DNA from: an uncultured Flavobacteriaceae bacterium
GTDB lineage: Bacteria > Bacteroidota > Bacteroidia > Flavobacteriales > Flavobacteriaceae
NCBI GenBank assembly: GCA_937944485.1
Contig: CALDYU010000005.1
Location: 372,001-436,000 of the forward strand
Length of the DNA: 64,000 bases
Reading direction: 5' to 3'
The notes beneath the pieces are model-generated. The model made no database searches. It was given only the letters and a program-made list of their open reading frames with translations, and was not told where the DNA came from. Below are positions 1 to 64,000 of the stretch, piece after piece (within the stretch, counting starts at the first letter, position 1; each line of letters starts with the position of its first letter). The translations under genes were made by a program, and so were the position numbers.

Positions 1-2
1 TT

Positions 3-383
3 GATCCTAAATATGGAACGACTTTAGTTGCGGATTACTCTAACTACGGAAAAATCAATGTAGATATTTTTGCTCCTGGGCACGATGTTTTCTCCACTGT
101 TCCAAATAACAAATATGAATTTGAAGGGGGCACTTCAATGGCAGCACCCGCAGTTGCCGGAGTCGCGGCCTTAATTCGATCTCAATATCCTGCCCTCAAA
201 GCAGCACAAGTAAAGAAGATAATCTTAGAATCAGGCCTGTCTATAAAGGCTAAAGTTATTTTAGGTGGCGATGAAACGAAAACAGGAAGTTTAAATGAAA
301 TTTCTAAGTCCGGAAAAATTGTGAATGCCTATAATGCCTTACTTATGGCCAAAGGGGTTAATTCAGGTAATATAAAATTATAA
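3..383 (+). CDS. Subtilisin-like S8 serine protease, C-terminal fragment
   Basis: The 5' part lies outside the window; 126 residues remain. The frame is open from base 3 and includes the subtilase catalytic-serine block G-T-S-M-A-A-P at about residues 44-50 of the fragment (the GTSMA signature of family S8), followed by the usual helix V-A-G-V-A-A-L-I. Upstream, the I-F-A-P-G segment matches the strand before the active site in subtilases. The end comes about 75 residues after the Ser, so there is no T9SS sorting domain. It is probably an exported protease, although the signal peptide cannot be seen. Six bases separate it from the next gene, so the two are likely cotranscribed. Confidence 0.9.
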   Translation, partial: DPKYGTTLVADYSNYGKINVDIFAPGHDVFSTVPNNKYEFEGGTSMAAPAVAGVAALIRSQYPALKAAQVKKIILESGLSIKAKVILGGDETKTGSLNEISKSGKIVNAYNALLMAKGVNSGNIKL

Positions 384-389
384 TACATC

Positions 390-2273
390 ATGAGACATAC
401 ATATTTAAATTCATTGTTCTTTTATATTTCGTTTCTCTGCTTTGCTACATGTGTAATGGCTCAAAACACTTCCAGTTATTGGCAACAACATGTTGATTAT
501 ACTATGAAGGTAGACATGAATGTTGAGAACTTTCAATACACAGGTACTCAAAAACTGATATACACCAATAATTCTCCTGATCAAATAACTCGTGTGTATT
601 ATCACCTCTATTTCAATGCCTTTCAACCGGGAAGCGAAATGGATATGCGGCTTCAAAATATTGCAGACCCAGATAGAAGAATGACAACTAAAGATAAGAA
701 AAGTCGAATTGCTTCGCTTACAGAGACTGAAATTGGTTATTTACATCCTATTTCATTAAAACAGGATGGCACAGACGTTAAATTCAATGAAGAAGGTACT
801 ATTCTGGTAGTTGATTTAGCAAAGGCTATTCCAGCGGGTGGGAAAACGACATTCGATATGGAATTCAAAGGCCAAGTACCCGTTCATATTCGTCGTGCAG
901 GAAGAAATAATAAAGATGGCGTTGCCCTTTCTATGAGTCAATGGTATCCTAAATTGGCTGAATATGATTTTGAAGGTTGGCACGCTGACCCTTATATCGC
1001 AAGGGAATTTCACGGGGTTTGGGGAAATTTCGATGTCAAGCTTACAATAGACAAAAACTATATCGTTGGTGGAACAGGATATCTACAAAACCCTCAAGAA
1101 ATAGGACATGGTTATCAAGCTCCCGGAACAAAGCTTAAAAAGCAAAAGCGCAAAAAATTTACTTGGCATTTTAAGGCCCCTATGGTTCATGATTTTATGT
1201 GGGCTGCTGACCCCGAATATGTGCATGACACGCTGCAAATGGAAAACGGCACAACCCTACACTTTTTGTATAAAAACGATTCGATTTATAGAGATACTTG
1301 GAAGAAAGTACAGCCTCTAACTGAAAAAGCAATGGTGTTTTTTAATAAGAATATAGGTGAATACCCGTACAAGCAGTACTCTGTTATTCAAGGTGGAGAC
1401 GGCGGAATGGAATACGCCATGGGCACTTTAATCACAGGAGGCGACAAACCAGGAAGTGTTATTGGAACAATGATTCATGAGTTAGCGCATTCATGGTTTC
1501 AACATGTTTTGGCAACAAATGAAGCCAAACACGAATGGATGGACGAAGGATTTACTTCATTCGTTTCAGCGCTTTGTAGTAATGAAATTAGAGAACAGAA
1601 TAAAGAAAACCCTTTTGAAGGTTCTTACAAAGGCTATTATTCCTTAGCTAAATCTGGTAAAGAACAACCACAATCTACACATGCCGACCGTTACGATTCA
1701 AATACGCCTTATGGCATCTCAGCGTATAGCAAAGGAGCCATTTTTCTTTCACAATTGGGTTATGTTATCGGTCAAGACAAACTAATGGAAACCATCAGAA
1801 AATATTATGCCGATTTTAAATTCAAGCACCCTGTGCCCAATGATATTAAACGGACGGCGGAAAAGGTTTCTGGCATCGAATTAGATTGGTATCTGACAGA
1901 TTGGACACAAACGACGAACACTATTGACTATGGCATAAAAACGGTAGTCGCTGATGGTCGAAAAACACAAATTAATCTTGAACGCATAGGTCTTATGCCA
2001 ATGCCAATAGATCTTTTAGTGGTATACAATGATGATTCACAAGAAACGTTTTATGCACCATTGCGAATGATGCGTGGTGAAAAAGAAAATCCGTACCCGC
2101 AAATAAAAAGAACTGTTATAGAAGATTGGCCCTGGGCAAACCCATCATATAATTTTAGTGTTGATCGTCCTATAGAAGATATCAAAGCAATTATGATCGA
2201 CCCATCTCAATTGATGGCCGATGTGGATCAAGAGAATAACATTTGGCAGCCAACGCCTGTGTCAAAGAATTAA
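390..2273 (+). CDS. M1 family metallopeptidase (aminopeptidase), exported
   Basis: A zinc aminopeptidase of the gluzincin M1 family, 627 residues. The N-terminus has a signal peptide ending near C-V-M-A-Q (residue 25). The zinc site H-E-L-A-H is at residues 363-367 with the third ligand Glu at 386 in W-M-D-E-G-F, the canonical HExxH-x18-E spacing. G-G-M-E-Y at about 338 stands in for the substrate-binding GAMEN motif, as in bacterial exported relatives. The N-terminal beta domain precedes the catalytic domain, and the protein lacks the long C-terminal HEAT-like domain of PepN. Likely role: periplasmic or surface peptide degradation, together with the upstream subtilase. It is separated from rnpA by only 3 bases. 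Confidence 0.92.
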   Translation: MRHTYLNSLFFYISFLCFATCVMAQNTSSYWQQHVDYTMKVDMNVENFQYTGTQKLIYTNNSPDQITRVYYHLYFNAFQPGSEMDMRLQNIADPDRRMTTKDKKSRIASLTETEIGYLHPISLKQDGTDVKFNEEGTILVVDLAKAIPAGGKTTFDMEFKGQVPVHIRRAGRNNKDGVALSMSQWYPKLAEYDFEGWHADPYIAREFHGVWGNFDVKLTIDKNYIVGGTGYLQNPQEIGHGYQAPGTKLKKQKRKKFTWHFKAPMVHDFMWAADPEYVHDTLQMENGTTLHFLYKNDSIYRDTWKKVQPLTEKAMVFFNKNIGEYPYKQYSVIQGGDGGMEYAMGTLITGGDKPGSVIGTMIHELAHSWFQHVLATNEAKHEWMDEGFTSFVSALCSNEIREQNKENPFEGSYKGYYSLAKSGKEQPQSTHADRYDSNTPYGISAYSKGAIFLSQLGYVIGQDKLMETIRKYYADFKFKHPVPNDIKRTAEKVSGIELDWYLTDWTQTTNTIDYGIKTVVADGRKTQINLERIGLMPMPIDLLVVYNDDSQETFYAPLRMMRGEKENPYPQIKRTVIEDWPWANPSYNFSVDRPIEDIKAIMIDPSQLMADVDQENNIWQPTPVSKN

Positions 2274-2276
2274 GGT

Positions 2277-2651
2277 ATGGGATTGTCCTTCCCAAAAAAA
2301 GAAAAGCTAAAAAGCAAAAAACTAATTGAACAACTTTTTGTTGAAGGAAATAGTGTTTCAAGCTTTCCCATTAAACTTATATACCTGCAAACGAAACTAC
2401 CCTTTGAAGTGGCTATACAGGCAGGGGTTTCTGTGCCTAAAAAAAACTTCAAAAGTGCCGTAAAACGCAACCGCATTAAACGATTGATGCGAGAAAGCTA
2501 TCGCCTTAATAAAGCACTTGTTTTTAACAATAGTAAAGGCTCTTTTGCGTTTCTATTTTTATACCTTGGTAAGGAGATGCCTGATTTTACACTTGTAGAT
2601 AAAAATTTGAAAGCAGCACTTCATAAATTCAAAAAATTAAATGATGAATAA
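2277..2651 (+). CDS. rnpA: Ribonuclease P protein component
   Basis: The small protein subunit of RNase P, which assists the catalytic RNA in removing 5' leaders from pre-tRNAs. The 124-residue length is normal. The family signature is present at about residues 50-75: V-P-K-K-N-F-K-S-A-V-K-R-N-R-I-K-R-L, with the conserved R-N-R core that contacts RNA, followed by R-E-S-Y-R. The ATG at 2277 follows the M1 peptidase stop by 3 bases, and the 3' end overlaps the S41 protease by 11 bases, so translation is probably coupled. There is no rpmH next to it, unlike the classical rpmH-rnpA pair. Confidence 0.95.
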   Translation: MGLSFPKKEKLKSKKLIEQLFVEGNSVSSFPIKLIYLQTKLPFEVAIQAGVSVPKKNFKSAVKRNRIKRLMRESYRLNKALVFNNSKGSFAFLFLYLGKEMPDFTLVDKNLKAALHKFKKLNDE

Positions 2652-4272
2652 TATGTTTAAAAAGAAAGTAATCATTCCGACGTTTGCTGTTATCATTTTA
2701 GTCGTTGGTAGTAGTTTTAAAAGCGACTTCTTCGAAATTGCCAAGCAAATAGAAATTTTTACAACACTTTTTAAAGAGTTAAACATGAACTATGTTGATG
2801 AGACAAATCCGGCAGAGTTAATGGATACGGCTATTAAAAATATGCTCAACGATTTAGACCCATACACTAAATTTTTAAACGAGCAAGATGTTGAGGCTTA
2901 TAAAATTAATAATGCCGGCGAATATTCTGGTATTGGTTCAACGGTACGCTCTTTTAAAGACAAGTTGGTTATTATAGAACCGTACAAAGGTTACCCTGCC
3001 GACAAGGCGGGCTTAAAAGCAGGAGACGAAATCATCAAAATCGGCGATGTTAATGTGTCTGATTTTGATGATAATGCTAGTGAGCTTTTAAAGGGTGCAA
3101 ATAATACCGCAGTAGAAGTTACTTATAAAAGACAAGGTGAAGTCAAAACAACGCGTATTACTAGAGGTGCTGTAGAGGTAGATGCCGTTCCTTTCTATAA
3201 AATGATTGATGATAAAACTGGTTATATTGTCTTGGCTAAATTTAATGCAAAAGCTTCTAGTCAAACCAAAGCAGCCTTAATTGATCTTCAAGGAAAAGGG
3301 GCGCAAAGTATCATATTAGATCTGCGCGGTAACCCTGGGGGTCTATTATCTGAGGCTATTGAAGTGACGAACCTTTTTATAGACAAAGGAGAACTTATCG
3401 TCACAACAAAATCAAAGGTAAAAAAATTCAATCGTGAATATAAGACCAAAAACAAGCCTGTTGACACTGAAATTCCTTTGGTGATTTTAGTAAATGGAAG
3501 TAGCGCTTCCGCTAGTGAAATTGTTTCAGGAGGGTTACAAGATCTAGATCGTGCTGTAATAATGGGTGCTCGGAGTTTCGGCAAAGGGTTGGTTCAACGC
3601 CCACTTCGTCTTACATACGGAACCCAATTAAAAGTTACTATTTCAAGATATTTTACTCCCTCAGGCAGATGTATTCAATCATTAGATTATTGGAATCGCG
3701 ATGAAAACAACAAAGCGGTGCGCAATACTACTTTCAATGAATTCAAAACAAGAAACGGACGTAAGGTTGAAGATGGTGGCGGAGTGTTACCCGAGATCGA
3801 AATTGAAGCAGTTCAGGCCAATCCATTAACAACTGCTTTACTGAATAACAATGTCATCTTTGATTATGCTACAGATTATTACTATAAAAATCAATTGAGC
3901 GATATTAATAACTTTAAATTTACAACCGCTGATTTTCAAGATTTTAAAACCTTTGTTGCTCAAAGTGGTTTCTCTTTTGAAACGAAGACTGAAAAGGCAA
4001 TCAAAGAAGCAATGTCGAATAAAGAAGATGCTATATTCAATAGTGCTGTAGCGCAAGATTTCAAAACTTTATTATTAGATATAGAAAAAAGTAAAATCGC
4101 GGCTTTAGAAAATCATCAAAAAGAGATTCAAAGTAAATTAGAAGATGAGATTGTAAAGCGTTATTTCTACCGTGAAGGACTTTATGACTATTATTTAAAA
4201 AATGACGATGCCATCTTAGCCGCTACAGAGTTGTTGGGAAATACGAAGAAATACGAAGAAATTTTAAAGTAG
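2641..4272 (+). CDS. C-terminal processing peptidase (S41 family, PDZ domain)
   Basis: A tail-specific Ser/Lys protease of 543 residues acting in the cell envelope. An N-terminal hydrophobic segment (about residues 8-22) serves as signal peptide or anchor. A PDZ domain follows at about 90-175 with the peptide-binding loop region near Y-S-G-I-G. The catalytic domain carries the S-A-S-A-S-E block with Ser290 and, 25 residues later, Lys315 in F-G-K-G-L-V-Q, the same spacing as the Ser430/Lys455 dyad of E. coli Tsp. The strand L-D-L-R-G-N-P-G-G is also typical. The C-terminal 150 residues are predicted helical. It overlaps rnpA by 11 bases and meets a convergent gene 4 bases downstream. Confidence 0.93.
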   Translation: MMNNMFKKKVIIPTFAVIILVVGSSFKSDFFEIAKQIEIFTTLFKELNMNYVDETNPAELMDTAIKNMLNDLDPYTKFLNEQDVEAYKINNAGEYSGIGSTVRSFKDKLVIIEPYKGYPADKAGLKAGDEIIKIGDVNVSDFDDNASELLKGANNTAVEVTYKRQGEVKTTRITRGAVEVDAVPFYKMIDDKTGYIVLAKFNAKASSQTKAALIDLQGKGAQSIILDLRGNPGGLLSEAIEVTNLFIDKGELIVTTKSKVKKFNREYKTKNKPVDTEIPLVILVNGSSASASEIVSGGLQDLDRAVIMGARSFGKGLVQRPLRLTYGTQLKVTISRYFTPSGRCIQSLDYWNRDENNKAVRNTTFNEFKTRNGRKVEDGGGVLPEIEIEAVQANPLTTALLNNNVIFDYATDYYYKNQLSDINNFKFTTADFQDFKTFVAQSGFSFETKTEKAIKEAMSNKEDAIFNSAVAQDFKTLLLDIEKSKIAALENHQKEIQSKLEDEIVKRYFYREGLYDYYLKNDDAILAATELLGNTKKYEEILK

Positions 4273-4276
4273 GGTT

Positions 4277-4813
4277 TTACCAAGTATATTCTGGTGGCTC
4301 AATGCCATTCATGCGTAAATACAAATTTGATTTTGCGCGATGATTTGCCAAATGATCTTGCACATAAAATAATGCAAATGCACGACTGACAATATTACCA
4401 CTATGGTACATTTTACACATCTCATCTAGTTTCTTTTGCTCAATAGTCTGAATTACTTCCGTCGTGTATTTAAAACTCGCTTTCATAAAAAACAAGATCT
4501 CTGTTTTCGTCATTTTAGAGGCCTCAGGTGTGTTTGGAATTACCTCAAGGCCTTGTACATATCGTTGTGTCAAAAGTTTATTAGCGGCAGCAATATGAAC
4601 CATCTGTTCCGCAAAAGTTTTGCTCACTGTTGTTGGTCTAAAGCTGTACAATTCTTCGGGCATTGCCTTAGCGACATCCATACAATGCTCCGTTGCCTCT
4701 ATCCAAACTGGTAAATACATCTTTGTAAATTCAGTTTTGGTAAGTGTGTCATTCTGCGCATGACTTACCAGAACAAAAAGCAACATCAAAAGTGAAACAG
4801 TTCTCTTTTTCAT
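4277..4813 (-). CDS. DinB-family protein, exported
   Basis: A 178-residue protein with an N-terminal signal peptide (V-S-H-A-Q at about 20). The remainder fits a four-helix DinB/YfiT-like bundle: F-A-E-Q-M-V-H-I-A at the end of helix 2 and D-H-L-A-N-H-R near the C-terminus supply the three metal-binding histidines usual in this superfamily, and the ending R-M-N-G-I-E-P-P is a common DinB terminus. Exported DinB proteins are frequent in Bacteroidota, but their substrate is generally unknown; thiol-dependent transferase activity is known for some family members. It lies 20 bases downstream of the DUF5009 gene on the same strand. Confidence 0.85.
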   Translation of the reverse strand: MKKRTVSLLMLLFVLVSHAQNDTLTKTEFTKMYLPVWIEATEHCMDVAKAMPEELYSFRPTTVSKTFAEQMVHIAAANKLLTQRYVQGLEVIPNTPEASKMTKTEILFFMKASFKYTTEVIQTIEQKKLDEMCKMYHSGNIVSRAFALFYVQDHLANHRAKSNLYLRMNGIEPPEYTW

Positions 4814-4833
4814 AGTTTGATACTATTTTAAAA

Positions 4834-5940
4834 TTATACTTTGAAATAGACTTTATGCTTGTCTAAGAAATAGGTAATATACCAAAAGATAAAGAGTACA
4901 AATAATGCGTTGATTACCATAATTGCATTTTCAGAAAGGCCTAGCGGTGAAAGAAGTCCATTTGTCCAAATTTTACCAAAACCTCGAAACCATTGCACGC
5001 CTAAGGTCTCTGAAAAAAGATAAATAAAAATCGAATTCGTGCCAACTACAGAAAAAATCTTCAGCCATTTTGGTTGTTTCTTTTTCATATCAATCAACCA
5101 ATAAAACAAACTTAAAGTCAATATGGCAAAACCGCCAGAGGCTAATGTAAATGAGGAAGTAGCAATTCTTTTTATAATTGGCGTAATATTAAGCCAATCC
5201 ATAGTAAAACCCAAAATTAAAAAAGCTGAGCCCCAAATTATAAAGGGTTTTATTTTTTCTGCGTGTAATTTGTGACTTAATAAAATCTGCCCACAAATAA
5301 CGCCCCAAATCGTATGCGCCGCCGTAGGTATGAAATTAACAAACACCCAATATCCGTCATTAACTTGACCCATGGTCAACCTATCTACCCATGAACCAAA
5401 GCTTTCATGGCCTTGAGCGTAAGGCGATTCAGGATTATACATTCTATAGAATATTTCAGTTATAATCAGTAACCCTATAGAAATGCCCATCTGAAATTTA
5501 TGAGGTAGATTCATAATAGTATAAGCAATCAAAATTGTGAAAGCCAGTTGTACCAATACATTCCATAGTTCCCAAACCAAAGCATTGCTATAAACGCAAT
5601 GCAATAAGGTGCCGAAAGCGAAAAGTAAGAAGCAACGACGTATGATATGTCTAGTCGCTTTTGAACGGCTATCTATAGCAAGCCGCTTTCGTAATGAAAA
5701 AGGCATTGCAACGCCTACAATGAACATAAAAAAAGGTTGTATTAAATCCCAAAAACGTAATCCGTTCCATGGGTGGTGATGTAATTGATGTGCAATTCCT
5801 GAAAATGCTGTTCCTTCTGTCAATTCAGTAAAACTGTGGTGAAAGCCTGCTGCTTCAGCAATAAGTAAAAACATAATCAGTCCGCGAAAAACATCTAAAG
5901 AATAAAGTCGTTTAGAAACATTTGCTGCTAGTTGCGACAT
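4834..5940 (-). CDS. DUF5009 / HGSNAT-like membrane acyltransferase-type protein
   Basis: A 368-residue integral membrane protein with about ten hydrophobic segments. The opening L-Y-S-L-D-V-F-R-G-L-I-M is the hallmark of the DUF5009/DUF1624 group, related to heparan-alpha-glucosaminide N-acetyltransferase (NagX-like). His residues in the first periplasmic loop (L-H-H-H-P-W-N-G-L-R-F-W-D) resemble the region that carries the acetyl-accepting His in the human enzyme. The likely role is acyl transfer to a sugar across the inner membrane; the substrate is unknown. It shares a leftward unit with the DinB gene and is divergent from the MBL lipoprotein gene. Confidence 0.8.
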   Translation of the reverse strand: MSQLAANVSKRLYSLDVFRGLIMFLLIAEAAGFHHSFTELTEGTAFSGIAHQLHHHPWNGLRFWDLIQPFFMFIVGVAMPFSLRKRLAIDSRSKATRHIIRRCFLLFAFGTLLHCVYSNALVWELWNVLVQLAFTILIAYTIMNLPHKFQMGISIGLLIITEIFYRMYNPESPYAQGHESFGSWVDRLTMGQVNDGYWVFVNFIPTAAHTIWGVICGQILLSHKLHAEKIKPFIIWGSAFLILGFTMDWLNITPIIKRIATSSFTLASGGFAILTLSLFYWLIDMKKKQPKWLKIFSVVGTNSIFIYLFSETLGVQWFRGFGKIWTNGLLSPLGLSENAIMVINALFVLFIFWYITYFLDKHKVYFKV

Positions 5941-6035
5941 TTCAGCTTAGTTAATTGGTTCGTTCTTCAATTTAATCAATTATCTAAAACTATGCTGATA
6001 ATTAAAATCAAAGCTTTATTAGATAGAATTTTCTT

Positions 6036-6043
6036 TACCTTAG
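6036..6043 (+). promoter_or_regulatory. Weak -7 box for the MBL lipoprotein gene
   Basis: TACCTTAG differs in one base from the Bacteroidota -7 consensus TAnnTTTG and lies 18 bases before the TTG start at 6062. No clear -33 box is visible. Confidence 0.35.
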
Positions 6044-6061
6044 ATTACTTAAATAAAACCG

Positions 6062-7033
6062 TTGAGAAATTATTGTTTATTTGTTATTGGCCTTATAATA
6101 ATTCTTCTGTCTTGTAACGAAAAACAAGAAAAGAAAACGCTTTTAGAACAAGAATCCGAAATTTCATCGGAGGCTTCGCTTATTATTCTGGGCACCGTTC
6201 AAGATGCTGGCTCGCCCCATATTGCGTGTAAAAGAGCTTGTTGCTCAAACTTATTTGAAAACCCTAATTCGAATAGAAAAGTAGTCTCTTTAGGGTTTGT
6301 TGACCATGATAATAAGCAAACTTTTCTTTTCGATGCCACCCCTGATATAACCGAACAAATTAAGCTTCTAAAAAGGAATGCTTCATGGCCGACTGGCGAA
6401 TTGCCCAATGGTATTTTCTTAACGCATGCTCACATAGGGCATTACTCTGGTCTCATGTATTTAGGAAAAGAAGCCACTAATGCCAATGCTGTTCCAATAT
6501 ATGCGATGCCAAAAATGAAAAACTTTTTAGAACAAAACGGGCCATGGAGCCAGCTAGTTACTCAAAAGAATATTGACATACATTTAATTGAAGATGCAGT
6601 GCCCCTTTCGATGACCTCTAACCTAAAGGTAATTCCATTACTAGTACCGCATCGTGATGAGTTTTCAGAAACAGTTGGTTATAAAATTATTGGTCCGAAT
6701 AAAAGCGCTTTGTTTATTCCAGATATTGATAAATGGGAAAAATGGAGTCGCTCTATTTTAGAATTAGTAAAAACTGTAGATTACGCATTTTTAGATGCTA
6801 GTTTTTATGATGGAGATGAATTAAATACGCGCGATATTTCACAAATTCCGCATCCGTTTGTAATTGAAAGTATGGCCTTGTTTGAAACTCTTTCTAAGTC
6901 AGAAAAATCGAAAATTCACTTCATACATTTTAATCATACTAACGCCTTATTAGATATTAAAAGTAAGCAAGCCAAAAAAGTACTCGATAACGGATTTAAA
7001 ATTGCTCAGTTTAATGAAACATTTGAACTATAA
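6062..7033 (+). CDS. PqqB-like metallo-beta-lactamase-fold lipoprotein
   Basis: A 323-residue MBL-fold hydrolase. The N-terminus is a lipoprotein signal with lipobox L-L-S-C (Cys18). The core begins I-I-L-G-T-V-Q-D-A-G and has the metal motif T-H-A-H-I-G-H (HxHxGH) followed by a further His in P-H-R-D-E and Asp in P-D-I-D-K, a pattern closest to the PqqB subgroup. A C-K-R-A-C-C cluster near residue 55 recalls the structural zinc site of PqqB. No other PQQ genes are nearby, so a PQQ role is not implied. The start must be TTG, because no in-frame ATG precedes the signal peptide. It is 8 bases from the next gene, so the two are likely cotranscribed. Confidence 0.8.
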   Translation: MRNYCLFVIGLIIILLSCNEKQEKKTLLEQESEISSEASLIILGTVQDAGSPHIACKRACCSNLFENPNSNRKVVSLGFVDHDNKQTFLFDATPDITEQIKLLKRNASWPTGELPNGIFLTHAHIGHYSGLMYLGKEATNANAVPIYAMPKMKNFLEQNGPWSQLVTQKNIDIHLIEDAVPLSMTSNLKVIPLLVPHRDEFSETVGYKIIGPNKSALFIPDIDKWEKWSRSILELVKTVDYAFLDASFYDGDELNTRDISQIPHPFVIESMALFETLSKSEKSKIHFIHFNHTNALLDIKSKQAKKVLDNGFKIAQFNETFEL

Positions 7034-7041
7034 ACATCCTT

Positions 7042-9066
7042 ATGTTTTTTAAATATACTATTCTCTCAATTTTTGCTTTCTACGGATTTCAGGCTGCCGC
7101 TCAAGACAACCAATGGAAAATAGTCTCGTCAACAGAAATTGAACGGACTTTTGATGGTCAACCGTCACAAGCCTATTCAGACAATATTGAAATGGCCGGA
7201 AAACGTGTTGCTGCAATTATTTCTTACGATATTGATTCTCTTGGAAGCCTGACTATTAATCGTGAAGTGTTTTTTCCACAACTGCATCCGTTTATTAAAG
7301 AAAACGACCCTGCTTGGTATGTTTATCGTTCTTATTTGAAAGACACCTATTCTGATGAAATTCTTCCTAAGCTTTATGTTGACAACAAAATTTTTGCTCC
7401 AGGCGCCATTAAAAAAATGAGCATAAATGGTATGTTACATTTCGAACATCGTCTTTCAAAATCAGGCATCACGCTCCATAGAACTTTCTTGCCGTCAAGC
7501 TCAGAAAGGCTTTTCTTAGAAAAAATAACCTTAACCAACGAAACAAATCATACGATTAGCTTAAACTCTAGAAGCCCTAAGCTTGAATATCAAAGCGCTG
7601 GAACCGATGGAAATTTCATCACGTATATATCTTCCGATGTTCCGACTAAATTCAAAATAAAAGCGGGAGCGTCTTTTTCTTATTCTGTTCGTATTGAGGC
7701 TATCTTAAATGATGAAAAGCCAGCTTCGAAATCTGTTTCAGAAACCTTCATTGAACGCGAATCTTTTTTAAAAGCAATGTCTTCTTCATTGCAACTAGAA
7801 ACGCCTAATCAAGAATTGAATACCCTTTTCGAATTTTCTAAAATCAGAGCTTCTGAAAGTATTTTTGAATCAAAATTAGGATTAATTCATTCTCCAGGTG
7901 GTGGTCGTTACTATGTTGGCATTTGGGCGAATGACCAGGCGGAATATGTAAGTCCGTTTTTTCCTTATTTAGGCTATACTACAGGTAATGAATCTTCGAT
8001 AAATATGTACCGTGCTTTCGCTAAAAAGATAAACCCTGAATACACCAAACTACCTTATGCTTTTGAAGTAGAAGGTTTACCCCCACCAGCTCCTTTAGAT
8101 AGGGGTGATGCTGCTATGATTGCTTATGGTGCAAGTCAGTTTGCTCTGGCTTCCGGCAATCAGAAAATCGCCAATGAACTTTGGCCGTTAATTAGCTGGT
8201 GTTTAGAATATAATCATAGACAGCTAAACCCTGCAGGTGTTGTAAAATCAGAATCTGATGAAATGGAAGGTCGTGTAGAAACAGGCGCCGCTAATTTATC
8301 AACCTCATCACTCTATTACGGTGCTTTGCGTCATGCGGTTGATTTAGGAAATTCTTTGGGGAAACCGAAAAAGGTGTTGAGAAAATATAACAAACAGGCT
8401 ATGGCGCTTAATAAAGCTATTGAAAATTATTTTGGAGCTACAATAGAGGGGCTAAAAACCTACCGTTATTATGAAGGGCACAGCGCCCTTCGCCATTGGA
8501 TCTGTATGCCACTTGTTGTTGGAATTAATGACAGAAAAGAAGATACCGTTGAAGCATTATTCAACCGACTTTGGTCTGGAAATGGCGTGCATGTAGAAAA
8601 GAATAATCCCGACCCTGCCGTCTCCAAAATATTTTGGGATCGAGGAACATTATATGCTTTACGGGGAACATTACTTGCGGGAGCAACAGAAGTTTCACTA
8701 AACAAATTAGAAGAGTTTTCAAAAGAACGATTACTGGGGGCACGAGTGCCTTATGTTGTAGAGGCTTTTCCTGAGGGTAGTATGGCACACTTATCTGCCG
8801 AAAGCGGTTTATATTGTAGAGTTTTTATTGAAGGAATGTTCGGTATCAACCCTACTGGTTTAAAAAGTTTTACTGTAATGCCAAGATTGCCTAAAACATG
8901 GGATAAAATGGCACTTAGAAAAATTAAGGCCTTTAGGCAAAATTTTGATGTCGAAATCTATAGAGAATCCGGAGTAGTTCAGATTAAAATCACCGACAAC
9001 AAAAATGGTAACGTACAAACTAAAAAAGTAACTTCAGAAAACGAGCCTATTCCTTTCGAATTTTAA
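7042..9066 (+). CDS. Putative six-hairpin glycosidase-like protein, exported
   Basis: A 674-residue exported protein with a signal peptide ending near Q-A-A-A-Q (residue 21). Residues about 25-230 look like a beta-sandwich. Residues 260-600 are helix-rich with acidic/aromatic motifs such as I-W-A-N-D-Q-A-E and P-P-P-A-P-L-D-R-G-D, consistent with an (alpha/alpha)6 toroid. The C-terminus (E-G-M-F-G-I-N-P-T-G-L then M-P-R-L-P-K-T-W-D) matches the closing segment common in GH78/GH95-type six-hairpin enzymes. I infer a carbohydrate-active enzyme, but the family and substrate cannot be assigned. Its last 4 bases overlap the end of the convergent NlpC/P60 gene. Confidence 0.55.
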   Translation: MFFKYTILSIFAFYGFQAAAQDNQWKIVSSTEIERTFDGQPSQAYSDNIEMAGKRVAAIISYDIDSLGSLTINREVFFPQLHPFIKENDPAWYVYRSYLKDTYSDEILPKLYVDNKIFAPGAIKKMSINGMLHFEHRLSKSGITLHRTFLPSSSERLFLEKITLTNETNHTISLNSRSPKLEYQSAGTDGNFITYISSDVPTKFKIKAGASFSYSVRIEAILNDEKPASKSVSETFIERESFLKAMSSSLQLETPNQELNTLFEFSKIRASESIFESKLGLIHSPGGGRYYVGIWANDQAEYVSPFFPYLGYTTGNESSINMYRAFAKKINPEYTKLPYAFEVEGLPPPAPLDRGDAAMIAYGASQFALASGNQKIANELWPLISWCLEYNHRQLNPAGVVKSESDEMEGRVETGAANLSTSSLYYGALRHAVDLGNSLGKPKKVLRKYNKQAMALNKAIENYFGATIEGLKTYRYYEGHSALRHWICMPLVVGINDRKEDTVEALFNRLWSGNGVHVEKNNPDPAVSKIFWDRGTLYALRGTLLAGATEVSLNKLEEFSKERLLGARVPYVVEAFPEGSMAHLSAESGLYCRVFIEGMFGINPTGLKSFTVMPRLPKTWDKMALRKIKAFRQNFDVEIYRESGVVQIKITDNKNGNVQTKKVTSENEPIPFEF

Positions 9067-10247
9067 TAAATAGATACTTGCTTTAAATTGACAAGGTCTT
9101 TGTCTTCGGCTTTTAATATGCGTTTTGTGCGTAAGTATCGATTCAGGTTATAGGCGTCGTAATTCTTAGCAGTAGAATCTATACTGCTCACGCGCACCAT
9201 ATTCGAAGCATGAATAAATTCATTATTTCCTATCCACATTCCAACATGCACAACTTTTTCTTTTGTACTATCAGTTGCTTTTCTTCCAAAAAATAGTAAA
9301 TCACCTTTTTGTAAACTTTGAAAGTTTTGGTTTTCATCTACTTGTTGGCCAGTGTGTACTTGTTGAGACGCGTCTCTCGGAATTATCATTCCGTTTAAGA
9401 AATAAATAGTTTTCGTAAAACCACTGCAATCCATCCCTTTCGTAGAAGTTCCTCCCCATAAATAAGGCACGCCTTTTAAAGTTTGTGAAGTTTCTACCAA
9501 AGCTTCTTGACTAACATTTAATTTTAGTAACCACGAATCATATTCCTCTGATTCTTTCTTTGAAACATATGCTTCGCGTCCATCAGGATAACGTACATGG
9601 TAAAAATCGGCTGTCTTCTTAATCAATTGTAAAATACTTCCTGCAACCAAATCAGATACAACAGCTGTTTTGTTTGGTTCTACATACGAATGACCGTAGG
9701 TATTGTTATAAATAATCTTTGGGTTTGTTTTCCATAGATAGAATTCCGCTGTGTTAAAAAGTGTAATTCCGCCATCATCAACCCAAGACAAATAATTGTC
9801 TGGTGTTTGAATATAATACCATCCTCCTTGTTTTTTCAAGACTTTTACTGGAGTACCTAAAGTGGCTTGGGTAGCTAATTCTGCAGAATGTTTCGGATTA
9901 CTGCGTAAATTGGCAACAGAAATAGTTATTACCGCATTCGTTTTACCTTTTAATTCCATCGATGGTAACACTTCAATACTATCAACATAGCTAATATTTT
10001 TAGACGCAAGTTCGTCTTTAAACGCAACAACTGCATCTTTCATATTGCTCTCACCTCTTAAAATATATGAATTACCTTGCTTGTCAGCTGAAACATTAAA
10101 CAAAGCTACTCGTTTATCAGGGGCAAATTTTAATTTGATTTCCTGCAATTCTTCTGTTAAATAACTTGTTTTATTTTGATCTACCGTGCAGGCCGAAACA
10201 AGAAATCCGACAAATATAAATTGCAGCAAGTGTTTTAATTCTTTCAT
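9063..10247 (-). CDS. NlpC/P60 (C40) peptidase lipoprotein with SH3 domains
   Basis: A cell-wall endopeptidase, 394 residues from the ATG at 10247; an in-frame TTG nine bases upstream is less likely. The lipoprotein signal ends V-S-A-C. Two bacterial SH3-like regions (about residues 110-165 and 180-230, with N-L-R-S-N-P in the first) precede the catalytic domain. The catalytic Cys274 is in M-D-C-S-G-F and the His334 in V-V-H-V-G-M-W, with a further H-A-S downstream. This layout matches SH3b-NlpC/P60 enzymes that cleave gamma-D-Glu to diamino-acid peptide bonds in peptidoglycan. The stop codon overlaps the end of the convergent glycosidase-like gene by 4 bases. Confidence 0.9.
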   Translation of the reverse strand: MKELKHLLQFIFVGFLVSACTVDQNKTSYLTEELQEIKLKFAPDKRVALFNVSADKQGNSYILRGESNMKDAVVAFKDELASKNISYVDSIEVLPSMELKGKTNAVITISVANLRSNPKHSAELATQATLGTPVKVLKKQGGWYYIQTPDNYLSWVDDGGITLFNTAEFYLWKTNPKIIYNNTYGHSYVEPNKTAVVSDLVAGSILQLIKKTADFYHVRYPDGREAYVSKKESEEYDSWLLKLNVSQEALVETSQTLKGVPYLWGGTSTKGMDCSGFTKTIYFLNGMIIPRDASQQVHTGQQVDENQNFQSLQKGDLLFFGRKATDSTKEKVVHVGMWIGNNEFIHASNMVRVSSIDSTAKNYDAYNLNRYLRTKRILKAEDKDLVNLKQVSIY

Positions 10248-10309
10248 GATCACCAATTATTAAGTTGCTTTTAGAAAATTACTGCTTTTTAACATGCCAC
10301 ATTAAAAAA

Positions 10310-10753
10310 TCAGCCTCTCACCATCAACACGTGAGGTATGCCATCTTCTAAATATTCGGCACCTTTTTCATAAAAGCCTAGAGTACTATAAAACCGTTTT
10401 AAATATGTTTGTGCAGAAAGTGCAATCGATGTTTCACAAAAATGTTTTTCAATTGCCTTTATAGAAGCCTTCATTATATCGATACCATAACCGTGTTCAC
10501 GTTCTTTTGCTTTTACTACAACTCTGCCAATACTTGCTTGCGCTAAATAATCTCCTGCTCTGAAAACTCGGGTATAAGCAACAATTTTTTCATTTTTAAA
10601 ACCAATTACGTGAAGGGCCCTCTCATCTTTTCCATCTAGATCTTGATAGGCACAATTTTGTTCAACAACAAAAATTTCTGAACGTAGTTGTAATAAATCA
10701 TATAACTCTGTCGTACCTAATTCATCAAATTTTTTTACTAAAATGTTTATCAT
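10310..10753 (-). CDS. GNAT N-acetyltransferase, ElaA type
   Basis: 147 residues, a single GNAT domain. The N-terminal segment L-Y-D-L-L-Q-L-R-S-E-I-F-V-V-E-Q-N-C-A-Y followed by D-L-D-G-K-D is the family mark of ElaA. The acetyl-CoA loop region is A-S-I-G-R-V-V-V then E-R-E-H-G-Y-G (a Q/RxxGxG/A-type motif). The physiological substrate of ElaA is not established. It is encoded alone, with the 230 bases upstream (10754-10985) showing no gene and no clear terminator. Confidence 0.88.
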   Translation of the reverse strand: MINILVKKFDELGTTELYDLLQLRSEIFVVEQNCAYQDLDGKDERALHVIGFKNEKIVAYTRVFRAGDYLAQASIGRVVVKAKEREHGYGIDIMKASIKAIEKHFCETSIALSAQTYLKRFYSTLGFYEKGAEYLEDGIPHVLMVRG

Positions 10754-10985
10754 TAATCTTATACCATTACTTACTTAATATAACATATTCCATATGAGCG
10801 TGCGATTTAATTCTTGAGCTTTTATTAATCTATTACGAAGAGAGTTAGCGCTTTGATAAATTATTTCAAAATTCAAAAGCCTTGTACATAACTTCTAAAC
10901 TAGAGTAATAGTCTTTCTTTTTCTTAACTTAAATATAGCCTATTATGATTCTATGAGAATTGAATATATGAACGGAGAATTTTAA

Positions 10986-11417
10986 TTAAATACAAGGTAT
11001 TTTCTCAATACGACGTTCGTGTCTTCCTCCTTCAAAATTTGTTTCTAAAAATGTTTTTACCATCTCTAATGCTTGAGGTAAAGAAATAAAACGTGCGGGA
11101 AGGCTTAAAATATTTGCTCCATTATGTTCTCTTGCTAATTGAACAAGTTCTTTGTTCCAACATAACGCGCAACGCACCTTTTGATGTTTGTTGGCAGTCA
11201 TTGAGGCTCCATTACCACTTCCACAAATAATAATGCCTCTTTCCACTATTCCATCGGAAACATCTTTTGCTACCGGATGAACAAAATCAGGATAATCAAC
11301 ACTATCTGTTCCATCGGTACCATAATTAACGACATCAATATTTTTAGATTTCAATAAACCTATAATGGCTAATTTATATTCTGTACCTGCATGGTCATTA
11401 CCGATAGCTATTTTCAT
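10986..11417 (-). CDS. rpiB: Ribose 5-phosphate isomerase B
   Basis: Interconverts ribose 5-phosphate and ribulose 5-phosphate in the non-oxidative pentose phosphate pathway. 143 residues, the normal RpiB length. M-K-I-A-I-G-N-D-H-A-G-T-E-Y at the N-terminus carries the phosphate/substrate D-H-A motif; the anion-hole block I-I-C-G-S-G-N-G-A-S-M-T-A-N-K is at about residues 66-80, and the R-C-A-L-C-W substrate region follows, where Cys serves as general base. The ATG at 11417 is preferred over an upstream in-frame ATG at 11474 because a perfect -7 box lies at 11443-11450, between the two. Confidence 0.95.
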   Translation of the reverse strand: MKIAIGNDHAGTEYKLAIIGLLKSKNIDVVNYGTDGTDSVDYPDFVHPVAKDVSDGIVERGIIICGSGNGASMTANKHQKVRCALCWNKELVQLAREHNGANILSLPARFISLPQALEMVKTFLETNFEGGRHERRIEKIPCI

Positions 11418-11442
11418 TGCATTAAAAGTTAGGTTAGTATTA

Positions 11443-11450
11443 CAAATGTA
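11443..11450 (-). promoter_or_regulatory. rpiB promoter, -7 box
   Basis: On the minus strand this reads TACATTTG, a perfect Bacteroidota -7 element, 25 bases before the rpiB ATG. A TTG at 11469-11471 with an 18-base spacer could be the -33 box; it falls inside the direct-repeat element of the opposite strand. Confidence 0.6.
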
Positions 11451-11467
11451 CGAATTGCTGTTATTTC

Positions 11468-11530
11468 GCAACAACTATTCCTACATTGACAACACTTATT
11501 TATAAGTCGCACTTTTAAATAGTTAATTTG
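11468..11530 (+). promoter_or_regulatory. Direct-repeat activator-type promoter (site 5, degenerate)
   Basis: GCAACAA (11468-11474) and ACAACAC (11489-11495) are two copies, 21 bases apart, of the heptamer ACAACAA found at four other promoters in this window. Exactly 27 bases later comes TTAATTTG (11523-11530), one base off the -7 consensus. Spacing is identical to the other four sites; the heptamers each carry one mismatch. It points toward rnr, whose ATG is about 490 bases on, and its distal repeat overlaps the presumed -33 region of rpiB. Confidence 0.55.
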
Positions 11531-12018
11531 TTGTTCACAAGCATTCCTACATTTGTTTATAACCTAATTATAAAAATTAATTTTAAGTTTTTGTTAATTC
11601 CTTAAAAAGAGCCTTTACAAAACAAATTTAAGAATGCCCAATTTACTTCTCAGAACATAAGAGAAAGATATCAATAGTTTGGATTGAGAAGTTAACACTA
11701 CCTTTGTAAATACTTATTATAAATTTAATGTTGATATCACTTATAAAGATAAGTTGATAAAAATGGTAAACAACTGATTTCTAAAAAGATTCTGGTTGTA
11801 TAAAATGTCAATAAACTTTAAAATTGGTTCAAAGCAATTATTCTTTGAATTATTTATCTCCCTTATTAACAGTATATAATAACCATCATTTTTTATTTTA
11901 AATTTTAAAAAGAAAATATATAAATTGATATATATGTTAATAACCCTTCAAAACTGAATAAACTAAAATATAAAGTGGAAGAATAGATAAAATTCCACCC
12001 AATTAATAATAAAATTTA
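11531..12018 (+). other. Long AT-rich non-coding leader upstream of rnr
   Basis: No open frame longer than about ten codons was found on the plus strand. It contains a second promoter (11678-11706), a 7-base stem (TTCAAAG at 11828-11834 with CTTTGAA at 11843-11849, 8-base loop) and a 6-base inverted repeat (GTGGAA 11975-11980, TTCCAC 11993-11998). No known riboswitch fold is recognised. Confidence 0.5.
11678..11706 (+). promoter_or_regulatory. Consensus promoter upstream of rnr
   Basis: TTTG (11678-11681), 17 bases, then TACCTTTG (11699-11706): matches both the -33 and -7 boxes of Bacteroidota vegetative promoters. It implies a leader of about 305 bases before rnr. Confidence 0.65.
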
Positions 12019-14208
12019 ATGTCGAAAAAAAAGAAAAAGGCAAGAAATCATAGAAAAAACGAAATAACAAAAGGAATTTTTACAGTTCTTGAAAAAGAAC
12101 CAAAAAAAAATTTTAATTATAAACAAATAGCTGCAAAAATAGGTGTAATCGACGCTCATGATAGAAATACTTTAATAAAACGATTAGTTCAATTAAAAGA
12201 AAAAAAACGCATCATTGAAGAAAGTAGAGGTAGTTATAGAGCGATACTATCTACAAAAACACACCATACTGGTATTGTAGATATTACTGGCAGGGGTAAT
12301 GCCTACATTATTGTAGAAGGCTTAGAAGATGATGTATTTGTGCCTTTCAATAAGTTGAAAAAGGCATTTCATAAAGATACTGTTGAGGTATATATTTTTC
12401 CGAGAAGAAAAGGAAAAAAATTAGAAGGTGAAATTACTAAAGTACTTGAGCGTAACAAAACTAGTTTTGTTGGAATTGTTGATATGCAAGAGACATTTGC
12501 ATTTATACGACCTACAGATTTTAGAATGTACACAGATATTTTTGTTGCTCAAGACAAAATAAAAAAAGCAAAGAATGGCGATAAAGTTATTGTAGAAATA
12601 ACAGAATGGCCTGATAATGTAGATTCACCCTTTGGTAGAGTTATTGAAGTATTAGGAAAGCCAGGGGAACATGATACAGAGATACATTCTATTTTGGCAG
12701 AATATGGGCTACCTTATTCTTTTCCTTTAGAAGTAGAACGTTTTGCTAATCAGTTAGATACTTCTATTAAACCTAAAGAAATTGCTAAACGTAGAGACAT
12801 GAGAGAGACGCTTACGTTTACAATTGATCCAAAAGATGCTAAAGATTTTGACGATGCACTTTCTTTTGAAGTGTTAGAAAATGGAAATTATGAAATAGGG
12901 ATTCATATTGCGGACGTCTCTCATTATTTACAAGAAGGTACAGTCTTAGACGATGAAGCTTATAAGAGAGCAACATCTGTTTATTTAGTAGATAGAGTTG
13001 TACCGATGTTACCAGAAGTATTATCAAATAATGCATGTTCATTAAGACCGAATGAAGAAAAATATACATTTTCTGCAATCTTTGAATTAGATGATAAAGC
13101 GATCATTAAAAATGAATGGTTTGGAAGAACTGTAATAGATTCTAATGAGCGATTTGCTTATGAAGAAGCACAATATATAATTGAAAATAAAAACGGAAAA
13201 ATTCCAGAAGAGACATCCATTAGGGGGATGGCTTATTCAGTTTCAAATGAAATCGTAGATGCAACATTAACATTAGATAGGTTAGCGAAAATTATGCGTG
13301 CTGCGCGTATGCAAGAAGGAGCTCTTTCTTTTGATAAAGTAGAAGTACGATTTAATTTGAATAAAAAAAATGAACCAACAGGTGTTTATTTTAAAGAATC
13401 GAAAGATGCAAATAAACTCATTGAAGAATTTATGTTACTTGCAAATAGAAAAGTAGCACGCTTCATTGGTAAACAGAAACCGATAAAACCATTTATCTAT
13501 CGTATTCATGACAACCCGAATGAAGATAAATTAATTGCGCTTAACGGAATAGTTTCACGTTTTGGTCATAAGCTAGACTTTAAAGACAAAAAATCTATTA
13601 GCGCTTCTTTAAATAAGCTTCTCGCTGATGTTAAAGGTAAAAAAGAACAGAATTTGGTTGATACGCTTGCTATACGAAGTATGAGTAAAGCAATTTATAC
13701 AACGAACAATATTGGTCATTATGGTTTAGCTTTTGATTATTACTCTCATTTTACATCACCTATTAGGCGTTATCCAGATGTTATGGTACATCGATTACTA
13801 CAACATTATTTAGATGGTGGAGTTTCTCCGAAAGCTGAAATTTATGAGGAAAGGTGTAAACATTCTTCAGATATGGAATATTTAGCTTCAAGCGCGGAGC
13901 GAGATTCTATTAAATATATGCAGATTAAATTTATGCAAGATCACCAAGATCAAGAATTCATAGGTGTGATTTCAGGGGTTACTGAATGGGGCATTTATGT
14001 AGAAATAATTGAAAATAAATGTGAAGGCATGGTGCGTATAAGTGATATCAAAGGGGATTATTATATATTTGATGAAAGGGAATATATGATTTATGGTGAG
14101 CGCACTAAAAAATCATATCAATTAGGCGATGAAGTTATAGTAATGGTTAAGAATACTGATTTAATAAAGCGCCATTTAGACTTTACCTTGATAGGAAAAC
14201 ATGAGTAG
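12019..14208 (+). CDS. rnr: Ribonuclease R (3'-5' exoribonuclease)
   Basis: A processive 3'-5' exoribonuclease that degrades structured RNA, 729 residues. A Lys-rich N-terminus leads to a winged-helix domain (about 10-75) and cold-shock OB domains (80-220). The RNB catalytic domain (about 255-580) carries the acidic cluster D-P-K-D-A-K-D-F-D-D-A near residues 272-282 and the late motif H-F-T-S-P-I-R-R-Y-P-D. A C-terminal S1 domain (about 645-725) begins I-G-V-I-S-G-V-T-E-W-G. All four magnesium-binding aspartates appear intact. The first 40 codons are very AT-rich and Lys-heavy. Its long leader holds two candidate promoters. Confidence 0.96.
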   Translation: MSKKKKKARNHRKNEITKGIFTVLEKEPKKNFNYKQIAAKIGVIDAHDRNTLIKRLVQLKEKKRIIEESRGSYRAILSTKTHHTGIVDITGRGNAYIIVEGLEDDVFVPFNKLKKAFHKDTVEVYIFPRRKGKKLEGEITKVLERNKTSFVGIVDMQETFAFIRPTDFRMYTDIFVAQDKIKKAKNGDKVIVEITEWPDNVDSPFGRVIEVLGKPGEHDTEIHSILAEYGLPYSFPLEVERFANQLDTSIKPKEIAKRRDMRETLTFTIDPKDAKDFDDALSFEVLENGNYEIGIHIADVSHYLQEGTVLDDEAYKRATSVYLVDRVVPMLPEVLSNNACSLRPNEEKYTFSAIFELDDKAIIKNEWFGRTVIDSNERFAYEEAQYIIENKNGKIPEETSIRGMAYSVSNEIVDATLTLDRLAKIMRAARMQEGALSFDKVEVRFNLNKKNEPTGVYFKESKDANKLIEEFMLLANRKVARFIGKQKPIKPFIYRIHDNPNEDKLIALNGIVSRFGHKLDFKDKKSISASLNKLLADVKGKKEQNLVDTLAIRSMSKAIYTTNNIGHYGLAFDYYSHFTSPIRRYPDVMVHRLLQHYLDGGVSPKAEIYEERCKHSSDMEYLASSAERDSIKYMQIKFMQDHQDQEFIGVISGVTEWGIYVEIIENKCEGMVRISDIKGDYYIFDEREYMIYGERTKKSYQLGDEVIVMVKNTDLIKRHLDFTLIGKHE

Positions 14209-14255
14209 TCTCATTTTGGTCTCTGAATCATAGAATGAGAATTGTCTAAAGACAA
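14209..14255 (+). terminator. Paired hairpins after rnr (weak terminator or processing site)
   Basis: TCTCATT (14209-14215) pairs with AATGAGA (14234-14240), then TTGTCT/AGACAA forms a tight hairpin at 14242-14255. There is no T-tract, so factor-independent termination is doubtful. Confidence 0.3.
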
Positions 14256-14273
14256 ATAACCTAAAACAATATC

Positions 14274-14957
14274 ATGAAACAAATACTAGTGGTATTAATG
14301 TTAGTTTTTGCGTTTCAATCCGTGCAATCGCAAGAAAAAGAAGTTACTATAGACCTTCAAGAATTTACAAAAGTTAAAGGTTTTGACGGTTTGTCAATAA
14401 ATCTAATAAAATCTGATAAAAATAAAGCAGTAATAACAGGTGCAAATATTGAGAAGGTGGCAATTGTTAATAAAGAAGGTGTTCTTAAACTTCGGATGCA
14501 AATCGATAAGATTTTTAATGGATATAGAACTTTTATTGACTTGTATTATACTGAAAACCTAGTCGTTATTGATGTAAATGAAGATGCTAAGATAAGCTCT
14601 GAGGGAACACTAAAACAAGATGTTTTAGAATTGAAAGCTCAGGAAGGTGGGGAATTGAATATTTCTGCTGAAGTAGAGCAGTTACTTATAAAAACCGTAA
14701 CAGGAGGCGTTGTAAAAACTTCTGGAAATTCTCAACTTCAAGATGTTGTTGTTAATACCGGAGGAATTTATGAAGGCAAAGAATTGAAAACGAAATTTTC
14801 GACAGTGAATGTGAATGCTGGTTCTCGAGCCGAAATACATGCTTTTGATTACGTAAAAGCAACAGTTAAAGCGGGAGGAGAAGTTTTGGTTTATGGAGAT
14901 CCTGTCAAAATGGATGAGAAGACAGTGTTTGGTGGAAAAGTAACACGAATGCAATAA
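14274..14957 (+). CDS. DUF2807 (head GIN domain) exported protein
   Basis: 227 residues with an N-terminal signal peptide (F-Q-S-V-Q-S-Q at about 20). The rest is a repetitive beta structure with regularly spaced Gly/Asn turns and the motifs F-D-G-L-S-I-N-L and V-N-T-G-G-I-Y-E-G-K-E-L, typical of the putative auto-transporter adhesin head GIN domain (DUF2807), which forms a beta-solenoid. Its function is not established; such proteins are numerous in Bacteroidota envelopes. It starts 65 bases after rnr and may be read with it. Confidence 0.85.
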   Translation: MKQILVVLMLVFAFQSVQSQEKEVTIDLQEFTKVKGFDGLSINLIKSDKNKAVITGANIEKVAIVNKEGVLKLRMQIDKIFNGYRTFIDLYYTENLVVIDVNEDAKISSEGTLKQDVLELKAQEGGELNISAEVEQLLIKTVTGGVVKTSGNSQLQDVVVNTGGIYEGKELKTKFSTVNVNAGSRAEIHAFDYVKATVKAGGEVLVYGDPVKMDEKTVFGGKVTRMQ

Positions 14958-15054
14958 TTTAATAGTGCAAGCTTTGAAGAAATTGAAAAAAGAATTGAAA
15001 TTTTAAATATAAATTAGGAGATGTCAATAGTTGAGCATCCATAGTTCAAAAAGC

Positions 15055-15732
15055 ATGTTAGAAGACGTTCAAACAGCAATTCCCCTAGGCTTTTTGTTAA
15101 GCTTTATGATTGGACCCGTTTTTTTTGTGCTTTTAGAAACTAGCGTTTTAAAAGGTTTTCGTGCTGCTGTTGCTTTTGATATAGGTGTCATTCTTGCAGA
15201 TATATTATTTCTTACCATAGCCTATTTTAGTAGCCGTCAATTACTTGAAAATTTAAGCAACCGCCCGGGGTTGTATGTTTTAGGGGGTGTCGTATTAATA
15301 GTTTACGGAATTTCAATTATTATTAAAAAAGACGCAAAAACAAACATTGATGAACGGACAAGTAAAAATAACAATAAGGGATATTTAGGATTATTTGTTA
15401 AGGGCTTCCTTTTAAATTTTATAAATATTGGCGTTTTAGCTTTTTGGTTAGTTGCCATAATTACAGCAGGCACAAGCTTAGATAATAATCCAAAACGCAT
15501 TCTTACTTTTTTTACAACAATGATTTTGGCCTATTTTATTACAGATGTTTTTAAAATTTTATTGGCCAAACAATTAAAGCGAAAATTGACAGGGGCTCGT
15601 ATACGTTTTATTAAAAAAGGCCTTGCCGTTATTTTGATTATCTGCGGTTTGGTTTTTGTAACGAAAGGCTTTCTTCCAGATAAGTTTAATATTGAGAAAG
15701 GAATTGAGAAAATAGAACAGATTGGAGAATAG
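15055..15732 (+). CDS. LysE/RhtB-family amino-acid exporter
   Basis: An inner-membrane transporter of 225 residues with six hydrophobic segments. The opening A-I-P-L-G-F-L-L-S-F-M-I-G-P-V-F-F is the conserved LysE-fold first helix with the G-P-V/G motif. Proteins of this family export amino acids such as lysine, threonine or homoserine; the substrate here is unknown. The ATG at 15055 is preferred because flavobacterial relatives begin with M-[IL]-E-D-V just before the first helix; an in-frame TTG at 15031 would add eight residues. It is followed by the terminator shared with tRNA-Cys. Confidence 0.85.
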   Translation: MLEDVQTAIPLGFLLSFMIGPVFFVLLETSVLKGFRAAVAFDIGVILADILFLTIAYFSSRQLLENLSNRPGLYVLGGVVLIVYGISIIIKKDAKTNIDERTSKNNNKGYLGLFVKGFLLNFINIGVLAFWLVAIITAGTSLDNNPKRILTFFTTMILAYFITDVFKILLAKQLKRKLTGARIRFIKKGLAVILIICGLVFVTKGFLPDKFNIEKGIEKIEQIGE

Positions 15733-15819
15733 AGCATTCATTGCACTGTAATATATTTCTAAGAAGGTTTTTAGAAGCATCGAGAGAAAGGCTGCATATA
15801 TTATTTCCTTTAAAATAAT

Positions 15820-15850
15820 AAAACCCCTTCTTAATTAGAAGAGGTTTTTT
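15820..15850. terminator. Bidirectional terminator between lysE-like gene and tRNA-Cys
   Basis: AAAACCCCTTCT and AGAAGAGGTTTT form a stem around a short AT loop with T-runs on both sides. It can end the exporter transcript on the plus strand and the tRNA-Cys transcript on the minus strand. Confidence 0.75.
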
Positions 15851-15852
15851 AG

Positions 15853-15923
15853 AGGCATCGAGCGGATTCGAACCGCTGTACAAGCTTTTGCAGAGCTGCG
15901 CCTAGCCACTCGGCCACGATGCC
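15853..15923 (-). tRNA. tRNA-Cys (GCA)
   Basis: 71 bases on the minus strand. The acceptor arms GGCATCG and CGATGCC pair fully; the discriminator base is U, as required for tRNA-Cys. The D-arm G-A-G-T-G-G-C-T-A-G, the anticodon loop CTGCAAA (anticodon GCA) and the T-arm GGTTCGAATCC are all in place. CCA is not encoded. One C-U mismatch sits at the outer end of the anticodon stem. Confidence 0.95.
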
Positions 15924-15966
15924 AGAATAGTTGGCAAAGGTAATGCGTTTTTCAATATTGAAAAAC

Positions 15967-16347
15967 TTAAACCTGCCTTTTTTCTTTCAATGTAACCGTT
16001 ACTTTTTCGACATTTCCGTTGATCGGAGGGTTTATTTTTGAAACTGAAACTGTAATTTTTTTTGCCTTACTTATTTCAAGAAACAGCTTGTCTATTATCC
16101 GTTTTCCAACATGCTCTAAAAGTTTAGAGGGAAGTTTCATTTCTTCCTTTACAATATGATTGATACGTACATAGTCAATCGTGTCGTTAAGTTTATCAGT
16201 AAGAGAGGCATTTTTTAAATCTGCACTTACAACAACATTAACAAGATAATCACTGCCAATAGTAGTCTCTTCAGACAAACAACCGTGATTTGCATAAATG
16301 CGAATATTTTCAACTTTAATTATACCCAAAATGAAGCTTTTAGGCAA
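15967..16347 (-). CDS. folB: Dihydroneopterin aldolase
   Basis: Cleaves 7,8-dihydroneopterin to 6-hydroxymethyl-dihydropterin and glycolaldehyde in folate synthesis. 126 residues, as usual. Near the N-terminus I-R-I-Y-A-N-H-G-C-L-x-E-E carries the pterin-binding/catalytic region with the conserved Glu. I-D-Y-V-R-I is the FolB Tyr motif, L-L-E-H-V supplies the pterin-anchoring Glu, and K-I-N-P-P-I-N-G-N near the end carries the K-x-x-P segment with the catalytic Lys. It lies 44 bases from tRNA-Cys and 64 bases after the sprF-like gene on the same strand. Confidence 0.93.
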   Translation of the reverse strand: MPKSFILGIIKVENIRIYANHGCLSEETTIGSDYLVNVVVSADLKNASLTDKLNDTIDYVRINHIVKEEMKLPSKLLEHVGKRIIDKLFLEISKAKKITVSVSKINPPINGNVEKVTVTLKEKRQV

Positions 16348-16411
16348 ACTTAAATGAATCTAAGGAATATCTCTAAAGTTTATTCTGTGGAAGTGTATTT
16401 TAGAAGCATTT

Positions 16412-17356
16412 TTAATAAGTACATCTACAATTACTTAGGCCTTGGAAAAGATCTACGCCTAGAGTAACCACGTGCGTACCTGTACTATACCCTAAAATTT
16501 CATTTAAAATTACCTGATACGAATAACCGAAATAGAAATTGCTCTTTTTAAGACCTACAATTGGAGCAATATATAATGGATCCCCAATTTGATCATTTAA
16601 GAAACGATAGGTTAGACCAGCATAATAATAATCTTCAAAATCGTACCATCTAAATTTGGCGTTAACATCAGTAACTGATCTTCCGTCACTTTCGAAAAGC
16701 TGAAAAAATAATGAAGGTTCTATTTCGAAATCACTATTCTTATTTTTTTTATACCGATAACCGGTATACAAGTAATAATTACGAAGCGTATTCGGTTCAA
16801 AAACAGGGTTAAACTTGGTTAAATCTTTACCAATAAGATTGGATGCATTTGCACTTATATAAAATTTGTTCCAGCGGTATAGCACTCCAACATCAAAATT
16901 GTGATTTGTAGTTGCCCTATCATCAGTAACACTTGGATCTAATGCATCAAAATTTTCGATATCTATTCGAAATTGATTGAAGTTATAAGAGATACCGAAT
17001 GATAAGAACTGGTCATCATAGCGATCAATAGTAAGGTGATGCGCGAAAGACACTCTTGCTCCACGTTGTTTAGTTTCTCCATTACTATCATTATATAGCA
17101 TCATGCCCAAACCAGATTGTTCTCCAAGGCGCATATCCGCGGCTAATGATTGGGTATCAGGTGCATCTTCGATACCCACCCATTGCGTGAGTCCATTAAT
17201 TCTTATTTTAACATGATCACCAATTCCTGCATATGTAGGCGACATAACAAATGGATTGTCTGCAAGATACTGTGAGAGCTGCGGAATTGTAAGTTCCTGA
17301 CCATACGCTAAGAACGTTGTGAATGATATAAGGAGAGTTACTATTTTGTTTCGCAT
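16412..17356 (-). CDS. sprF: PorP/SprF-family T9SS outer-membrane protein (SprF-like)
   Basis: 314 residues with a signal peptide (A-Y-G-Q at about 20) and alternating beta strands of an outer-membrane barrel; P-Q-L-S-Q-Y-L-x-x-N-P-F-V-M-S-P-T-Y-A-G is the PorP/SprF family opening. In Flavobacterium johnsoniae, SprF is needed for secretion and attachment of SprB, and PorP/SprF proteins partner type B sorting-domain cargo. Here the gene starts 19 bases after the giant sprB-like gene, which matches the sprB-sprF pairing. The symbol is by position and family; orthology is inferred. Confidence 0.88.
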   Translation of the reverse strand: MRNKIVTLLISFTTFLAYGQELTIPQLSQYLADNPFVMSPTYAGIGDHVKIRINGLTQWVGIEDAPDTQSLAADMRLGEQSGLGMMLYNDSNGETKQRGARVSFAHHLTIDRYDDQFLSFGISYNFNQFRIDIENFDALDPSVTDDRATTNHNFDVGVLYRWNKFYISANASNLIGKDLTKFNPVFEPNTLRNYYLYTGYRYKKNKNSDFEIEPSLFFQLFESDGRSVTDVNAKFRWYDFEDYYYAGLTYRFLNDQIGDPLYIAPIVGLKKSNFYFGYSYQVILNEILGYSTGTHVVTLGVDLFQGLSNCRCTY

Positions 17357-17375
17357 ACGTGATATGTATTAATAA

Positions 17376-20300
17376 TTATCTATACAGCGTGAAATTTCCT
17401 ACAAATTCACGATCATCATTTTCCCCTCTAAGTTTAATAACATACCAGTAATCTCCAGTAGGTAATTCAGTCTCATTATAAAGGCCATTCCAGCCGGGGG
17501 TATTTAGACTCATTCGATAAACCTCTCTACCATAACGATCAAATATCACAGTTAGTATCTCAGGGAATCCTTCTTGATTTCTAGGCATCCACACGTCATT
17601 TTGACCATCTCCATCAGGGGTAAAGAAATTGGGTATTTCTATATCAATAAATTCTATAAAAATATTCTCCGTAGCTTCACAACCATTGGCATCTATCACC
17701 CTAACGGTATAAGTATCAGTTCTATTTACTATGTAAGTATTATCTGATCCATTGTTGTCTTCTCCGAAATAGAAGGTATATCCTTCTTTTCCTCCATTTG
17801 CAGTAGCGGATATTTGGTTGATACCACCTTGTTCTAGGCTTAGTGTTAATGGTTCGAAATTTTGAACTTCGAAATCAACCGTTTGAATACAACCGTTTGA
17901 ATGTGCAATAGCAATATAGTGCGAACCTGGAGCCGAATTACGGAAATCAGGATTCAGTTGCATATCTGCAGGGTCGGTTGAATCTAGTGCATAAAGAACA
18001 TCACCAATTACGGAGGCGTCTTCAAGCCTAATATTAATATAATTGCTTGGAGTGTCCCCTGAACATTCATAGACGACTTCGATCGAAGCGCTTAGATTAG
18101 CCCCTCCTTCTACTAGTATTCCCGTATCACTTTCGCAGTTATTTGCATCTCGAACGAAAATAATATAGTTGTCGGCAGATAAATCTGTAAAAGATATACG
18201 ATCTTGAACAAAGTCAGTTTCAGTTGCTAAACGGGTGCTATATGGGGCTGTACCTCCTGTAATATTTAAATCAATTGTACCATCGGCATCTCCAACACAA
18301 ATCTCTGGAGTAGAAGTTGCAGAAACAGAAAGGGCTTCAGGTTGGGTAATAGTATATTGCAATTCAATAAAACATCCGTTTTGATCTTGAGCAATGACTG
18401 TATAATTGCCAGGCGCAAGTTCATCAAAAACATTTTCAGAGGTAAACTGATTTAAATTAGGCGAAATAGCGTATTGATATCCGCCAGCGCCTCCAGTTAA
18501 TTGAATGGTAATACTACCATTCTCATCTCCAAAACAAAGTACATTTTCAACACTATCGGTATGGGTTAAGGCGTCGGGCTCTGTAATAACAACCTGTTGA
18601 GCTGCTACGGTACAGTCTTCACTAAAAACGTTTACAAAATAAGTGCCAGCAGTAAGACCATTAAATTCACCTAAGCTTTGTGGACCAGCTATTCTAGATG
18701 TAGCGCTTAGAGTAACATCTGTATAAAGCTCATACATGTAATTACCTAAACCTCCTTGTGCACTAGCATAAATAGCAGCAGTATTATCACCGTTACAATT
18801 AATAAATGCGGCAGTGGTATCTAGGGTTAATGTTAAAGGCTCAATAACATCTTCGATTATTTCATTACTTTGAACGGCAATACAACCATTTATAGCATCT
18901 CTTACATAGTAACGATATGTTCCTGCACCTAATGGGCCATTAATATTAGCGCCATCAGGTATTACGGCAGTACTACCAGTCATTGCGATCCATGTAATAT
19001 TATCTTCACTATATTCATAGGTGCCACTTCCACCCGTTGCCGAAAGTTCAAGCTCTACCCCCATGGTCGTATCACAAGTTAAGGCTCTGGTACGAATCAA
19101 TAAGGCTTCAACCTCAGCAGGATTTACAATTTGTATAATAGGTGTGTTTTCAGAACAACCAACGTCATCATTTACAGTAACACTATAGTAACCAGCATTT
19201 AAACCTGTAAAAATATTAGAGGTTTGATTCGCAGAGGTTGTTAGTATTGTGCTGCCAGTGCTGTCATATCGGTTAATTTGATACAGGTAATTGGGCGTTA
19301 CATTTCTAGTATTAACAGAAGCGGTAAGGGTTCCTGTTGCACCATTAAAACAAACCAAAGGTGTTGCAACAATTGTTGGCACAAGAGCGTCAGGCGTAAG
19401 TAAGGTAATCGTATCAGATATTGGGCAATTTGACGCATCAGTTATAGTTACATCATAATCACCTCCTGAAAGGCCAGTAAAAATATGCGCTTGCACATTC
19501 GTTTGAGTATACGATTGCGTCGTTGTGGTATTCGTTAGAATTATATCATACGGCGCAGTACCTCCTTCAGGGTCTATCAATATACTACCTTTATCGTCAG
19601 AGCAACCAGGACCGGCTTGTTCGCTGATGGTTGCAGAAACGGGCGCTGAGGGTGCTAAAATAGATATTATGTTAGAATCGTCTTCACAAAGTGGTACGTC
19701 AGTTTCGGTAATTCGAACATAATAAAGACCTCCAGGCAAGTTAGAGAATATCAAAGGTGAACTAGTATTTCCTGTACCTGTTAGACCTGCAATTGGCATG
19801 TCATTGTTGTCGAAAACTTGATAGTTATAGTTGCCTGTATAATTAGTTATAGCAACACTAAAACTTCCATCATCTACGCCATTATTTAGGCATTCTTCAT
19901 CTGTAAGTTTCGTGGCAACTACTTCTATAATATCTGGATCTATAACTTCGTGTGTTGTTTGAACGACACACCCAGTATCAATATTTGTGATGGTTATTGC
20001 ATAATTTCCTATGAGGAGATTAGTAAAGATACCTGTGTTATTGGTTTGATTATAGGTAACGTTTGTACCAGTAGTAGTATATTCTAATGTTGGTGTTCCA
20101 GTTACAGGGCTAACTGTAATACCAACTTGAATTTCTTCAAGAATTGTTGGGCTACAAGTGATGTCTTGAGTAACGGTTACTGTTGGGTCACCAATAGATA
20201 CAAAGGGTAAAATAACAGCTGTTTGGGTTCCAAGACAACCGTTGTCGTCATAAACATTGATAATGTAGGTTCCGCCAGCAAAGTCAGTTTCTGTGTATAC

Positions 20301-23300
20301 CGTATTGTTACCATCTTGCACCACTACATCATCAGCAGTTGTTAAGGTTCCCTGATCGTTTATAAACACGAATCTTACATAGGCGCCTGAACCACCAGTT
20401 ATAGCTGGTTGGTCAACTTCTATGGTTGCGTAATCTGAATTATTGCCTACACTACAACCAAATTCAATGATGTTAACGTTAACATTCGCAATAGGCTCTG
20501 GCTGTTCAATGGCTTGCGTAATATTTGTTGTACAATTGTTTGCACCAGTAGCTCTTATGGTATATGTAATACCAGGAGAAACTGTACCCACAAGATTGTT
20601 AAATATTGCTGTATTTGAAGTGCTTGAAGCGGGCAAAATAGGAGAAGCAATAGAACTTCCATTACCAGAGATAATTTCAAATGTGTATGGCCCCACCCCA
20701 TTGTCTTGAGCACTAATAGTAATAGTGCCGTCATTAGCTCCGCTACAAGTTACATTGGTAAATGAATCTATATTTATAATGGGGAGAATTCTATCCTGTA
20801 AGTTCTGAGTAATGTTTACTGGGCATGCATGGCCTAAAGCTTGATCGGTAATCGTAAATATATAATCACCAACCTGTGTTAGGTTTGTAAAGATACCTGT
20901 TGTGTTTGTTGCTGTTGTTAGTCCATCAGGGAAAGTAACTAAGTAATCAAAGTTGCCAGAACCACCCGTCTGAGTAATAGTGATTTGCCCACCAGAATCA
21001 ACAGTACAATCTATCGTTTTTACCACAGTGGCTAAAGGCACAATGGGTTCGTAAAGAATTTCAGGTAAGGTTGTAAATGTACAAGACCATTGATCGTTAA
21101 TTTCTACGGTGTAGCTTCCGGCATCTAGTCCTGAAAATATAGTAGTATTTTGAGGAGCACCAATAGCTGTACCGTTTTTAATAAGCTGATAGGTATAGTT
21201 GCTGCCTTGACCACCAGCTACGCCAATTACTTCTAGCTCACCGGTAAAATTGGTACAATTAGGCTGGTTGAGCTGTAATGTTGCTGCAATAGGAGTTGGG
21301 TCGGCTAAAACGATACCATTATCTATTTCTTGCTGACACCCTTCTTGATCAATGACCCATGCTTGATACGTCCCAGGAGGAAGCATATCAAATCTTAGGC
21401 TATTTGCATAATCACCTATTGATGTTGGAGCTGTTGTACCAACATAATATTGGTAATCACCCCATCCACCAATAACATCAATAATTTCAATTACCCCATC
21501 GTTACCGGCACAAGTAATATCGGTTATTACCGTATTTGCTGTTATAGCAGCTGACGGCCCTGCAACAATAAAGAAAGCGTTGTTTACACATGAAGGATCT
21601 GAATCTTGACTGACTTCGACTCTATATTCTCCGGCGGCAATATTAAAAGCAGCACTTGGGCCAGGGTTTATTGAAACTCCATTAGCACCAAGAACGATAA
21701 CATCGTCGGCCAGTGTAACGGTCCCTTGAGACTCATAAATTTGCCAAGAGAAACCGCCAGCATATGGATTAATAACATCATTGATAGTAAAGCTCACCGA
21801 ACCATCATCGCCGAAACAGATAACATCTGTAACCGTTGAGCTAATCTCAAAAGTATTTGGATCTTCAATTTCAAAAGTTGTTTGTATAACACAACCAGTA
21901 AGGTGATTCGTAACTGTTACTAAATAGTTTCCAATTCCTAATCCTGTAAATAAATTTGAAGCCTGATTGGGGGCGTTATATACATTATCAGTTCCTGCTA
22001 CAGCATAAGATAGATCGGTCGCTCCTGCAGTAGGGTTAATGGTTAAACCTATAGCAATTGCAGCATCGTTACCTGGAGTACAGGTTAGATCTTGTGTAAC
22101 CGTTACTGTTGGATCAGTGATTTCAACATAAGGTAATATTGTACTAGTAGTAGTGCCAACGCAGCCCTTGTCATCATAGGCATTGATGATATAACTGCCA
22201 CCAAGAGTATTCGTTTCTATATAAAGGGTATTCGTTCCGTTTTGTACAATCACATCATCTGCAGTTGTTGCGGTTCCTTGATCATTAATAAATTCATAGC
22301 GCACATAAGTGCCTGAGCCTCCAATAGTGTTGGCGACACTTATGGTAGCGGAATTTTGATTATTTCCGGTCGTACATCCAAATTCAAGAACAGGATCAAG
22401 AGTTACTGCAATTGCCGCGGGTTCGCCAATAACAACATTTCTATTAAGCACACATCCATTTGTGGCAGTACCTGTTACGGTATAGCTACCCACTGGAACA
22501 TCTTCAAAGGTTTTAGTTGCTGAATTATAAGTTCCTAAAACAGGTGCAATTGTGTAGGTATATGGATTAATTCCGTTTGATGTTTCATTTATAGTAATTG
22601 TTCCATCTGAACCGCCATTACAAGTTACATCATTAGGCGTTGCTGTAAATATAGGATTTACGATAGGTGGAACCGCAATAGGGAAACTTCTATTACATTC
22701 TGGCGCACTCGTATTGTTGTCGTAAACAGTAATTGTGTAATTTTCTGTTGTTGATGTATTGAATACAAAAGGATTGCTGGGCAAGCCTGTTCGTGTTACC
22801 ACAATGCCACTTCCATCGGTAATTTGATAGTCGTAATCACCAGAGCCATTTGTTACATTAATTGTGATTTCCGCATCAGGAGAAACGGTACAATCAAGGA
22901 GTTTGGTTAATGCTACATTGGCCTCTAATATGGGATGAATTGTCACGGTATCAGTATCGGTACAGCCATTACTGTCAATTATTGAAATGTTGTAGTTGCC
23001 AACGGCCATATTATTAAACACACCGCCATTATTTAAATATGTTGTTCCACTATCTATAGAATAAAGTATTTGTGCTGCTGAACTAGTTGCGCTAATGGTT
23101 AAGGTGCTTGGAGAATTACAGTTGTCAACTACCATAGTGTCTATAGTTGGGTTTGGAGTTAAACTAAAGTTCACAGGTCCAAAATCTGCGAAACAACCAT
23201 ATTGATCAGTTACTCTGACGTTATAATTTCCTGCTGGTGAGTTAGCTGGAATTGCAATCGGATTGTCGGAAGTACCCGTTATAGTAACGAATGGAGCTGG

Positions 23301-26300
23301 CCCTGTTACCGTAAACGTAAAGATTCCACCTCCACCAGTAATATTCTCAACAGCTAATCTTCCAGGATTATCGCATGAAATATCATTGAGCTTATTCAAG
23401 CTTGCCGTTATGGGATTCAACTCTTCTATTAGTAAGTTTTCACTAGCGGAAACGCAAGCGTCTATGCCTCCCGAATCTACTTCTGTGACTACAATATAGT
23501 ATTCGCCTGGCGTAAGACCATTGATTGTAATGGAGGATGCAGCGGCAATTGGCGCTGGGTGACCAGCATTGGTTTGAATGAGGACACCTGTATTGACATT
23601 ATAGAATTCCCAACGCATACTTGGGTGAGAAGTTGCATCTGTATCTGTAATGGTATATGTTATTTCAGCATCATTAGCCCCAGAACAAGAAGGCTCGTAA
23701 CTTGATGTAATTTCAAGAGGGTTTGTCGTAATATCGTTTACATTTACGTTACTTTGACGTACACAGCCCGTTGAATCTCGAACATAAAAAACATAAGTTC
23801 TTCCAGGGATAAGACCTGTCCATATATGAGCCCCAGGAACTGCAGCTGTCCAAGTGGCAGTAGCAATATTAAAGGTTGAAGGATCATCGGTATACGTATA
23901 TTCGTAATTGGGAACACCTGCAGTACCTTGTACAGTTACTTGAAGTTCATTGCACCCAACAACAACAGTAGATATACTTATATCGAGGTCATCTAATGGA
24001 AATGGTATAATATATCTAGGTAAATCTGTTCTACATATTTCTACACCCCCTATTACGGTTCTCATAGATGGAAAAACACTAGTTCCTGAAATGTACCCCA
24101 TTAGTCTGTCTGTTGTACCAGGCACAGTATCATCTCCGGTCCAAGTTGCCCCTCCATCTGCGCTAAATTCAATAGTCGTTGTTGCTGGATATGAGGTTGG
24201 ATAGCCCGTAAATTGGAATCCAAAATCTAACGGATCAACACTTCCACAAGCAGCAGGTAGAATAGGCGCAATAGTAGCAGTCAATTCATCAGGGTTATTT
24301 ATCGTTATTGGGGTTTGAGTAACAGTACAAGAATTGGCATCCGTAACATTGATGGTATAGTTGCCCGGATTTAAATTAAAATAGTTGTGTGTAGTTGCAA
24401 TTACACCAGTATTCGTTTCGTTAGAGACTCCTCCATTATCTAAATCAATAATTTGTAAGATATACGGACTCTCTCCAGAAGTTATATTAATTTCAATAGA
24501 GCCAACACCATTGTGGCATTGGGGATCTGTTGGATTAGCGGTATAAGTTATCGGAGTAGCAGGGTTAACCGTAACGGTTTGCATAAATTCACAGTGAGGG
24601 TCGACAGCATTATTGTCCCATACATAAACATCATAATCACCATCGTTTCCTGTAGTCACATTAAAAGTATTGGAGGCGCCAAAATCTGCAGCAGAAACAG
24701 TCGTTCCATTAGCAATGAAAGCATATGCAAAATTACCATCACCGCCCGAAGCCGTTACCGTAATAGTACCTGCGTTACAAGTGCTTATATCTACTACATC
24801 AACTGTAGCAGTTAGGTGCGGATCTAGTACAACAGTTTGTTGTGTGGCTTGACACCCGAACGCGTCACGTACATCAATATCATAGCTTCCATTAGCTAAA
24901 TTATTGAAAGTGTAAGACGTTGCTGTCGCAGGTGTTGGTGTAATCCAAGCTCCAGAATTAATACTGAATTGAAAGCCTCCATTACCAGGCAAAGAGGTTA
25001 CATCAACAATTATTGATCCGTCATTAGCGCCTGAATAACAGGCTGTGGGCGTAACTGTAAATATCGAATTTAATGGTGCTACAATAGTGATTACCGCATC
25101 TATAGCATCGGTACAATTATTAGTATCTCTAGCAACAACTAGATAATCTCCGGCAGGAAGATTACTAAATGTTGTGGCGGTTTGAAATGGAGTAATAACT
25201 GTGCCAATAGCATTTTCTAATTGGTATTCATAAGTTGGCGTACCACCATTAGCGCTAGCTGTAATTGTTGCACCAGTATTATTACAAGTAAATGCTTCTG
25301 TTATGGTAGCCGAGGCAATTAATATAGCTGGTTCCGTTAAGGTTTGATTTAATGTTTGCGTACAACCTGCAATAGGGTTATCTACATCTCGTACCGTTAT
25401 AGTGTATGTCTGGGCGGCTAGACTAGTTATTTGTTCAGTGCTGGTAAAAGGGCCAATAAAAGTTGAACCGTCTAAACTGTATTCGTAGCCTCCTGCACCA
25501 AAATTGTCAGCTGTTATGGTAATTGTTCCTGAATTGTCAGCGTTACAATTTAAGTTTTCATAATTGGTAATCGATGCTTCAAAAGCATGTCCGTCTTCAA
25601 CGACTATGTCAAATGTGTCGGAACCAGCACATTGTTCTGGAGCTTGAAAAGCGAGAATATTATCTAGTACAAGGTCATTACCAGCGGTGGCAACGCCATT
25701 GGTTCGAATAACAATGTCTAAATTAGTTTCTGCACCTGGATTTAAGGTTACGCTGTAGTTTTCCCATACATCAGGATCTGTACTCTTCGGAATATTACCT
25801 GTGGTTAGACTTGCAATTACAGTACCAACACTATTTACTAATTGAATATCTAGATCTGGGTCTGCACCTGTAGAACCAACAAACTTTAAATTAAAAGCAT
25901 CTAAAGAAATTGTAATATCTCTATTAGGAACTACTTCGATATTTCTTTTAGCATACATAATACCATTGACACCTGCTACACCGCCTATATTAACAGCCAA
26001 ATAGCGACCATTAGGATCTCCAGATTGTTCATTCGGTACAAGCCAAGTATAAGGGTTTACAATAGTATTGGCTACAGAATATTCTCCATCTTGAATGTGC
26101 GTGTCCGTTCCGAAACTTGGACAACTACTCGGACTCCCATCTTGAGGTTCAAAACAGAATAAAGGGTCAATTTCAGTAATGCTCGTCGGCGCACCAGTGC
26201 CAAAGCTTTCTAACAATAAAATACTATTTGAAACAGGGGCGGTACTACTATAGTTTACAGTTACTGTATGTGTTCCTACAGGCACTCCGTTAAAAACATT

Positions 26301-29300
26301 AGAATCTGCAGGGGTGTTTAAGGTTCCATTTAAGGAGTATGTATAGTCAAAACCAGAATTATCTGGTGTAATAGTAATATTGCCTTCACCTGTACAATCA
26401 TAGGAAACTGCGTCACTAAAATTAGGAGGCGTAGGCTGAGGCTCAACGGTCACGTTCATATTAAACGTACACATGTTGGCATCGCGTATTACTAAAACAT
26501 GGTTTCCAGCAGGAAGGTTTCCAACCGAGTTTGTACTATAGCTGAGACCATTATTAAAGCTGTATTCATAGGGTAGGGTGCCACCACTTGGGTTAGTAAT
26601 TCGCACTTCTGCACCGAGTGTAGGGTTACATTCAACAAGAGATGTAACAGCAGCAAAAGCTACCAGAGCTGTAGGCTCTGTAAGAACAACATTTTGGGCT
26701 ACTGACTCACAGTTATTAGCGTCACGTACTCTTACCTCGTATGTGCCAGCAGATAAGTTTGGAAAATTAGTTCCAGGAACATAACTAGCACCATTATCAA
26801 TACTATATACATAAGGAGCAGTACCACCAGAATTTACAGTTATGGAAATACTACCATCCGAACCTCCAAAACAACTAACATTTGTTGTCGTAGGAGCAAT
26901 ATCCAAAGGAGCATCTTGAACAACGGTAAGCGCAACAACATCAGTACAATACCCTGGATTGCCATTATTGTCTCGAACATATACATCATAATTACCTGCA
27001 GCATTTACTGAAATCGGATTTGTTATGCTAAAATCTGCATCAACTACAGCGCTGCCACTTGCGACAACAGCATATACATAATTCGTATCTCCTCCTGTTG
27101 TACCTATTGTAATGTCTGTTGAAGTATCGCACGCCGTAATATTTGGAGCGGTAGCGGTTAACTCTAACGGAGCATTAATAGTTACATTTTGAGCAGTACC
27201 TGTACAGCCCAGAGCATCACTAACATTAATAGAATATGTTCCATTTGAGAGACTAGTAAATGTATGGCTTGTGGCTGTAGTTGGTGAAGGACTTACCCAA
27301 GGGCCTCCATTAATACTGAAGGTATAACCACCATTTCCGTTGGTAACATTTACTTGTATTGTCGCATCATTGGCTCCTGAATAGCATGCCGTTGGAATAA
27401 GGTCAAAAGCAATGTTATTGGTAGGACTAATTGTAATAGCGCTATCAATAGGGTCTTCACAAGAGTTATTATCTCGAACACGAACAATATAGTCTCCAGC
27501 TACAAGACCGCTAAAAACAGTATTTGTGCCGTTAGTTGCAAAATCATATGTGCCTATTACAGCACCAGCATTGTCTTCTAATTGATAGGTATAGTTTGGA
27601 GTTCCTCCACTAGCAGCAGCTGTAATAGTGGCGCCGCCGTTAGTACAACTCAATGCGCTTGTTATTGAAGCAGAACCGACCACGGGAGTGGGCTCGGTAA
27701 TATTCACCGATAAATTTCGTGTACAAGTTATTTCATTTGCTTTTCTAATAATAATGGTGTGATTACCAGCTCCATAAATGGCAGCGGTAGTTACTGGAGA
27801 TGTTGTAGAATTTATATAAGTTGTACCTCCATCTACAGAATAATCAAAACCGTTTACAACATCAAAATTTTCGACCTCGAAAGTTATGGTTCCATCTGAT
27901 AATCCGTTGCAACTGGCGTTGGTCGAATTAATACCGTTTGCTTCAAAAACTCTTCCGCCAACAACGGTTACAGGGGTTTCTACAAATAAGGAACAAACTT
28001 CAGGTATTTGAAAAATTTCGATATCATCAAGAGCGAAATCATTACCACCATTTCCAGTGATTTCTGAACGAATTACAAATTCTAATGACGTATTCGCACC
28101 AGGGTTTAAAGAAGCGTTAAATGGCCTCCAATCGTTAACCCCTGTGTTTTTAGGGATGGCACCTGTACGAATAGATTGAACAATAGTACCAGTACCGACT
28201 TCTCGAATCTCAACTGTTAAATCAGGATCTAAGCCACCTGTTCCTTGTCTCAATAAATTCATCACAAACAGGGAAACTTCCAAATCTTGATTCGGAATTA
28301 TATCGTTGATTTGTTTTGAGTATATTATTTGAGTAGGTGTTGGAGTACCTACATTCATTACTAAATATCTACCTTGACCCGCAAGTGTTCCTGAGGTATG
28401 ATCAATGGGGCTCAGCCAACTACCAAATGGCGCCACTATTTGACTAGTTACTGAGTATTCAAAATCATTTATGTTACTATTGGCATCACCAGGAGGATTA
28501 TTAGTTTGATCTTCGTAATTATATCCGTTTGTATTGGGGCTAGGAATGGTTGCACCAGAACCAAAATCTTCACTTAATAAAAGACTTGGAGTTGGTGGTG
28601 TTGCCGATTGATAGTTTGTTCTTACGGTATAGGTGCCTGGAGGCACGTTTACGAATACATTGCTCGTTGGGTCGGGTGCGTTTAGCAAACCATCAAGTTC
28701 ATATGTATAATTGTATGTTGAAATACTGGGTGTTGCAGTTATTGTGCCTGTGCCATCGCAGTTATAATTTACCTCAGGCGTAAGGTCAACTCCTGGAGGA
28801 GGAGGTGTTCCGGCAACTGTAACATCCATTGGAAATTCGCAAGCCGTAGCGTCTCTCACAATTACGGTATAAGTGCCTGGCGCTAGAATAGCTATGGACG
28901 AAGCACCATAGGTACCTCCGCCATCAAAACTGTATTCGTATGGAGCGCTTCCACCAGTAACATTTGTTATTCTAACCTCAGCTCCATTGGGGTCACATGT
29001 TGCATCTCTTGAAACACCAGCAGATGCCGACAAAGGAAACGATTCTGTAATGTCGTGTGTTAAGTCAATAATACAGCCAGAACTATCTTCAACTTGAATA
29101 GGATAAGTACCCGCAGATAAGCCGACAAAAACCGGTGTAGATTGGGTTGTGCCTCCGCCATCAATACTATATGTATATGGGCCAATACCACCTGATGGCA
29201 CAATGGTGATTCCAGCATCTGCACTGCCATTACAACTGACAGGAGCGTCATCAGTAACTGACACAGTCATGGCCCCATTATCGTTTATCGTTACAGGATT

Positions 29301-32300
29301 TGAAAGAGAATGACACCCATTTGCATCGACTACTACAAAAACATAAGTGCCGTTTTCGCCTGGAAAATATTCGTCCACCGAGTCAAAATCAGTATCTCTC
29401 CATCCAAAATTAAATTCATTTTCAACCTGATAAGCACTTCCTGGTATATCGGAAATTGTGCTATAAAAATTGGTGCCGTCTTTACTCCAAATAGCAAATC
29501 CGTAATCGGGATTTGGAAAACCTCCTGAGGCAGACATTGTAATTATTCCTGCCGAGCAACCAATATCTCTAGTTAAGGTCGCGGAGACAATCGGATCAGG
29601 GGTATTAGCTACACTTACATTTTGGGTAAATGTACAGCCGTCATCCGTTGAGGCTTCAATAATATAATTGCCCGCGTTAACATTAAAAGTATGCGTATTG
29701 TTTGTTTGAGCCGTTTCATCATCGATTAGAGTGCCATTTGATTGGCGAAGTACATAGGTATAATTTGGTTCTACATTTAAAATATCAATTTTGATTGTTC
29801 CTTGTGTATTACAACTTGATGGAGTTGTGGCAACATCAACTTGAAAATTACGGTCAAGAATACCAATATCTGGAGTGCTGAAAACACATGCATTTGCAAT
29901 AGGATTTCCACTTCCATCTAGTTGTACTACATCTACTCGATATTGCCCGTTAGTTGTGATAGTAAAATCTGGACCATTATTGGCGCTAAAAGGAACTAAT
30001 ATAGCATTGTTGGTAATGTCTATTAGTTGAAATCCGTAATTGAGCCCTAGGTTTGTGATGTTAATTCTACCTTCTGTGGTGCAAATAATATCTCTTGAAT
30101 TGTATTCAATATTTAAGTTGTTTTGAAATACGTCAAAATAAAAACGATTAAAACAGCCATTTTGATAGGTTACTACTAATCTATATTTGCCGGCGGCATT
30201 TGCCGTATAGGTACTGCCCGTAGCAATTTGATTCCATGTACACCCTGCATTTTTATTTGCGCAATCGTCTGGCGCCAGAGTACAACTGCTCTCATCTAAT
30301 AGTTCCCAAGAAATAGTTTGCGCGTCAGTTATATTTGTTTGCAGAATTTGTGTGTCACCAGCCCCGCATAAAAAGATCTTAGGAAGCACGTCGCCATCAA
30401 TACTACAAGTGGCTATCTCGCCTTCAATGTCATTAGATACGTCGCCATCACTATTTACGGTATTAAAGTAATCGACAATGGGGTTTATAGTATTTGAACC
30501 AAATCGCTCAACTACCAATATTTCTTGAAATCCTTTACATGGATCTGCGATTATTTTGTCAACAATGTATGTTCCCTCTTGCGTTACAAGTTGCGTACTT
30601 GGATCACTATCTGGATCACCGTCGTTTAAAATTGTGTCTGAACCATCTATTACACCGTTATCATTTACATCGCTATACCAAACATAACTATCAAAGCCAT
30701 CACCTGCGTCTAAAATTACATTGTCTCCACATAGCTGAACGGTTCTGGTAAAATCACAGGTGGTCAAATCATCTAATAAGAAGTTAGTTGCACCAGGAGT
30801 AATAAATCCGCAGTCGTCAAAATCAGTTACACTGGGGTCATCTGTAATTTGATTGTTGTTAACAACACCTTCATAGGTTGAATACGCTAAATTTTGAATT
30901 AGATCAGTACAAGCGTCAATGAAATCAAAACAGTTTTCTGCAACGCGAACCCGCATGCGAATTGCTGATACGGGATCTCCTGTTTCAATGAGATTGTCAG
31001 GAATAGTAAAAAGTACTGTTCTAGTAGGAGCGTCATATGTGTAAGTTACTCCTGTTGGTAAGACAAAATTGCTTTCGTCTAAAGTTACATTTATAGGCAG
31101 TACATCTCTAATAGTATAGTTGGTTCCATCGTCGTTGCCAATGTTTTGAAATGAAAGCACATAATCTAAAGTTTGACCTAGGTTAACACCTAAACCGGTA
31201 ATATCATTACCAGCGATATCTTCAACTTTTTTTTCAAGAACGATGTCGGGCTCAATAATTTCAACATTAAAGGAATTGAAAAACGGATAGTATTGATCGC
31301 CATTGGTTTGAAACCTAAAAGTGGCAGCTGTTTCTGCATTTGGTATTACTGAATTAGCAAAATTATTAAGCGTGAATATATCGGTATCATAACCCAAAGT
31401 ATTGGCGCTACTCGGCGTTCTACCAGGCAATAGTGTTGCATTTAAGGTGATATTACTATTAAAAAAGTTGTTTGCGGGGTTAGCACCATTACTCATGGTT
31501 GTAAAACCTGCATTAGAAGCAGCGCGAATTCTCATTTGATCTCCAGAAATTCTAAAGTCTCCTTCTAATGTTGCGGCCCCAATATCTACATTAACTTGAC
31601 CAACGGGTATCGTAGTAAACCCATTATAATTAATGTCTATTTGGTCTGAGCTAGTTACCCTAGCAAAACCATCAAACGTAGTAATTAGTTTCCCTGTTAT
31701 CGTTGGGTTTTCGTAAACAATAACTAAGGTCCACCCCCCAGCAGATCCACCCGGCATATGGCTAGTGCCTGTGTTTAAGTCGTATCCAACACCCTGTGCT
31801 ACAGCAATATTAGCTACCGTATAATCTCCGGCCGGATTCGCTAAGGGAGTAAGTAAGGCGGTAACATCTGCATAGGCAGCGTATGGGGCATTAGCGCTTA
31901 AAGCCGGATTGCTTAAACCATCATATAAAATATCATCAGCTGTAACATCAACATAGGCGCCACCAGGTACTTTTAATTTCACCTGATTAATAGGATGTTG
32001 TCTAGGCGTTCCTACTGGATCGGTTGTATTATCTCTGGGGTAAGTAGCCGACCAATAAAGGCCCGCGTAGCGTATAAGGTTACAGTTGGGGTTTGGAAAA
32101 GAAAAAGTTGTGGTGCTTGAGTTGAACGTAGAGGGGTCCCCATCAACGTCAATATATTGCATGTTTTTGTAGTCATTATAATTGTACCTACCCCCAGTTT
32201 CGTGATTACGATTACTTGCAGGCCAAAAGCTGCCGTTTGTGTTTAAATTATTATACCCATCTATTGGTTCAGTGGTTGCAGAGCCACCATTTCTATTAAC

Positions 32301-32444
32301 AATTTGATTTGCAATAAAGGTCAGATCACCTTTTATATTATCTTGGTAGCGAATTTCAAAAGAATTGTATTCTTGTGAAAAACTGGCGAAGCTAGCTAAT
32401 AGTAGTCCTATGGACAAAGCAATTTTGGTCAAATTTGATGTCAT
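17376..32444 (-). CDS. sprB: Giant SprB-like gliding adhesin with T9SS type B sorting domain
   Basis: About 5,022 residues from the ATG at 32444, which begins a clear signal peptide (A-S-F-A-S-F-S-Q); an in-frame ATG at 32531 would put 29 non-signal residues in front and lies almost at the inferred transcription start. Domains in order: an exported N-terminal domain (about 25-430), a DUF11-like beta domain (about 440-560), then roughly 40 SprB repeats (C-x-G-x-x-D-G-x-I-x-I, x-G-G-x-x-P-Y-x-Y-S, L-x-x-G-x-Y-x-V-x-V-x-D). The repeats are interrupted by two jelly-roll-like modules (about 1280-1485 and 2070-2270). The gliding motility-associated C-terminal domain (about 4936-5022) contains F-F-T-P-D-G-D-G-Q-N-D and G-N-F-T-L-Y-R. 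In F. johnsoniae SprB is the mobile surface adhesin of gliding. Own promoter at 32555-32617. Confidence 0.93.
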   Translation of the reverse strand: MTSNLTKIALSIGLLLASFASFSQEYNSFEIRYQDNIKGDLTFIANQIVNRNGGSATTEPIDGYNNLNTNGSFWPASNRNHETGGRYNYNDYKNMQYIDVDGDPSTFNSSTTTFSFPNPNCNLIRYAGLYWSATYPRDNTTDPVGTPRQHPINQVKLKVPGGAYVDVTADDILYDGLSNPALSANAPYAAYADVTALLTPLANPAGDYTVANIAVAQGVGYDLNTGTSHMPGGSAGGWTLVIVYENPTITGKLITTFDGFARVTSSDQIDINYNGFTTIPVGQVNVDIGAATLEGDFRISGDQMRIRAASNAGFTTMSNGANPANNFFNSNITLNATLLPGRTPSSANTLGYDTDIFTLNNFANSVIPNAETAATFRFQTNGDQYYPFFNSFNVEIIEPDIVLEKKVEDIAGNDITGLGVNLGQTLDYVLSFQNIGNDDGTNYTIRDVLPINVTLDESNFVLPTGVTYTYDAPTRTVLFTIPDNLIETGDPVSAIRMRVRVAENCFDFIDACTDLIQNLAYSTYEGVVNNNQITDDPSVTDFDDCGFITPGATNFLLDDLTTCDFTRTVQLCGDNVILDAGDGFDSYVWYSDVNDNGVIDGSDTILNDGDPDSDPSTQLVTQEGTYIVDKIIADPCKGFQEILVVERFGSNTINPIVDYFNTVNSDGDVSNDIEGEIATCSIDGDVLPKIFLCGAGDTQILQTNITDAQTISWELLDESSCTLAPDDCANKNAGCTWNQIATGSTYTANAAGKYRLVVTYQNGCFNRFYFDVFQNNLNIEYNSRDIICTTEGRINITNLGLNYGFQLIDITNNAILVPFSANNGPDFTITTNGQYRVDVVQLDGSGNPIANACVFSTPDIGILDRNFQVDVATTPSSCNTQGTIKIDILNVEPNYTYVLRQSNGTLIDDETAQTNNTHTFNVNAGNYIIEASTDDGCTFTQNVSVANTPDPIVSATLTRDIGCSAGIITMSASGGFPNPDYGFAIWSKDGTNFYSTISDIPGSAYQVENEFNFGWRDTDFDSVDEYFPGENGTYVFVVVDANGCHSLSNPVTINDNGAMTVSVTDDAPVSCNGSADAGITIVPSGGIGPYTYSIDGGGTTQSTPVFVGLSAGTYPIQVEDSSGCIIDLTHDITESFPLSASAGVSRDATCDPNGAEVRITNVTGGSAPYEYSFDGGGTYGASSIAILAPGTYTVIVRDATACEFPMDVTVAGTPPPPGVDLTPEVNYNCDGTGTITATPSISTYNYTYELDGLLNAPDPTSNVFVNVPPGTYTVRTNYQSATPPTPSLLLSEDFGSGATIPSPNTNGYNYEDQTNNPPGDANSNINDFEYSVTSQIVAPFGSWLSPIDHTSGTLAGQGRYLVMNVGTPTPTQIIYSKQINDIIPNQDLEVSLFVMNLLRQGTGGLDPDLTVEIREVGTGTIVQSIRTGAIPKNTGVNDWRPFNASLNPGANTSLEFVIRSEITGNGGNDFALDDIEIFQIPEVCSLFVETPVTVVGGRVFEANGINSTNASCNGLSDGTITFEVENFDVVNGFDYSVDGGTTYINSTTSPVTTAAIYGAGNHTIIIRKANEITCTRNLSVNITEPTPVVGSASITSALSCTNGGATITAAASGGTPNYTYQLEDNAGAVIGTYDFATNGTNTVFSGLVAGDYIVRVRDNNSCEDPIDSAITISPTNNIAFDLIPTACYSGANDATIQVNVTNGNGGYTFSINGGPWVSPSPTTATSHTFTSLSNGTYSINVSDALGCTGTAQNVTINAPLELTATAPNITACDTSTDITIGTTGGDTNYVYAVVASGSAVVDADFSITNPISVNAAGNYDVYVRDNNGNPGYCTDVVALTVVQDAPLDIAPTTTNVSCFGGSDGSISITVNSGGTAPYVYSIDNGASYVPGTNFPNLSAGTYEVRVRDANNCESVAQNVVLTEPTALVAFAAVTSLVECNPTLGAEVRITNPSGGTLPYEYSFNNGLSYSTNSVGNLPAGNHVLVIRDANMCTFNMNVTVEPQPTPPNFSDAVSYDCTGEGNITITPDNSGFDYTYSLNGTLNTPADSNVFNGVPVGTHTVTVNYSSTAPVSNSILLLESFGTGAPTSITEIDPLFCFEPQDGSPSSCPSFGTDTHIQDGEYSVANTIVNPYTWLVPNEQSGDPNGRYLAVNIGGVAGVNGIMYAKRNIEVVPNRDITISLDAFNLKFVGSTGADPDLDIQLVNSVGTVIASLTTGNIPKSTDPDVWENYSVTLNPGAETNLDIVIRTNGVATAGNDLVLDNILAFQAPEQCAGSDTFDIVVEDGHAFEASITNYENLNCNADNSGTITITADNFGAGGYEYSLDGSTFIGPFTSTEQITSLAAQTYTITVRDVDNPIAGCTQTLNQTLTEPAILIASATITEAFTCNNTGATITASANGGTPTYEYQLENAIGTVITPFQTATTFSNLPAGDYLVVARDTNNCTDAIDAVITIVAPLNSIFTVTPTACYSGANDGSIIVDVTSLPGNGGFQFSINSGAWITPTPATATSYTFNNLANGSYDIDVRDAFGCQATQQTVVLDPHLTATVDVVDISTCNAGTITVTASGGDGNFAYAFIANGTTVSAADFGASNTFNVTTGNDGDYDVYVWDNNAVDPHCEFMQTVTVNPATPITYTANPTDPQCHNGVGSIEINITSGESPYILQIIDLDNGGVSNETNTGVIATTHNYFNLNPGNYTINVTDANSCTVTQTPITINNPDELTATIAPILPAACGSVDPLDFGFQFTGYPTSYPATTTIEFSADGGATWTGDDTVPGTTDRLMGYISGTSVFPSMRTVIGGVEICRTDLPRYIIPFPLDDLDISISTVVVGCNELQVTVQGTAGVPNYEYTYTDDPSTFNIATATWTAAVPGAHIWTGLIPGRTYVFYVRDSTGCVRQSNVNVNDITTNPLEITSSYEPSCSGANDAEITYTITDTDATSHPSMRWEFYNVNTGVLIQTNAGHPAPIAAASSITINGLTPGEYYIVVTEVDSGGIDACVSASENLLIEELNPITASLNKLNDISCDNPGRLAVENITGGGGIFTFTVTGPAPFVTITGTSDNPIAIPANSPAGNYNVRVTDQYGCFADFGPVNFSLTPNPTIDTMVVDNCNSPSTLTISATSSAAQILYSIDSGTTYLNNGGVFNNMAVGNYNISIIDSNGCTDTDTVTIHPILEANVALTKLLDCTVSPDAEITINVTNGSGDYDYQITDGSGIVVTRTGLPSNPFVFNTSTTENYTITVYDNNTSAPECNRSFPIAVPPIVNPIFTATPNDVTCNGGSDGTITINETSNGINPYTYTIAPVLGTYNSATKTFEDVPVGSYTVTGTATNGCVLNRNVVIGEPAAIAVTLDPVLEFGCTTGNNQNSATISVANTIGGSGTYVRYEFINDQGTATTADDVIVQNGTNTLYIETNTLGGSYIINAYDDKGCVGTTTSTILPYVEITDPTVTVTQDLTCTPGNDAAIAIGLTINPTAGATDLSYAVAGTDNVYNAPNQASNLFTGLGIGNYLVTVTNHLTGCVIQTTFEIEDPNTFEISSTVTDVICFGDDGSVSFTINDVINPYAGGFSWQIYESQGTVTLADDVIVLGANGVSINPGPSAAFNIAAGEYRVEVSQDSDPSCVNNAFFIVAGPSAAITANTVITDITCAGNDGVIEIIDVIGGWGDYQYYVGTTAPTSIGDYANSLRFDMLPPGTYQAWVIDQEGCQQEIDNGIVLADPTPIAATLQLNQPNCTNFTGELEVIGVAGGQGSNYTYQLIKNGTAIGAPQNTTIFSGLDAGSYTVEINDQWSCTFTTLPEILYEPIVPLATVVKTIDCTVDSGGQITITQTGGSGNFDYLVTFPDGLTTATNTTGIFTNLTQVGDYIFTITDQALGHACPVNITQNLQDRILPIINIDSFTNVTCSGANDGTITISAQDNGVGPYTFEIISGNGSSIASPILPASSTSNTAIFNNLVGTVSPGITYTIRATGANNCTTNITQAIEQPEPIANVNVNIIEFGCSVGNNSDYATIEVDQPAITGGSGAYVRFVFINDQGTLTTADDVVVQDGNNTVYTETDFAGGTYIINVYDDNGCLGTQTAVILPFVSIGDPTVTVTQDITCSPTILEEIQVGITVSPVTGTPTLEYTTTGTNVTYNQTNNTGIFTNLLIGNYAITITNIDTGCVVQTTHEVIDPDIIEVVATKLTDEECLNNGVDDGSFSVAITNYTGNYNYQVFDNNDMPIAGLTGTGNTSSPLIFSNLPGGLYYVRITETDVPLCEDDSNIISILAPSAPVSATISEQAGPGCSDDKGSILIDPEGGTAPYDIILTNTTTTQSYTQTNVQAHIFTGLSGGDYDVTITDASNCPISDTITLLTPDALVPTIVATPLVCFNGATGTLTASVNTRNVTPNYLYQINRYDSTGSTILTTSANQTSNIFTGLNAGYYSVTVNDDVGCSENTPIIQIVNPAEVEALLIRTRALTCDTTMGVELELSATGGSGTYEYSEDNITWIAMTGSTAVIPDGANINGPLGAGTYRYYVRDAINGCIAVQSNEIIEDVIEPLTLTLDTTAAFINCNGDNTAAIYASAQGGLGNYMYELYTDVTLSATSRIAGPQSLGEFNGLTAGTYFVNVFSEDCTVAAQQVVITEPDALTHTDSVENVLCFGDENGSITIQLTGGAGGYQYAISPNLNQFTSENVFDELAPGNYTVIAQDQNGCFIELQYTITQPEALSVSATSTPEICVGDADGTIDLNITGGTAPYSTRLATETDFVQDRISFTDLSADNYIIFVRDANNCESDTGILVEGGANLSASIEVVYECSGDTPSNYINIRLEDASVIGDVLYALDSTDPADMQLNPDFRNSAPGSHYIAIAHSNGCIQTVDFEVQNFEPLTLSLEQGGINQISATANGGKEGYTFYFGEDNNGSDNTYIVNRTDTYTVRVIDANGCEATENIFIEFIDIEIPNFFTPDGDGQNDVWMPRNQEGFPEILTVIFDRYGREVYRMSLNTPGWNGLYNETELPTGDYWYVIKLRGENDDREFVGNFTLYR
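19125..21008 (-). repeat. Super-repeat B, unit 2 (approximate limits)
   Basis: Second copy, starting I-D-C-T-V-D-S-G-G, with N-V-T-C-S-G-A-N-D-G, E-F-G-C-S-V-G-N-N, F-I-N-D-Q-G-T-L-T-T-A-D-D and Q-D-I-T-C-S-P in the same order. A third partial copy seems to start at A-L-T-C-D-T-T-M near 19,080. Confidence 0.7.
21009..22892 (-). repeat. Super-repeat B, unit 1 (approximate limits)
   Basis: About 1.88 kb starting at L-D-C-T-V-S-P-D-A. It contains the ordered SprB repeats D-V-T-C-N-G-G-S-D-G, E-F-G-C-T-T-G-N-N and Q-D-L-T-C-T-P-G-N, and the distinctive F-I-N-D-Q-G-T-x-T-T-A-D-D segment. Confidence 0.7.
24264..26630 (-). repeat. Super-repeat A, unit 2 (approximate limits)
   Basis: Second copy of super-repeat A, beginning C-N-P-T-L-G-A-E-V-R-I-T-N and containing its own jelly-roll module and A-C-Y-S-G-A-N-D-G repeat. 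Cysteine-to-cysteine offsets from unit 1 are 2,367 bases at one end and 2,355 at the other, so the units are colinear. Confidence 0.75.
26631..28997 (-). repeat. Super-repeat A, unit 1 (approximate limits)
   Basis: A block of about 789 codons in the sprB-like gene. It runs from C-D-P-N-G-A-E-V-R-I-T-N through a jelly-roll module and several SprB repeats, including A-C-Y-S-G-A-N-D. The same ordered set recurs in the adjacent unit 2. Limits are set by homologous cysteines and are approximate. Confidence 0.75.
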
Positions 32445-32554
32445 TTGAGGTAAGTTTTTCAAATAAATGCCACCTTTAGAAAGTGCAATTAGTTGATAAT
32501 TTGGTTTGGCGCTGTTGAAATTGTAAAACACAAAAAGGTCTTAAACATTACTAA

Positions 32555-32617
32555 CAAATATTGGTCTAAATGCCGACAAGCAGAACTTATTGTTGTCTCA
32601 TTCCGAAATATTGTTGT
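32555..32617 (-). promoter_or_regulatory. Direct-repeat activator-type promoter of the sprB-like gene (site 1)
   Basis: On the coding strand: ACAACAA (32611-32617), 14 bases, ACAACAA (32590-32596), 27 bases, then AATATTTG (32555-32562) as -7 box. Inferred transcription start is near 32550, about 105 bases before the ATG. No -33 box is seen in the 27-base spacer. It would give the sprB-sprF pair transcription independent of the upstream two genes. Confidence 0.7.
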
Positions 32618-32940
32618 GAAAGTTAATATAGCTGCTGTTTGACGCGATTCAAGTTGCTACATATTCGCTTGCGAAGCCTTGTTTTCCAAGAAATTTAAAG
32701 AGTTGATCTTTCACGAAAGGTAGCCTTTAGTTAGCTGAAATTTTTGCATTTTAGAGATGCTTAAATAATGTTGAATAAGAAATTATCCAGTCGACAAACA
32801 GATTAGGTTTTGTTTTAGCATAGCGCGATAAATAATAATACTAGGCTAGATCGAATAGGTTTAAAATTGCTGTTTGATATAATACTATGAATAGTGCTTA
32901 TATGAGAGGAACCTATGATTTAAATAATAAGAGAATTTTA
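32618..32940. other. Gap between sprD-like and sprB-like genes, outer part
   Basis: No open frame of useful length, no tRNA and no GC-rich terminator hairpin seen. Read-through from the upstream sprC/sprD-like genes cannot be excluded. Confidence 0.4.
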
Positions 32941-35073
32941 CTAAGCTATCGAAGTTTGTTTGATTCGCATAATCCACATAGGATCATTGTACGAGTCATT
33001 TAGTCTTGAATAATATGATATTAGAGCATTACTCCATGATTCATGACGCTTTAGATATACGTATCTCCAGTTGTTTTCTGGGTTGATAAAATAGCTGGCA
33101 CTTAGCCCATAAGAGTTTAATAATTTTACAAATCTATTTGCATTCTTTGGTTTTGCAAACACGTTGGCAATTATATAATACCCTTGTCCTATTCCGTCAA
33201 AATTATACGTTTTAGGAACGATATTGGTCGATGCTACCTTATCTCTTGCAATTTCCGTTTTCGAGGAATTACTTTCGGCATACTTCTTTGATCGACGCTC
33301 CAATTGAGTTACATTGCTCGCGTAAGCCTCATTTGTATAACGATTGTCCACATTCATTATCCATAGGTCATCGTCATACTGACCGTTCATTTTACTTTGA
33401 TAGGCATCAGCTGCTTGTTGCCAAGTATCGTAACGTTCTAAATAAACATATTTCATTCCGTTATTTTGATTGTCAATGTAATCAGCTTTAAAACCTTTAT
33501 CGTTTAGAGCATCAATAAACATATCCATGTATTTTCCGCCTTTGTAAACGTTTGCAACCACATAATAGCCTTCTTGGGTTCCCTCAAGATTTCTAAACTT
33601 TCTGCTTTTAATAGCGTCGGCTTTGGACAAATTTGTACTTGTAACTGCTGTTTGGTCTTGTGCAATTTCAGGTAAAGAGGTAGAACTATTTTCTTGATTT
33701 GATGTAGTTTTAGATCGCCTTACTGGTTTTTTGTTTAGAGAAAAACTGTTTTCTTGTAATTCGTCTGGAACTTGGCTGCCAGCTATTGCTGTATTTGTAG
33801 GAGGATTGTTGGTTTCGATTTCGGTATCAAAACCTTTTTTAAATAAGTTTTCAGCTCTTTTTTCTAAATCAGGCCTTTGTCCTTTAGTTTCATTTTGAAC
33901 CATTCGCATGACCATTTGAAAGCGTCGCTCTAAGTCTTTTTGACGGCTCGCTTCTAACGAATCTTGCTGGTGAATTAATTCAGCAAGAACCTCTTCGTTT
34001 TCTGCTAATCGCTTCTTTAATTTTTCAAGTTCTTCATTTTCTGCAATGCTGTTTTCTAATAAAGTTTCACCAGAAACAATCTCATCAGGGTTGTCTTCAA
34101 ACATGACACGATCTTCAGTAAGATTAGGTGAGAAAGAATATGCAAAAGATAATTCATGTGTAATACCAAGATTACTAAAGTCAGTGCCAAACCCTTTCTC
34201 CATACTATAGCCAAGCGATAAGCGTTTATTAAGATTGAAACCTGCCCCTGCAGAAGCACCATAAAATGAATCATAACCACCTTGTAACCACCCCAATTTT
34301 GGAAGATCTAATATTAAACTCCCACCAAATGAAAGATCTTGTTGATCTGCTGTCAATGGACCATCTTGTGCGTTAAGACGAACTCGAGCCAAAGGCATTA
34401 ATCGGGCATTTTCTAGAATACCTGAACCATTATTAAACCGATGAGTATATTGTAAGTGCCCAGAGTATGTTTTGTCTTCAAACGAAGTAAGTTGTTCACT
34501 TGTTTTTATGTTGTAGTCAAACAAATTTTCGGCATACACGCCGAGATCAAATTGCCCATATGACAGATTGAATCCTGGCTGAAAAGAAAGAACATTGCTG
34601 TCGACGGTTCCGTTTAATAAGGGATCATTAGGATCTAATTGACTTGCTCTATTAATATCAAAACCAGTATTGTAATAGGCAAGATTAGCTCCAAAGGTAA
34701 AATTGCTTTTATCACTTAACTTTAATCCGTATGCATAATTAGCCATAATACCTATATTAGAAACAAGTCCTTTTTGCTGAGAATATAGGCTCAAACCTAA
34801 ACCGTTTCTATCACCTATCCGACCACTATAACTAACAAAATAGGTTTGATCATTATTATCAAATTGAAGTGATTGATTTCTATGTAAAAAATTGATGTAC
34901 GAATTATCTTCTCGAACAGTTGTGAATGTTGGATTGATTAAGAATCTATTAAATTTTAATAGATTTTGTGGTGCTACTTTTAATGGTAATATAGGGTCCG
35001 CTTCTTGTGCGTTAACAGTTGTTAACGATATTAAAGCCAATAGGGACAGTATAAAAAGATTATTGATTTTCAT
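32941..35073 (-). CDS. sprD: PorP/SprF barrel fused to coiled coil and two SPOR-like modules (SprD-position gene)
   Basis: 710 residues. Signal peptide to about residue 22 (T-V-N-A-Q). A PorP/SprF-type barrel follows, about 30-315, opening with P-Q-N-L-L-K-F-N-R-F-L-I-N-P-T-F. A charged coiled coil sits at about 335-400. Two related modules of about 75 residues then follow, near 497-575 and 630-705. Each has G-x-Y-x-x-x-x-N-V-[YF], a middle Y-V-Y-L and a final W-I-M, resembling SPOR domains that bind peptidoglycan glycans. I infer an outer-membrane partner of the adhesin tied to peptidoglycan. It starts 7 bases after the sprC-like gene. The symbol rests on gene order compared with the F. johnsoniae sprCDBF operon, not on a search. 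Confidence 0.8.
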   Translation of the reverse strand: MKINNLFILSLLALISLTTVNAQEADPILPLKVAPQNLLKFNRFLINPTFTTVREDNSYINFLHRNQSLQFDNNDQTYFVSYSGRIGDRNGLGLSLYSQQKGLVSNIGIMANYAYGLKLSDKSNFTFGANLAYYNTGFDINRASQLDPNDPLLNGTVDSNVLSFQPGFNLSYGQFDLGVYAENLFDYNIKTSEQLTSFEDKTYSGHLQYTHRFNNGSGILENARLMPLARVRLNAQDGPLTADQQDLSFGGSLILDLPKLGWLQGGYDSFYGASAGAGFNLNKRLSLGYSMEKGFGTDFSNLGITHELSFAYSFSPNLTEDRVMFEDNPDEIVSGETLLENSIAENEELEKLKKRLAENEEVLAELIHQQDSLEASRQKDLERRFQMVMRMVQNETKGQRPDLEKRAENLFKKGFDTEIETNNPPTNTAIAGSQVPDELQENSFSLNKKPVRRSKTTSNQENSSTSLPEIAQDQTAVTSTNLSKADAIKSRKFRNLEGTQEGYYVVANVYKGGKYMDMFIDALNDKGFKADYIDNQNNGMKYVYLERYDTWQQAADAYQSKMNGQYDDDLWIMNVDNRYTNEAYASNVTQLERRSKKYAESNSSKTEIARDKVASTNIVPKTYNFDGIGQGYYIIANVFAKPKNANRFVKLLNSYGLSASYFINPENNWRYVYLKRHESWSNALISYYSRLNDSYNDPMWIMRIKQTSIA

Positions 35074-35080
35074 GTTTTTA

Positions 35081-37324
35081 TTATCGAATGACTGTTATCG
35101 TTCCTTTTTTTAAGGTTTCTGTTGCATTTTTAATTATGTAATAGAAAACCATATTTTGTTTGGGAAATGTAAATGAAGATTGAGGCCAATTGTTTTGATA
35201 TTCTGTTTCGTTAATTATTTCGCCACCTTGATCGTCATAAATGATGACATTAACATCAGCTTTATTAGAATATGAGTTGGGGATAACCCACTGGTCATTT
35301 GATCCGTCTCCATTAGGGGTAATTACGTTAGGTACTTTAAAAAGATCTAAATACACGACATTAAGTTGACGGCTTATTTGACAGTTATCAATTGTTGCAA
35401 GTAATCTATAGGTGCCTTCTTCCGTAAAGGTGATAGCATTGGAACTGCCCATTAGCACATTATTCCCATCATACCATTCATAGGCTGTTCCTCCACTTGC
35501 GGTAACTGTTTTTGAGCCGCCTTCAGGAAAAATTATATCTCCATCGACATCTAAGCTGATTAGATTAGGGTCTAGCGGAGCAATTATTATTTCATTTGAA
35601 GAGAGCGAACAACCGTCTTTAGAAAGCACGAGTTTGTAGGTGCCGGGTTGATTAATGTCTAATGAAAAACTTGTTGTGTCAATTGAAGTGCCATCTCTTT
35701 CCCAAGAAAATGTTTCATCACTTAGGTCAGTAGTAGTGCTTAAGGTGATAATATCAGAATCATTACAGTAAATGGTACTTGTTGAATTAATACTGATTGT
35801 TTCACTTGTGAGTAGTTGAACATTTAAAGTATTGGATGATGGATTGTAGCTAGATAGAGTAGCGTTAAGCGCATAATCTCCATTTTCTGAAGAATTAGGA
35901 ACACTCAAAATTCGATTTGTTTCGCCCGCAATTGCTCCTCCGTCTTTTAACCATTGGTACGTAAAAAGGTTTTCTAATTGGGTTGTAACATCTGTTTTAT
36001 TTCCGCCTGATTGCACTGCATTTATTTGCATTGCCTTCAATTCAGTAGTTGTACTTGTGCAAGCTGTATAAGCAGTGTTATAATCTATAGTGATTTCAAA
36101 ACTGCTAGGCACCACCGCTACTGTGTTTTCAGAACTGATAGTAGACGAACAGGCACCTGTTGAAGTCACATCAACGTAGTATGTTCCTTCTTGGGTAATG
36201 TCAAGTGTAGCATTAGTTGCACCGCCAATCGCTATGCTATTTCTATACCATTGATAGCTAGGGGTAGCAGCATCGGTAGTTATGCTTAGGGTCTCTGGAA
36301 GAGAAGGCAATACCACTAAATTTTCAGGATTATCTCTAGTAACCGTAAAACCTCCGGCATTAGTAAATACAATAGAATCAGACTGTTCGGTACAAATACC
36401 ACTGCCTGAAATTTCCACAGAGTATTCTCCTTCAAATCCCGCTGTGCTGCCATCAACGAGATATGATGTTCCTGTTGCGCCAGCGATAGGCGAATTATCT
36501 TTGTACCATTGATAGCTTGCCGAACCATCAGGCATTTCCACAGTCAATGTTTCGGTTTGCCCAGCACACAGAGCTGTTTGCCCTGGTGCTGTTATAGTAA
36601 CGCCACTACCAGTTCCACCGATAGTAATCGTTACAAAATTTGAATCAGTGTTTCCTGAAAAGGTGCAATCACCATAGTCAATTAGGGCTTGATACATTCC
36701 ACTCGTTGCCGCAGTAATAGTATGACTCGTCTCCGAGGGCAATAAAGTGCCGCTACGGTACCATTGGTATTGATAGGTTTCTGGATTGGCAATATTATCT
36801 ACTTGTAAATCAACAGGCGTATCACTACAAATACTGCCAGGAGGATTACCATCGCCTAGTTCGCTAATATTCAAGCTGCTTGTTACAGTCATGTAATAAA
36901 CATGATATGAATCAACGGTTTCGGCAGAACTAACGTTGTCGGTACTTCTTGCTCTAAATTTGTAACCATTTCCTCGCACATCGGTTGGCACTGAGAAGTT
37001 GACATCGAATTCTTTTGATGTATTTGTATTTTGGTCAGTAATTCGTGCAAGTTCGATCGGGCTTGTGAAGTCTCCATTCGAGTCTGATAATTCAAGTATA
37101 AATTCATTACCAGTATTGGGCAGTCCTCCTGCCCAAGAAATGGTCATATCATAAGAATTAAATGGGCCTGAACCGGTGTCTAATCCTGCACAGATTTTTG
37201 TCCATGCTGCCGACCCGCCTGTAGGTACTGGTGGCCTCATTGCAATTTGTGCATGAACTCCACTAAACCCTAAAATAAGAGTTAGCATCATTAGCGGGAT
37301 TACAGATTTAGTATGAAACTTCAT
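35081..37324 (-). CDS. sprC: Gliding motility-associated type B sorting-domain protein with Ig-like repeats (SprC-position gene)
   Basis: 747 residues with signal peptide (V-H-A-Q at about 25). The body is a row of Ig/PKD-like beta domains of about 80 residues, each marked by Y-Q-W-Y-[KR] near the middle (at least four copies). The C-terminal T9SS type B domain begins V-P-N-V-I-T-P-N-G-D-G-S-N-D-Q-W and ends G-T-I-T-V-I-R. It should be secreted by the T9SS. First gene of the leftward four-gene locus, with a direct-repeat promoter 100-160 bases upstream. The symbol is inferred from position in the sprC-sprD-sprB-sprF order. Confidence 0.82.
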   Translation of the reverse strand: MKFHTKSVIPLMMLTLILGFSGVHAQIAMRPPVPTGGSAAWTKICAGLDTGSGPFNSYDMTISWAGGLPNTGNEFILELSDSNGDFTSPIELARITDQNTNTSKEFDVNFSVPTDVRGNGYKFRARSTDNVSSAETVDSYHVYYMTVTSSLNISELGDGNPPGSICSDTPVDLQVDNIANPETYQYQWYRSGTLLPSETSHTITAATSGMYQALIDYGDCTFSGNTDSNFVTITIGGTGSGVTITAPGQTALCAGQTETLTVEMPDGSASYQWYKDNSPIAGATGTSYLVDGSTAGFEGEYSVEISGSGICTEQSDSIVFTNAGGFTVTRDNPENLVVLPSLPETLSITTDAATPSYQWYRNSIAIGGATNATLDITQEGTYYVDVTSTGACSSTISSENTVAVVPSSFEITIDYNTAYTACTSTTTELKAMQINAVQSGGNKTDVTTQLENLFTYQWLKDGGAIAGETNRILSVPNSSENGDYALNATLSSYNPSSNTLNVQLLTSETISINSTSTIYCNDSDIITLSTTTDLSDETFSWERDGTSIDTTSFSLDINQPGTYKLVLSKDGCSLSSNEIIIAPLDPNLISLDVDGDIIFPEGGSKTVTASGGTAYEWYDGNNVLMGSSNAITFTEEGTYRLLATIDNCQISRQLNVVYLDLFKVPNVITPNGDGSNDQWVIPNSYSNKADVNVIIYDDQGGEIINETEYQNNWPQSSFTFPKQNMVFYYIIKNATETLKKGTITVIR

Positions 37325-37424
37325 GAGTAGGCTTATTTTTGGGCAACTTGAGTTAATAGAATATTAAGTTGTTGTAAAAATTCAAGTTTACAGTTTAGAT
37401 CTAACTTTAATTAAATGTCAATAA

Positions 37425-37487
37425 CAAATATGTCTTTAAAATGTTGTTTGAAGAATTTATTGTTGTAATAGGAATCATTATTGTTGT
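37425..37487 (-). promoter_or_regulatory. Direct-repeat activator-type promoter of the sprC-like gene (site 2)
   Basis: Coding strand: ACAACAA (37481-37487), 14 bases, ACAACAA (37460-37466), 27 bases, CATATTTG (37425-37432). The inferred start lies about 95 bases before the ATG at 37324. Flanks of both heptamers resemble site 1 beyond the core (TTTCACAACAATA). Confidence 0.7.
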
Positions 37488-37547
37488 GAAACATGCGTAT
37501 TTGTATGGTTGGCTTATTTTATTAAGTGTATTCATAGGCTTTTTTGG

Positions 37548-37555
37548 TACTTTTG
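37548..37555 (+). promoter_or_regulatory. glnS promoter, -7 box
   Basis: TACTTTTG, a perfect TAnnTTTG match, 21 bases before the ATG at 37577. It excludes the in-frame upstream codon at 37544 as a start. Confidence 0.6.
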
Positions 37556-37576
37556 TGTTTGTTTAAAACACACCTT

Positions 37577-39262
37577 ATGAGCGATTCTGAAAGACCATTA
37601 AATTTTCTTGAACATATCATTGAAGAAGACCTTAAAAATGGTTTTTCTAAAGAGGCATTACGCTTTCGATTTCCGCCTGAACCTAATGGATATTTACATA
37701 TTGGTCACGCGAGCTCTATTTGCTTGAACTTTGGCTTAGGACTGCGCTATAACGCGCCAGTTAATTTGAGGTTTGATGACACCAATCCTGCAAAAGAAGA
37801 ACAGGAGTTTGTCGATGCTATAAAAAGAGATGTAGAATGGTTGGGATATAAGTGGGATACCGAACGGTACGCTTCTGATTACTTCCAACAGTTATATGAC
37901 TGGTCCATTTTCTTAATCAAAGACGGAAAGGCATATGTGGATAGTCAGACTTCAGAGGAAATGGCTACTCAAAAAGGCACTCCGACAGAATCTGGTACAG
38001 AAAGCCCTTTTCGAAATCGTTCAGTTGAAGAAAACTTGGAACTGTTTGAAGCTATGAAGGCAGGTAAATTTGATGAAGGAAAACATGTTTTGCGGGCCAA
38101 GATTGATATGACTTCCTCGAATATGTTGATGCGCGATCCGATTATGTATCGAGTACTTCATAAGGCACATCATAGAACAAATACCGATTGGTGTATTTAT
38201 CCCATGTATGATTGGACACATGGTGAAAGTGATTATATAGAGCAGGTTTCACATTCTTTATGCACACTAGAATTTGCCATGCATAGAGAGCTGTACGATT
38301 GGTTTTTAGATCAAGTTGTGGAAAAAGAAAAGGTACGCCCAAAGCAACGGGAATTTGCAAGAAGGAATTTAAGTCACACCGTGGTAAGTAAGAGAAAATT
38401 GGCCCGCTTGGTTGAAGAAGGTGTAGTAGATAGTTGGGATGATCCTCGTATGCCAACAATTTCGGGATTGCGTAGAAGAGGATATTCTCCAGAATCTATT
38501 CGGAGCTTTGCTGATACTATTGGTATAGCTAAACGAGATAATCTTATTGATGTTTCGCTGTTGGAATTTCAAGTTCGTAATCACTTAAATAAAGTGGCTC
38601 CTAGGGTTATGGGGGTGCTGAACCCTTTAAAGGTTGTTATTACCAATTATTCGGAAGACTCTGAGGAATGGTTAGATGCCGAGAACAATCCTGAAGATGA
38701 ATCGGCTGGAATGCGTAAAGTTCCTTTTTCTAAAGAAATTTATATTGAGCAAGAAGATTTTCGGGAAGAAGCAAATAAGAAGTTTTTCCGACTAAAGCTA
38801 GGTAAAGAAGTTCGGTTAAAGAATGCCTACATCATTAAAGCAGAGAGTTGTACTAAAGATAGCCATGGAAATGTTATTGAAGTCCAATGTGCCTATGATC
38901 CAAAAAGTAAAAGCGGAAGTGGCACGGAAGAAAGTCTTCGTAAGGTAAAAGGAACCTTACATTGGGTTTCCACGAAACATGCTCTTAAAGCTGAGGTTAG
39001 ATTGTACGATCGTCTTTTCACGGATGAAAGTCCAGATACACACAAAGACAAAGACTTTATGGAATTTGTAAATCCAGATTCTTTAAAAGTTATAACAGGA
39101 TATTTAGAACCCAGCCTTAAAGGATCTAACATTGGAACTCAAGTTCAATTTCAGCGATTAGGGTATTTTTGTGTGGATCCGGACTCAACTTCTGAAAAAT
39201 TGGTTTTTAATAGAACTGTAGGTTTGCGAGATTCTTGGGCCAAAATCGAACAAAAAAACTGA
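37577..39262 (+). CDS. glnS: Glutaminyl-tRNA synthetase
   Basis: Charges tRNA-Gln directly with glutamine. 561 residues from the ATG at 37577, the usual bacterial length. The class I signatures are present: F-P-P-E-P-N-G-Y-L-H-I-G-H-A near residue 33-45 (HIGH box) and V-V-S-K-R-K-L near 275 (KMSKS-like). F-D-D-T-N-P and the acceptor-stem insertion D-M-T-S-S-N-M-L-M-R-D-P are diagnostic for GlnRS over GluRS. The C-terminal half is the two-barrel anticodon-binding domain. Presence of GlnRS with a separate GltX in this window means Gln-tRNA need not come from the amidotransferase route. Confidence 0.96.
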   Translation: MSDSERPLNFLEHIIEEDLKNGFSKEALRFRFPPEPNGYLHIGHASSICLNFGLGLRYNAPVNLRFDDTNPAKEEQEFVDAIKRDVEWLGYKWDTERYASDYFQQLYDWSIFLIKDGKAYVDSQTSEEMATQKGTPTESGTESPFRNRSVEENLELFEAMKAGKFDEGKHVLRAKIDMTSSNMLMRDPIMYRVLHKAHHRTNTDWCIYPMYDWTHGESDYIEQVSHSLCTLEFAMHRELYDWFLDQVVEKEKVRPKQREFARRNLSHTVVSKRKLARLVEEGVVDSWDDPRMPTISGLRRRGYSPESIRSFADTIGIAKRDNLIDVSLLEFQVRNHLNKVAPRVMGVLNPLKVVITNYSEDSEEWLDAENNPEDESAGMRKVPFSKEIYIEQEDFREEANKKFFRLKLGKEVRLKNAYIIKAESCTKDSHGNVIEVQCAYDPKSKSGSGTEESLRKVKGTLHWVSTKHALKAEVRLYDRLFTDESPDTHKDKDFMEFVNPDSLKVITGYLEPSLKGSNIGTQVQFQRLGYFCVDPDSTSEKLVFNRTVGLRDSWAKIEQKN

Positions 39263-39470
39263 TATAAGATTTCTTTATTTATAACAATATATCGATTGGT
39301 ATATTCTATTAAAAACGTAACGATATAAGTGTTTTTCAGCAATTGTCAGTTTCAATAAATGTTATAGTAGCCTAATTGCCCTGAAAGTTCTTCAAAAGCT
39401 CTTAAAATAAGAATTGCACTTTTTTGAGTATTTAAAACTTTAGTTAGCGCCAATATCTTTCATAAAACAA

Positions 39471-39507
39471 AAAACCCGCTTCAGAATTCCGAAGCGGGTT
39501 TTATTTT
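39471..39507. terminator. Bidirectional terminator between glnS and SPFH gene
   Basis: AAAACCCGCTTC (39471-39482) pairs perfectly with GAAGCGGGTTTT (39491-39502) across an 8-base loop, with A-rich and T-rich flanks. It serves both convergent genes. Confidence 0.88.
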
Positions 39508-39519
39508 AACAAAGACCTT

Positions 39520-40446
39520 CTAGTCTAATTTTTTAGGTTTTTGCTTTTTCATGGCTTCCCCAATTTGATTACTAGCCGTGAAACTTGCCACCATATCATT
39601 CAACATTTGGCTGCCTGCCTGTGGTGAATTTGGTAATAGTATTAGATTACTATTGGTTTCTTGCCCTATTGATTGCAAAGTGTCATAATGTTGTGTTACA
39701 ACTATTAAAGCCGATGCTTCTTGTGAATTGATACCTACTTTGTTAAGAACCTCTACAGACTCTTCCAAACCTCTTGCAATTTCTCGGCGTTGATCTGCAA
39801 TACCTTGACCTTGTAATCTTTTACTCTCTGCTTCTGCTTTTGCTTTTTCAACGATCAAAATACGTGCCGCATCACCTTCAAATTGCGCGGCTATCTTTTC
39901 ACGTTCTGAGGCATTAATACGATTCATGGCCTCTTTCACTTGGGCATCAGGGTCAATATCAGTTACAAGTGTTTTAATGATGTCATAACCATAGGTCATC
40001 ATCGCATCGTTCAATTCTGATTTTACAGCAATCGCTATATCATCTTTACGAACGAATACATCATCTAATTTCATTTTTGGCACTTCTGCACGCACCACAT
40101 CAAATACATAAGAGGTGATCTGGTCATGTGGATAATCAAGTTTGTAAAAGGCATCATATACTTTGTCCTTAATTACTTTGTATTGCACAGAAACTTTTAG
40201 CCGAACGAATACGTCATCTAAAGTTTTCGTCTCAATAATAACATCTAATTGCTGGATTTTTAAACTCAGTCTCCCTGCTATTCTATCCACAAGTGGAATT
40301 TTCATATGAAGACCTGATTGTCGAATACTATGAAATTTACCAAAGCGCTCGATTATGACAGCTGTTTGTTGCTTCACAATGAAAAAAGCTGATATCAGAA
40401 CGATGAGGAGAAAAAAGATAATTGGTATAAAGATAAAACTACCCAT
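39520..40446 (-). CDS. SPFH/Band 7 (stomatin-like) membrane protein
   Basis: 308 residues. One N-terminal transmembrane helix (about 5-25) is followed by an SPFH domain (about 25-190; Q-Q-T-A-V-I-I-E-R-F-G-K-F is the family entry). A long helical region rich in Ala/Glu follows (A-E-S-K-R-L-Q-G-Q-G-I-A-D-Q-R), typical of QmcA/stomatin proteins that oligomerise in membrane microdomains. Its specific partner protease (NfeD type) is not encoded nearby. It stands alone, with 144 bases upstream lacking any gene. Confidence 0.9.
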   Translation of the reverse strand: MGSFIFIPIIFFLLIVLISAFFIVKQQTAVIIERFGKFHSIRQSGLHMKIPLVDRIAGRLSLKIQQLDVIIETKTLDDVFVRLKVSVQYKVIKDKVYDAFYKLDYPHDQITSYVFDVVRAEVPKMKLDDVFVRKDDIAIAVKSELNDAMMTYGYDIIKTLVTDIDPDAQVKEAMNRINASEREKIAAQFEGDAARILIVEKAKAEAESKRLQGQGIADQRREIARGLEESVEVLNKVGINSQEASALIVVTQHYDTLQSIGQETNSNLILLPNSPQAGSQMLNDMVASFTASNQIGEAMKKQKPKKLD

Positions 40447-40590
40447 AATTTTTGTTTTTAGGTTTATATATTGAATTTACGTAATTCACTTTACATATAT
40501 GTAGGGTTTACCTCGGAATTGTTACAAAGGATTAGGTTTATCAGTAAAGGCTAAGGGTTGTAGGTCTAAATTTGAATAGTGTACATCACC

Positions 40591-42114
40591 TTATGACCCT
40601 AACTTTTCAATAGCAGCATGTATCCTTTGAATGCTTTCTTCCTTGCCAATCATCTCAAGAATATCAAAAATGTGCGGTCCTTTCATATCACCTACAATTA
40701 CTAAACGTAGTGGAGGCATCACTTTGCCAAAAGAGAGTTCTTGCTCGGTAATCCATGATTTTACTAAGATTTCAACGTTTTCAGAGGAGAAGTCTTCAAT
40801 AACCTGAAGTACAGATACCAATTGTTTTAGTATTTCAGGGGTTCCTTCTTTCCACTGCTTTCGGGAAGCTTTTTCATTGTAAGAATCCGGAGCCAAAAAG
40901 AAGTAATGTGAAAGTTCCCAAAAATCAGATACGAATGTTGCGCGTTCTTTAATAAGTGAAACGGCCTTTTCTACGTTGTCTGGTCGAGCGCAGTCGAGAC
41001 CTCTTTGCTCTGCGGATAATTTTTCATCAAGAATTACTTTAAAGGAATCCGCCAATTCCGCATCACTTCTTTCTTGTAAATAGTGTTGATTGTACCACTT
41101 CGTCTTGTCTGGGTCAAATCGTGCCCCTGATTTGTTGACACGTTCTAAACTAAAGGCTTCAACCAATTCTGTCAAACTATAAATTTCTTGTTCTGTACCT
41201 GAATTCCATCCAAGCATGGCCAAAAAGTTGACAACCGCTTCGGGAAAATAGCCTTCTTCCTTATATCCTTTGGATTCATTCCATGACAAGGGAAATATTG
41301 GAAAGCCTAATTTCTCTCCGTCTCGCTTACTTAGCTTTCCTTTTCCGACAGGTTTCATGATTAAAGGCAAATGTGCAAATTGGGGAGCATTCCATCCGAA
41401 GGCATCATATAATTGTTGGTGCAAAGCCAAAGAAGGCAACCATTCTTCCCCTCGAATTACATGAGAGATTTTCATTAGATGATCATCAACAATATTCGCC
41501 AAATGATAAGTAGGCATTCCGTCACTTTTAAAAAGGACTTTGTCATCAAGAATATTAGTGTCAATATGAATTTCACCTCGGATAATATCAGTCAAAATCA
41601 ATTTTTCATCTTGAGGAGATTTGAAACGAATGACGTAATCTTCTCCAGAATCCAATTTTGCCTCCACTTCTTCAGCAGATAGCGATAGCGAGTTGGCAAG
41701 TTTCAAGCGATTATGCCAATTATAGATAAAGGTCTTTCCTTTTGCTTCATGGTCTTTTCTATGAAAATCTAGCTCCTCGGAAGTATCAAAAGCATAATAC
41801 GCCTTCCCTTTTGCAATAAGTTCATCGGCATATTTTCGGTACAAGTCTTTGCGCTCGCTCTGTCTATAGGGCCCAAAACCACCGTCTTTACCCACTCCTT
41901 CATCGAAGGGAATTCCACACCAATTCAAAGCATCAACTATATATTGCTCTGCTCCTGCAGCATAGCGATTCTGGTCAGTGTCTTCAATTCTAAGAATGAA
42001 ATCACCTCCGTGTTTCTTGGCAAATAGGTAGTTGAAAAGTGCGGTGCGCACTCCCCCAATATGTAATGGACCTGTCGGACTAGGCGCAAAACGAACACGG
42101 ACTTTCTGACTCAT
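40591..42114 (-). CDS. gltX: Glutamyl-tRNA synthetase
   Basis: Charges tRNA-Glu. 507 residues. F-A-P-S-P-T-G-P-L-H-I-G-G at the N-terminus (HIGH box variant), the R-I-E-D-T-D motif of glutamate recognition, and K-L-S-K-R-D near residue 265 (KMSKS) are intact. The C-terminal third is the helical anticodon-binding domain of bacterial GltX. The residues 245-285 insertion with K-G-Y-K-E-E-G-Y-F-P-E-A is the form seen in Bacteroidota. The upstream gap to the alkB-like gene is filled by a REP-like inverted repeat. Confidence 0.96.
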   Translation of the reverse strand: MSQKVRVRFAPSPTGPLHIGGVRTALFNYLFAKKHGGDFILRIEDTDQNRYAAGAEQYIVDALNWCGIPFDEGVGKDGGFGPYRQSERKDLYRKYADELIAKGKAYYAFDTSEELDFHRKDHEAKGKTFIYNWHNRLKLANSLSLSAEEVEAKLDSGEDYVIRFKSPQDEKLILTDIIRGEIHIDTNILDDKVLFKSDGMPTYHLANIVDDHLMKISHVIRGEEWLPSLALHQQLYDAFGWNAPQFAHLPLIMKPVGKGKLSKRDGEKLGFPIFPLSWNESKGYKEEGYFPEAVVNFLAMLGWNSGTEQEIYSLTELVEAFSLERVNKSGARFDPDKTKWYNQHYLQERSDAELADSFKVILDEKLSAEQRGLDCARPDNVEKAVSLIKERATFVSDFWELSHYFFLAPDSYNEKASRKQWKEGTPEILKQLVSVLQVIEDFSSENVEILVKSWITEQELSFGKVMPPLRLVIVGDMKGPHIFDILEMIGKEESIQRIHAAIEKLGS

Positions 42115-42148
42115 AGCTTCTAATTTTTGAGCTGCAAAGATAACAAAA

Positions 42149-42246
42149 GCGCCCTAGCCCCCGAAGGGGGAATTACTTTCCTAATCTAAATATTTTGAGT
42201 TTTTAACCCGCCTGACTAAGAGTTCCCCCTTCGGGGGCTAGGGCGC
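42149..42246. repeat. REP-like inverted repeat between gltX and alkB
   Basis: A 24-base arm at 42149-42172 recurs as an exact reverse complement at 42223-42246, with a 50-base AT-rich centre. Each arm is itself a hairpin (CCCCC-GAA-GGGGG). The GC-rich arms stand out from the AT-rich surroundings. The right arm covers the stop codon and final codons of the alkB-like gene. Confidence 0.85.
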
Positions 42247-43290
42247 TGCAGGTTTCATTTCTTCCGGAATTCTCGGATTCATGATTTTAAACCATAGTGG
42301 CGGAAGAAATGACATCACCATTGAAGTCGGATATCCAAATGGCATTTGTGGTGAAATATCATGATAATCGAGAATCTGATACTTTTTAGAGGATTTATAA
42401 TGATGGTCGCTATGACGAGTGAGTTCATAAAGTACAATTCTTCCCATCACATGATTGCTGTTCCAAGAGTGAACTTCACGAACACGTTCATATCTTCCAG
42501 AAGGCAGTTTGTTGCGCATGAGCCCGTAGTGTTCAATATAGTTTACGGTTTCCAACATTAGAAAACCAACAATTCCGCTAGTAACGGCAAAAAGAACACC
42601 TAGATTTCCGAAGAAATAGAAAACAATTCCTAAGTATGTAATTTGAAATACACTATACCAGAGCATATCATTTTTTATGGAGAGAAACTTCTGTTTATGG
42701 GACTTCAACAATTTTGACTGCAGCTTCCAAGCGCTGAAATATTGACGAATCACAGAGGTAAACCAAAACGAATATACCGTTTGGTTGTATTGTGCCGTAG
42801 CCGGGTCTTCTTTAGTCGCTGCTTGGGCATGATGGCCAAAATTATGCTCGATATAAAAATGCATATATAAAGAAGGCAAGAGCAGCAACTTTCCCAAATG
42901 TCTTTCGCTAGTAGTTTTGCGATGACCCAATTCATGCGCAACATTAATTCCGTTCGTGCCGAGAACAATTCCCATAGACAATATTAATCCGACAAGTTCG
43001 TAGGTGGCGTAGCTCGTTGTGGTAATATCCCAAAGTAGAAAGGCTAGAAGTCCGAATATTATGGGTGCATTCAAATAAAGCATCCAATCGAAGAGCTTGC
43101 TTTTTTTCTTTTCCTCTCGTTCCTCCCCTTCATAATTTGAAGGGTCATGCGGCAATAGGAGTTCTAAAATGGGTATCAGAACAAAAGCATAAAAAGGTGT
43201 AAAATAGCTGAAATAGCCCTTAAAATATATACTTATCACCGCCGAAATGGGCAAGGTCATTGCTGCGAGGTACTTTAAATCTTTTAACAT
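42238..43290 (-). CDS. alkB: Alkane 1-monooxygenase-like di-iron membrane hydroxylase
   Basis: 350 residues with about six hydrophobic segments. All histidine boxes of the AlkB family are visible: H-E-L-G-H (119-123), E-H-N-F-G-H-H (148-154), N-Y-I-E-H-Y-G (240-246) and R-H-S-D-H-H (292-297). These coordinate the di-iron centre that hydroxylates terminal methyl groups of alkanes or related chains. No rubredoxin or rubredoxin reductase gene is adjacent, so the electron donor is encoded elsewhere. The stop codon TAG and the last Pro codon lie in a REP-like repeat arm, so the final residues may be recently altered. The substrate is unproven; the symbol is by family only. Confidence 0.85.
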   Translation of the reverse strand: MLKDLKYLAAMTLPISAVISIYFKGYFSYFTPFYAFVLIPILELLLPHDPSNYEGEEREEKKKSKLFDWMLYLNAPIIFGLLAFLLWDITTTSYATYELVGLILSMGIVLGTNGINVAHELGHRKTTSERHLGKLLLLPSLYMHFYIEHNFGHHAQAATKEDPATAQYNQTVYSFWFTSVIRQYFSAWKLQSKLLKSHKQKFLSIKNDMLWYSVFQITYLGIVFYFFGNLGVLFAVTSGIVGFLMLETVNYIEHYGLMRNKLPSGRYERVREVHSWNSNHVMGRIVLYELTRHSDHHYKSSKKYQILDYHDISPQMPFGYPTSMVMSFLPPLWFKIMNPRIPEEMKPAAP

Positions 43291-43338
43291 CGGTCTTTTA
43301 TCTAATAATTTTCAGTAAGCGGGTTTAACACGAATTTG

Positions 43339-46300
43339 ATGTTTAAATTTGTGAGAACGAGTATCTTGGTACTAAATATAGTGAATTTGAATAGTTACAA
43401 TAACATACTTCTCAAACTCAGCGATTTTACCAAAAAGTACTACACGAAGTTATTGCTCAAAGGTCTTTTGCTCTTTTTAGCTTTCGGATTGTTGTTTTTT
43501 TTGGTCACTTTAGGCGTGGAGTACTTCCTGTGGCTTAACTCAACAGGCCGTTTGATTTTGTTGCTGATTTTTGTGGTAATTGAAGCGTTTCTATTGTTCA
43601 AATACATTTTGACTCCCCTATTCTATTTGTTTAAACTGAAACAGGGCATAAGTCATAAACAAGCCTCTCTTTTAATTGGGAAGCATTTTCCGGACGTGGA
43701 TGACAAGCTCTACAATTTACTGGACTTGGCGGATGATAAAAACCAATCTGAACTTTTGCTGGCGAGTATTGAACAGCGGTCAGAGACCTTAAATCCTATT
43801 CCTTTTACCAAAGCGGTTGATTTTGGTGAGAATGTGAAATATGTAAAGTATTTGGCAATTCCAGCATTGCTTTTCGGGTTGATATGGCTAAGCGGGAATC
43901 TGAGTGATTTCTTTGGCTCCTACAATCGGGTTGTAAATTATGATGTAGCTTACGAGCCGCCGGCACCTTTTGCGTTTCGATTACTGTCCAATGATTTAAA
44001 TGTTTTGGATTCCAAAGCGGTCACCGTTCAAGTAACAACTGAAGGAGAAATTCGCCCAGACCAAGTATTTATTACGATTGACGGAAGAGACCTGTTGTTA
44101 CAGCAACAAAATGGCATCTATCAATATACCTTTACACCTCCCCTAACTTCCACAAGCTTCTCTTTTAAGGCAAACGGTATATTTTCTCGGGAATATCAGA
44201 TGAAAGCTTTAAAAACCCCATCTATTCAGAATTTTGAATTGCTTTTGAATTATCCGATGTATACGAATAGGAAATCAGAAATATTGAAAAGTACAGGAAA
44301 TGCAACGTTTCCCGAAGGAACAAAGGTTACTTGGCAAATAGAAGGCAAACATACCGAGAACATTCATTTGGTCACGAAAGATACGGCATTGGCATTTTCA
44401 AAGACCGAAGACGCATTTCAAATCTCGAAACGTGTGTTTTCAAATCTCAACTATGAATTAAGTACTTCGAATACAAATGTTGTCGATTATGAGAAGTTAG
44501 CCTATCGTTTTGATGTGATAAAAGATGCGTATCCGACGATTAAGGCGAAGCAGGTTTTGGATTCTTTGAATCCGAATACTTCCTATTATATCGGTGAGGC
44601 TTCAGATGATTATAAGTTACGTCGTATTCGTTTGGTTTGTTATCCTGATGAAGATGCCGAGAACCAACAAATATTGGAGCTGGGTGAACCAAACTCCAAT
44701 TTTAATCAGTTCTATTATACCTTCCCTTCAGGATTGCAATTAGATGCAGGCAAAAATTACAGCTTTTATTTCGAGGCAACGGACAATGATAGAGTCCACA
44801 ATGGTAAAACGTCCAAAAGCCAGGTGTTTTCAACGGTTTTGCTCGATGAAAATCAGTTAAAAAACAAAGAACTCGAATCGCAACAATCTATTATAAACAA
44901 CCTTGATAAATCCTTAGAAAAATTCAAGGAGCAGAAAGAAACTTTAAAAGAAATCAATCAAAATCAAAAGGAGAAAAAGCAACTCAATTTTAACGACCAG
45001 AATCAAGTAAAGGATTTCCTCAAGAAGCAACAGCAACAGGAGCAGATGATGCAGAAGTTTAGCAAGCAGCTAAAGGAAAATCTCAAAAAGAGTGAAAAAG
45101 AAGACGAGATGAATGAGTTGCTCAAAGAGCGTCTAGAACGACAAGAGATTGAGGCAAAGAAGAATGAGAAGTTGTTGGAAGAATTAAACAAGATTGCTGA
45201 AAAGATTGATAAAGAGGAATTGGCGAAGCGCTTGGAAGAATTGGGCAAGAAACAACAGAATAGTGAACGTAATCTAGAACAGTTGCTAGAGTTGACCAAA
45301 CGGTATTATGTAACTGAAAAAGCGGCGCAGTTGGCAAAAGACTTAGAAAAGTTAGCAGAAAAGCAGGAACAGGAGGGGGATAAAGAGTCTTCAGAAGGCA
45401 AGAAAGAAGAACAAGAAAAATTAAATGACGAGTTTGAGAAACTTGCCGAGGAAATGAAGGAACTTCAAAAGGACAATGCCGATTTAAAGAAGCCACTTGA
45501 TTTACAGTTGGATAAACAAAAGGAAGAGGGAATTAAAGGTGACCAGCAGGAGGCTTCAGAACAACTAGAAAAGGAGAAGACAGAACCAAAGGGTTCTCAG
45601 GAAAAGCAGGAGTCGAGTAAGAAGGCATCGCAGAAACAAAAGTCTGCCGCTCAGAAAATGAAGGAGATGAGCGAAGAGCTTTCAGAATCTTCTTCAGGTG
45701 GAGGAGGAGGTTCTTCTATAACAGAGGATGCAGAAATGCTCCGTCAGATTTTGGACAACCTTGTTATTTTCTCTTTTAAACAAGAAAATTTATATGAGGT
45801 TTTAGAAGAAGTTGATGTTGATGCGCCGCAGTTTTCAAGTTCTATTCGAGAGCAGCAAGAACTGCGAAAGCTTTTTGAACATGTAGATGACAGTTTATTT
45901 GCGCTGTCACTGCGACGAGCAGAACTATCCGAGTTTGTAAACGAACAAATTACAGAGGTGTATTATAATACGGACAAAGCTTTGGAAGCCATTGCCGAAA
46001 GTCAAATATACCAAGGTGTATCCTATCAAAAATATGTTTTGACAGCCGCTAATAGTCTATCAGATTTTCTTGCAAATACACTTGACAACATGCAACAAAG
46101 TATGCAGTCCGGTCAGGGGCAGGGTGAGGGAGATGGATTTCAACTTCCTGATATCATCAAACAACAAGGAGAGTTGCAAGAGAAGATGGAAGGCCAAGGA
46201 AAATCAGGACAAGGCAAACCTGCTGGTCAGGGAGATGGACAGCAGGGTGAGGGTCAAAAAGGGGAAGGTGAAGGAGAATCTGGACAAAGTGGTGAGAAAG

Positions 46301-46902
46301 GAAAAGGCGGTGAAGGGGAAAAAGGACCCGGTGAATCTGGATATGGAAAAGAAGGCCAAGGTGGTGAAGGAGATGGTCAGGGAAAAAATGGCAAAGGAAA
46401 GGGTAACGGCGGGGATGGCGAAGGTGGTCAAGGCAGTCAAGGTGGCGGAGAAGGTAATGGTCAAGGAGATGGGCCAAGTGAAGAAGAGCTTAAAGAAATC
46501 TATGAGATTTACAAGGAGCAACAAATGATCCGACAACGTTTGGAAAAGCAGTTACAAGATATGATTAATAGTAGTGACCGAAAATTAGGAGAGAAATTGC
46601 TCAGACAAATGGAGGATTTTGAAAATGAATTGTTAGAGAATGGTTTTACGCAAAGGGGTTTGAACAAGATGAATAACATTCAGTATGAACTCTTGAAGTT
46701 GGAGAATGCTGCTATGAAGCAAGGAAAAAAACCTGAGCGAGAAAGTAATACCAACAAGAATCAGTTTAATAACCCAATTACTACTAAGCCCTCATTATTA
46801 GAGGATTATCGCAATGAAATTGAGATTTTAAATAGACAAGCACTACCTTTGCGCCAAAATTTCCAGAATAGAGTAAAGGAGTATTTCAAAAGCGATGATT
46901 AA
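43339..46902 (+). CDS. DUF4175 family membrane protein with Gly/Gln/Lys-rich region
   Basis: About 1,187 residues. Two transmembrane helices near the N-terminus (about residues 40-65 and 70-95) precede a large extracytoplasmic part. Residues about 500-800 are a highly charged coiled coil (repeated E-K-L-x-E and K-Q-Q-Q). Residues about 930-1045 are low complexity, built of G-Q-G, G-E-G and G-K-G steps; a final helical part follows. This architecture matches the Bacteroidota DUF4175 family, whose function is unknown. The start is uncertain: ATG 43339 is given, but TAnnTTTG-like TAAATTTG at 43344-43351 could place the start at GTG 43381. The 3' end overlaps ybeY by 8 bases. Confidence 0.85.
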   Translation: MFKFVRTSILVLNIVNLNSYNNILLKLSDFTKKYYTKLLLKGLLLFLAFGLLFFLVTLGVEYFLWLNSTGRLILLLIFVVIEAFLLFKYILTPLFYLFKLKQGISHKQASLLIGKHFPDVDDKLYNLLDLADDKNQSELLLASIEQRSETLNPIPFTKAVDFGENVKYVKYLAIPALLFGLIWLSGNLSDFFGSYNRVVNYDVAYEPPAPFAFRLLSNDLNVLDSKAVTVQVTTEGEIRPDQVFITIDGRDLLLQQQNGIYQYTFTPPLTSTSFSFKANGIFSREYQMKALKTPSIQNFELLLNYPMYTNRKSEILKSTGNATFPEGTKVTWQIEGKHTENIHLVTKDTALAFSKTEDAFQISKRVFSNLNYELSTSNTNVVDYEKLAYRFDVIKDAYPTIKAKQVLDSLNPNTSYYIGEASDDYKLRRIRLVCYPDEDAENQQILELGEPNSNFNQFYYTFPSGLQLDAGKNYSFYFEATDNDRVHNGKTSKSQVFSTVLLDENQLKNKELESQQSIINNLDKSLEKFKEQKETLKEINQNQKEKKQLNFNDQNQVKDFLKKQQQQEQMMQKFSKQLKENLKKSEKEDEMNELLKERLERQEIEAKKNEKLLEELNKIAEKIDKEELAKRLEELGKKQQNSERNLEQLLELTKRYYVTEKAAQLAKDLEKLAEKQEQEGDKESSEGKKEEQEKLNDEFEKLAEEMKELQKDNADLKKPLDLQLDKQKEEGIKGDQQEASEQLEKEKTEPKGSQEKQESSKKASQKQKSAAQKMKEMSEELSESSSGGGGGSSITEDAEMLRQILDNLVIFSFKQENLYEVLEEVDVDAPQFSSSIREQQELRKLFEHVDDSLFALSLRRAELSEFVNEQITEVYYNTDKALEAIAESQIYQGVSYQKYVLTAANSLSDFLANTLDNMQQSMQSGQGQGEGDGFQLPDIIKQQGELQEKMEGQGKSGQGKPAGQGDGQQGEGQKGEGEGESGQSGEKGKGGEGEKGPGESGYGKEGQGGEGDGQGKNGKGKGNGGDGEGGQGSQGGGEGNGQGDGPSEEELKEIYEIYKEQQMIRQRLEKQLQDMINSSDRKLGEKLLRQMEDFENELLENGFTQRGLNKMNNIQYELLKLENAAMKQGKKPERESNTNKNQFNNPITTKPSLLEDYRNEIEILNRQALPLRQNFQNRVKEYFKSDD

Positions 46903-47320
46903 TTTTAATTATCTTACTGATTATCAAATAGTTGAAGAGAATTTGTATTCCAAATGGCTACTTGAAGTGATTGGTTCTGAAAACAGAGTTCTAGGGGATA
47001 TTGCGTACGTTTTTTGTGACGACGCCTATTTGTTAGAGATAAATAAGCAGTATCTTAATCATGATACGTATACAGACATTATTACTTTCGATTATACTGA
47101 TGGGAATACTATTGCTGGAGACATATTTATTTCCATTGAACGGGTAAAGGAAAATGCTGCAGAATTCGAAGTGGATTTTGATGAAGAATTACGAAGAGTA
47201 ATGGCGCATGGAATTTTGCATTTATCGGGATATGGAGACAGATCGGATGAGGAAGCAGAACAGATGAGAGACAAGGAAGAAGAAAAAATGAAATTGTTCC
47301 ACGTGGAACAAAACAGCTAA
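46895..47320 (+). CDS. ybeY: Endoribonuclease YbeY (rRNA maturation factor)
   Basis: A metal-dependent endoribonuclease for 16S rRNA 3' maturation and ribosome quality control, 141 residues. The signature M-A-H-G-I-L-H-L-S-G-Y is present, with two metal-binding His; the third His of the E. coli motif (H-G-x-L-H-L-x-G-Y-D-H) is replaced in G-Y-G-D-R-S-D-E-E, as I recall for other Bacteroidota YbeY. D-T-Y-T-D-I-I-T-F-D-Y matches the conserved T-D-V-L-S-F-P region. The C-terminus L-F-H-V-E-Q is encoded by a parS-like palindrome. It overlaps DUF4175 by 8 bases and precedes mnmG by 11 bases. Confidence 0.93.
   Translation: MINFNYLTDYQIVEENLYSKWLLEVIGSENRVLGDIAYVFCDDAYLLEINKQYLNHDTYTDIITFDYTDGNTIAGDIFISIERVKENAAEFEVDFDEELRRVMAHGILHLSGYGDRSDEEAEQMRDKEEEKMKLFHVEQNS
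47294..47311. promoter_or_regulatory. parS-like ParB-binding site (copy 1, inside ybeY)
   Basis: The perfect 16-base palindrome TGTTCCACGTGGAACA at 47295-47310, extended to 18 bases by flanking T/A. This equals the parS sequence known from Pseudomonas and is close to the B. subtilis consensus. It lies within the last codons of ybeY. Confidence 0.85.
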
Positions 47321-47331
47321 GTAAGAAGGAT

Positions 47332-49200
47332 ATGTTTGAAAAGGAATATGATGTAATTGTGGTTGGCGGAGGTCATGCTGGAGCGGAAGCTGCCGCCGCA
47401 GCCGCAAACATAGGTTCTAAAACTTTGCTGGTAACGATGAACTTGCAGACAATTGGTCAAATGTCTTGTAATCCTGCTATGGGCGGCATTGCAAAAGGAC
47501 AGATTGTTCGTGAAATTGATGCGCTTGGAGGTTATAGTGGAATCGTTACGGATAGGTCCGCGATACAATTCAAGATGTTGAACAAATCGAAGGGCCCTGC
47601 GATGTGGAGTCCACGCGCACAAAACGACAGAATGCGTTTTGCAGAAGAGTGGCGATTGATGTTAGAGAACACTCCGAATTGTGATTTCTATCAAGAAATG
47701 GTCAACGGACTTCTGGTGGAAAACGGTAAAGTTTGTGGTGTCAAAACTTCATTAGGAATTGAAGTAAGAGGTAAGGCAGTTGTCCTTACCAATGGCACTT
47801 TTTTAAATGGATTAATCCACATTGGAGAGAAGCAATTTGGTGGAGGTAGAGCAGGAGAAAAAGCAGCTACTGGAATAACAGAGCAACTACTAGATTTCGG
47901 TTTCGAAAGTGGCCGAATGAAAACAGGAACGCCACCAAGAGTCGACGGTCGCTCTTTAGATTATTCGAAGATGATACTTCAGCCAGGAGATGCAAATCCT
48001 GAGAAATTCTCCTATGCACAAACTCAGACCCTAAAGACACAGCGTGATTGTCATATGACACATACAAGTGCTTTGGTTCATGATTTGCTGAAAGAAGGCT
48101 TTGACCGCTCTCCCATGTTCAATGGAAGAATAAAAAGTATAGGCCCCAGATATTGTCCTTCAATAGAAGATAAGATTAATCGCTTTGCGGATAAGGATAG
48201 CCACCAGTTGTTTGTAGAACCTGAAGGTTGGAATACCGTTGAGGTTTATGTAAATGGTTTCTCAACTTCTCTTCCAGAAGATGTTCAATTCAAAGCATTA
48301 CGCTCAGTGGTTGGCTTTGAAAATGTAAAGTTTTTTAGACCTGGTTATGCCATAGAATATGATTATTTCCCACCAACACAATTGAAGCATACCTTAGAAA
48401 CTAAGCTTGTAGAGAACCTATATTTTGCCGGACAAATTAATGGAACTACGGGCTATGAAGAAGCCGCTTCACAAGGTTTGATGGCGGGAATAAATGCGCA
48501 TTTAAAACTCAATGAAAAAGAGGAATTTATCCTTAAAAGAGATGAAGCATACATCGGAGTTTTAATTGACGATTTGATTACAAAGGGCACAGAAGAGCCC
48601 TATAGAATGTTTACGTCTCGAGCCGAATACAGAACCTTATTACGTCAAGATAATGCCGATTTAAGATTAACTCCTAAAGGATATGAAATCGGTTTGGCAG
48701 GAAAAGAGCGCCTAAAACGAATGGAGGAAAAGCAGGAAAAGTCAAATGCTTTTATTAAGTTTTTTGAAAAGACGAGTGTGCTTCCTGAAGATATAAATCC
48801 GATTTTGGAGAGTGTAAATTCTAGTTTGGTAAAGCAATCTGATAAATTGGTAAAGGCTTTTTCAAGACCAAAGGTTACAATGAATCATATGCTTCAACTG
48901 GAATCGGTTTCCACTTTTGTTGAAGAAAATAATTTGGATAGAGAAGTGCTTGAGCAAACAGAAGTACAAGTAAAGTATTCTGGATATATTGCAAAGGAAA
49001 AGAATAATGCTGATAAGCTTCACCGCTTAGAGGATGTCAAGATTCCTGATAATTTTGATTATTCAAAACTAAAATCCTTGTCTTTTGAGGCAAGAGAAAA
49101 ACTAGAGGTTATTCGGCCTGTGACCATTGCACAAGCTTCTAGAATTAGTGGTGTATCTCCATCTGACATCAGCGTTCTTCTTGTCTTTATGGGGCGCTAA
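47332..49200 (+). CDS. mnmG: tRNA uridine 5-carboxymethylaminomethyl modification enzyme, FAD subunit
   Basis: The FAD subunit (GidA) of the MnmE-MnmG complex that installs cmnm5 on wobble U34 of tRNAs. 622 residues. The FAD-binding V-V-G-G-G-H-A-G-A-E-A-A near residue 10 is followed by G-G-I-A-K-G and, at about residue 275, the P-R-Y-C-P-S-I-E-D-K motif with the conserved Cys. G-T-P-P-R-V-D-G-R and G-Q-I-N-G-T-T-G-Y-E-E-A-A are family blocks. The C-terminal helical tail that contacts MnmE is intact (Q-A-S-R-I-S-G-V-S-P). It is flanked on both sides by parS-like sites, and mnmG is commonly origin-proximal. Confidence 0.96.
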   Translation: MFEKEYDVIVVGGGHAGAEAAAAAANIGSKTLLVTMNLQTIGQMSCNPAMGGIAKGQIVREIDALGGYSGIVTDRSAIQFKMLNKSKGPAMWSPRAQNDRMRFAEEWRLMLENTPNCDFYQEMVNGLLVENGKVCGVKTSLGIEVRGKAVVLTNGTFLNGLIHIGEKQFGGGRAGEKAATGITEQLLDFGFESGRMKTGTPPRVDGRSLDYSKMILQPGDANPEKFSYAQTQTLKTQRDCHMTHTSALVHDLLKEGFDRSPMFNGRIKSIGPRYCPSIEDKINRFADKDSHQLFVEPEGWNTVEVYVNGFSTSLPEDVQFKALRSVVGFENVKFFRPGYAIEYDYFPPTQLKHTLETKLVENLYFAGQINGTTGYEEAASQGLMAGINAHLKLNEKEEFILKRDEAYIGVLIDDLITKGTEEPYRMFTSRAEYRTLLRQDNADLRLTPKGYEIGLAGKERLKRMEEKQEKSNAFIKFFEKTSVLPEDINPILESVNSSLVKQSDKLVKAFSRPKVTMNHMLQLESVSTFVEENNLDREVLEQTEVQVKYSGYIAKEKNNADKLHRLEDVKIPDNFDYSKLKSLSFEAREKLEVIRPVTIAQASRISGVSPSDISVLLVFMGR

Positions 49201-49206
49201 TCATGC

Positions 49207-49226
49207 AATGTTCCACGTGGAACATT
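49207..49226. promoter_or_regulatory. parS-like ParB-binding site (copy 2, after mnmG)
   Basis: The same 16-base core as copy 1, at 49209-49224, extended to a perfect 20-base palindrome by AA and TT. It begins 7 bases after the mnmG stop codon. Distance between the two copies is about 1.9 kb. Confidence 0.88.
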
Positions 49227-49302
49227 TTGTAGTTATTTAATTGGAGAACGTCTTTGGTTCAATTCTTGATGCAGTTTCGAAACAACATTAAGTCCAACCA
49301 AA

Positions 49303-49845
49303 ATGAAGCAAACACTACTCCTAGTTTTCGTTCTATTCACACTTCAATCTTGTATTCCGCTACGCATAGCTCCGAAGATTGAAGACTATAAAATCAAGAA
49401 GGGAAAGAAGTTTAAACGAAGTTTGTCAAAGCGGCAAATGTTTATTTTCGAGGACAGCAAAGAAGCGGAGCAATTTTACAATTTTGTAAACGTCAGTTTC
49501 CAGTTAGATGACACGAATGTTTATGATGATGTGCCTTTTGAGATTGACGGGCAACAATATTTCTTCGCATGGTATGAGGTTGAAATTCCAGACAAATCAA
49601 TTAATCTACTTCCCGTTTTCGTGGACTTGGCTTTTGCAGTCGCTGACATGGATACTGCTTTTGAGGATTCATATGAGAACCGAAAAGGAAATTGGTATTT
49701 GGCGATAGAAGTTTATAATGATTTGGAACCAGATTGTTTGGTAGAAACTTCACTTTCAAGAGAAGACGTTTTAAAGTATCTTCGTGCTTTGAAGAAAGAA
49801 TATCTCGCCGCTCATAATTACAATGAAACTATTTTTAAAGACTAA
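49303..49845 (+). CDS. Lipoprotein of unknown function
   Basis: 180 residues. The signal ends L-Q-S-C (Cys16), a clear lipobox. After it comes a basic patch (K-I-K-K-G-K-K-F-K-R), then a mixed alpha/beta part with W-Y-E-V-E-I-P-D and N-W-Y-L-A-I-E-V-Y-N-D. I recognise no characterised domain. It ends by overlapping the methyltransferase gene by 23 bases, so the two are probably translated from one mRNA. The start follows the parS-like site by about 75 bases. Confidence 0.75.
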   Translation: MKQTLLLVFVLFTLQSCIPLRIAPKIEDYKIKKGKKFKRSLSKRQMFIFEDSKEAEQFYNFVNVSFQLDDTNVYDDVPFEIDGQQYFFAWYEVEIPDKSINLLPVFVDLAFAVADMDTAFEDSYENRKGNWYLAIEVYNDLEPDCLVETSLSREDVLKYLRALKKEYLAAHNYNETIFKD

Positions 49846-50650
49846 AGATTTTTCGATTTCTCAAGAGGCATTTGAATTGTATCATGATGACGAATTGGAT
49901 ATGCTTATTTCTAAACCGCAACCAGAATATTTGGATGCATATTATGAGAGCGAAGTTTATATTTCTCATACAGATGCTAACAAATCGTTTATCGATAGAC
50001 TGTATCAATATGTTAAAAGATTCAGCATTCGTAAGAAGCTAAAATTGATTAACTACTATTCGAAAAAGAGAAAAACGCTGCTTGATGTTGGAGCGGGCAC
50101 AGGTGATTTTTTAATAACGGCCAATAGCAACGGTTGGCATGCAGAAGGTGTTGAACCTAGCCACAAAGCTAGGGCGAAAGCTCTCGAAAAAGGAATTAGT
50201 TTAATTGATAGGTTAGAAGCTATTCCGAACAAAAAATATAATGTCATAACCTTATGGCATGTGCTCGAACATTTGCCTGATTTGGAGAACCAAATTCTAA
50301 AGTTAGTTTGGCACTTAGAAGAAAGCGGAACTTTAATAATTGCAGTTCCGAATTTTAAATCGTACGACGCGACATATTACAAAGAGTTTTGGGCAGCTTA
50401 CGATGTGCCAAGACATTTGTGGCATTTTTCGAAAACAGCAATTGAAAAACTTTTCGCAAAACACGAAATGAAAATAATTAAAGTCAAGCCGATGTTATTT
50501 GATTCTTTTTATGTTTCGCTACTTTCTGAAAAATACAAAACGGGAAGGCAGAATATTTTCAAAGCTTTCGTTTTAGGTTTATGGTCGAATATCGTGGCAA
50601 TACGATCCAAAGAGTACTCATCGCATATTTATGTACTGCAAAAGCGTTAA
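49823..50650 (+). CDS. Class I SAM-dependent methyltransferase
   Basis: 275 residues. The SAM-binding motif I is L-L-D-V-G-A-G-T-G-D-F at about residues 87-97, preceded by a region resembling the cofactor-domain N-terminus of Methyltransf_23 proteins (P-E-Y-L-D-A-Y-Y). Motif II/III L-W-H-V-L-E-H-L-P-D follows at about 147, and P-R-H-L-W-H-F-S is the late motif typical of this subgroup. Such enzymes often modify polysaccharides or small molecules in Bacteroidota, but nothing nearby sets the substrate. The start at 49823 lies within the upstream lipoprotein gene; the 332 bases after it hold no gene. Confidence 0.85.
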   Translation: MKLFLKTKDFSISQEAFELYHDDELDMLISKPQPEYLDAYYESEVYISHTDANKSFIDRLYQYVKRFSIRKKLKLINYYSKKRKTLLDVGAGTGDFLITANSNGWHAEGVEPSHKARAKALEKGISLIDRLEAIPNKKYNVITLWHVLEHLPDLENQILKLVWHLEESGTLIIAVPNFKSYDATYYKEFWAAYDVPRHLWHFSKTAIEKLFAKHEMKIIKVKPMLFDSFYVSLLSEKYKTGRQNIFKAFVLGLWSNIVAIRSKEYSSHIYVLQKR

Positions 50651-50911
50651 AACGCGTTTTAAGCCGATTTATCGCCTTTTCTGCAATACTCTGAAGCAGG
50701 CCTATTTAATTCAAATAATTCATTAAAATCGCACTGTTTTAGGCGATTATTTTTAATAGGTTTTTTTGATTGAAATAGCTATTTGCAATAATATTTCGTT
50801 ATACTTGTAAAATCAATGATTTTCTGAGCGAATTAAGACTCCCAAATTTTTAAAGAAGGTTAAGATTTTACTATTCCATAGAATTTTTAGAAAAATTAAA
50901 AAAAGCTTTCC
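50651..50911. other. AT-rich gap after the methyltransferase
   Basis: No open frame above ten codons, no tRNA and no convincing T-tailed hairpin seen. The only clear element in the gap is the -7 box at 50912-50919. Confidence 0.4.
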
Positions 50912-50919
50912 TATTTTTG
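50912..50919 (+). promoter_or_regulatory. Promoter of the OmpH-like gene, -7 box
   Basis: TATTTTTG, a perfect -7 match, about 85 bases before the chosen ATG at 51004. A -33 box is not evident. Confidence 0.6.
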
Positions 50920-51003
50920 CGCGACTTTAAGAAACGAAATGGATTTCCATGAATTCTAAAAAAAGTTCGACGAATTCTGGAAATGAAAATAAAAGAAGTA
51001 TTC

Positions 51004-51516
51004 ATGAAAAAATTAGCATTAGTAGTTACAGCAATGATTCTATTTGTTTCCTGTGAGCAATCAAAGATTGGTTATGTGGATAACGTTAAACTGCTTGAGG
51101 ATTATCAAGAAAAAACAGATATAGACGCTTCTTTTGAAATAAAAAAGCAGGCATGGGCGAAAAAGAAAGACAGCATTACCCAAGCTTTTAGATTAGAAGC
51201 CCAGGCATATCAATCGAAATATCCAAATCCGAATACTAAAAAAGCACAAGAAGAAGGGGCTATTTTACAGCAAAAAAGTCAGTTTATCGGACAGCAATTA
51301 CAGCAAGAAGAACAGATGCTACTTAGTACTGGACAAGTAGAATTAGACAGTGTTGTTGGTAGAATAAAAAAGGCCATTAAAGCTTATGGTAAAACGAATA
51401 AATACGCTTATATCCTCGGAGGAGGTGATGGAGGAGCTGTTTTATATGGTAATGATGCTCATGATTTAACAGGAGAGATTTTGAAAGTTTTAAATGCAGA
51501 TTACAAAAAGGAGTAG
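51004..51516 (+). CDS. OmpH/Skp-family lipoprotein
   Basis: 170 residues from the ATG at 51004, which gives a clean lipoprotein signal (L-F-V-S-C); an in-frame ATG at 50983 adds seven residues. After the Cys, I-G-Y-V-D-N-V-K-L-L matches the Skp/OmpH entry strand. A long helical hairpin follows (about residues 30-120), rich in Q/E/K, and the C-terminus Y-I-L-G-G-G-D-G-G-A-V-L-Y resembles the returning strand. Skp proteins are trimeric periplasmic chaperones for outer-membrane proteins; this lipid-anchored form may act at a membrane. It is closed by a strong terminator. Confidence 0.82.
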   Translation: MKKLALVVTAMILFVSCEQSKIGYVDNVKLLEDYQEKTDIDASFEIKKQAWAKKKDSITQAFRLEAQAYQSKYPNPNTKKAQEEGAILQQKSQFIGQQLQQEEQMLLSTGQVELDSVVGRIKKAIKAYGKTNKYAYILGGGDGGAVLYGNDAHDLTGEILKVLNADYKKE

Positions 51517-51544
51517 TCCTCTTATAATCTAATAAAGAAGTATA

Positions 51545-51572
51545 CCCGTTTCCTAAAGGAAACGGTTTTTTT
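51545..51572. terminator. Terminator after the OmpH-like gene
   Basis: CCGTTTCCT (51546-51554) pairs with AGGAAACGG (51557-51565), followed by seven T. It slightly overlaps the end of the convergent DoxX-like gene. Confidence 0.88.
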
Positions 51573-51969
51573 ATGCTTGTAACAGAAAGACTAAAAATGC
51601 TGCAGGAATAAAGTATACTGCAATCGTCATTGCTCCAGCGTAATCTTTAGCAACGCGTTGGCCAAATAAAAGCATCAGTAGCCCAACGCAAGAAAGAATA
51701 GCTCCATATAGTGCCATCAAACTTTCTCCGGAGGTTGATATTTCATAAACACCAATTAAACAAAGCATTCCGGCCACAACTTCAATAATCAAAATAACAC
51801 CTAGCATTAAAGGAACAATACTTTTCAAAGGCGTGTCTTTAAAATGCTCCTTTAACCAAGAAAGGTTTCCTTTCCAGTCCGTGATCTTGTCAATGCCACT
51901 TTGTAAAAAAGTGATAACAAGAAAGAGTAATAGTAAAATTTCTGTAGAATAATTTAATATAGCATCCAT
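51571..51969 (-). CDS. DoxX-like small membrane protein
   Basis: 132 residues with four hydrophobic segments (about 8-25, 48-68, 80-100, 110-130). F-L-Q-S-G-I-D-K-I-T-D-W after helix 1 and the Gly/Glu-containing helix 2 (I-L-I-I-E-V-V-A-G) fit the DoxX/DoxD superfamily. DoxX-type proteins are linked to quinone or thiosulfate redox chemistry in some organisms, but most bacterial members have no known role. It starts 15 bases after the holB stop, so it is likely in the same leftward transcript. Confidence 0.72.
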   Translation of the reverse strand: MDAILNYSTEILLLLFLVITFLQSGIDKITDWKGNLSWLKEHFKDTPLKSIVPLMLGVILIIEVVAGMLCLIGVYEISTSGESLMALYGAILSCVGLLMLLFGQRVAKDYAGAMTIAVYFIPAAFLVFLLQA

Positions 51970-51984
51970 GATTATGAGTTTAAA

Positions 51985-53136
51985 TTAAGCAGCCTTTTTA
52001 TGAAGTAATCGGGTTAGTTTAATTGATAAATCCGTTAGAATAATTTTTGAATTACCATTGCGTTCAATGTGATACATGGCATCTTCTAACTCGTTTACAA
52101 TAGTTATAATGTTGTTTTCATGTACAAAAGGGGCAAATTTCTCTAAATTAAATCCATCTACTTTAATTTGCATATACGCGAGCTCTTTCACATTAAAATT
52201 AACCAACATCGCCTGTCGCATAACTGCTAGGCAATAATGAATAAATTTCTTTTGAGTCTCTCGTCCAGTCTTTGCTATTTCTTCACTCCACAGAAGAAGC
52301 TCATTAATGGCGTTCTTATTCCCCTTCGCTTTAAATGCACTTCTTACCCATTGTACAAACCACTTCTCAAACACTAAGTCTTCTGAATCGTTGTTCATCA
52401 AATCTAATGCTTTATTGAAATTACCATTTGATTCTTGCGCTATTCGAAGTGCTTCAGCACTCACAAGTCCTTTCTTTTCTAGAGCTACAGCGATATCATT
52501 CTCAGCTAAGGGAGGGAAATGTATAATCTGACAGCGAGAACGTATCGTTTGTATGATTTGTTCTTCATCTTCCGTAACGAGCAAGAAAATTGTCTTTTCA
52601 GGAGGCTCTTCTATTAGTTTTAGTAATTTATTCGCTGCGGCAGTATTCAATTTTTCTGCCATCCATATAAGCATTACTTTATAACCCCCTTCATAAGATT
52701 TTAAAGCGAGTTTTTTAACTACATCAAGTGCTTCATCAACGCCAATTTGACCTTGTTTTTTTTCTATTCCTAATAAACGATACCAATCGAAAAGATTTCC
52801 ATAAGGTTGTTCTTTTAGAAATTTACGCCATTCTTCCATGTAGTGATTGCTCACAGCATGACTTTTAACTTTCTCAGAATTTGAAACAGGAAAAGCAAAA
52901 TGCATGTCAGGATGTGACAGTAAATCGAATTTTATATTACAGGCGGAGTTGCCTCCAGAATTCTCCCCATTTTGATTTCCGCAAATCACATACTGCATGT
53001 AAGCCATAGCCATAGGCAGCGTGCCAGAACCTTCGGGGCCGACAAACATTTGTGCATGCGGAATACGCTTGGCATCAGCGCTCGAAGTGAGGTGCTTTTT
53101 GATATGAGATAATCCTAAAATGTCCTGGAATAACAT
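51985..53136 (-). CDS. holB: DNA polymerase III subunit delta'
   Basis: A clamp-loader subunit, 383 residues from the ATG at 53136; an in-frame ATG at 53178 adds 14 non-conserved residues and lies upstream of the -7 box. The AAA+ domain begins G-L-S-H-I-K-K-H-L. The Walker A position reads G-P-E-G-S-G-T-L, lacking the nucleotide-binding Lys, as expected for ATPase-inactive delta'. The cysteine/histidine region (C-G-N then C-N-I-K, S-H-P-D) is the usual zinc module, and the sensor-like R-S-R-C-Q-I-I-H-F-P follows. The C-terminal collar domain is helical. Confidence 0.93.
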   Translation of the reverse strand: MLFQDILGLSHIKKHLTSSADAKRIPHAQMFVGPEGSGTLPMAMAYMQYVICGNQNGENSGGNSACNIKFDLLSHPDMHFAFPVSNSEKVKSHAVSNHYMEEWRKFLKEQPYGNLFDWYRLLGIEKKQGQIGVDEALDVVKKLALKSYEGGYKVMLIWMAEKLNTAAANKLLKLIEEPPEKTIFLLVTEDEEQIIQTIRSRCQIIHFPPLAENDIAVALEKKGLVSAEALRIAQESNGNFNKALDLMNNDSEDLVFEKWFVQWVRSAFKAKGNKNAINELLLWSEEIAKTGRETQKKFIHYCLAVMRQAMLVNFNVKELAYMQIKVDGFNLEKFAPFVHENNIITIVNELEDAMYHIERNGNSKIILTDLSIKLTRLLHKKAA

Positions 53137-53140
53137 GATC

Positions 53141-53148
53141 CAAATATA
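53141..53148 (-). promoter_or_regulatory. holB promoter, -7 box four bases before the ATG
   Basis: Reads TATATTTG on the minus strand, separated from the ATG by only GATC. If the usual Bacteroidota start-site spacing holds, transcription starts at or beside the A of the ATG. Confidence 0.6.
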
Positions 53149-53419
53149 GTTTATTATACTGGATTTATAATGTTGCAAAAGCCCTACGCGCGAATCGCCT
53201 TTAGACCTACAAAAAACTGCTATGCCTAGGACTAATTTATCCCATTTCTTAAAAGAATTAAATGATAAGTGCTAATGAAAAATCTCTTGCCAAGTTTAAC
53301 ATGATATTGATTATAATAATGAATGATAAGCAATGAACCAAAACCACCTCATCGGGTTTTAATCACAAAATAGAAGTGACATGTTTCATGACATTTTTTA
53401 TCCAAAGCACATAAATCTT

Positions 53420-53427
53420 TACCTTTG
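53420..53427 (+). promoter_or_regulatory. pgk promoter, -7 box
   Basis: TACCTTTG, a perfect match, 24 bases before the ATG at 53452. It rules out the upstream in-frame start at 53425. Bases 53179-53419 hold no other recognisable feature. Confidence 0.65.
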
Positions 53428-53451
53428 CTATTCGTCAAAAAACAAATGCAC

Positions 53452-54642
53452 ATGAAGACACTAGAAGATTTTAATTTTGAAAATAAAAAGGCATTAATTC
53501 GTGTTGATTTTAATGTTCCTTTGGATGCAGAATTCAATGTTACAGATACAACTAGAATTGAGGCCGCAAAACCTTCAATTATTAAAGTTTTAGAAGATGG
53601 AGGAAGCGCAGTTTTGATGAGTCATTTAGGACGGCCCAAAGGAGAACGGAATCCTGATTTTTCATTAGAACATATTTGTAAAACAGCATCTGAAATACTG
53701 GGTGTTCAGATAAAGTTCGTTTCAGATTGTGTTGGAGAAATTGCAGAAACCGCCGTTGCCAATTTACAAGCAGGTGAAGTTTTACTTTTGGAAAACTTAA
53801 GATTTCATACTGCAGAAGTAAGTGGTGATTCTGGTTTTGCGGAACAGCTCTCAAAATTAGGAGACATTTATATTAATGATGCTTTTGGAACTGCGCATCG
53901 TGCGCATGCTTCGACAACGGTCGTTGCCAAGTTTTTTGAAGAAAATAAGTGTTTTGGGCATCTATTGGCTCAAGAAATTGAATCTATTGGTAAGGTAATG
54001 GAAACAGGAGAAAAACCTGTTTTAGCTATTTTGGGCGGGGCAAAGGTTTCTTCTAAAATAACAATTATTGAAAATATTCTTGATAAAGTAGACCACTTAA
54101 TTATTGGTGGCGGAATGACGTACACCTTTATTAAGGCGCAAGGAGGTCAAGTGGGAAATTCTATTTGCGAAGATGATAAAATGGATTTGGCATTGAATAT
54201 TTTAAGGAAAGCAGAAGATAAAGGAGTTCAAATACATCTTCCAGTAGATGTTATAGCTGCAGATGATTTTAGTAATGACGCCAATACGCAAGTTGTTGAT
54301 GTTGATAAAATCATGAATGGCTGGCAGGGGTTAGATGCCGGGCCTAAAACCTTAGAAAATTTCAAAGAGGTTGTTTTAAAAAGTAAAACCATTCTTTGGA
54401 ACGGGCCTATTGGTGTTTTTGAAATGGCCAATTTTGCAAAAGGGACGATCTCAATCGGAAACTTCATAGACGAAGCGACTCTAAACGGTGCATTTTCTTT
54501 AGTTGGTGGCGGAGATTCTGTAGCGGCTGTCAAACAGTTTGGTTTTGAAGATAAAGTAAGCTATGTGTCTACTGGTGGTGGGGCAATGCTAGAGAGTTTA
54601 GAGGGGAAAACTTTGCCAGGCATAGCTGCAATCGTTAAATAA
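53452..54642 (+). CDS. pgk: Phosphoglycerate kinase
   Basis: Glycolytic transfer of phosphate from 1,3-bisphosphoglycerate to ADP. 396 residues, normal size. [12 protein letters not shown] near the N-terminus is the PGK signature; the substrate-binding S-H-L-G-R-P-K-G and the A-F-G-T-A-H-R-A-H block follow. In the C-terminal nucleotide domain G-G-A-K-V-S-S-K and G-G-G-D-S-V-A-A-V (conserved G-G-D-[ST]) are intact. Start chosen by the promoter at 53420-53427. The gene is followed by 121 bases without a clear terminator. Confidence 0.96.
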
Positions 54643-54763
54643 TTAAGGTTTCACCGTTTAAAGGTAATGGGACTATTTTAAGTCTGTTTTAACGAAGTAA
54701 AATTTTATTCTTCAAGAAAAAAAGCCGATTTTCGTTCGTCTTCTAATCAAAACAGGATTGTTT

Positions 54764-56413
54764 ATGATAGCGAAAAGAGCACGTTTTCTTCCAATTTTTA
54801 TAATGTTTATTTTTTCATTCTCTGGGCTAGCTCAAAATAAAGATAGTATTCCGAGCGAAGAGAGAGTAAAGATTATTGACGCTATAGATATCCCTTTAGA
54901 CACAACTCTTATTGATTTGAAAGGGGTTGACCAAATGGAACAGATGGAATCTTCTCAAAAAATTTCTGACAATCCTCGGGTTCTTATTAAAGAGGCAAAC
55001 CGAGGCGCGTACAATCTGCAAGACAATTTGGAAGCCGCAAAATACGATAGTTTATGGATGAAAGAATTGTACGAAAGCGCAGCTCTTTTTGATGATATGT
55101 ACAAAGGGGTTTCCACCTTAGACCCTGAAAAATCGTATGATGTTGAACTGAACACTGATACCTTAAAAATGCGATTGAAACTACTTAATCAAAAAACGCC
55201 TTTCAATGTAGTTTATAATCCGGCCTTAGAAAATGTGATTAAATCGTTTTTGACTAGAAAACGTGGTTTAATGAATCGCATGTTGACGATAAGTCAGTTC
55301 TATTTTCCGCTTTTCGAACAAGAATTTGACAATCACAATATTCCTGTTGAAATGAAATATTTAGCGATTGTAGAATCTGCTTTGAATCCTAAGGCACGTT
55401 CAAGAGTTGGTGCAACCGGCCTATGGCAATTTATGTATGGTACAGGAAAAGAACATGGTCTTGATGTGAATAGTTATGTTGACGATCGAAGTGATCCTAT
55501 AAAATCGACAAAAGCGGCTTGTGAATACTTGAATAGAGTGTACAAGATTTTCGGTGATTGGGATTTAGCTTTAGCGGCTTATAACTCAGGGCCAGGAAAT
55601 GTGAATAAGGCTATTCGTAGATCAGGCGGATATACAAACTATTGGAATATAAGAAGAAATTTACCCAGAGAAACGGCGGGTTATGTCCCTGCTTTTTTAG
55701 CAACTATGTATTTGTTTGAATATGCTGAAGAACATGACCTGAAAGGGCAAAAAGTTGAACGGCCTTATTTTGAAACAGATACCGTTCATATAAAAAATAT
55801 AATAACATTTGACCAGATTTCTGAACTGATTGGCATTAGTAAAGAAGAATTAGAAGTACTTAACCCTTCATATAAACTAAAGGTAATTCCGTATGTAAAA
55901 GGCAAAAAATATGCACTGCGATTACCGATCAAAGAGTTAGGAAAATTTGTGAATAATGAAGCGGCGATTTATGCACATGTTGAAAAAGAAATGAAGAGTA
56001 AAGAAAGTCCGTTACCGGCATTGGTAAAAGCTGCCCAACAAAATAGAATACGGTATAAAGTGCGTAGCGGTGATTTTCTTGGAAAAATAGCAGAGAGGTA
56101 TGGCGTAAGAGTAAGCCAAATCAAAAACTGGAACGGTCTGCGCAGCAATAAATTGAGAATAGGGCAACGCTTGACAATTTATCCTAGAGGCTCAAAAGGG
56201 TTGACACAATCTAAAAAGAAGAGTTCTGCTAAGCCAATTAATTTAACTAATGTGCCTAGCAATAAAATTCATGTGGTTAAAAGCGGAGATTCTCTTTGGA
56301 CGATTTCAAGAAAATATAAAGGAATTAGTATTGAAAATTTACGAAAATGGAATGGTATTAGTGGTAAGAATTTAAAACCTGGCATGAAACTCAAGTTGTG
56401 TGATTGCTCTTAA
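54764..56413 (+). CDS. Membrane-bound lytic transglycosylase (MltD-like) with LysM domains
   Basis: 549 residues from the ATG at 54764; an in-frame TTG lies two codons upstream. Signal peptide to about residue 24. An SLT/GH23 domain at about 190-320 has the catalytic Glu in L-A-I-V-E-S-A-L-N-P and the blocks A-T-G-L-W-Q-F and A-A-Y-N-S-G-P-G-N-V. A central region (about 340-420) precedes two LysM domains: Y-K-V-R-S-G-D-F-L-G-K-I-A near 427-470 and H-V-V-K-S-G-D-S-L-W-T-I near 503-545. Cleaves peptidoglycan between MurNAc and GlcNAc, forming anhydro ends. The gene is 19 bases upstream of the DUF4837 gene. Confidence 0.93.
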   Translation: MIAKRARFLPIFIMFIFSFSGLAQNKDSIPSEERVKIIDAIDIPLDTTLIDLKGVDQMEQMESSQKISDNPRVLIKEANRGAYNLQDNLEAAKYDSLWMKELYESAALFDDMYKGVSTLDPEKSYDVELNTDTLKMRLKLLNQKTPFNVVYNPALENVIKSFLTRKRGLMNRMLTISQFYFPLFEQEFDNHNIPVEMKYLAIVESALNPKARSRVGATGLWQFMYGTGKEHGLDVNSYVDDRSDPIKSTKAACEYLNRVYKIFGDWDLALAAYNSGPGNVNKAIRRSGGYTNYWNIRRNLPRETAGYVPAFLATMYLFEYAEEHDLKGQKVERPYFETDTVHIKNIITFDQISELIGISKEELEVLNPSYKLKVIPYVKGKKYALRLPIKELGKFVNNEAAIYAHVEKEMKSKESPLPALVKAAQQNRIRYKVRSGDFLGKIAERYGVRVSQIKNWNGLRSNKLRIGQRLTIYPRGSKGLTQSKKKSSAKPINLTNVPSNKIHVVKSGDSLWTISRKYKGISIENLRKWNGISGKNLKPGMKLKLCDCS

Positions 56414-56432
56414 CAAATTTCAATATAGCATT

Positions 56433-57407
56433 ATGAAGACATTTAAATTTATTTTTCTAGCCGCGGTATTATTTATCTCTTGTAATCAGAAGCAAAAATA
56501 TTTGCCAAGTTCTATTGGTGCGATTAATCAAGTTACGGTTGTTATGGACAATGAACTTTGGAAGGGCCAAGTAGGAGATGAGGTTCGGAAACACTTTGCA
56601 GCCTCAGCAATAGGCCTAACTTGGGAAGAATCAATATTTACGCTTAATCATGTGCCGCCTAAAATTTTTACAGGAGCACTACGTGGTACCAGAGCTGTAG
56701 TTTATGTTGAGAAAGATTCTGTCGATGAAGCTGTAATACGGAAAGAGATGTATGCCACACCTCAAAACGTGGCAGTTATCAAAGGACCTACAAGCGCTAT
56801 TCTTATTAAAAACATAGCAACTATTGCTGCTGAAGCAATCGCTACGTTTAAAAGTGTAGAATTAGAAGAAACGCAAAAAAGGTTGCTAAAATCGTTAAAT
56901 AAAGAAGGGGTTCTTGAAGAAAAGTTTAATATTAAAATGAACGTGCCTTCAATTTACAAGGTTGGCGTTCAAAAAGATAATTTTGTTTGGATGGATCGTG
57001 AAATTCAAAAGGGTCATATGAACATTATTGCTTATGAAATGCCTGCAAATAGTTTTAATGTAGATTCTACTTTGGTTAGAGATATTGTTCGAATGCGAGA
57101 TTCGATTGGCAAACTTCATGTTCCTGGTCCTGATGTGCCAAATAAAACAACGTACATGAGAACCGAACCGGCATTTTCTCCGTCTATATTTCCGGTTGAA
57201 ATAGGTGGATTGAAAGGGGTAGAGGTACGCGGTATATGGGACATTAAGAACTACCCAATGGCAGGGCCTTTTATAACTTATATCATCAACGATAAAAAGA
57301 ATAATAGAAAAATGGTTGTAGAGGGCTTCACCTTTGCCCCTGCGACGAATAAGAGAGATGACATGTTTCGGCTAGAAGCTATTTTAAAGACAATTAAGTT
57401 TGATTAA
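56433..57407 (+). CDS. DUF4837 family lipoprotein
   Basis: 324 residues from the ATG at 56433, which opens a lipoprotein signal (L-F-I-S-C); an in-frame GTG at 56400 overlaps the preceding stop and is less likely. The body starts S-S-I-G-A-I-N-Q-V-T-V-V-M-D, characteristic of DUF4837. Further marks are D-N-F-V-W-M-D-R-E and G-V-E-V-R-G-I-W. The family is confined mostly to Bacteroidota and its function is unknown. Likely cotranscribed with the LysM transglycosylase, which hints at an envelope role. Confidence 0.85.
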   Translation: MKTFKFIFLAAVLFISCNQKQKYLPSSIGAINQVTVVMDNELWKGQVGDEVRKHFAASAIGLTWEESIFTLNHVPPKIFTGALRGTRAVVYVEKDSVDEAVIRKEMYATPQNVAVIKGPTSAILIKNIATIAAEAIATFKSVELEETQKRLLKSLNKEGVLEEKFNIKMNVPSIYKVGVQKDNFVWMDREIQKGHMNIIAYEMPANSFNVDSTLVRDIVRMRDSIGKLHVPGPDVPNKTTYMRTEPAFSPSIFPVEIGGLKGVEVRGIWDIKNYPMAGPFITYIINDKKNNRKMVVEGFTFAPATNKRDDMFRLEAILKTIKFD

Positions 57408-57424
57408 CAACGAGTAATGAAAAT

Positions 57425-57455
57425 AAAAAAACTCCCGAATTTCGGGAGTTTTTTT
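57425..57455. terminator. Bidirectional terminator after the DUF4837 gene
   Basis: AACTCCCGAA (57430-57439) pairs with TTCGGGAGTT (57441-57450) with A-run before and T-run after. It serves the plus-strand DUF4837 gene and the converging small gene. Confidence 0.88.
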
Positions 57456-57481
57456 GGTTTGGTTGGTTAAGTTATAGGTTG

Positions 57482-57652
57482 TTAATCAAACGAGAAGCCA
57501 GTAACGACTCTAAAGATGAAAGCATAAAGTACAACTAGGAAGCTAATAAAGCAGAACCATGAGAAGACTTTAAAGTATGATTTAACAAAAGCGGTGCCTA
57601 GATTTTTAAATGCCTCTAGGTAAATTTCTTTGATAAGTAGAACGTGTTTCAT
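57482..57652 (-). CDS. Small membrane protein, DUF6747-like (56 residues)
   Basis: A 56-residue frame from the ATG at 57652 to TAA at 57482-57484. The N-terminal half is amphipathic with Lys/Glu (K-H-V-L-L-I-K-E-I-Y-L-E-A-F), followed by one transmembrane helix (about residues 30-48, F-S-W-F-C-F-I-S-F-L-V-V-L-Y-A-F) and a short tail ending T-G-F-S-F-D. I recall flavobacterial proteins with this same pattern filed as DUF6747; the function is unknown. Support for its reality: own promoter with the shared direct-repeat element upstream, a terminator just downstream, and a composition unlike random frames. Confidence 0.82.
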   Translation of the reverse strand: MKHVLLIKEIYLEAFKNLGTAFVKSYFKVFSWFCFISFLVVLYAFIFRVVTGFSFD

Positions 57653-57698
57653 ATGATTTGGATTTGGGTTTAATAGCGCTTTCGATGTATATATAACT

Positions 57699-57761
57699 CA
57701 AAATCTTATAGTTAGGTATTACGAAAGATATATTTGTTGTGAATACCTATCCGAGTGTTGT
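57699..57761 (-). promoter_or_regulatory. Direct-repeat activator-type promoter of the DUF6747-like gene (site 4)
   Basis: Coding strand: ACAACAC (57755-57761), 14 bases, ACAACAA (57734-57740), 27 bases, AGATTTTG (57699-57706; TTTG conserved, TA part not). Inferred start about 40 bases before the ATG at 57652. Both heptamers are preceded by TTCAC or TTTCAC like the other sites. Confidence 0.65.
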
Positions 57762-57835
57762 GAAATTAATGTTATGTTAATAAACATTGAACTATCTGAC
57801 AATTTAACCCAAGAAAGACAAGTTAAAATAGTTAC

Positions 57836-57878
57836 AAACAATAATCGCCATGTGATAACATGGCGATTATTGTTTTAT
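57836..57878. terminator. Strong hairpin terminator after the OmpA-like gene
   Basis: A perfect 18-base stem (57836-57853 with 57858-57875) around GATA. The outer pairs are AAACAAT/ATTGTTT, giving T-rich exit on both strands. It ends the leftward OmpA-like transcript. Confidence 0.85.
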
Positions 57879-57901
57879 ATGAATTGGGCGTTATTAGTTG
57901 C

Positions 57902-60367
57902 TTACATATTTACAATAATAAATTCAGAACGTCTATTTAGGAAATGTTGTTGTTCTGTACACGCAACACTACCATCGCAATCGTTCAACAAACGTTCTTC
58001 CCCGTATCCAATGGCACTTTGAATTCGTTCTGGAGCGATACCTTTTGAAATAATATAATCGCGCGTAGCTTTTGCCCTATTTTCAGAAAGGTATTTGTTG
58101 TAGGCTCTTTTACCTCTTGAATCGGTATGTGATTCAATTTTTATTACCATTGTTGGATATTCAGTCATTACTTCAACCAGTTTATCCAACTCTAGTCCTG
58201 CATCTTGACGAATATATGATTTGTCGAAATCGAAATAGATGATTTCGGTTTTTAGCTTTTTGATACCATCTTCAATAGCGATCATTTCTTTAAGCTTGCG
58301 CAATTGAATATCAACGTTTACGGTATCATTTTCAACAGTGGCAATTTCTTTAAGATCTTCAAAATAAGTATCATTATTTACTCTTAGCGTATATTTAGTA
58401 TCTGCTTCAAGGTCTTCAAAAATGAAGCTGCCATCGGCATCTGTCTCCATTTCTTTGAGCTTAATTCCGTTTTCATCAAGAAGTTCAATAAAAGATTGAG
58501 GCATTATGTCACCAGTGATTAATTCGGTAACAACACCGGCAATGGCATTTTTGTACTCAGGAACTTCTTCAACGATTAATCTCTGGAAAGAATAGATATC
58601 GTCATCTCCTTTTCCATCAATACGATTAGAAGCAAAAAATCCTTTTTGAGTTTCCTCATTCACAATATAAGAGAAGTCGTCTCTATTACTATTAATAGGC
58701 TTGCCAAGGTTTTTTACTTCATTAAACCCTTCTTCAAGGGTATAAGAAACTTCATAAATATCTAAACCACCGAGACCAGTATGTCCATCTGACGAAAAAT
58801 ATAGTTTTTTATCATTGATGAAAGGGAACATTTCTTTTCTTTCAGTATTAATTTCTGGTCCTAGATTACGAGGTTCTGAAAAGGTATTATTTGCCAGAAC
58901 ATCTACAACAAAAATGTCTGTTTGCCCTATGCTTCCGGGCATATCTGATACAAAATATAGCTGTTTGCCATCTGGGCTTAAAGCTGGATGACCTGTAGAA
59001 TAACTATCACTATTAAAAGGGACTTCTATCGCCTCAGTCCATTCGTCATTTACCTTAGTTGACATGTATATTTTAAGGTTATTATCTCCGTTTTTATCTC
59101 TTCTTAGCTTTTTGCCGTAATTGTTACGTGTAAAATACATGGTTTCGTTATCAGGAGAAAAGGTAACAGAGGCTTCGTGGTATTTGGTATTTATTTTTTT
59201 TGAAAATTTGATGGCATCTTTTAATTCTTGCGATTCTTCATTTAATTTTGCTACATAAAGATCAAGAAAAGGCTGATTGTTCCATTTATACCTTCTGGTA
59301 TTAAAAAATGAAGAATCTTTTGCAGATGCAAATACAATTTGTGAAGAGTCTAAAAACATAGGAGAGAAATCGGAGTATTCAGTATTTATCTCTAGATTTT
59401 TTAATTCAAAATTTATTCCCCTGTTTAAAATGTTATCAAGAACTATTTCATTTTGAAGTGATTTTTCTTCATTAAGCGTGATATCACCATTTTCAACTTT
59501 CCTTTTGTAAAGTCGCATTAGTTTTTTGGAACGTGCGTATTTACCGGTGCCTTTTAAAGAATGTGCATACTTAAATACGTTATCTGACGACATCTCTTCA
59601 CCATATTTTTCATAAAGTAAATTATACCACTCATATGCTTTTTCCATATTCGTATTGAAGTAATACGAATCAGCAGCTTTTTGTATGATTTCGTAAGAAT
59701 GATTTTTATCACCTTTCTCTAGAGCTTCCTCATATAAAGCGGCCGCCTCTGCGTACCACATTTTATCAAAGTAAATATCAGCTCTTTTGATGAGTTTGGT
59801 TTTGAAACCAGAATCTTTTACACTTGTTTGATCTATGTCGTTTTGAGTTGCAGTAAGAGCTTTCTCTTCATTTTTATTATAAAGAGGTTCCTTAATATTC
59901 GGTGGGGTACTATTTTCTACTTGTAAAATCCAAACATCTTCTTCGTAAGCTCCTTCAAACTGGCTTATGCAAGCATCCACGGCCTCTAAACCAAAAGGAT
60001 AACTTTGAACATAAACATAATTCAATTCATTTTCAGAATTCTTAATAGAACCAGAATTAAATCCTTTCTTTTTAAGTTTTCGAAGCGCTCTTTTCAAATT
60101 TCTACCTTCATTAAATACCCCAGAGATCACGTAAAAACCATCCTCAGTGTCTTTTAAGTTACTTAATGTTCTATATGGTATTCCATTCTTTTTAGCCACT
60201 TCTTCGAAAGGCTCGTTTACAGCCAAATCATTTTCGTTGTTCATATTCTTGTCTGCTTCGGCTATAGTATCTTTTGTGTCTGGCTGATTAATACTAATAA
60301 TAGGATTAATCTGCGCGAGAACGCTAATAGATAAAAGTAAAAAGCAGGCGGGCAATAATTTTTTCAT
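57902..60367 (-). CDS. OmpA-family protein with SPOR-like, TPR, PD40 and Cna-B-like parts
   Basis: 821 residues from the ATG at 60367, which starts a signal peptide (V-L-A-Q); the in-frame start at 60397 adds ten residues. Order: a SPOR-like module (about 75-155: G-F-Y-V-I-S-G-V-F, Y-V-Y-V, W-I-L-Q-V); TPR-like helices (about 200-310); PD40/beta-propeller strands (about 340-600; L-S-P-D-G-K-Q-L-Y-F-V-S-D and similar); a Cna-B/carboxypeptidase-regulatory-like domain (about 610-690); and an OmpA domain (about 700-820) with S-H-T-D-S-R-G and N-x-x-L-S-x-N-R-A. This architecture is typical of flavobacterial partners of PorP/SprF proteins, probably anchoring the T9SS cargo system to peptidoglycan. 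Promoter: site 3. Confidence 0.9.
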   Translation of the reverse strand: MKKLLPACFLLLSISVLAQINPIISINQPDTKDTIAEADKNMNNENDLAVNEPFEEVAKKNGIPYRTLSNLKDTEDGFYVISGVFNEGRNLKRALRKLKKKGFNSGSIKNSENELNYVYVQSYPFGLEAVDACISQFEGAYEEDVWILQVENSTPPNIKEPLYNKNEEKALTATQNDIDQTSVKDSGFKTKLIKRADIYFDKMWYAEAAALYEEALEKGDKNHSYEIIQKAADSYYFNTNMEKAYEWYNLLYEKYGEEMSSDNVFKYAHSLKGTGKYARSKKLMRLYKRKVENGDITLNEEKSLQNEIVLDNILNRGINFELKNLEINTEYSDFSPMFLDSSQIVFASAKDSSFFNTRRYKWNNQPFLDLYVAKLNEESQELKDAIKFSKKINTKYHEASVTFSPDNETMYFTRNNYGKKLRRDKNGDNNLKIYMSTKVNDEWTEAIEVPFNSDSYSTGHPALSPDGKQLYFVSDMPGSIGQTDIFVVDVLANNTFSEPRNLGPEINTERKEMFPFINDKKLYFSSDGHTGLGGLDIYEVSYTLEEGFNEVKNLGKPINSNRDDFSYIVNEETQKGFFASNRIDGKGDDDIYSFQRLIVEEVPEYKNAIAGVVTELITGDIMPQSFIELLDENGIKLKEMETDADGSFIFEDLEADTKYTLRVNNDTYFEDLKEIATVENDTVNVDIQLRKLKEMIAIEDGIKKLKTEIIYFDFDKSYIRQDAGLELDKLVEVMTEYPTMVIKIESHTDSRGKRAYNKYLSENRAKATRDYIISKGIAPERIQSAIGYGEERLLNDCDGSVACTEQQHFLNRRSEFIIVNM

Positions 60368-60616
60368 AATTTGGGATTTAGAGACCCTTTTAAACAAAAT
60401 GGTGGTTAAAGCGGCTTATTCTAAAACAACTATATTAATATTCACTAATTCTTAGCTTCATATATAAAATTTAAATCAATACTTAAAAACCAACTTTTCT
60501 TTAAACAAAAGTGCTTTAGGTTTAAACAACTTCTACCATAACAACACCGAATGTTTATTTAGTTAGGATTGGTACTGACCCTGATTTTAAACTATTATTC
60601 CATAAAGAATAACAAT

Positions 60617-60679
60617 CAAATGTAACTTAGAATGACAACTTGTATTAATTTTTGTTGTGAAACAGGGTCTAGTTGTTGT
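60617..60679 (-). promoter_or_regulatory. Direct-repeat activator-type promoter of the OmpA-like gene (site 3)
   Basis: Coding strand: ACAACAA (60673-60679), 14 bases, ACAACAA (60652-60658), 27 bases, TACATTTG (60617-60624), a perfect -7 box. The leader to the ATG at 60367 would be about 245 bases, in which no reading frame longer than nine codons was found. Confidence 0.72.
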
Positions 60680-60875
60680 GGAATGAAATAATTATAGAAT
60701 TAGCATTGCACAATATTTGTCAAACAGTGACATTATCAGGCAAGAATAGAAAGTTGATTTACAATAAACTAGCGTGAAATGTGTAGATTCGATTGCGATT
60801 TTTGTAGTAAAAACCTTTAAAAGGTAAATTTAATAAAGAGGGCTAGAATAAATTAAATAAGAAAAAAAATCTTTG
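60680..60875. other. Gap between the OmpA-like promoter and tatA
   Basis: AT-rich, no reading frame or RNA gene recognised. A short palindrome-like ACCTTTAAAAGGT near 60810 is the only symmetric element seen. Confidence 0.35.
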
Positions 60876-61061
60876 TTATTCCTTAGTACTATCTTCGATT
60901 TTTTCATCTTCCTTAGAAGCGTCTTTAAATTCTTTGATGCCACTACCCAACCCGCGCATTAATTCGGGTATTTTTTTCCCACCGAATAATAGAAGTATTA
61001 CTAAAACAACTATAACAATCTGCATAGGACCTGGAATTAAAAATATGCTTTGAGCAATCAT
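60876..61061 (-). CDS. tatA: Twin-arginine translocase subunit TatA/TatE
   Basis: The pore-forming subunit of the Sec-independent Tat pathway, 61 residues from the ATG at 61061. The transmembrane helix (about 12-27, [11 protein letters not shown]) is followed by the hinge and amphipathic helix [14 protein letters not shown], the TatA signature, and an acidic/basic tail. An in-frame ATG at 61112 is rejected because a perfect -7 box (61086-61093) lies between the two. tatC is not in the window. Confidence 0.94.
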
Positions 61062-61085
61062 AACAATTGAATTTAAATTGAATGT

Positions 61086-61093
61086 CAAAGGTA
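61086..61093 (-). promoter_or_regulatory. tatA promoter, -7 box
   Basis: Reads TACCTTTG on the minus strand, a perfect match, 24 bases before the ATG at 61061. Confidence 0.62.
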
Positions 61094-61207
61094 ATAAAAA
61101 ACTGCAAAGCACAGTGATAAGGAAACATCTAATGCCAAAATTGTGCTGCTTTAAATAGAACAGGACTTTAAATTACATTCTGTAAAGATGAAATTAAAAT
61201 CTAGTAT

Positions 61208-61215
61208 TATATTTG
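61208..61215 (+). promoter_or_regulatory. M23 peptidase promoter, -7 box four bases before the ATG
   Basis: TATATTTG then TTAA then ATG at 61220. The same 8-base box and the same 4-base gap occur at holB, implying a leaderless transcript. Confidence 0.6.
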
Positions 61216-61219
61216 TTAA

Positions 61220-62089
61220 ATGGCCAAACAGGTTAAAAAGAGAAAAGAATTTAGGAAAAAGCTACTTCATAAGTATCGCTTGGTGATTCTAAATGAGAAT
61301 ACCTTTGAAGAAAAGGTTTCTTTCAAACTAAGCCGGTTAAATGTATTTGTAACTGGCTCTTTATGTATTATTGGACTTATTGGGCTAACATCCCTATTAA
61401 TTGCGTTTACGCCATTACGCGAATACATACCTGGTTATTCAAGCAATCGATTAAAAAAACAAGCGGCAGACCTTTCTTATGAAACTGATTCTTTAGTACG
61501 TGTATTAAATAATACCAATCAGTATTTAGAAAATATTAAAATGGTATTAACTGGGGATATTGAAAATAATGAAATAAATAGAGATTCTTTGCGAGAACAA
61601 TTTAAGTTAGATCCTTCGACTATAGATCTAACGCCCATAAAGCAAGATTCTGTATTGCGGGCGCAAGTTGCTCTTGAAGACAAGTATAATCTTTTTGAAA
61701 GAGATACTCGTAGAACAGATGTAGTGCTCTTTCCCCCAATTACTGGAACCGTAACACAAAAGTATGATGCTCGGAAATTGCATTACGCGGTAGATGTTGT
61801 TGCGCCAAGAGAAACACCAGTCAAAGCAGTTGCAAATGGCGTCGTTATTTTTGCGGAATGGACCGCCGATACGGGTCACGTTATCATTTTAGAGCATGAA
61901 GACGGTCTCTTGAGTGTTTACAAACACAACGGGGCATTAAATAAGAAACAAGGTGAACTTGTGCGTTCAGGTGAGGTAATTGCTTCTGTAGGCAATACAG
62001 GAGAGTTAACTACGGGACCTCATCTTCATTTTGAACTTTGGAACAAGGGAACGCCAATAAACCCTCAAGATTTTATCGATTTTAAATAA
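61220..62089 (+). CDS. M23 (LytM-type) peptidoglycan endopeptidase
   Basis: 289 residues. A basic N-terminus (K-K-R-K-E-F-R-K-K) precedes one transmembrane helix (about 45-68). A coiled stretch (about 80-130) follows, then the LytM domain at about 170-285. Zinc ligands are visible in L-H-Y-A-V-D (HxxxD) and in G-P-H-L-H-F-E-L-W (HxH). Family M23 cleaves peptide cross-links in peptidoglycan or activates amidases. All metal residues are present, so it may be active. It is 5 bases upstream of the GH3-like gene. Confidence 0.93.
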   Translation: MAKQVKKRKEFRKKLLHKYRLVILNENTFEEKVSFKLSRLNVFVTGSLCIIGLIGLTSLLIAFTPLREYIPGYSSNRLKKQAADLSYETDSLVRVLNNTNQYLENIKMVLTGDIENNEINRDSLREQFKLDPSTIDLTPIKQDSVLRAQVALEDKYNLFERDTRRTDVVLFPPITGTVTQKYDARKLHYAVDVVAPRETPVKAVANGVVIFAEWTADTGHVIILEHEDGLLSVYKHNGALNKKQGELVRSGEVIASVGNTGELTTGPHLHFELWNKGTPINPQDFIDFK

Positions 62090-62094
62090 AAGTT

Positions 62095-63597
62095 ATGTCC
62101 CTTAAATCGATCGCGGCTAAAATTTTTGCTAGAAATGTCGTCAAGAGATCGCAGCGCTGGATCAACGATCCTATTTCCACACAAAATGAGGTTTTTAAGA
62201 AATTAATCGAAAAAGCTTCACAAACGCAATTCGGAGAAGATCACAATTTTTCCTCAATTAAATCACATTCTGACTTTGTAAATAAAGTACCAATTCGCGA
62301 TTATGAAGCATTAAAGGCCTATGTTGAAAAAGTAATTGCTGGTAAGCCCGATATACTTTGGCCTGGCAAACCAAAATACTTTGCCAAAACTTCAGGAACC
62401 ACTTCAGGCGCCAAATATATTCCTATTACGGCAGCGTCTATCAAAGAACAGGTGAAAGCTTCAAGAAATGCTATTCTCACGTATATTCATGAAACGGCAA
62501 ATGCAGATTTTGTAAATGGGAAAATGATCTTTTTACAAGGGAGTCCTGAAATGAAAGAAAAGAATGGTATTCAACTTGGGAGACTCTCAGGCATTTCAGC
62601 ACATTACGTTCCGAATTATTTACAGAAAAATAGATTGCCAAGCTGGGAGACCAACTGTATAGCGGACTGGGAAACTAAGGTCAATACAATTGTAGATGAG
62701 ACTATAGAAGAAGATATGACGGTAATAGCAGGTATACCTTCATGGGTACAAATGTATTTTGAAAAATTGAATGAGCGTTCCAAGAAAAAAGTAGGGGATC
62801 TCTTTAACAATTTTCAATTGTTTATTTATGGAGGCGTTAATTATGAACCCTATAGATCGAAATTTGAAAATTTAATTGGTAGAAAGGTAGATAGTATAGA
62901 GCTCTTTCCTGCAAGTGAAGGATTTTTTGCTTATCAAAATTCTCAAAAAGAAAAAGGAATGCTTCTATTATTGGACTCAGGCATATTTTATGAGTTTATA
63001 AAAGCGGATGACTTCTATGATGAAAGTCGAGAGCGAATCACTTTGAATCAAGTAGAATTGCATGTGAATTATGTGATGATCATTTCTACAAATGCAGGGC
63101 TATGGGCGTATAATTTAGGAGATACCGTTCAGTTTATTTCATTAAACCCCTTTAAAATCATAGTTTCTGGACGCATAAAACATTTTATATCTGCATTTGG
63201 CGAGCATGTGATTGCTAAAGAAGTCGAAGAGGCGATGCAAAAGGCAATTAGTAAATCAAATGCACAAGTTAATGAATTTACTGTGGCGCCACAGATTACT
63301 CCAGCAAATGAAGAACTTCCCTTTCACGAATGGCTTATTGAATTCGACCAAGAACCTGACGATTTGTTAGAATTTAGTAGCATTCTTGACCAATCATTAC
63401 AAGAACAGAATAGCTATTATTTTGATTTGATCGCTGGCAAAATTTTGCAACCTTTGAAAATAACAAGTATTAGAATTGGAGGTTTTCAAGCCTATATGAA
63501 GTCCATTGGTAAATTAGGGGGGCAAAATAAAGTACAGCGATTAAGCAATGATCGCAAAGTGGCAGATAAACTTGTTTTACAGAAGGTAGCGATATAG
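62095..63597 (+). CDS. GH3 auxin-responsive-promoter family (acyl-adenylate ligase-like) protein
   Basis: 500 residues, cytoplasmic. The fold is that of ANL adenylate-forming enzymes: the ATP motif F-A-K-T-S-G-T-T-S-G-A-K-Y-I-P-I at about residues 97-112, Y-G-G-V-N-Y-E-P near 243, and the P-A-S-E-G-F-F-A motif near 275. Plant GH3 proteins join amino acids to hormones; bacterial members are common in Bacteroidota, with unknown acids and acceptors. It lies 5 bases after the M23 peptidase gene, an arrangement I recall as conserved in flavobacteria, and about 50 bases before the next gene. Confidence 0.88.
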   Translation: MSLKSIAAKIFARNVVKRSQRWINDPISTQNEVFKKLIEKASQTQFGEDHNFSSIKSHSDFVNKVPIRDYEALKAYVEKVIAGKPDILWPGKPKYFAKTSGTTSGAKYIPITAASIKEQVKASRNAILTYIHETANADFVNGKMIFLQGSPEMKEKNGIQLGRLSGISAHYVPNYLQKNRLPSWETNCIADWETKVNTIVDETIEEDMTVIAGIPSWVQMYFEKLNERSKKKVGDLFNNFQLFIYGGVNYEPYRSKFENLIGRKVDSIELFPASEGFFAYQNSQKEKGMLLLLDSGIFYEFIKADDFYDESRERITLNQVELHVNYVMIISTNAGLWAYNLGDTVQFISLNPFKIIVSGRIKHFISAFGEHVIAKEVEEAMQKAISKSNAQVNEFTVAPQITPANEELPFHEWLIEFDQEPDDLLEFSSILDQSLQEQNSYYFDLIAGKILQPLKITSIRIGGFQAYMKSIGKLGGQNKVQRLSNDRKVADKLVLQKVAI

Positions 63598-63624
63598 GGG
63601 GAAGTACAAACCTGATTTTTTTTG

Positions 63625-63632
63625 TAATTTTG
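63625..63632 (+). promoter_or_regulatory. -7 box before the last gene of the window
   Basis: TAATTTTG, a perfect TAnnTTTG match, 14 bases before the ATG at 63647, giving a very short leader. Confidence 0.55.
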
Positions 63633-63646
63633 GGTGAAATTCTTTC

Positions 63647-64000
63647 ATGAGTAATACAACCAATACTACGCGAGCGCAAGAATCTACCAATGCCATTGAG
63701 CGCCTGTATATCACAATGCGCCATCTGTTCAACCGCGGTTTTTACAAACCAACTGGCGTTTCAGGAGAATCATTAAAGAACGCATTATTGCAATTAAGAC
63801 CTGAAATTTACGGTACCATTGCAGAAGAAAAGGCAGAATTTAATGGTTTGATTTATGTTTTAGAACGATTGCCAGAGGGTATTGAACAATGCAGATTCAT
63901 CAATTTAACTTCTGATGAGGGTTACGGAAGATCACACTTTGACCCAATAGTTCCACCTAAAAGGCGCAGAAATTGTTATCGTATTGATGATGAGCAAATG
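63647..64000 (+). CDS. Conserved Bacteroidota protein of unknown function (DUF6909-like), 5' part
   Basis: 118 codons are present from the ATG at 63647 and the frame is open at the window edge. The visible part has no signal peptide or transmembrane helix. Notable segments are R-A-Q-E-S-T-N-A-I-E-R-L-Y, L-E-R-L-P-E-G-I-E-Q-C-R-F-I and P-P-K-R-R-R-N-C-Y-R-I. I recall very similar flavobacterial proteins of unknown function (filed, I believe, as DUF6909); no catalytic motif is recognised. It follows the GH3-like gene and has its own -7 box. Confidence 0.75.
   Translation, partial: MSNTTNTTRAQESTNAIERLYITMRHLFNRGFYKPTGVSGESLKNALLQLRPEIYGTIAEEKAEFNGLIYVLERLPEGIEQCRFINLTSDEGYGRSHFDPIVPPKRRRNCYRIDDEQM

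Follow-up and report, generated by a model that had tools for sequence, protein, structure and literature searches.

Do the direct repeats that precede gliding and type IX secretion (T9SS) genes in this Flavobacteriaceae genome form the operators of one regulator and, if so, of which? In the window, that is, the whole 64-kb stretch of DNA (64,000 nucleotides) analyzed here, a first-pass annotation had placed five sites, at 32555-32617, 37425-37487, 60617-60679, and 57699-57761 on the minus strand and at 11468-11530 on the plus strand. All five are present at these positions, each of them (5/5) with two heptamers in a 21-base period, followed after 27 bases by an 8-base box ending in TTTG, 63 bases in total. 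The mismatches were described correctly for 11468 (one per heptamer) but not for 57699, which was called exact and whose first heptamer reads ACAACAC, with one mismatch. Moreover, a feature absent from that description is observed, the distal repeat being immediately preceded by TTTC in four of the five sites and by TTCC at 60617. A search of the window with the annotated pattern gives 3, 4, 5, and 6 matches at up to 0, 1, 2, and 3 mismatches, whereas the means expected from 60 dinucleotide shuffles are 0, 0, 0.017, and 0.35.

Four of the five sites are placed as gene promoters would be, 46 to 249 bases before an ATG. The putative LytTR-type operator and -7 box of a sprC-like gene (37425..37491, minus strand) lie 100 bases before the ATG at 37324. 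This gene (35081..37324, minus strand) encodes 747 aa with Ig-like and CHU_C type IX secretion signal domains according to Pfam, and the 710-aa PorP/SprF-domain protein behind it (32941..35073, minus strand; Pfam) would hold the sprD position. The putative operator and -7 box of the next large gene (32555..32621, minus strand) are found 110 bases before the ATG at 32444, the likely start of a giant ORF (17376..32531, minus strand; ORF list) that counts 5051 aa from its first GTG and that its size and neighbors suggest to be sprB-like. A PorP/SprF-type protein in the sprF position comes next (16412..17356, minus strand; Pfam). Four relatives (L104-L107) likewise have a second site, placed ahead of the large gene that comes next.

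The putative operator and -7 box at 60617..60683 (minus strand) stand 249 bases before the ATG at 60367, the likely start of a PD40-CarboxypepD_reg-OmpA protein of the T9SS envelope type (57902..60397, minus strand; Pfam). It had been called OmpA/SPOR-like; the OmpA domain is borne out, PD40 and CarboxypepD_reg domains are added, and no SPOR domain is detected by Pfam. The fourth putative operator with its -7 box (57699..57765, minus strand) lies 46 bases before the ATG of a membrane-type microprotein of 56 aa (57482..57652, minus strand), which, as read directly from the sequence, has a hydrophobic C-terminal half and is followed by a terminator-like hairpin. The remaining site (11464..11530, plus strand) is the weakest of the five, its role being uncertain. 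It has no evident target: no ATG-started ORF of at least 25 aa is found within 330 bases downstream, and the nearest gene start, that of RNase R, is 489 bases away.

In the whole genome (3.41 Mb scanned, 93% complete), the annotated pattern at up to three mismatches gives 44 matches compared with 26 in a reversed control. Loose matches are therefore mostly noise, and the pattern at three mismatches was dropped as a genome-wide search tool and replaced by a refined motif, extended by the flanking TTTC and by the TA that opens the -7 box. At up to three mismatches, this motif gives 16 matches in the genome and 0 in the reversed control. None of the 16 lies within any ORF of at least 120 aa, the refined motif thus being intergenic and far more frequent than its control. 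The refined motif is incomplete, since two of the three type A small RNA genes of this genome (see below) carry sites caught only by the earlier, looser pattern; the third has a weaker box at its site. The 16 sites precede the sprC-like, sprB-like, PD40-OmpA, and PorP/SprF genes, an ECF sigma factor gene, two ORFs that by eye resemble large surface proteins, small ORFs of 56, 35, 125, and twice 32 aa, and up to four small RNA-like units, one of them behind the regulator gene considered below; the site at 11468 completes the set. The surface genes of the proposed regulon are thus recovered, but the target set is wider, with small RNA genes, an ECF sigma factor, microproteins, and perhaps a kinase.

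Among the microproteins, one site of this genome (L282, C3:19927+) is followed by two tandem 32-aa ORFs of similar sequence. Also, a conserved microprotein of the 35-aa type ends in (I/V)QVYxN(D/E)(F/Y)xSG..(R/K)KLFML, and a site lies upstream in 7/7 copies that match this pattern (L012 from 1638 on, in the genome studied, with its site at C5:514627+; L222, L227, L230, L235, L236, and L239). The ECF sigma factor gene (L051:11111-11752, contig C3 of this genome) carries a site. By eye, look-alike sites ending in CTAGTTTTA recur in six or more relatives, and a second layer of regulation may thus be conserved.

An alignment of 181 sites, drawn from the fetched loci at 11 or more of 12 core bases, defines the element as TTTCACAACA and then TTnCACAACA, with starts 21 bases apart, followed by a TAnnTTTG box. 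Assuming that transcription starts 5 bases after the box, these parts occupy -71 to -62, -50 to -41, and -12 to -5, respectively. Conservation of the core columns is partly by construction because of the way the sites were selected, and the bases between the repeats vary freely. The absence of a -33 box, claimed earlier, is only loosely true, a weak AAATTT being present at about -38 to -34 in the aligned sites. The spacing can be counted independently of the rest of the motif: among exact ACAACA pairs within 60 bases of each other, it is 21 in 29/32 pairs upstream of sprC and in 65/69 pairs in the gap behind the regulator gene. Taken together, period and matrix position agree with the layout of a LytTR-type operator, a pair of short direct repeats that share one face of the helix ahead of the promoter. 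In L088-L091, L221-L240, and L241-L270, many sites before type B small RNA genes end in TTTA, and sprC sites mostly read CATATTTG or AATATTTG; perhaps these are two promoter classes.

The element is also conserved across the clade, as the regulon proposal called for. It is found upstream of sprC orthologs in 30/30 inspected genomes, 101 to 235 bases before the matched start, with no other element match in 312 kb of these loci over both strands. A SprC ortholog is present in 34 of the 36 genomes that bear the regulator, the 30 inspected being those other than G030, G057, G077, and G150; in G150, coordinates place a site about 60 bases before the SprC match.

Which protein would bind these repeats? 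The genome's best site is found between the gene of a LytTR response regulator, which it follows, and a kinase gene of the TPR-HisKA_2 type. The regulator (L042:2518-3273) consists of Response_reg (PF00072, 70.8 bits) and LytTR (PF04397, 65.6 bits), no other domain being found, and its FYRAHKS motif, invariant in 9/9 aligned orthologs, agrees with the FhRhH(R/N)S conserved in this DNA-binding domain (PMC4227749). The neighboring kinase has TPR, HisKA_2, and HATPase_c domains. In the genome studied (L042:2518-4822), the genes that come before the regulator encode a SPOR-domain protein and a prenyltransferase of the UbiA type, and ORFs of similar size and order are seen ahead of it in several relatives.

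A regulator ortholog (E < 1e-80, the next best match being 44% identical) is present in 36 of 199 genomes of the family. At least three sites, at two mismatches, are found in 34 of these 36 genomes and in 0 of the 163 others, which have one site at most (17 genomes have one, compared with 18 reversed-control matches there). The two exceptions are G030, with one site and an ortholog 70% identical, and G060, with none and an ortholog 58% identical. Fisher's test gives p = 3e-36 for this co-occurrence, a value that overstates independence because the genomes share ancestry.

Adjacency points the same way. In the best 80 of 277 relatives, named loci from Maribacter, Zobellia, Kriegella, Cellulophaga, Euzebyella, and others that are close relatives and not independent, 99/99 sites in 970 kb sit in the gap behind the regulator gene, and 77/80 loci have such a site. 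Those that do not are L116, which lacks a kinase homolog, L117, whose site appears only at a looser core cut-off, and L157, where the contig ends. Among the same best 80 of 277, 77 loci have a kinase homolog, 43 to 76% identical, on the regulator's strand and no more than 2.2 kb behind it. On co-occurrence and adjacency, the binder of the sites is likely to be this one LytTR response regulator.

It is unlikely that another clade-specific regulator, whether a second member of the LytTR family or some unrelated protein that binds direct repeats, occupies the sites, with the neighboring LytTR gene merely syntenic. The genome does encode 11 LytTR proteins, and clade-specific genes give look-alike profiles, the comparison covering one of the ten LytTR paralogs. 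However, in the best 80 of 277 loci all sites in the 970 kb are grouped behind the gene of this regulator, and the best site near it matches 18/19 positions, whereas the other ten LytTR genes have weak nearby matches of at best 14/19. Moreover, the paralog profiled, one of ten, does not track the motif, since 71 of the 102 genomes that have it are motif-poor. Intergenic position, sprC conservation, regulator co-occurrence, and adjacency together support, computationally, the proposal that sprC, sprB, and further T9SS surface genes belong to a single LytTR-type regulon, and we regard it as quite probable that a LytTR-family two-component system uses these sites as its operators.

In the mechanism that we propose, the phosphorylated regulator would bind both repeats on one helix face and recruit RNA polymerase where a promoter combines a sigma-A type -7 box with a poor -33 element; activation is suggested because the sites adjoin this poor -33 region. 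The sprC and sprB transcripts and those of other T9SS surface proteins would be switched on in this way, along with the ECF sigma factor, the microproteins, and multi-copy small RNAs. Since the direction of control is unreadable from sequence, the same elements could be operators at which the regulator blocks polymerase instead of recruiting it, or they could serve both repression and activation. Nonetheless, repeats upstream of the promoter (-71 to -41) with a weak -33 region correspond to the usual position of an activator, and repression seems quite improbable.

Activation may extend to the kinase itself, a feedback suggested by synteny and by loci without a terminator ahead of the kinase gene. 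On first reading, the kinase promoter was placed at the perfect site that adjoins the LytTR gene, a view given up on finding that several relatives have a short unit with a terminator there and others do not. Just before the kinase ATG of many loci, one clear half-site is seen by eye (uncounted) at the usual distance from a TATGTTTG-like box, which is perhaps the kinase's own promoter.

Many sites precede candidate small RNA (sRNA) genes, which the first-pass annotation lacked. A hairpin resembling a rho-independent terminator is found about 75 to 170 bases behind many sites, and tandem arrays are frequent. Type A units (about 80 nt) have a near-invariant stretch, TTTTTTCATTTTCATATAGTGTTCTCGTAAAAG, and a terminator hairpin; the central 18 bases of the stretch served as the search string and its flanks did not. 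With a loose cut-off, a site lies upstream of 43/43 distinct exact-core copies; by a rule-based call, 38 of the 43 are followed by a terminator. Strong matches to the covariance model R1 of type A (E < 1e-8) are confined to genomes with the regulator, 32 of these 36 having them compared with 0 of the 163 others; G077 and G096 have sites and no strong match. Weak matches are observed in 13 genomes without the regulator (E 2.8e-6 to 1e-3), where they are probably terminator-like chance, and in G060. At the loci found by the model, the site ends 25 to 52 bases before the core in 30/30 inspected copies, the identical cut-off giving, over both strands of 181 kb, 14 further site matches that include several neighboring sites. 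The genome studied has three type A copies.

Type B units measure 117 to 183 nt with the terminator in the 18 sequences examined, which come from 12 chosen loci and include many related copies; L226 falls outside this set because the rule found no terminator there. In them CCCAA occurs 30 times, whereas the shuffles have 7.7 and none of 200 has more than 15; it occurs 17 times in potential hairpin loops compared with 1.0. RNAalifold gives no consensus fold over the 18 sequences, and Rfam has no match above the gathering score in 10 loci (63710 bases).

The tandem arrays and multiple copies of the sRNA units could suggest a dispersed repeat or mobile sRNA cassette, copies of which landed before sprC and sprB by chance. 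However, the sequences behind the sites are unrelated (sprC, the sigma factor, the RNAs), and the free variation between the repeats and the retention of the site by sprC orthologs in 30/30 genomes make such a cassette extremely improbable. Chance matches in an A+T-rich genome, a reading to which the noise of the loose pattern lends itself, are refuted by the shuffles, the refined motif, and the conservation, and their probability is negligible.

In the proposed two-component control, the sRNAs would then adjust the translation of further mRNAs, type A through its near-invariant unpaired stretch, antisense to a AUGAAAAUGAAAA-like start region, and type B through hairpin loops bearing CCCCAAAUC. 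Tests for RNA targets were overall weak or negative. A 20-base antisense of the type A core at up to three mismatches matches, in the genome studied, only its three sRNA genes. GAACAC is present in 19/76 kinase leaders, and CCCAAATC is not enriched in leaders, where starts were called crudely, with 4 occurrences in 43 kb vs 40 in the 345 kb that lie elsewhere between genes. Start-region pairing of type A is slightly above that of shuffled sequences (0/60 shuffles as good), and that of type B is no better than shuffled. A clade-wide, two-tier gliding switch, in which the TPR-HisKA_2/LytTR pair drives the SprB machinery and tandem sRNAs, type A masking start codons and type B acting as a Csr-like sponge, is a tentative idea that we hold to be doubtful. 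If true, sRNAs would control translation in bacteria without Shine-Dalgarno-led initiation, the proteins affected by type A having AUGAAAAUG-like starts and the CCCCAAAUC-bearing loops of type B titrating an RNA-binding protein.

The Zobellia-Maribacter group comprises important degraders of algal polysaccharides, and to our knowledge little is known of what triggers gliding and SprB export beyond a few Flavobacterium promoters. Judging from the genomes compared, in marine gliders related to Zobellia and Maribacter a sensor-regulator pair very probably switches on gliding-adhesin and small RNA genes through a double tag. For this group, the analysis provides a regulator-kinase pair, an exact predicted operator, and a target list, together with a conserved multi-copy family of candidate sRNAs in Bacteroidota and its probable regulator. 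This gives a testable lead on gliding control, every step of which is open to testing in cultured marine strains. In the open-access literature searched (titles, beginnings of abstracts, and some passages, with subscription papers and preprints outside), no description of the element or the RNAs was found.

Finally, four known systems can be compared. In PorXY-SigP of Porphyromonas gingivalis, type IX secretion is likewise linked to two-component control and to a sigma factor of the ECF type. However, PorX has a PglZ-type domain, whereas the regulator reported here has Response_reg and LytTR only. Flavobacterium psychrophilum, of the same bacterial family, likewise provides a case of sprC-sprB control and has an sRNA, Rfp18. 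There, the remFG-sprCDBF promoters carry alternative sigma-factor motifs, the sigma-54 SM4 motif and SM5, and the terms LytTR and direct repeat are absent from the main text (PMC9723704).

VirSR of Clostridium perfringens uses paired repeats in a fixed position and helical phase and controls a small regulon with VR-RNA as a target (PMC2838878). The likeness lies in a small regulon and in paired direct repeats at a fixed place ahead of the promoter, and the sRNA-like genes found here would be the counterpart of VR-RNA. On the other hand, the VirR repeats are separated by 7 to 8 bases (PMC2838878), and here repeat sequence, spacing, kinase, and targets are different and the sRNA arm is multi-copy. 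AgrA of the Staphylococcus aureus agr system is a LytTR regulator with paired direct repeats as its binding sites ahead of promoters, among them the promoter for the regulatory RNA RNAIII, and FFRCHNS of AgrA corresponds to FYRAHKS of the present regulator (PMC4227749). Paired direct repeats upstream of promoters are shared, with sRNA-like genes and a terminator behind the sites as candidate RNA targets. However, the proximal repeat is centered near -60 for AgrA (PMC4227749) and near -45 here, and the kinase is of the TPR-HisKA_2 type instead of a polytopic membrane kinase like AgrC or VirS. Compared with AgrA-RNAIII, the system described here would thus join many candidate sRNA genes to adhesin targets, in another phylum.
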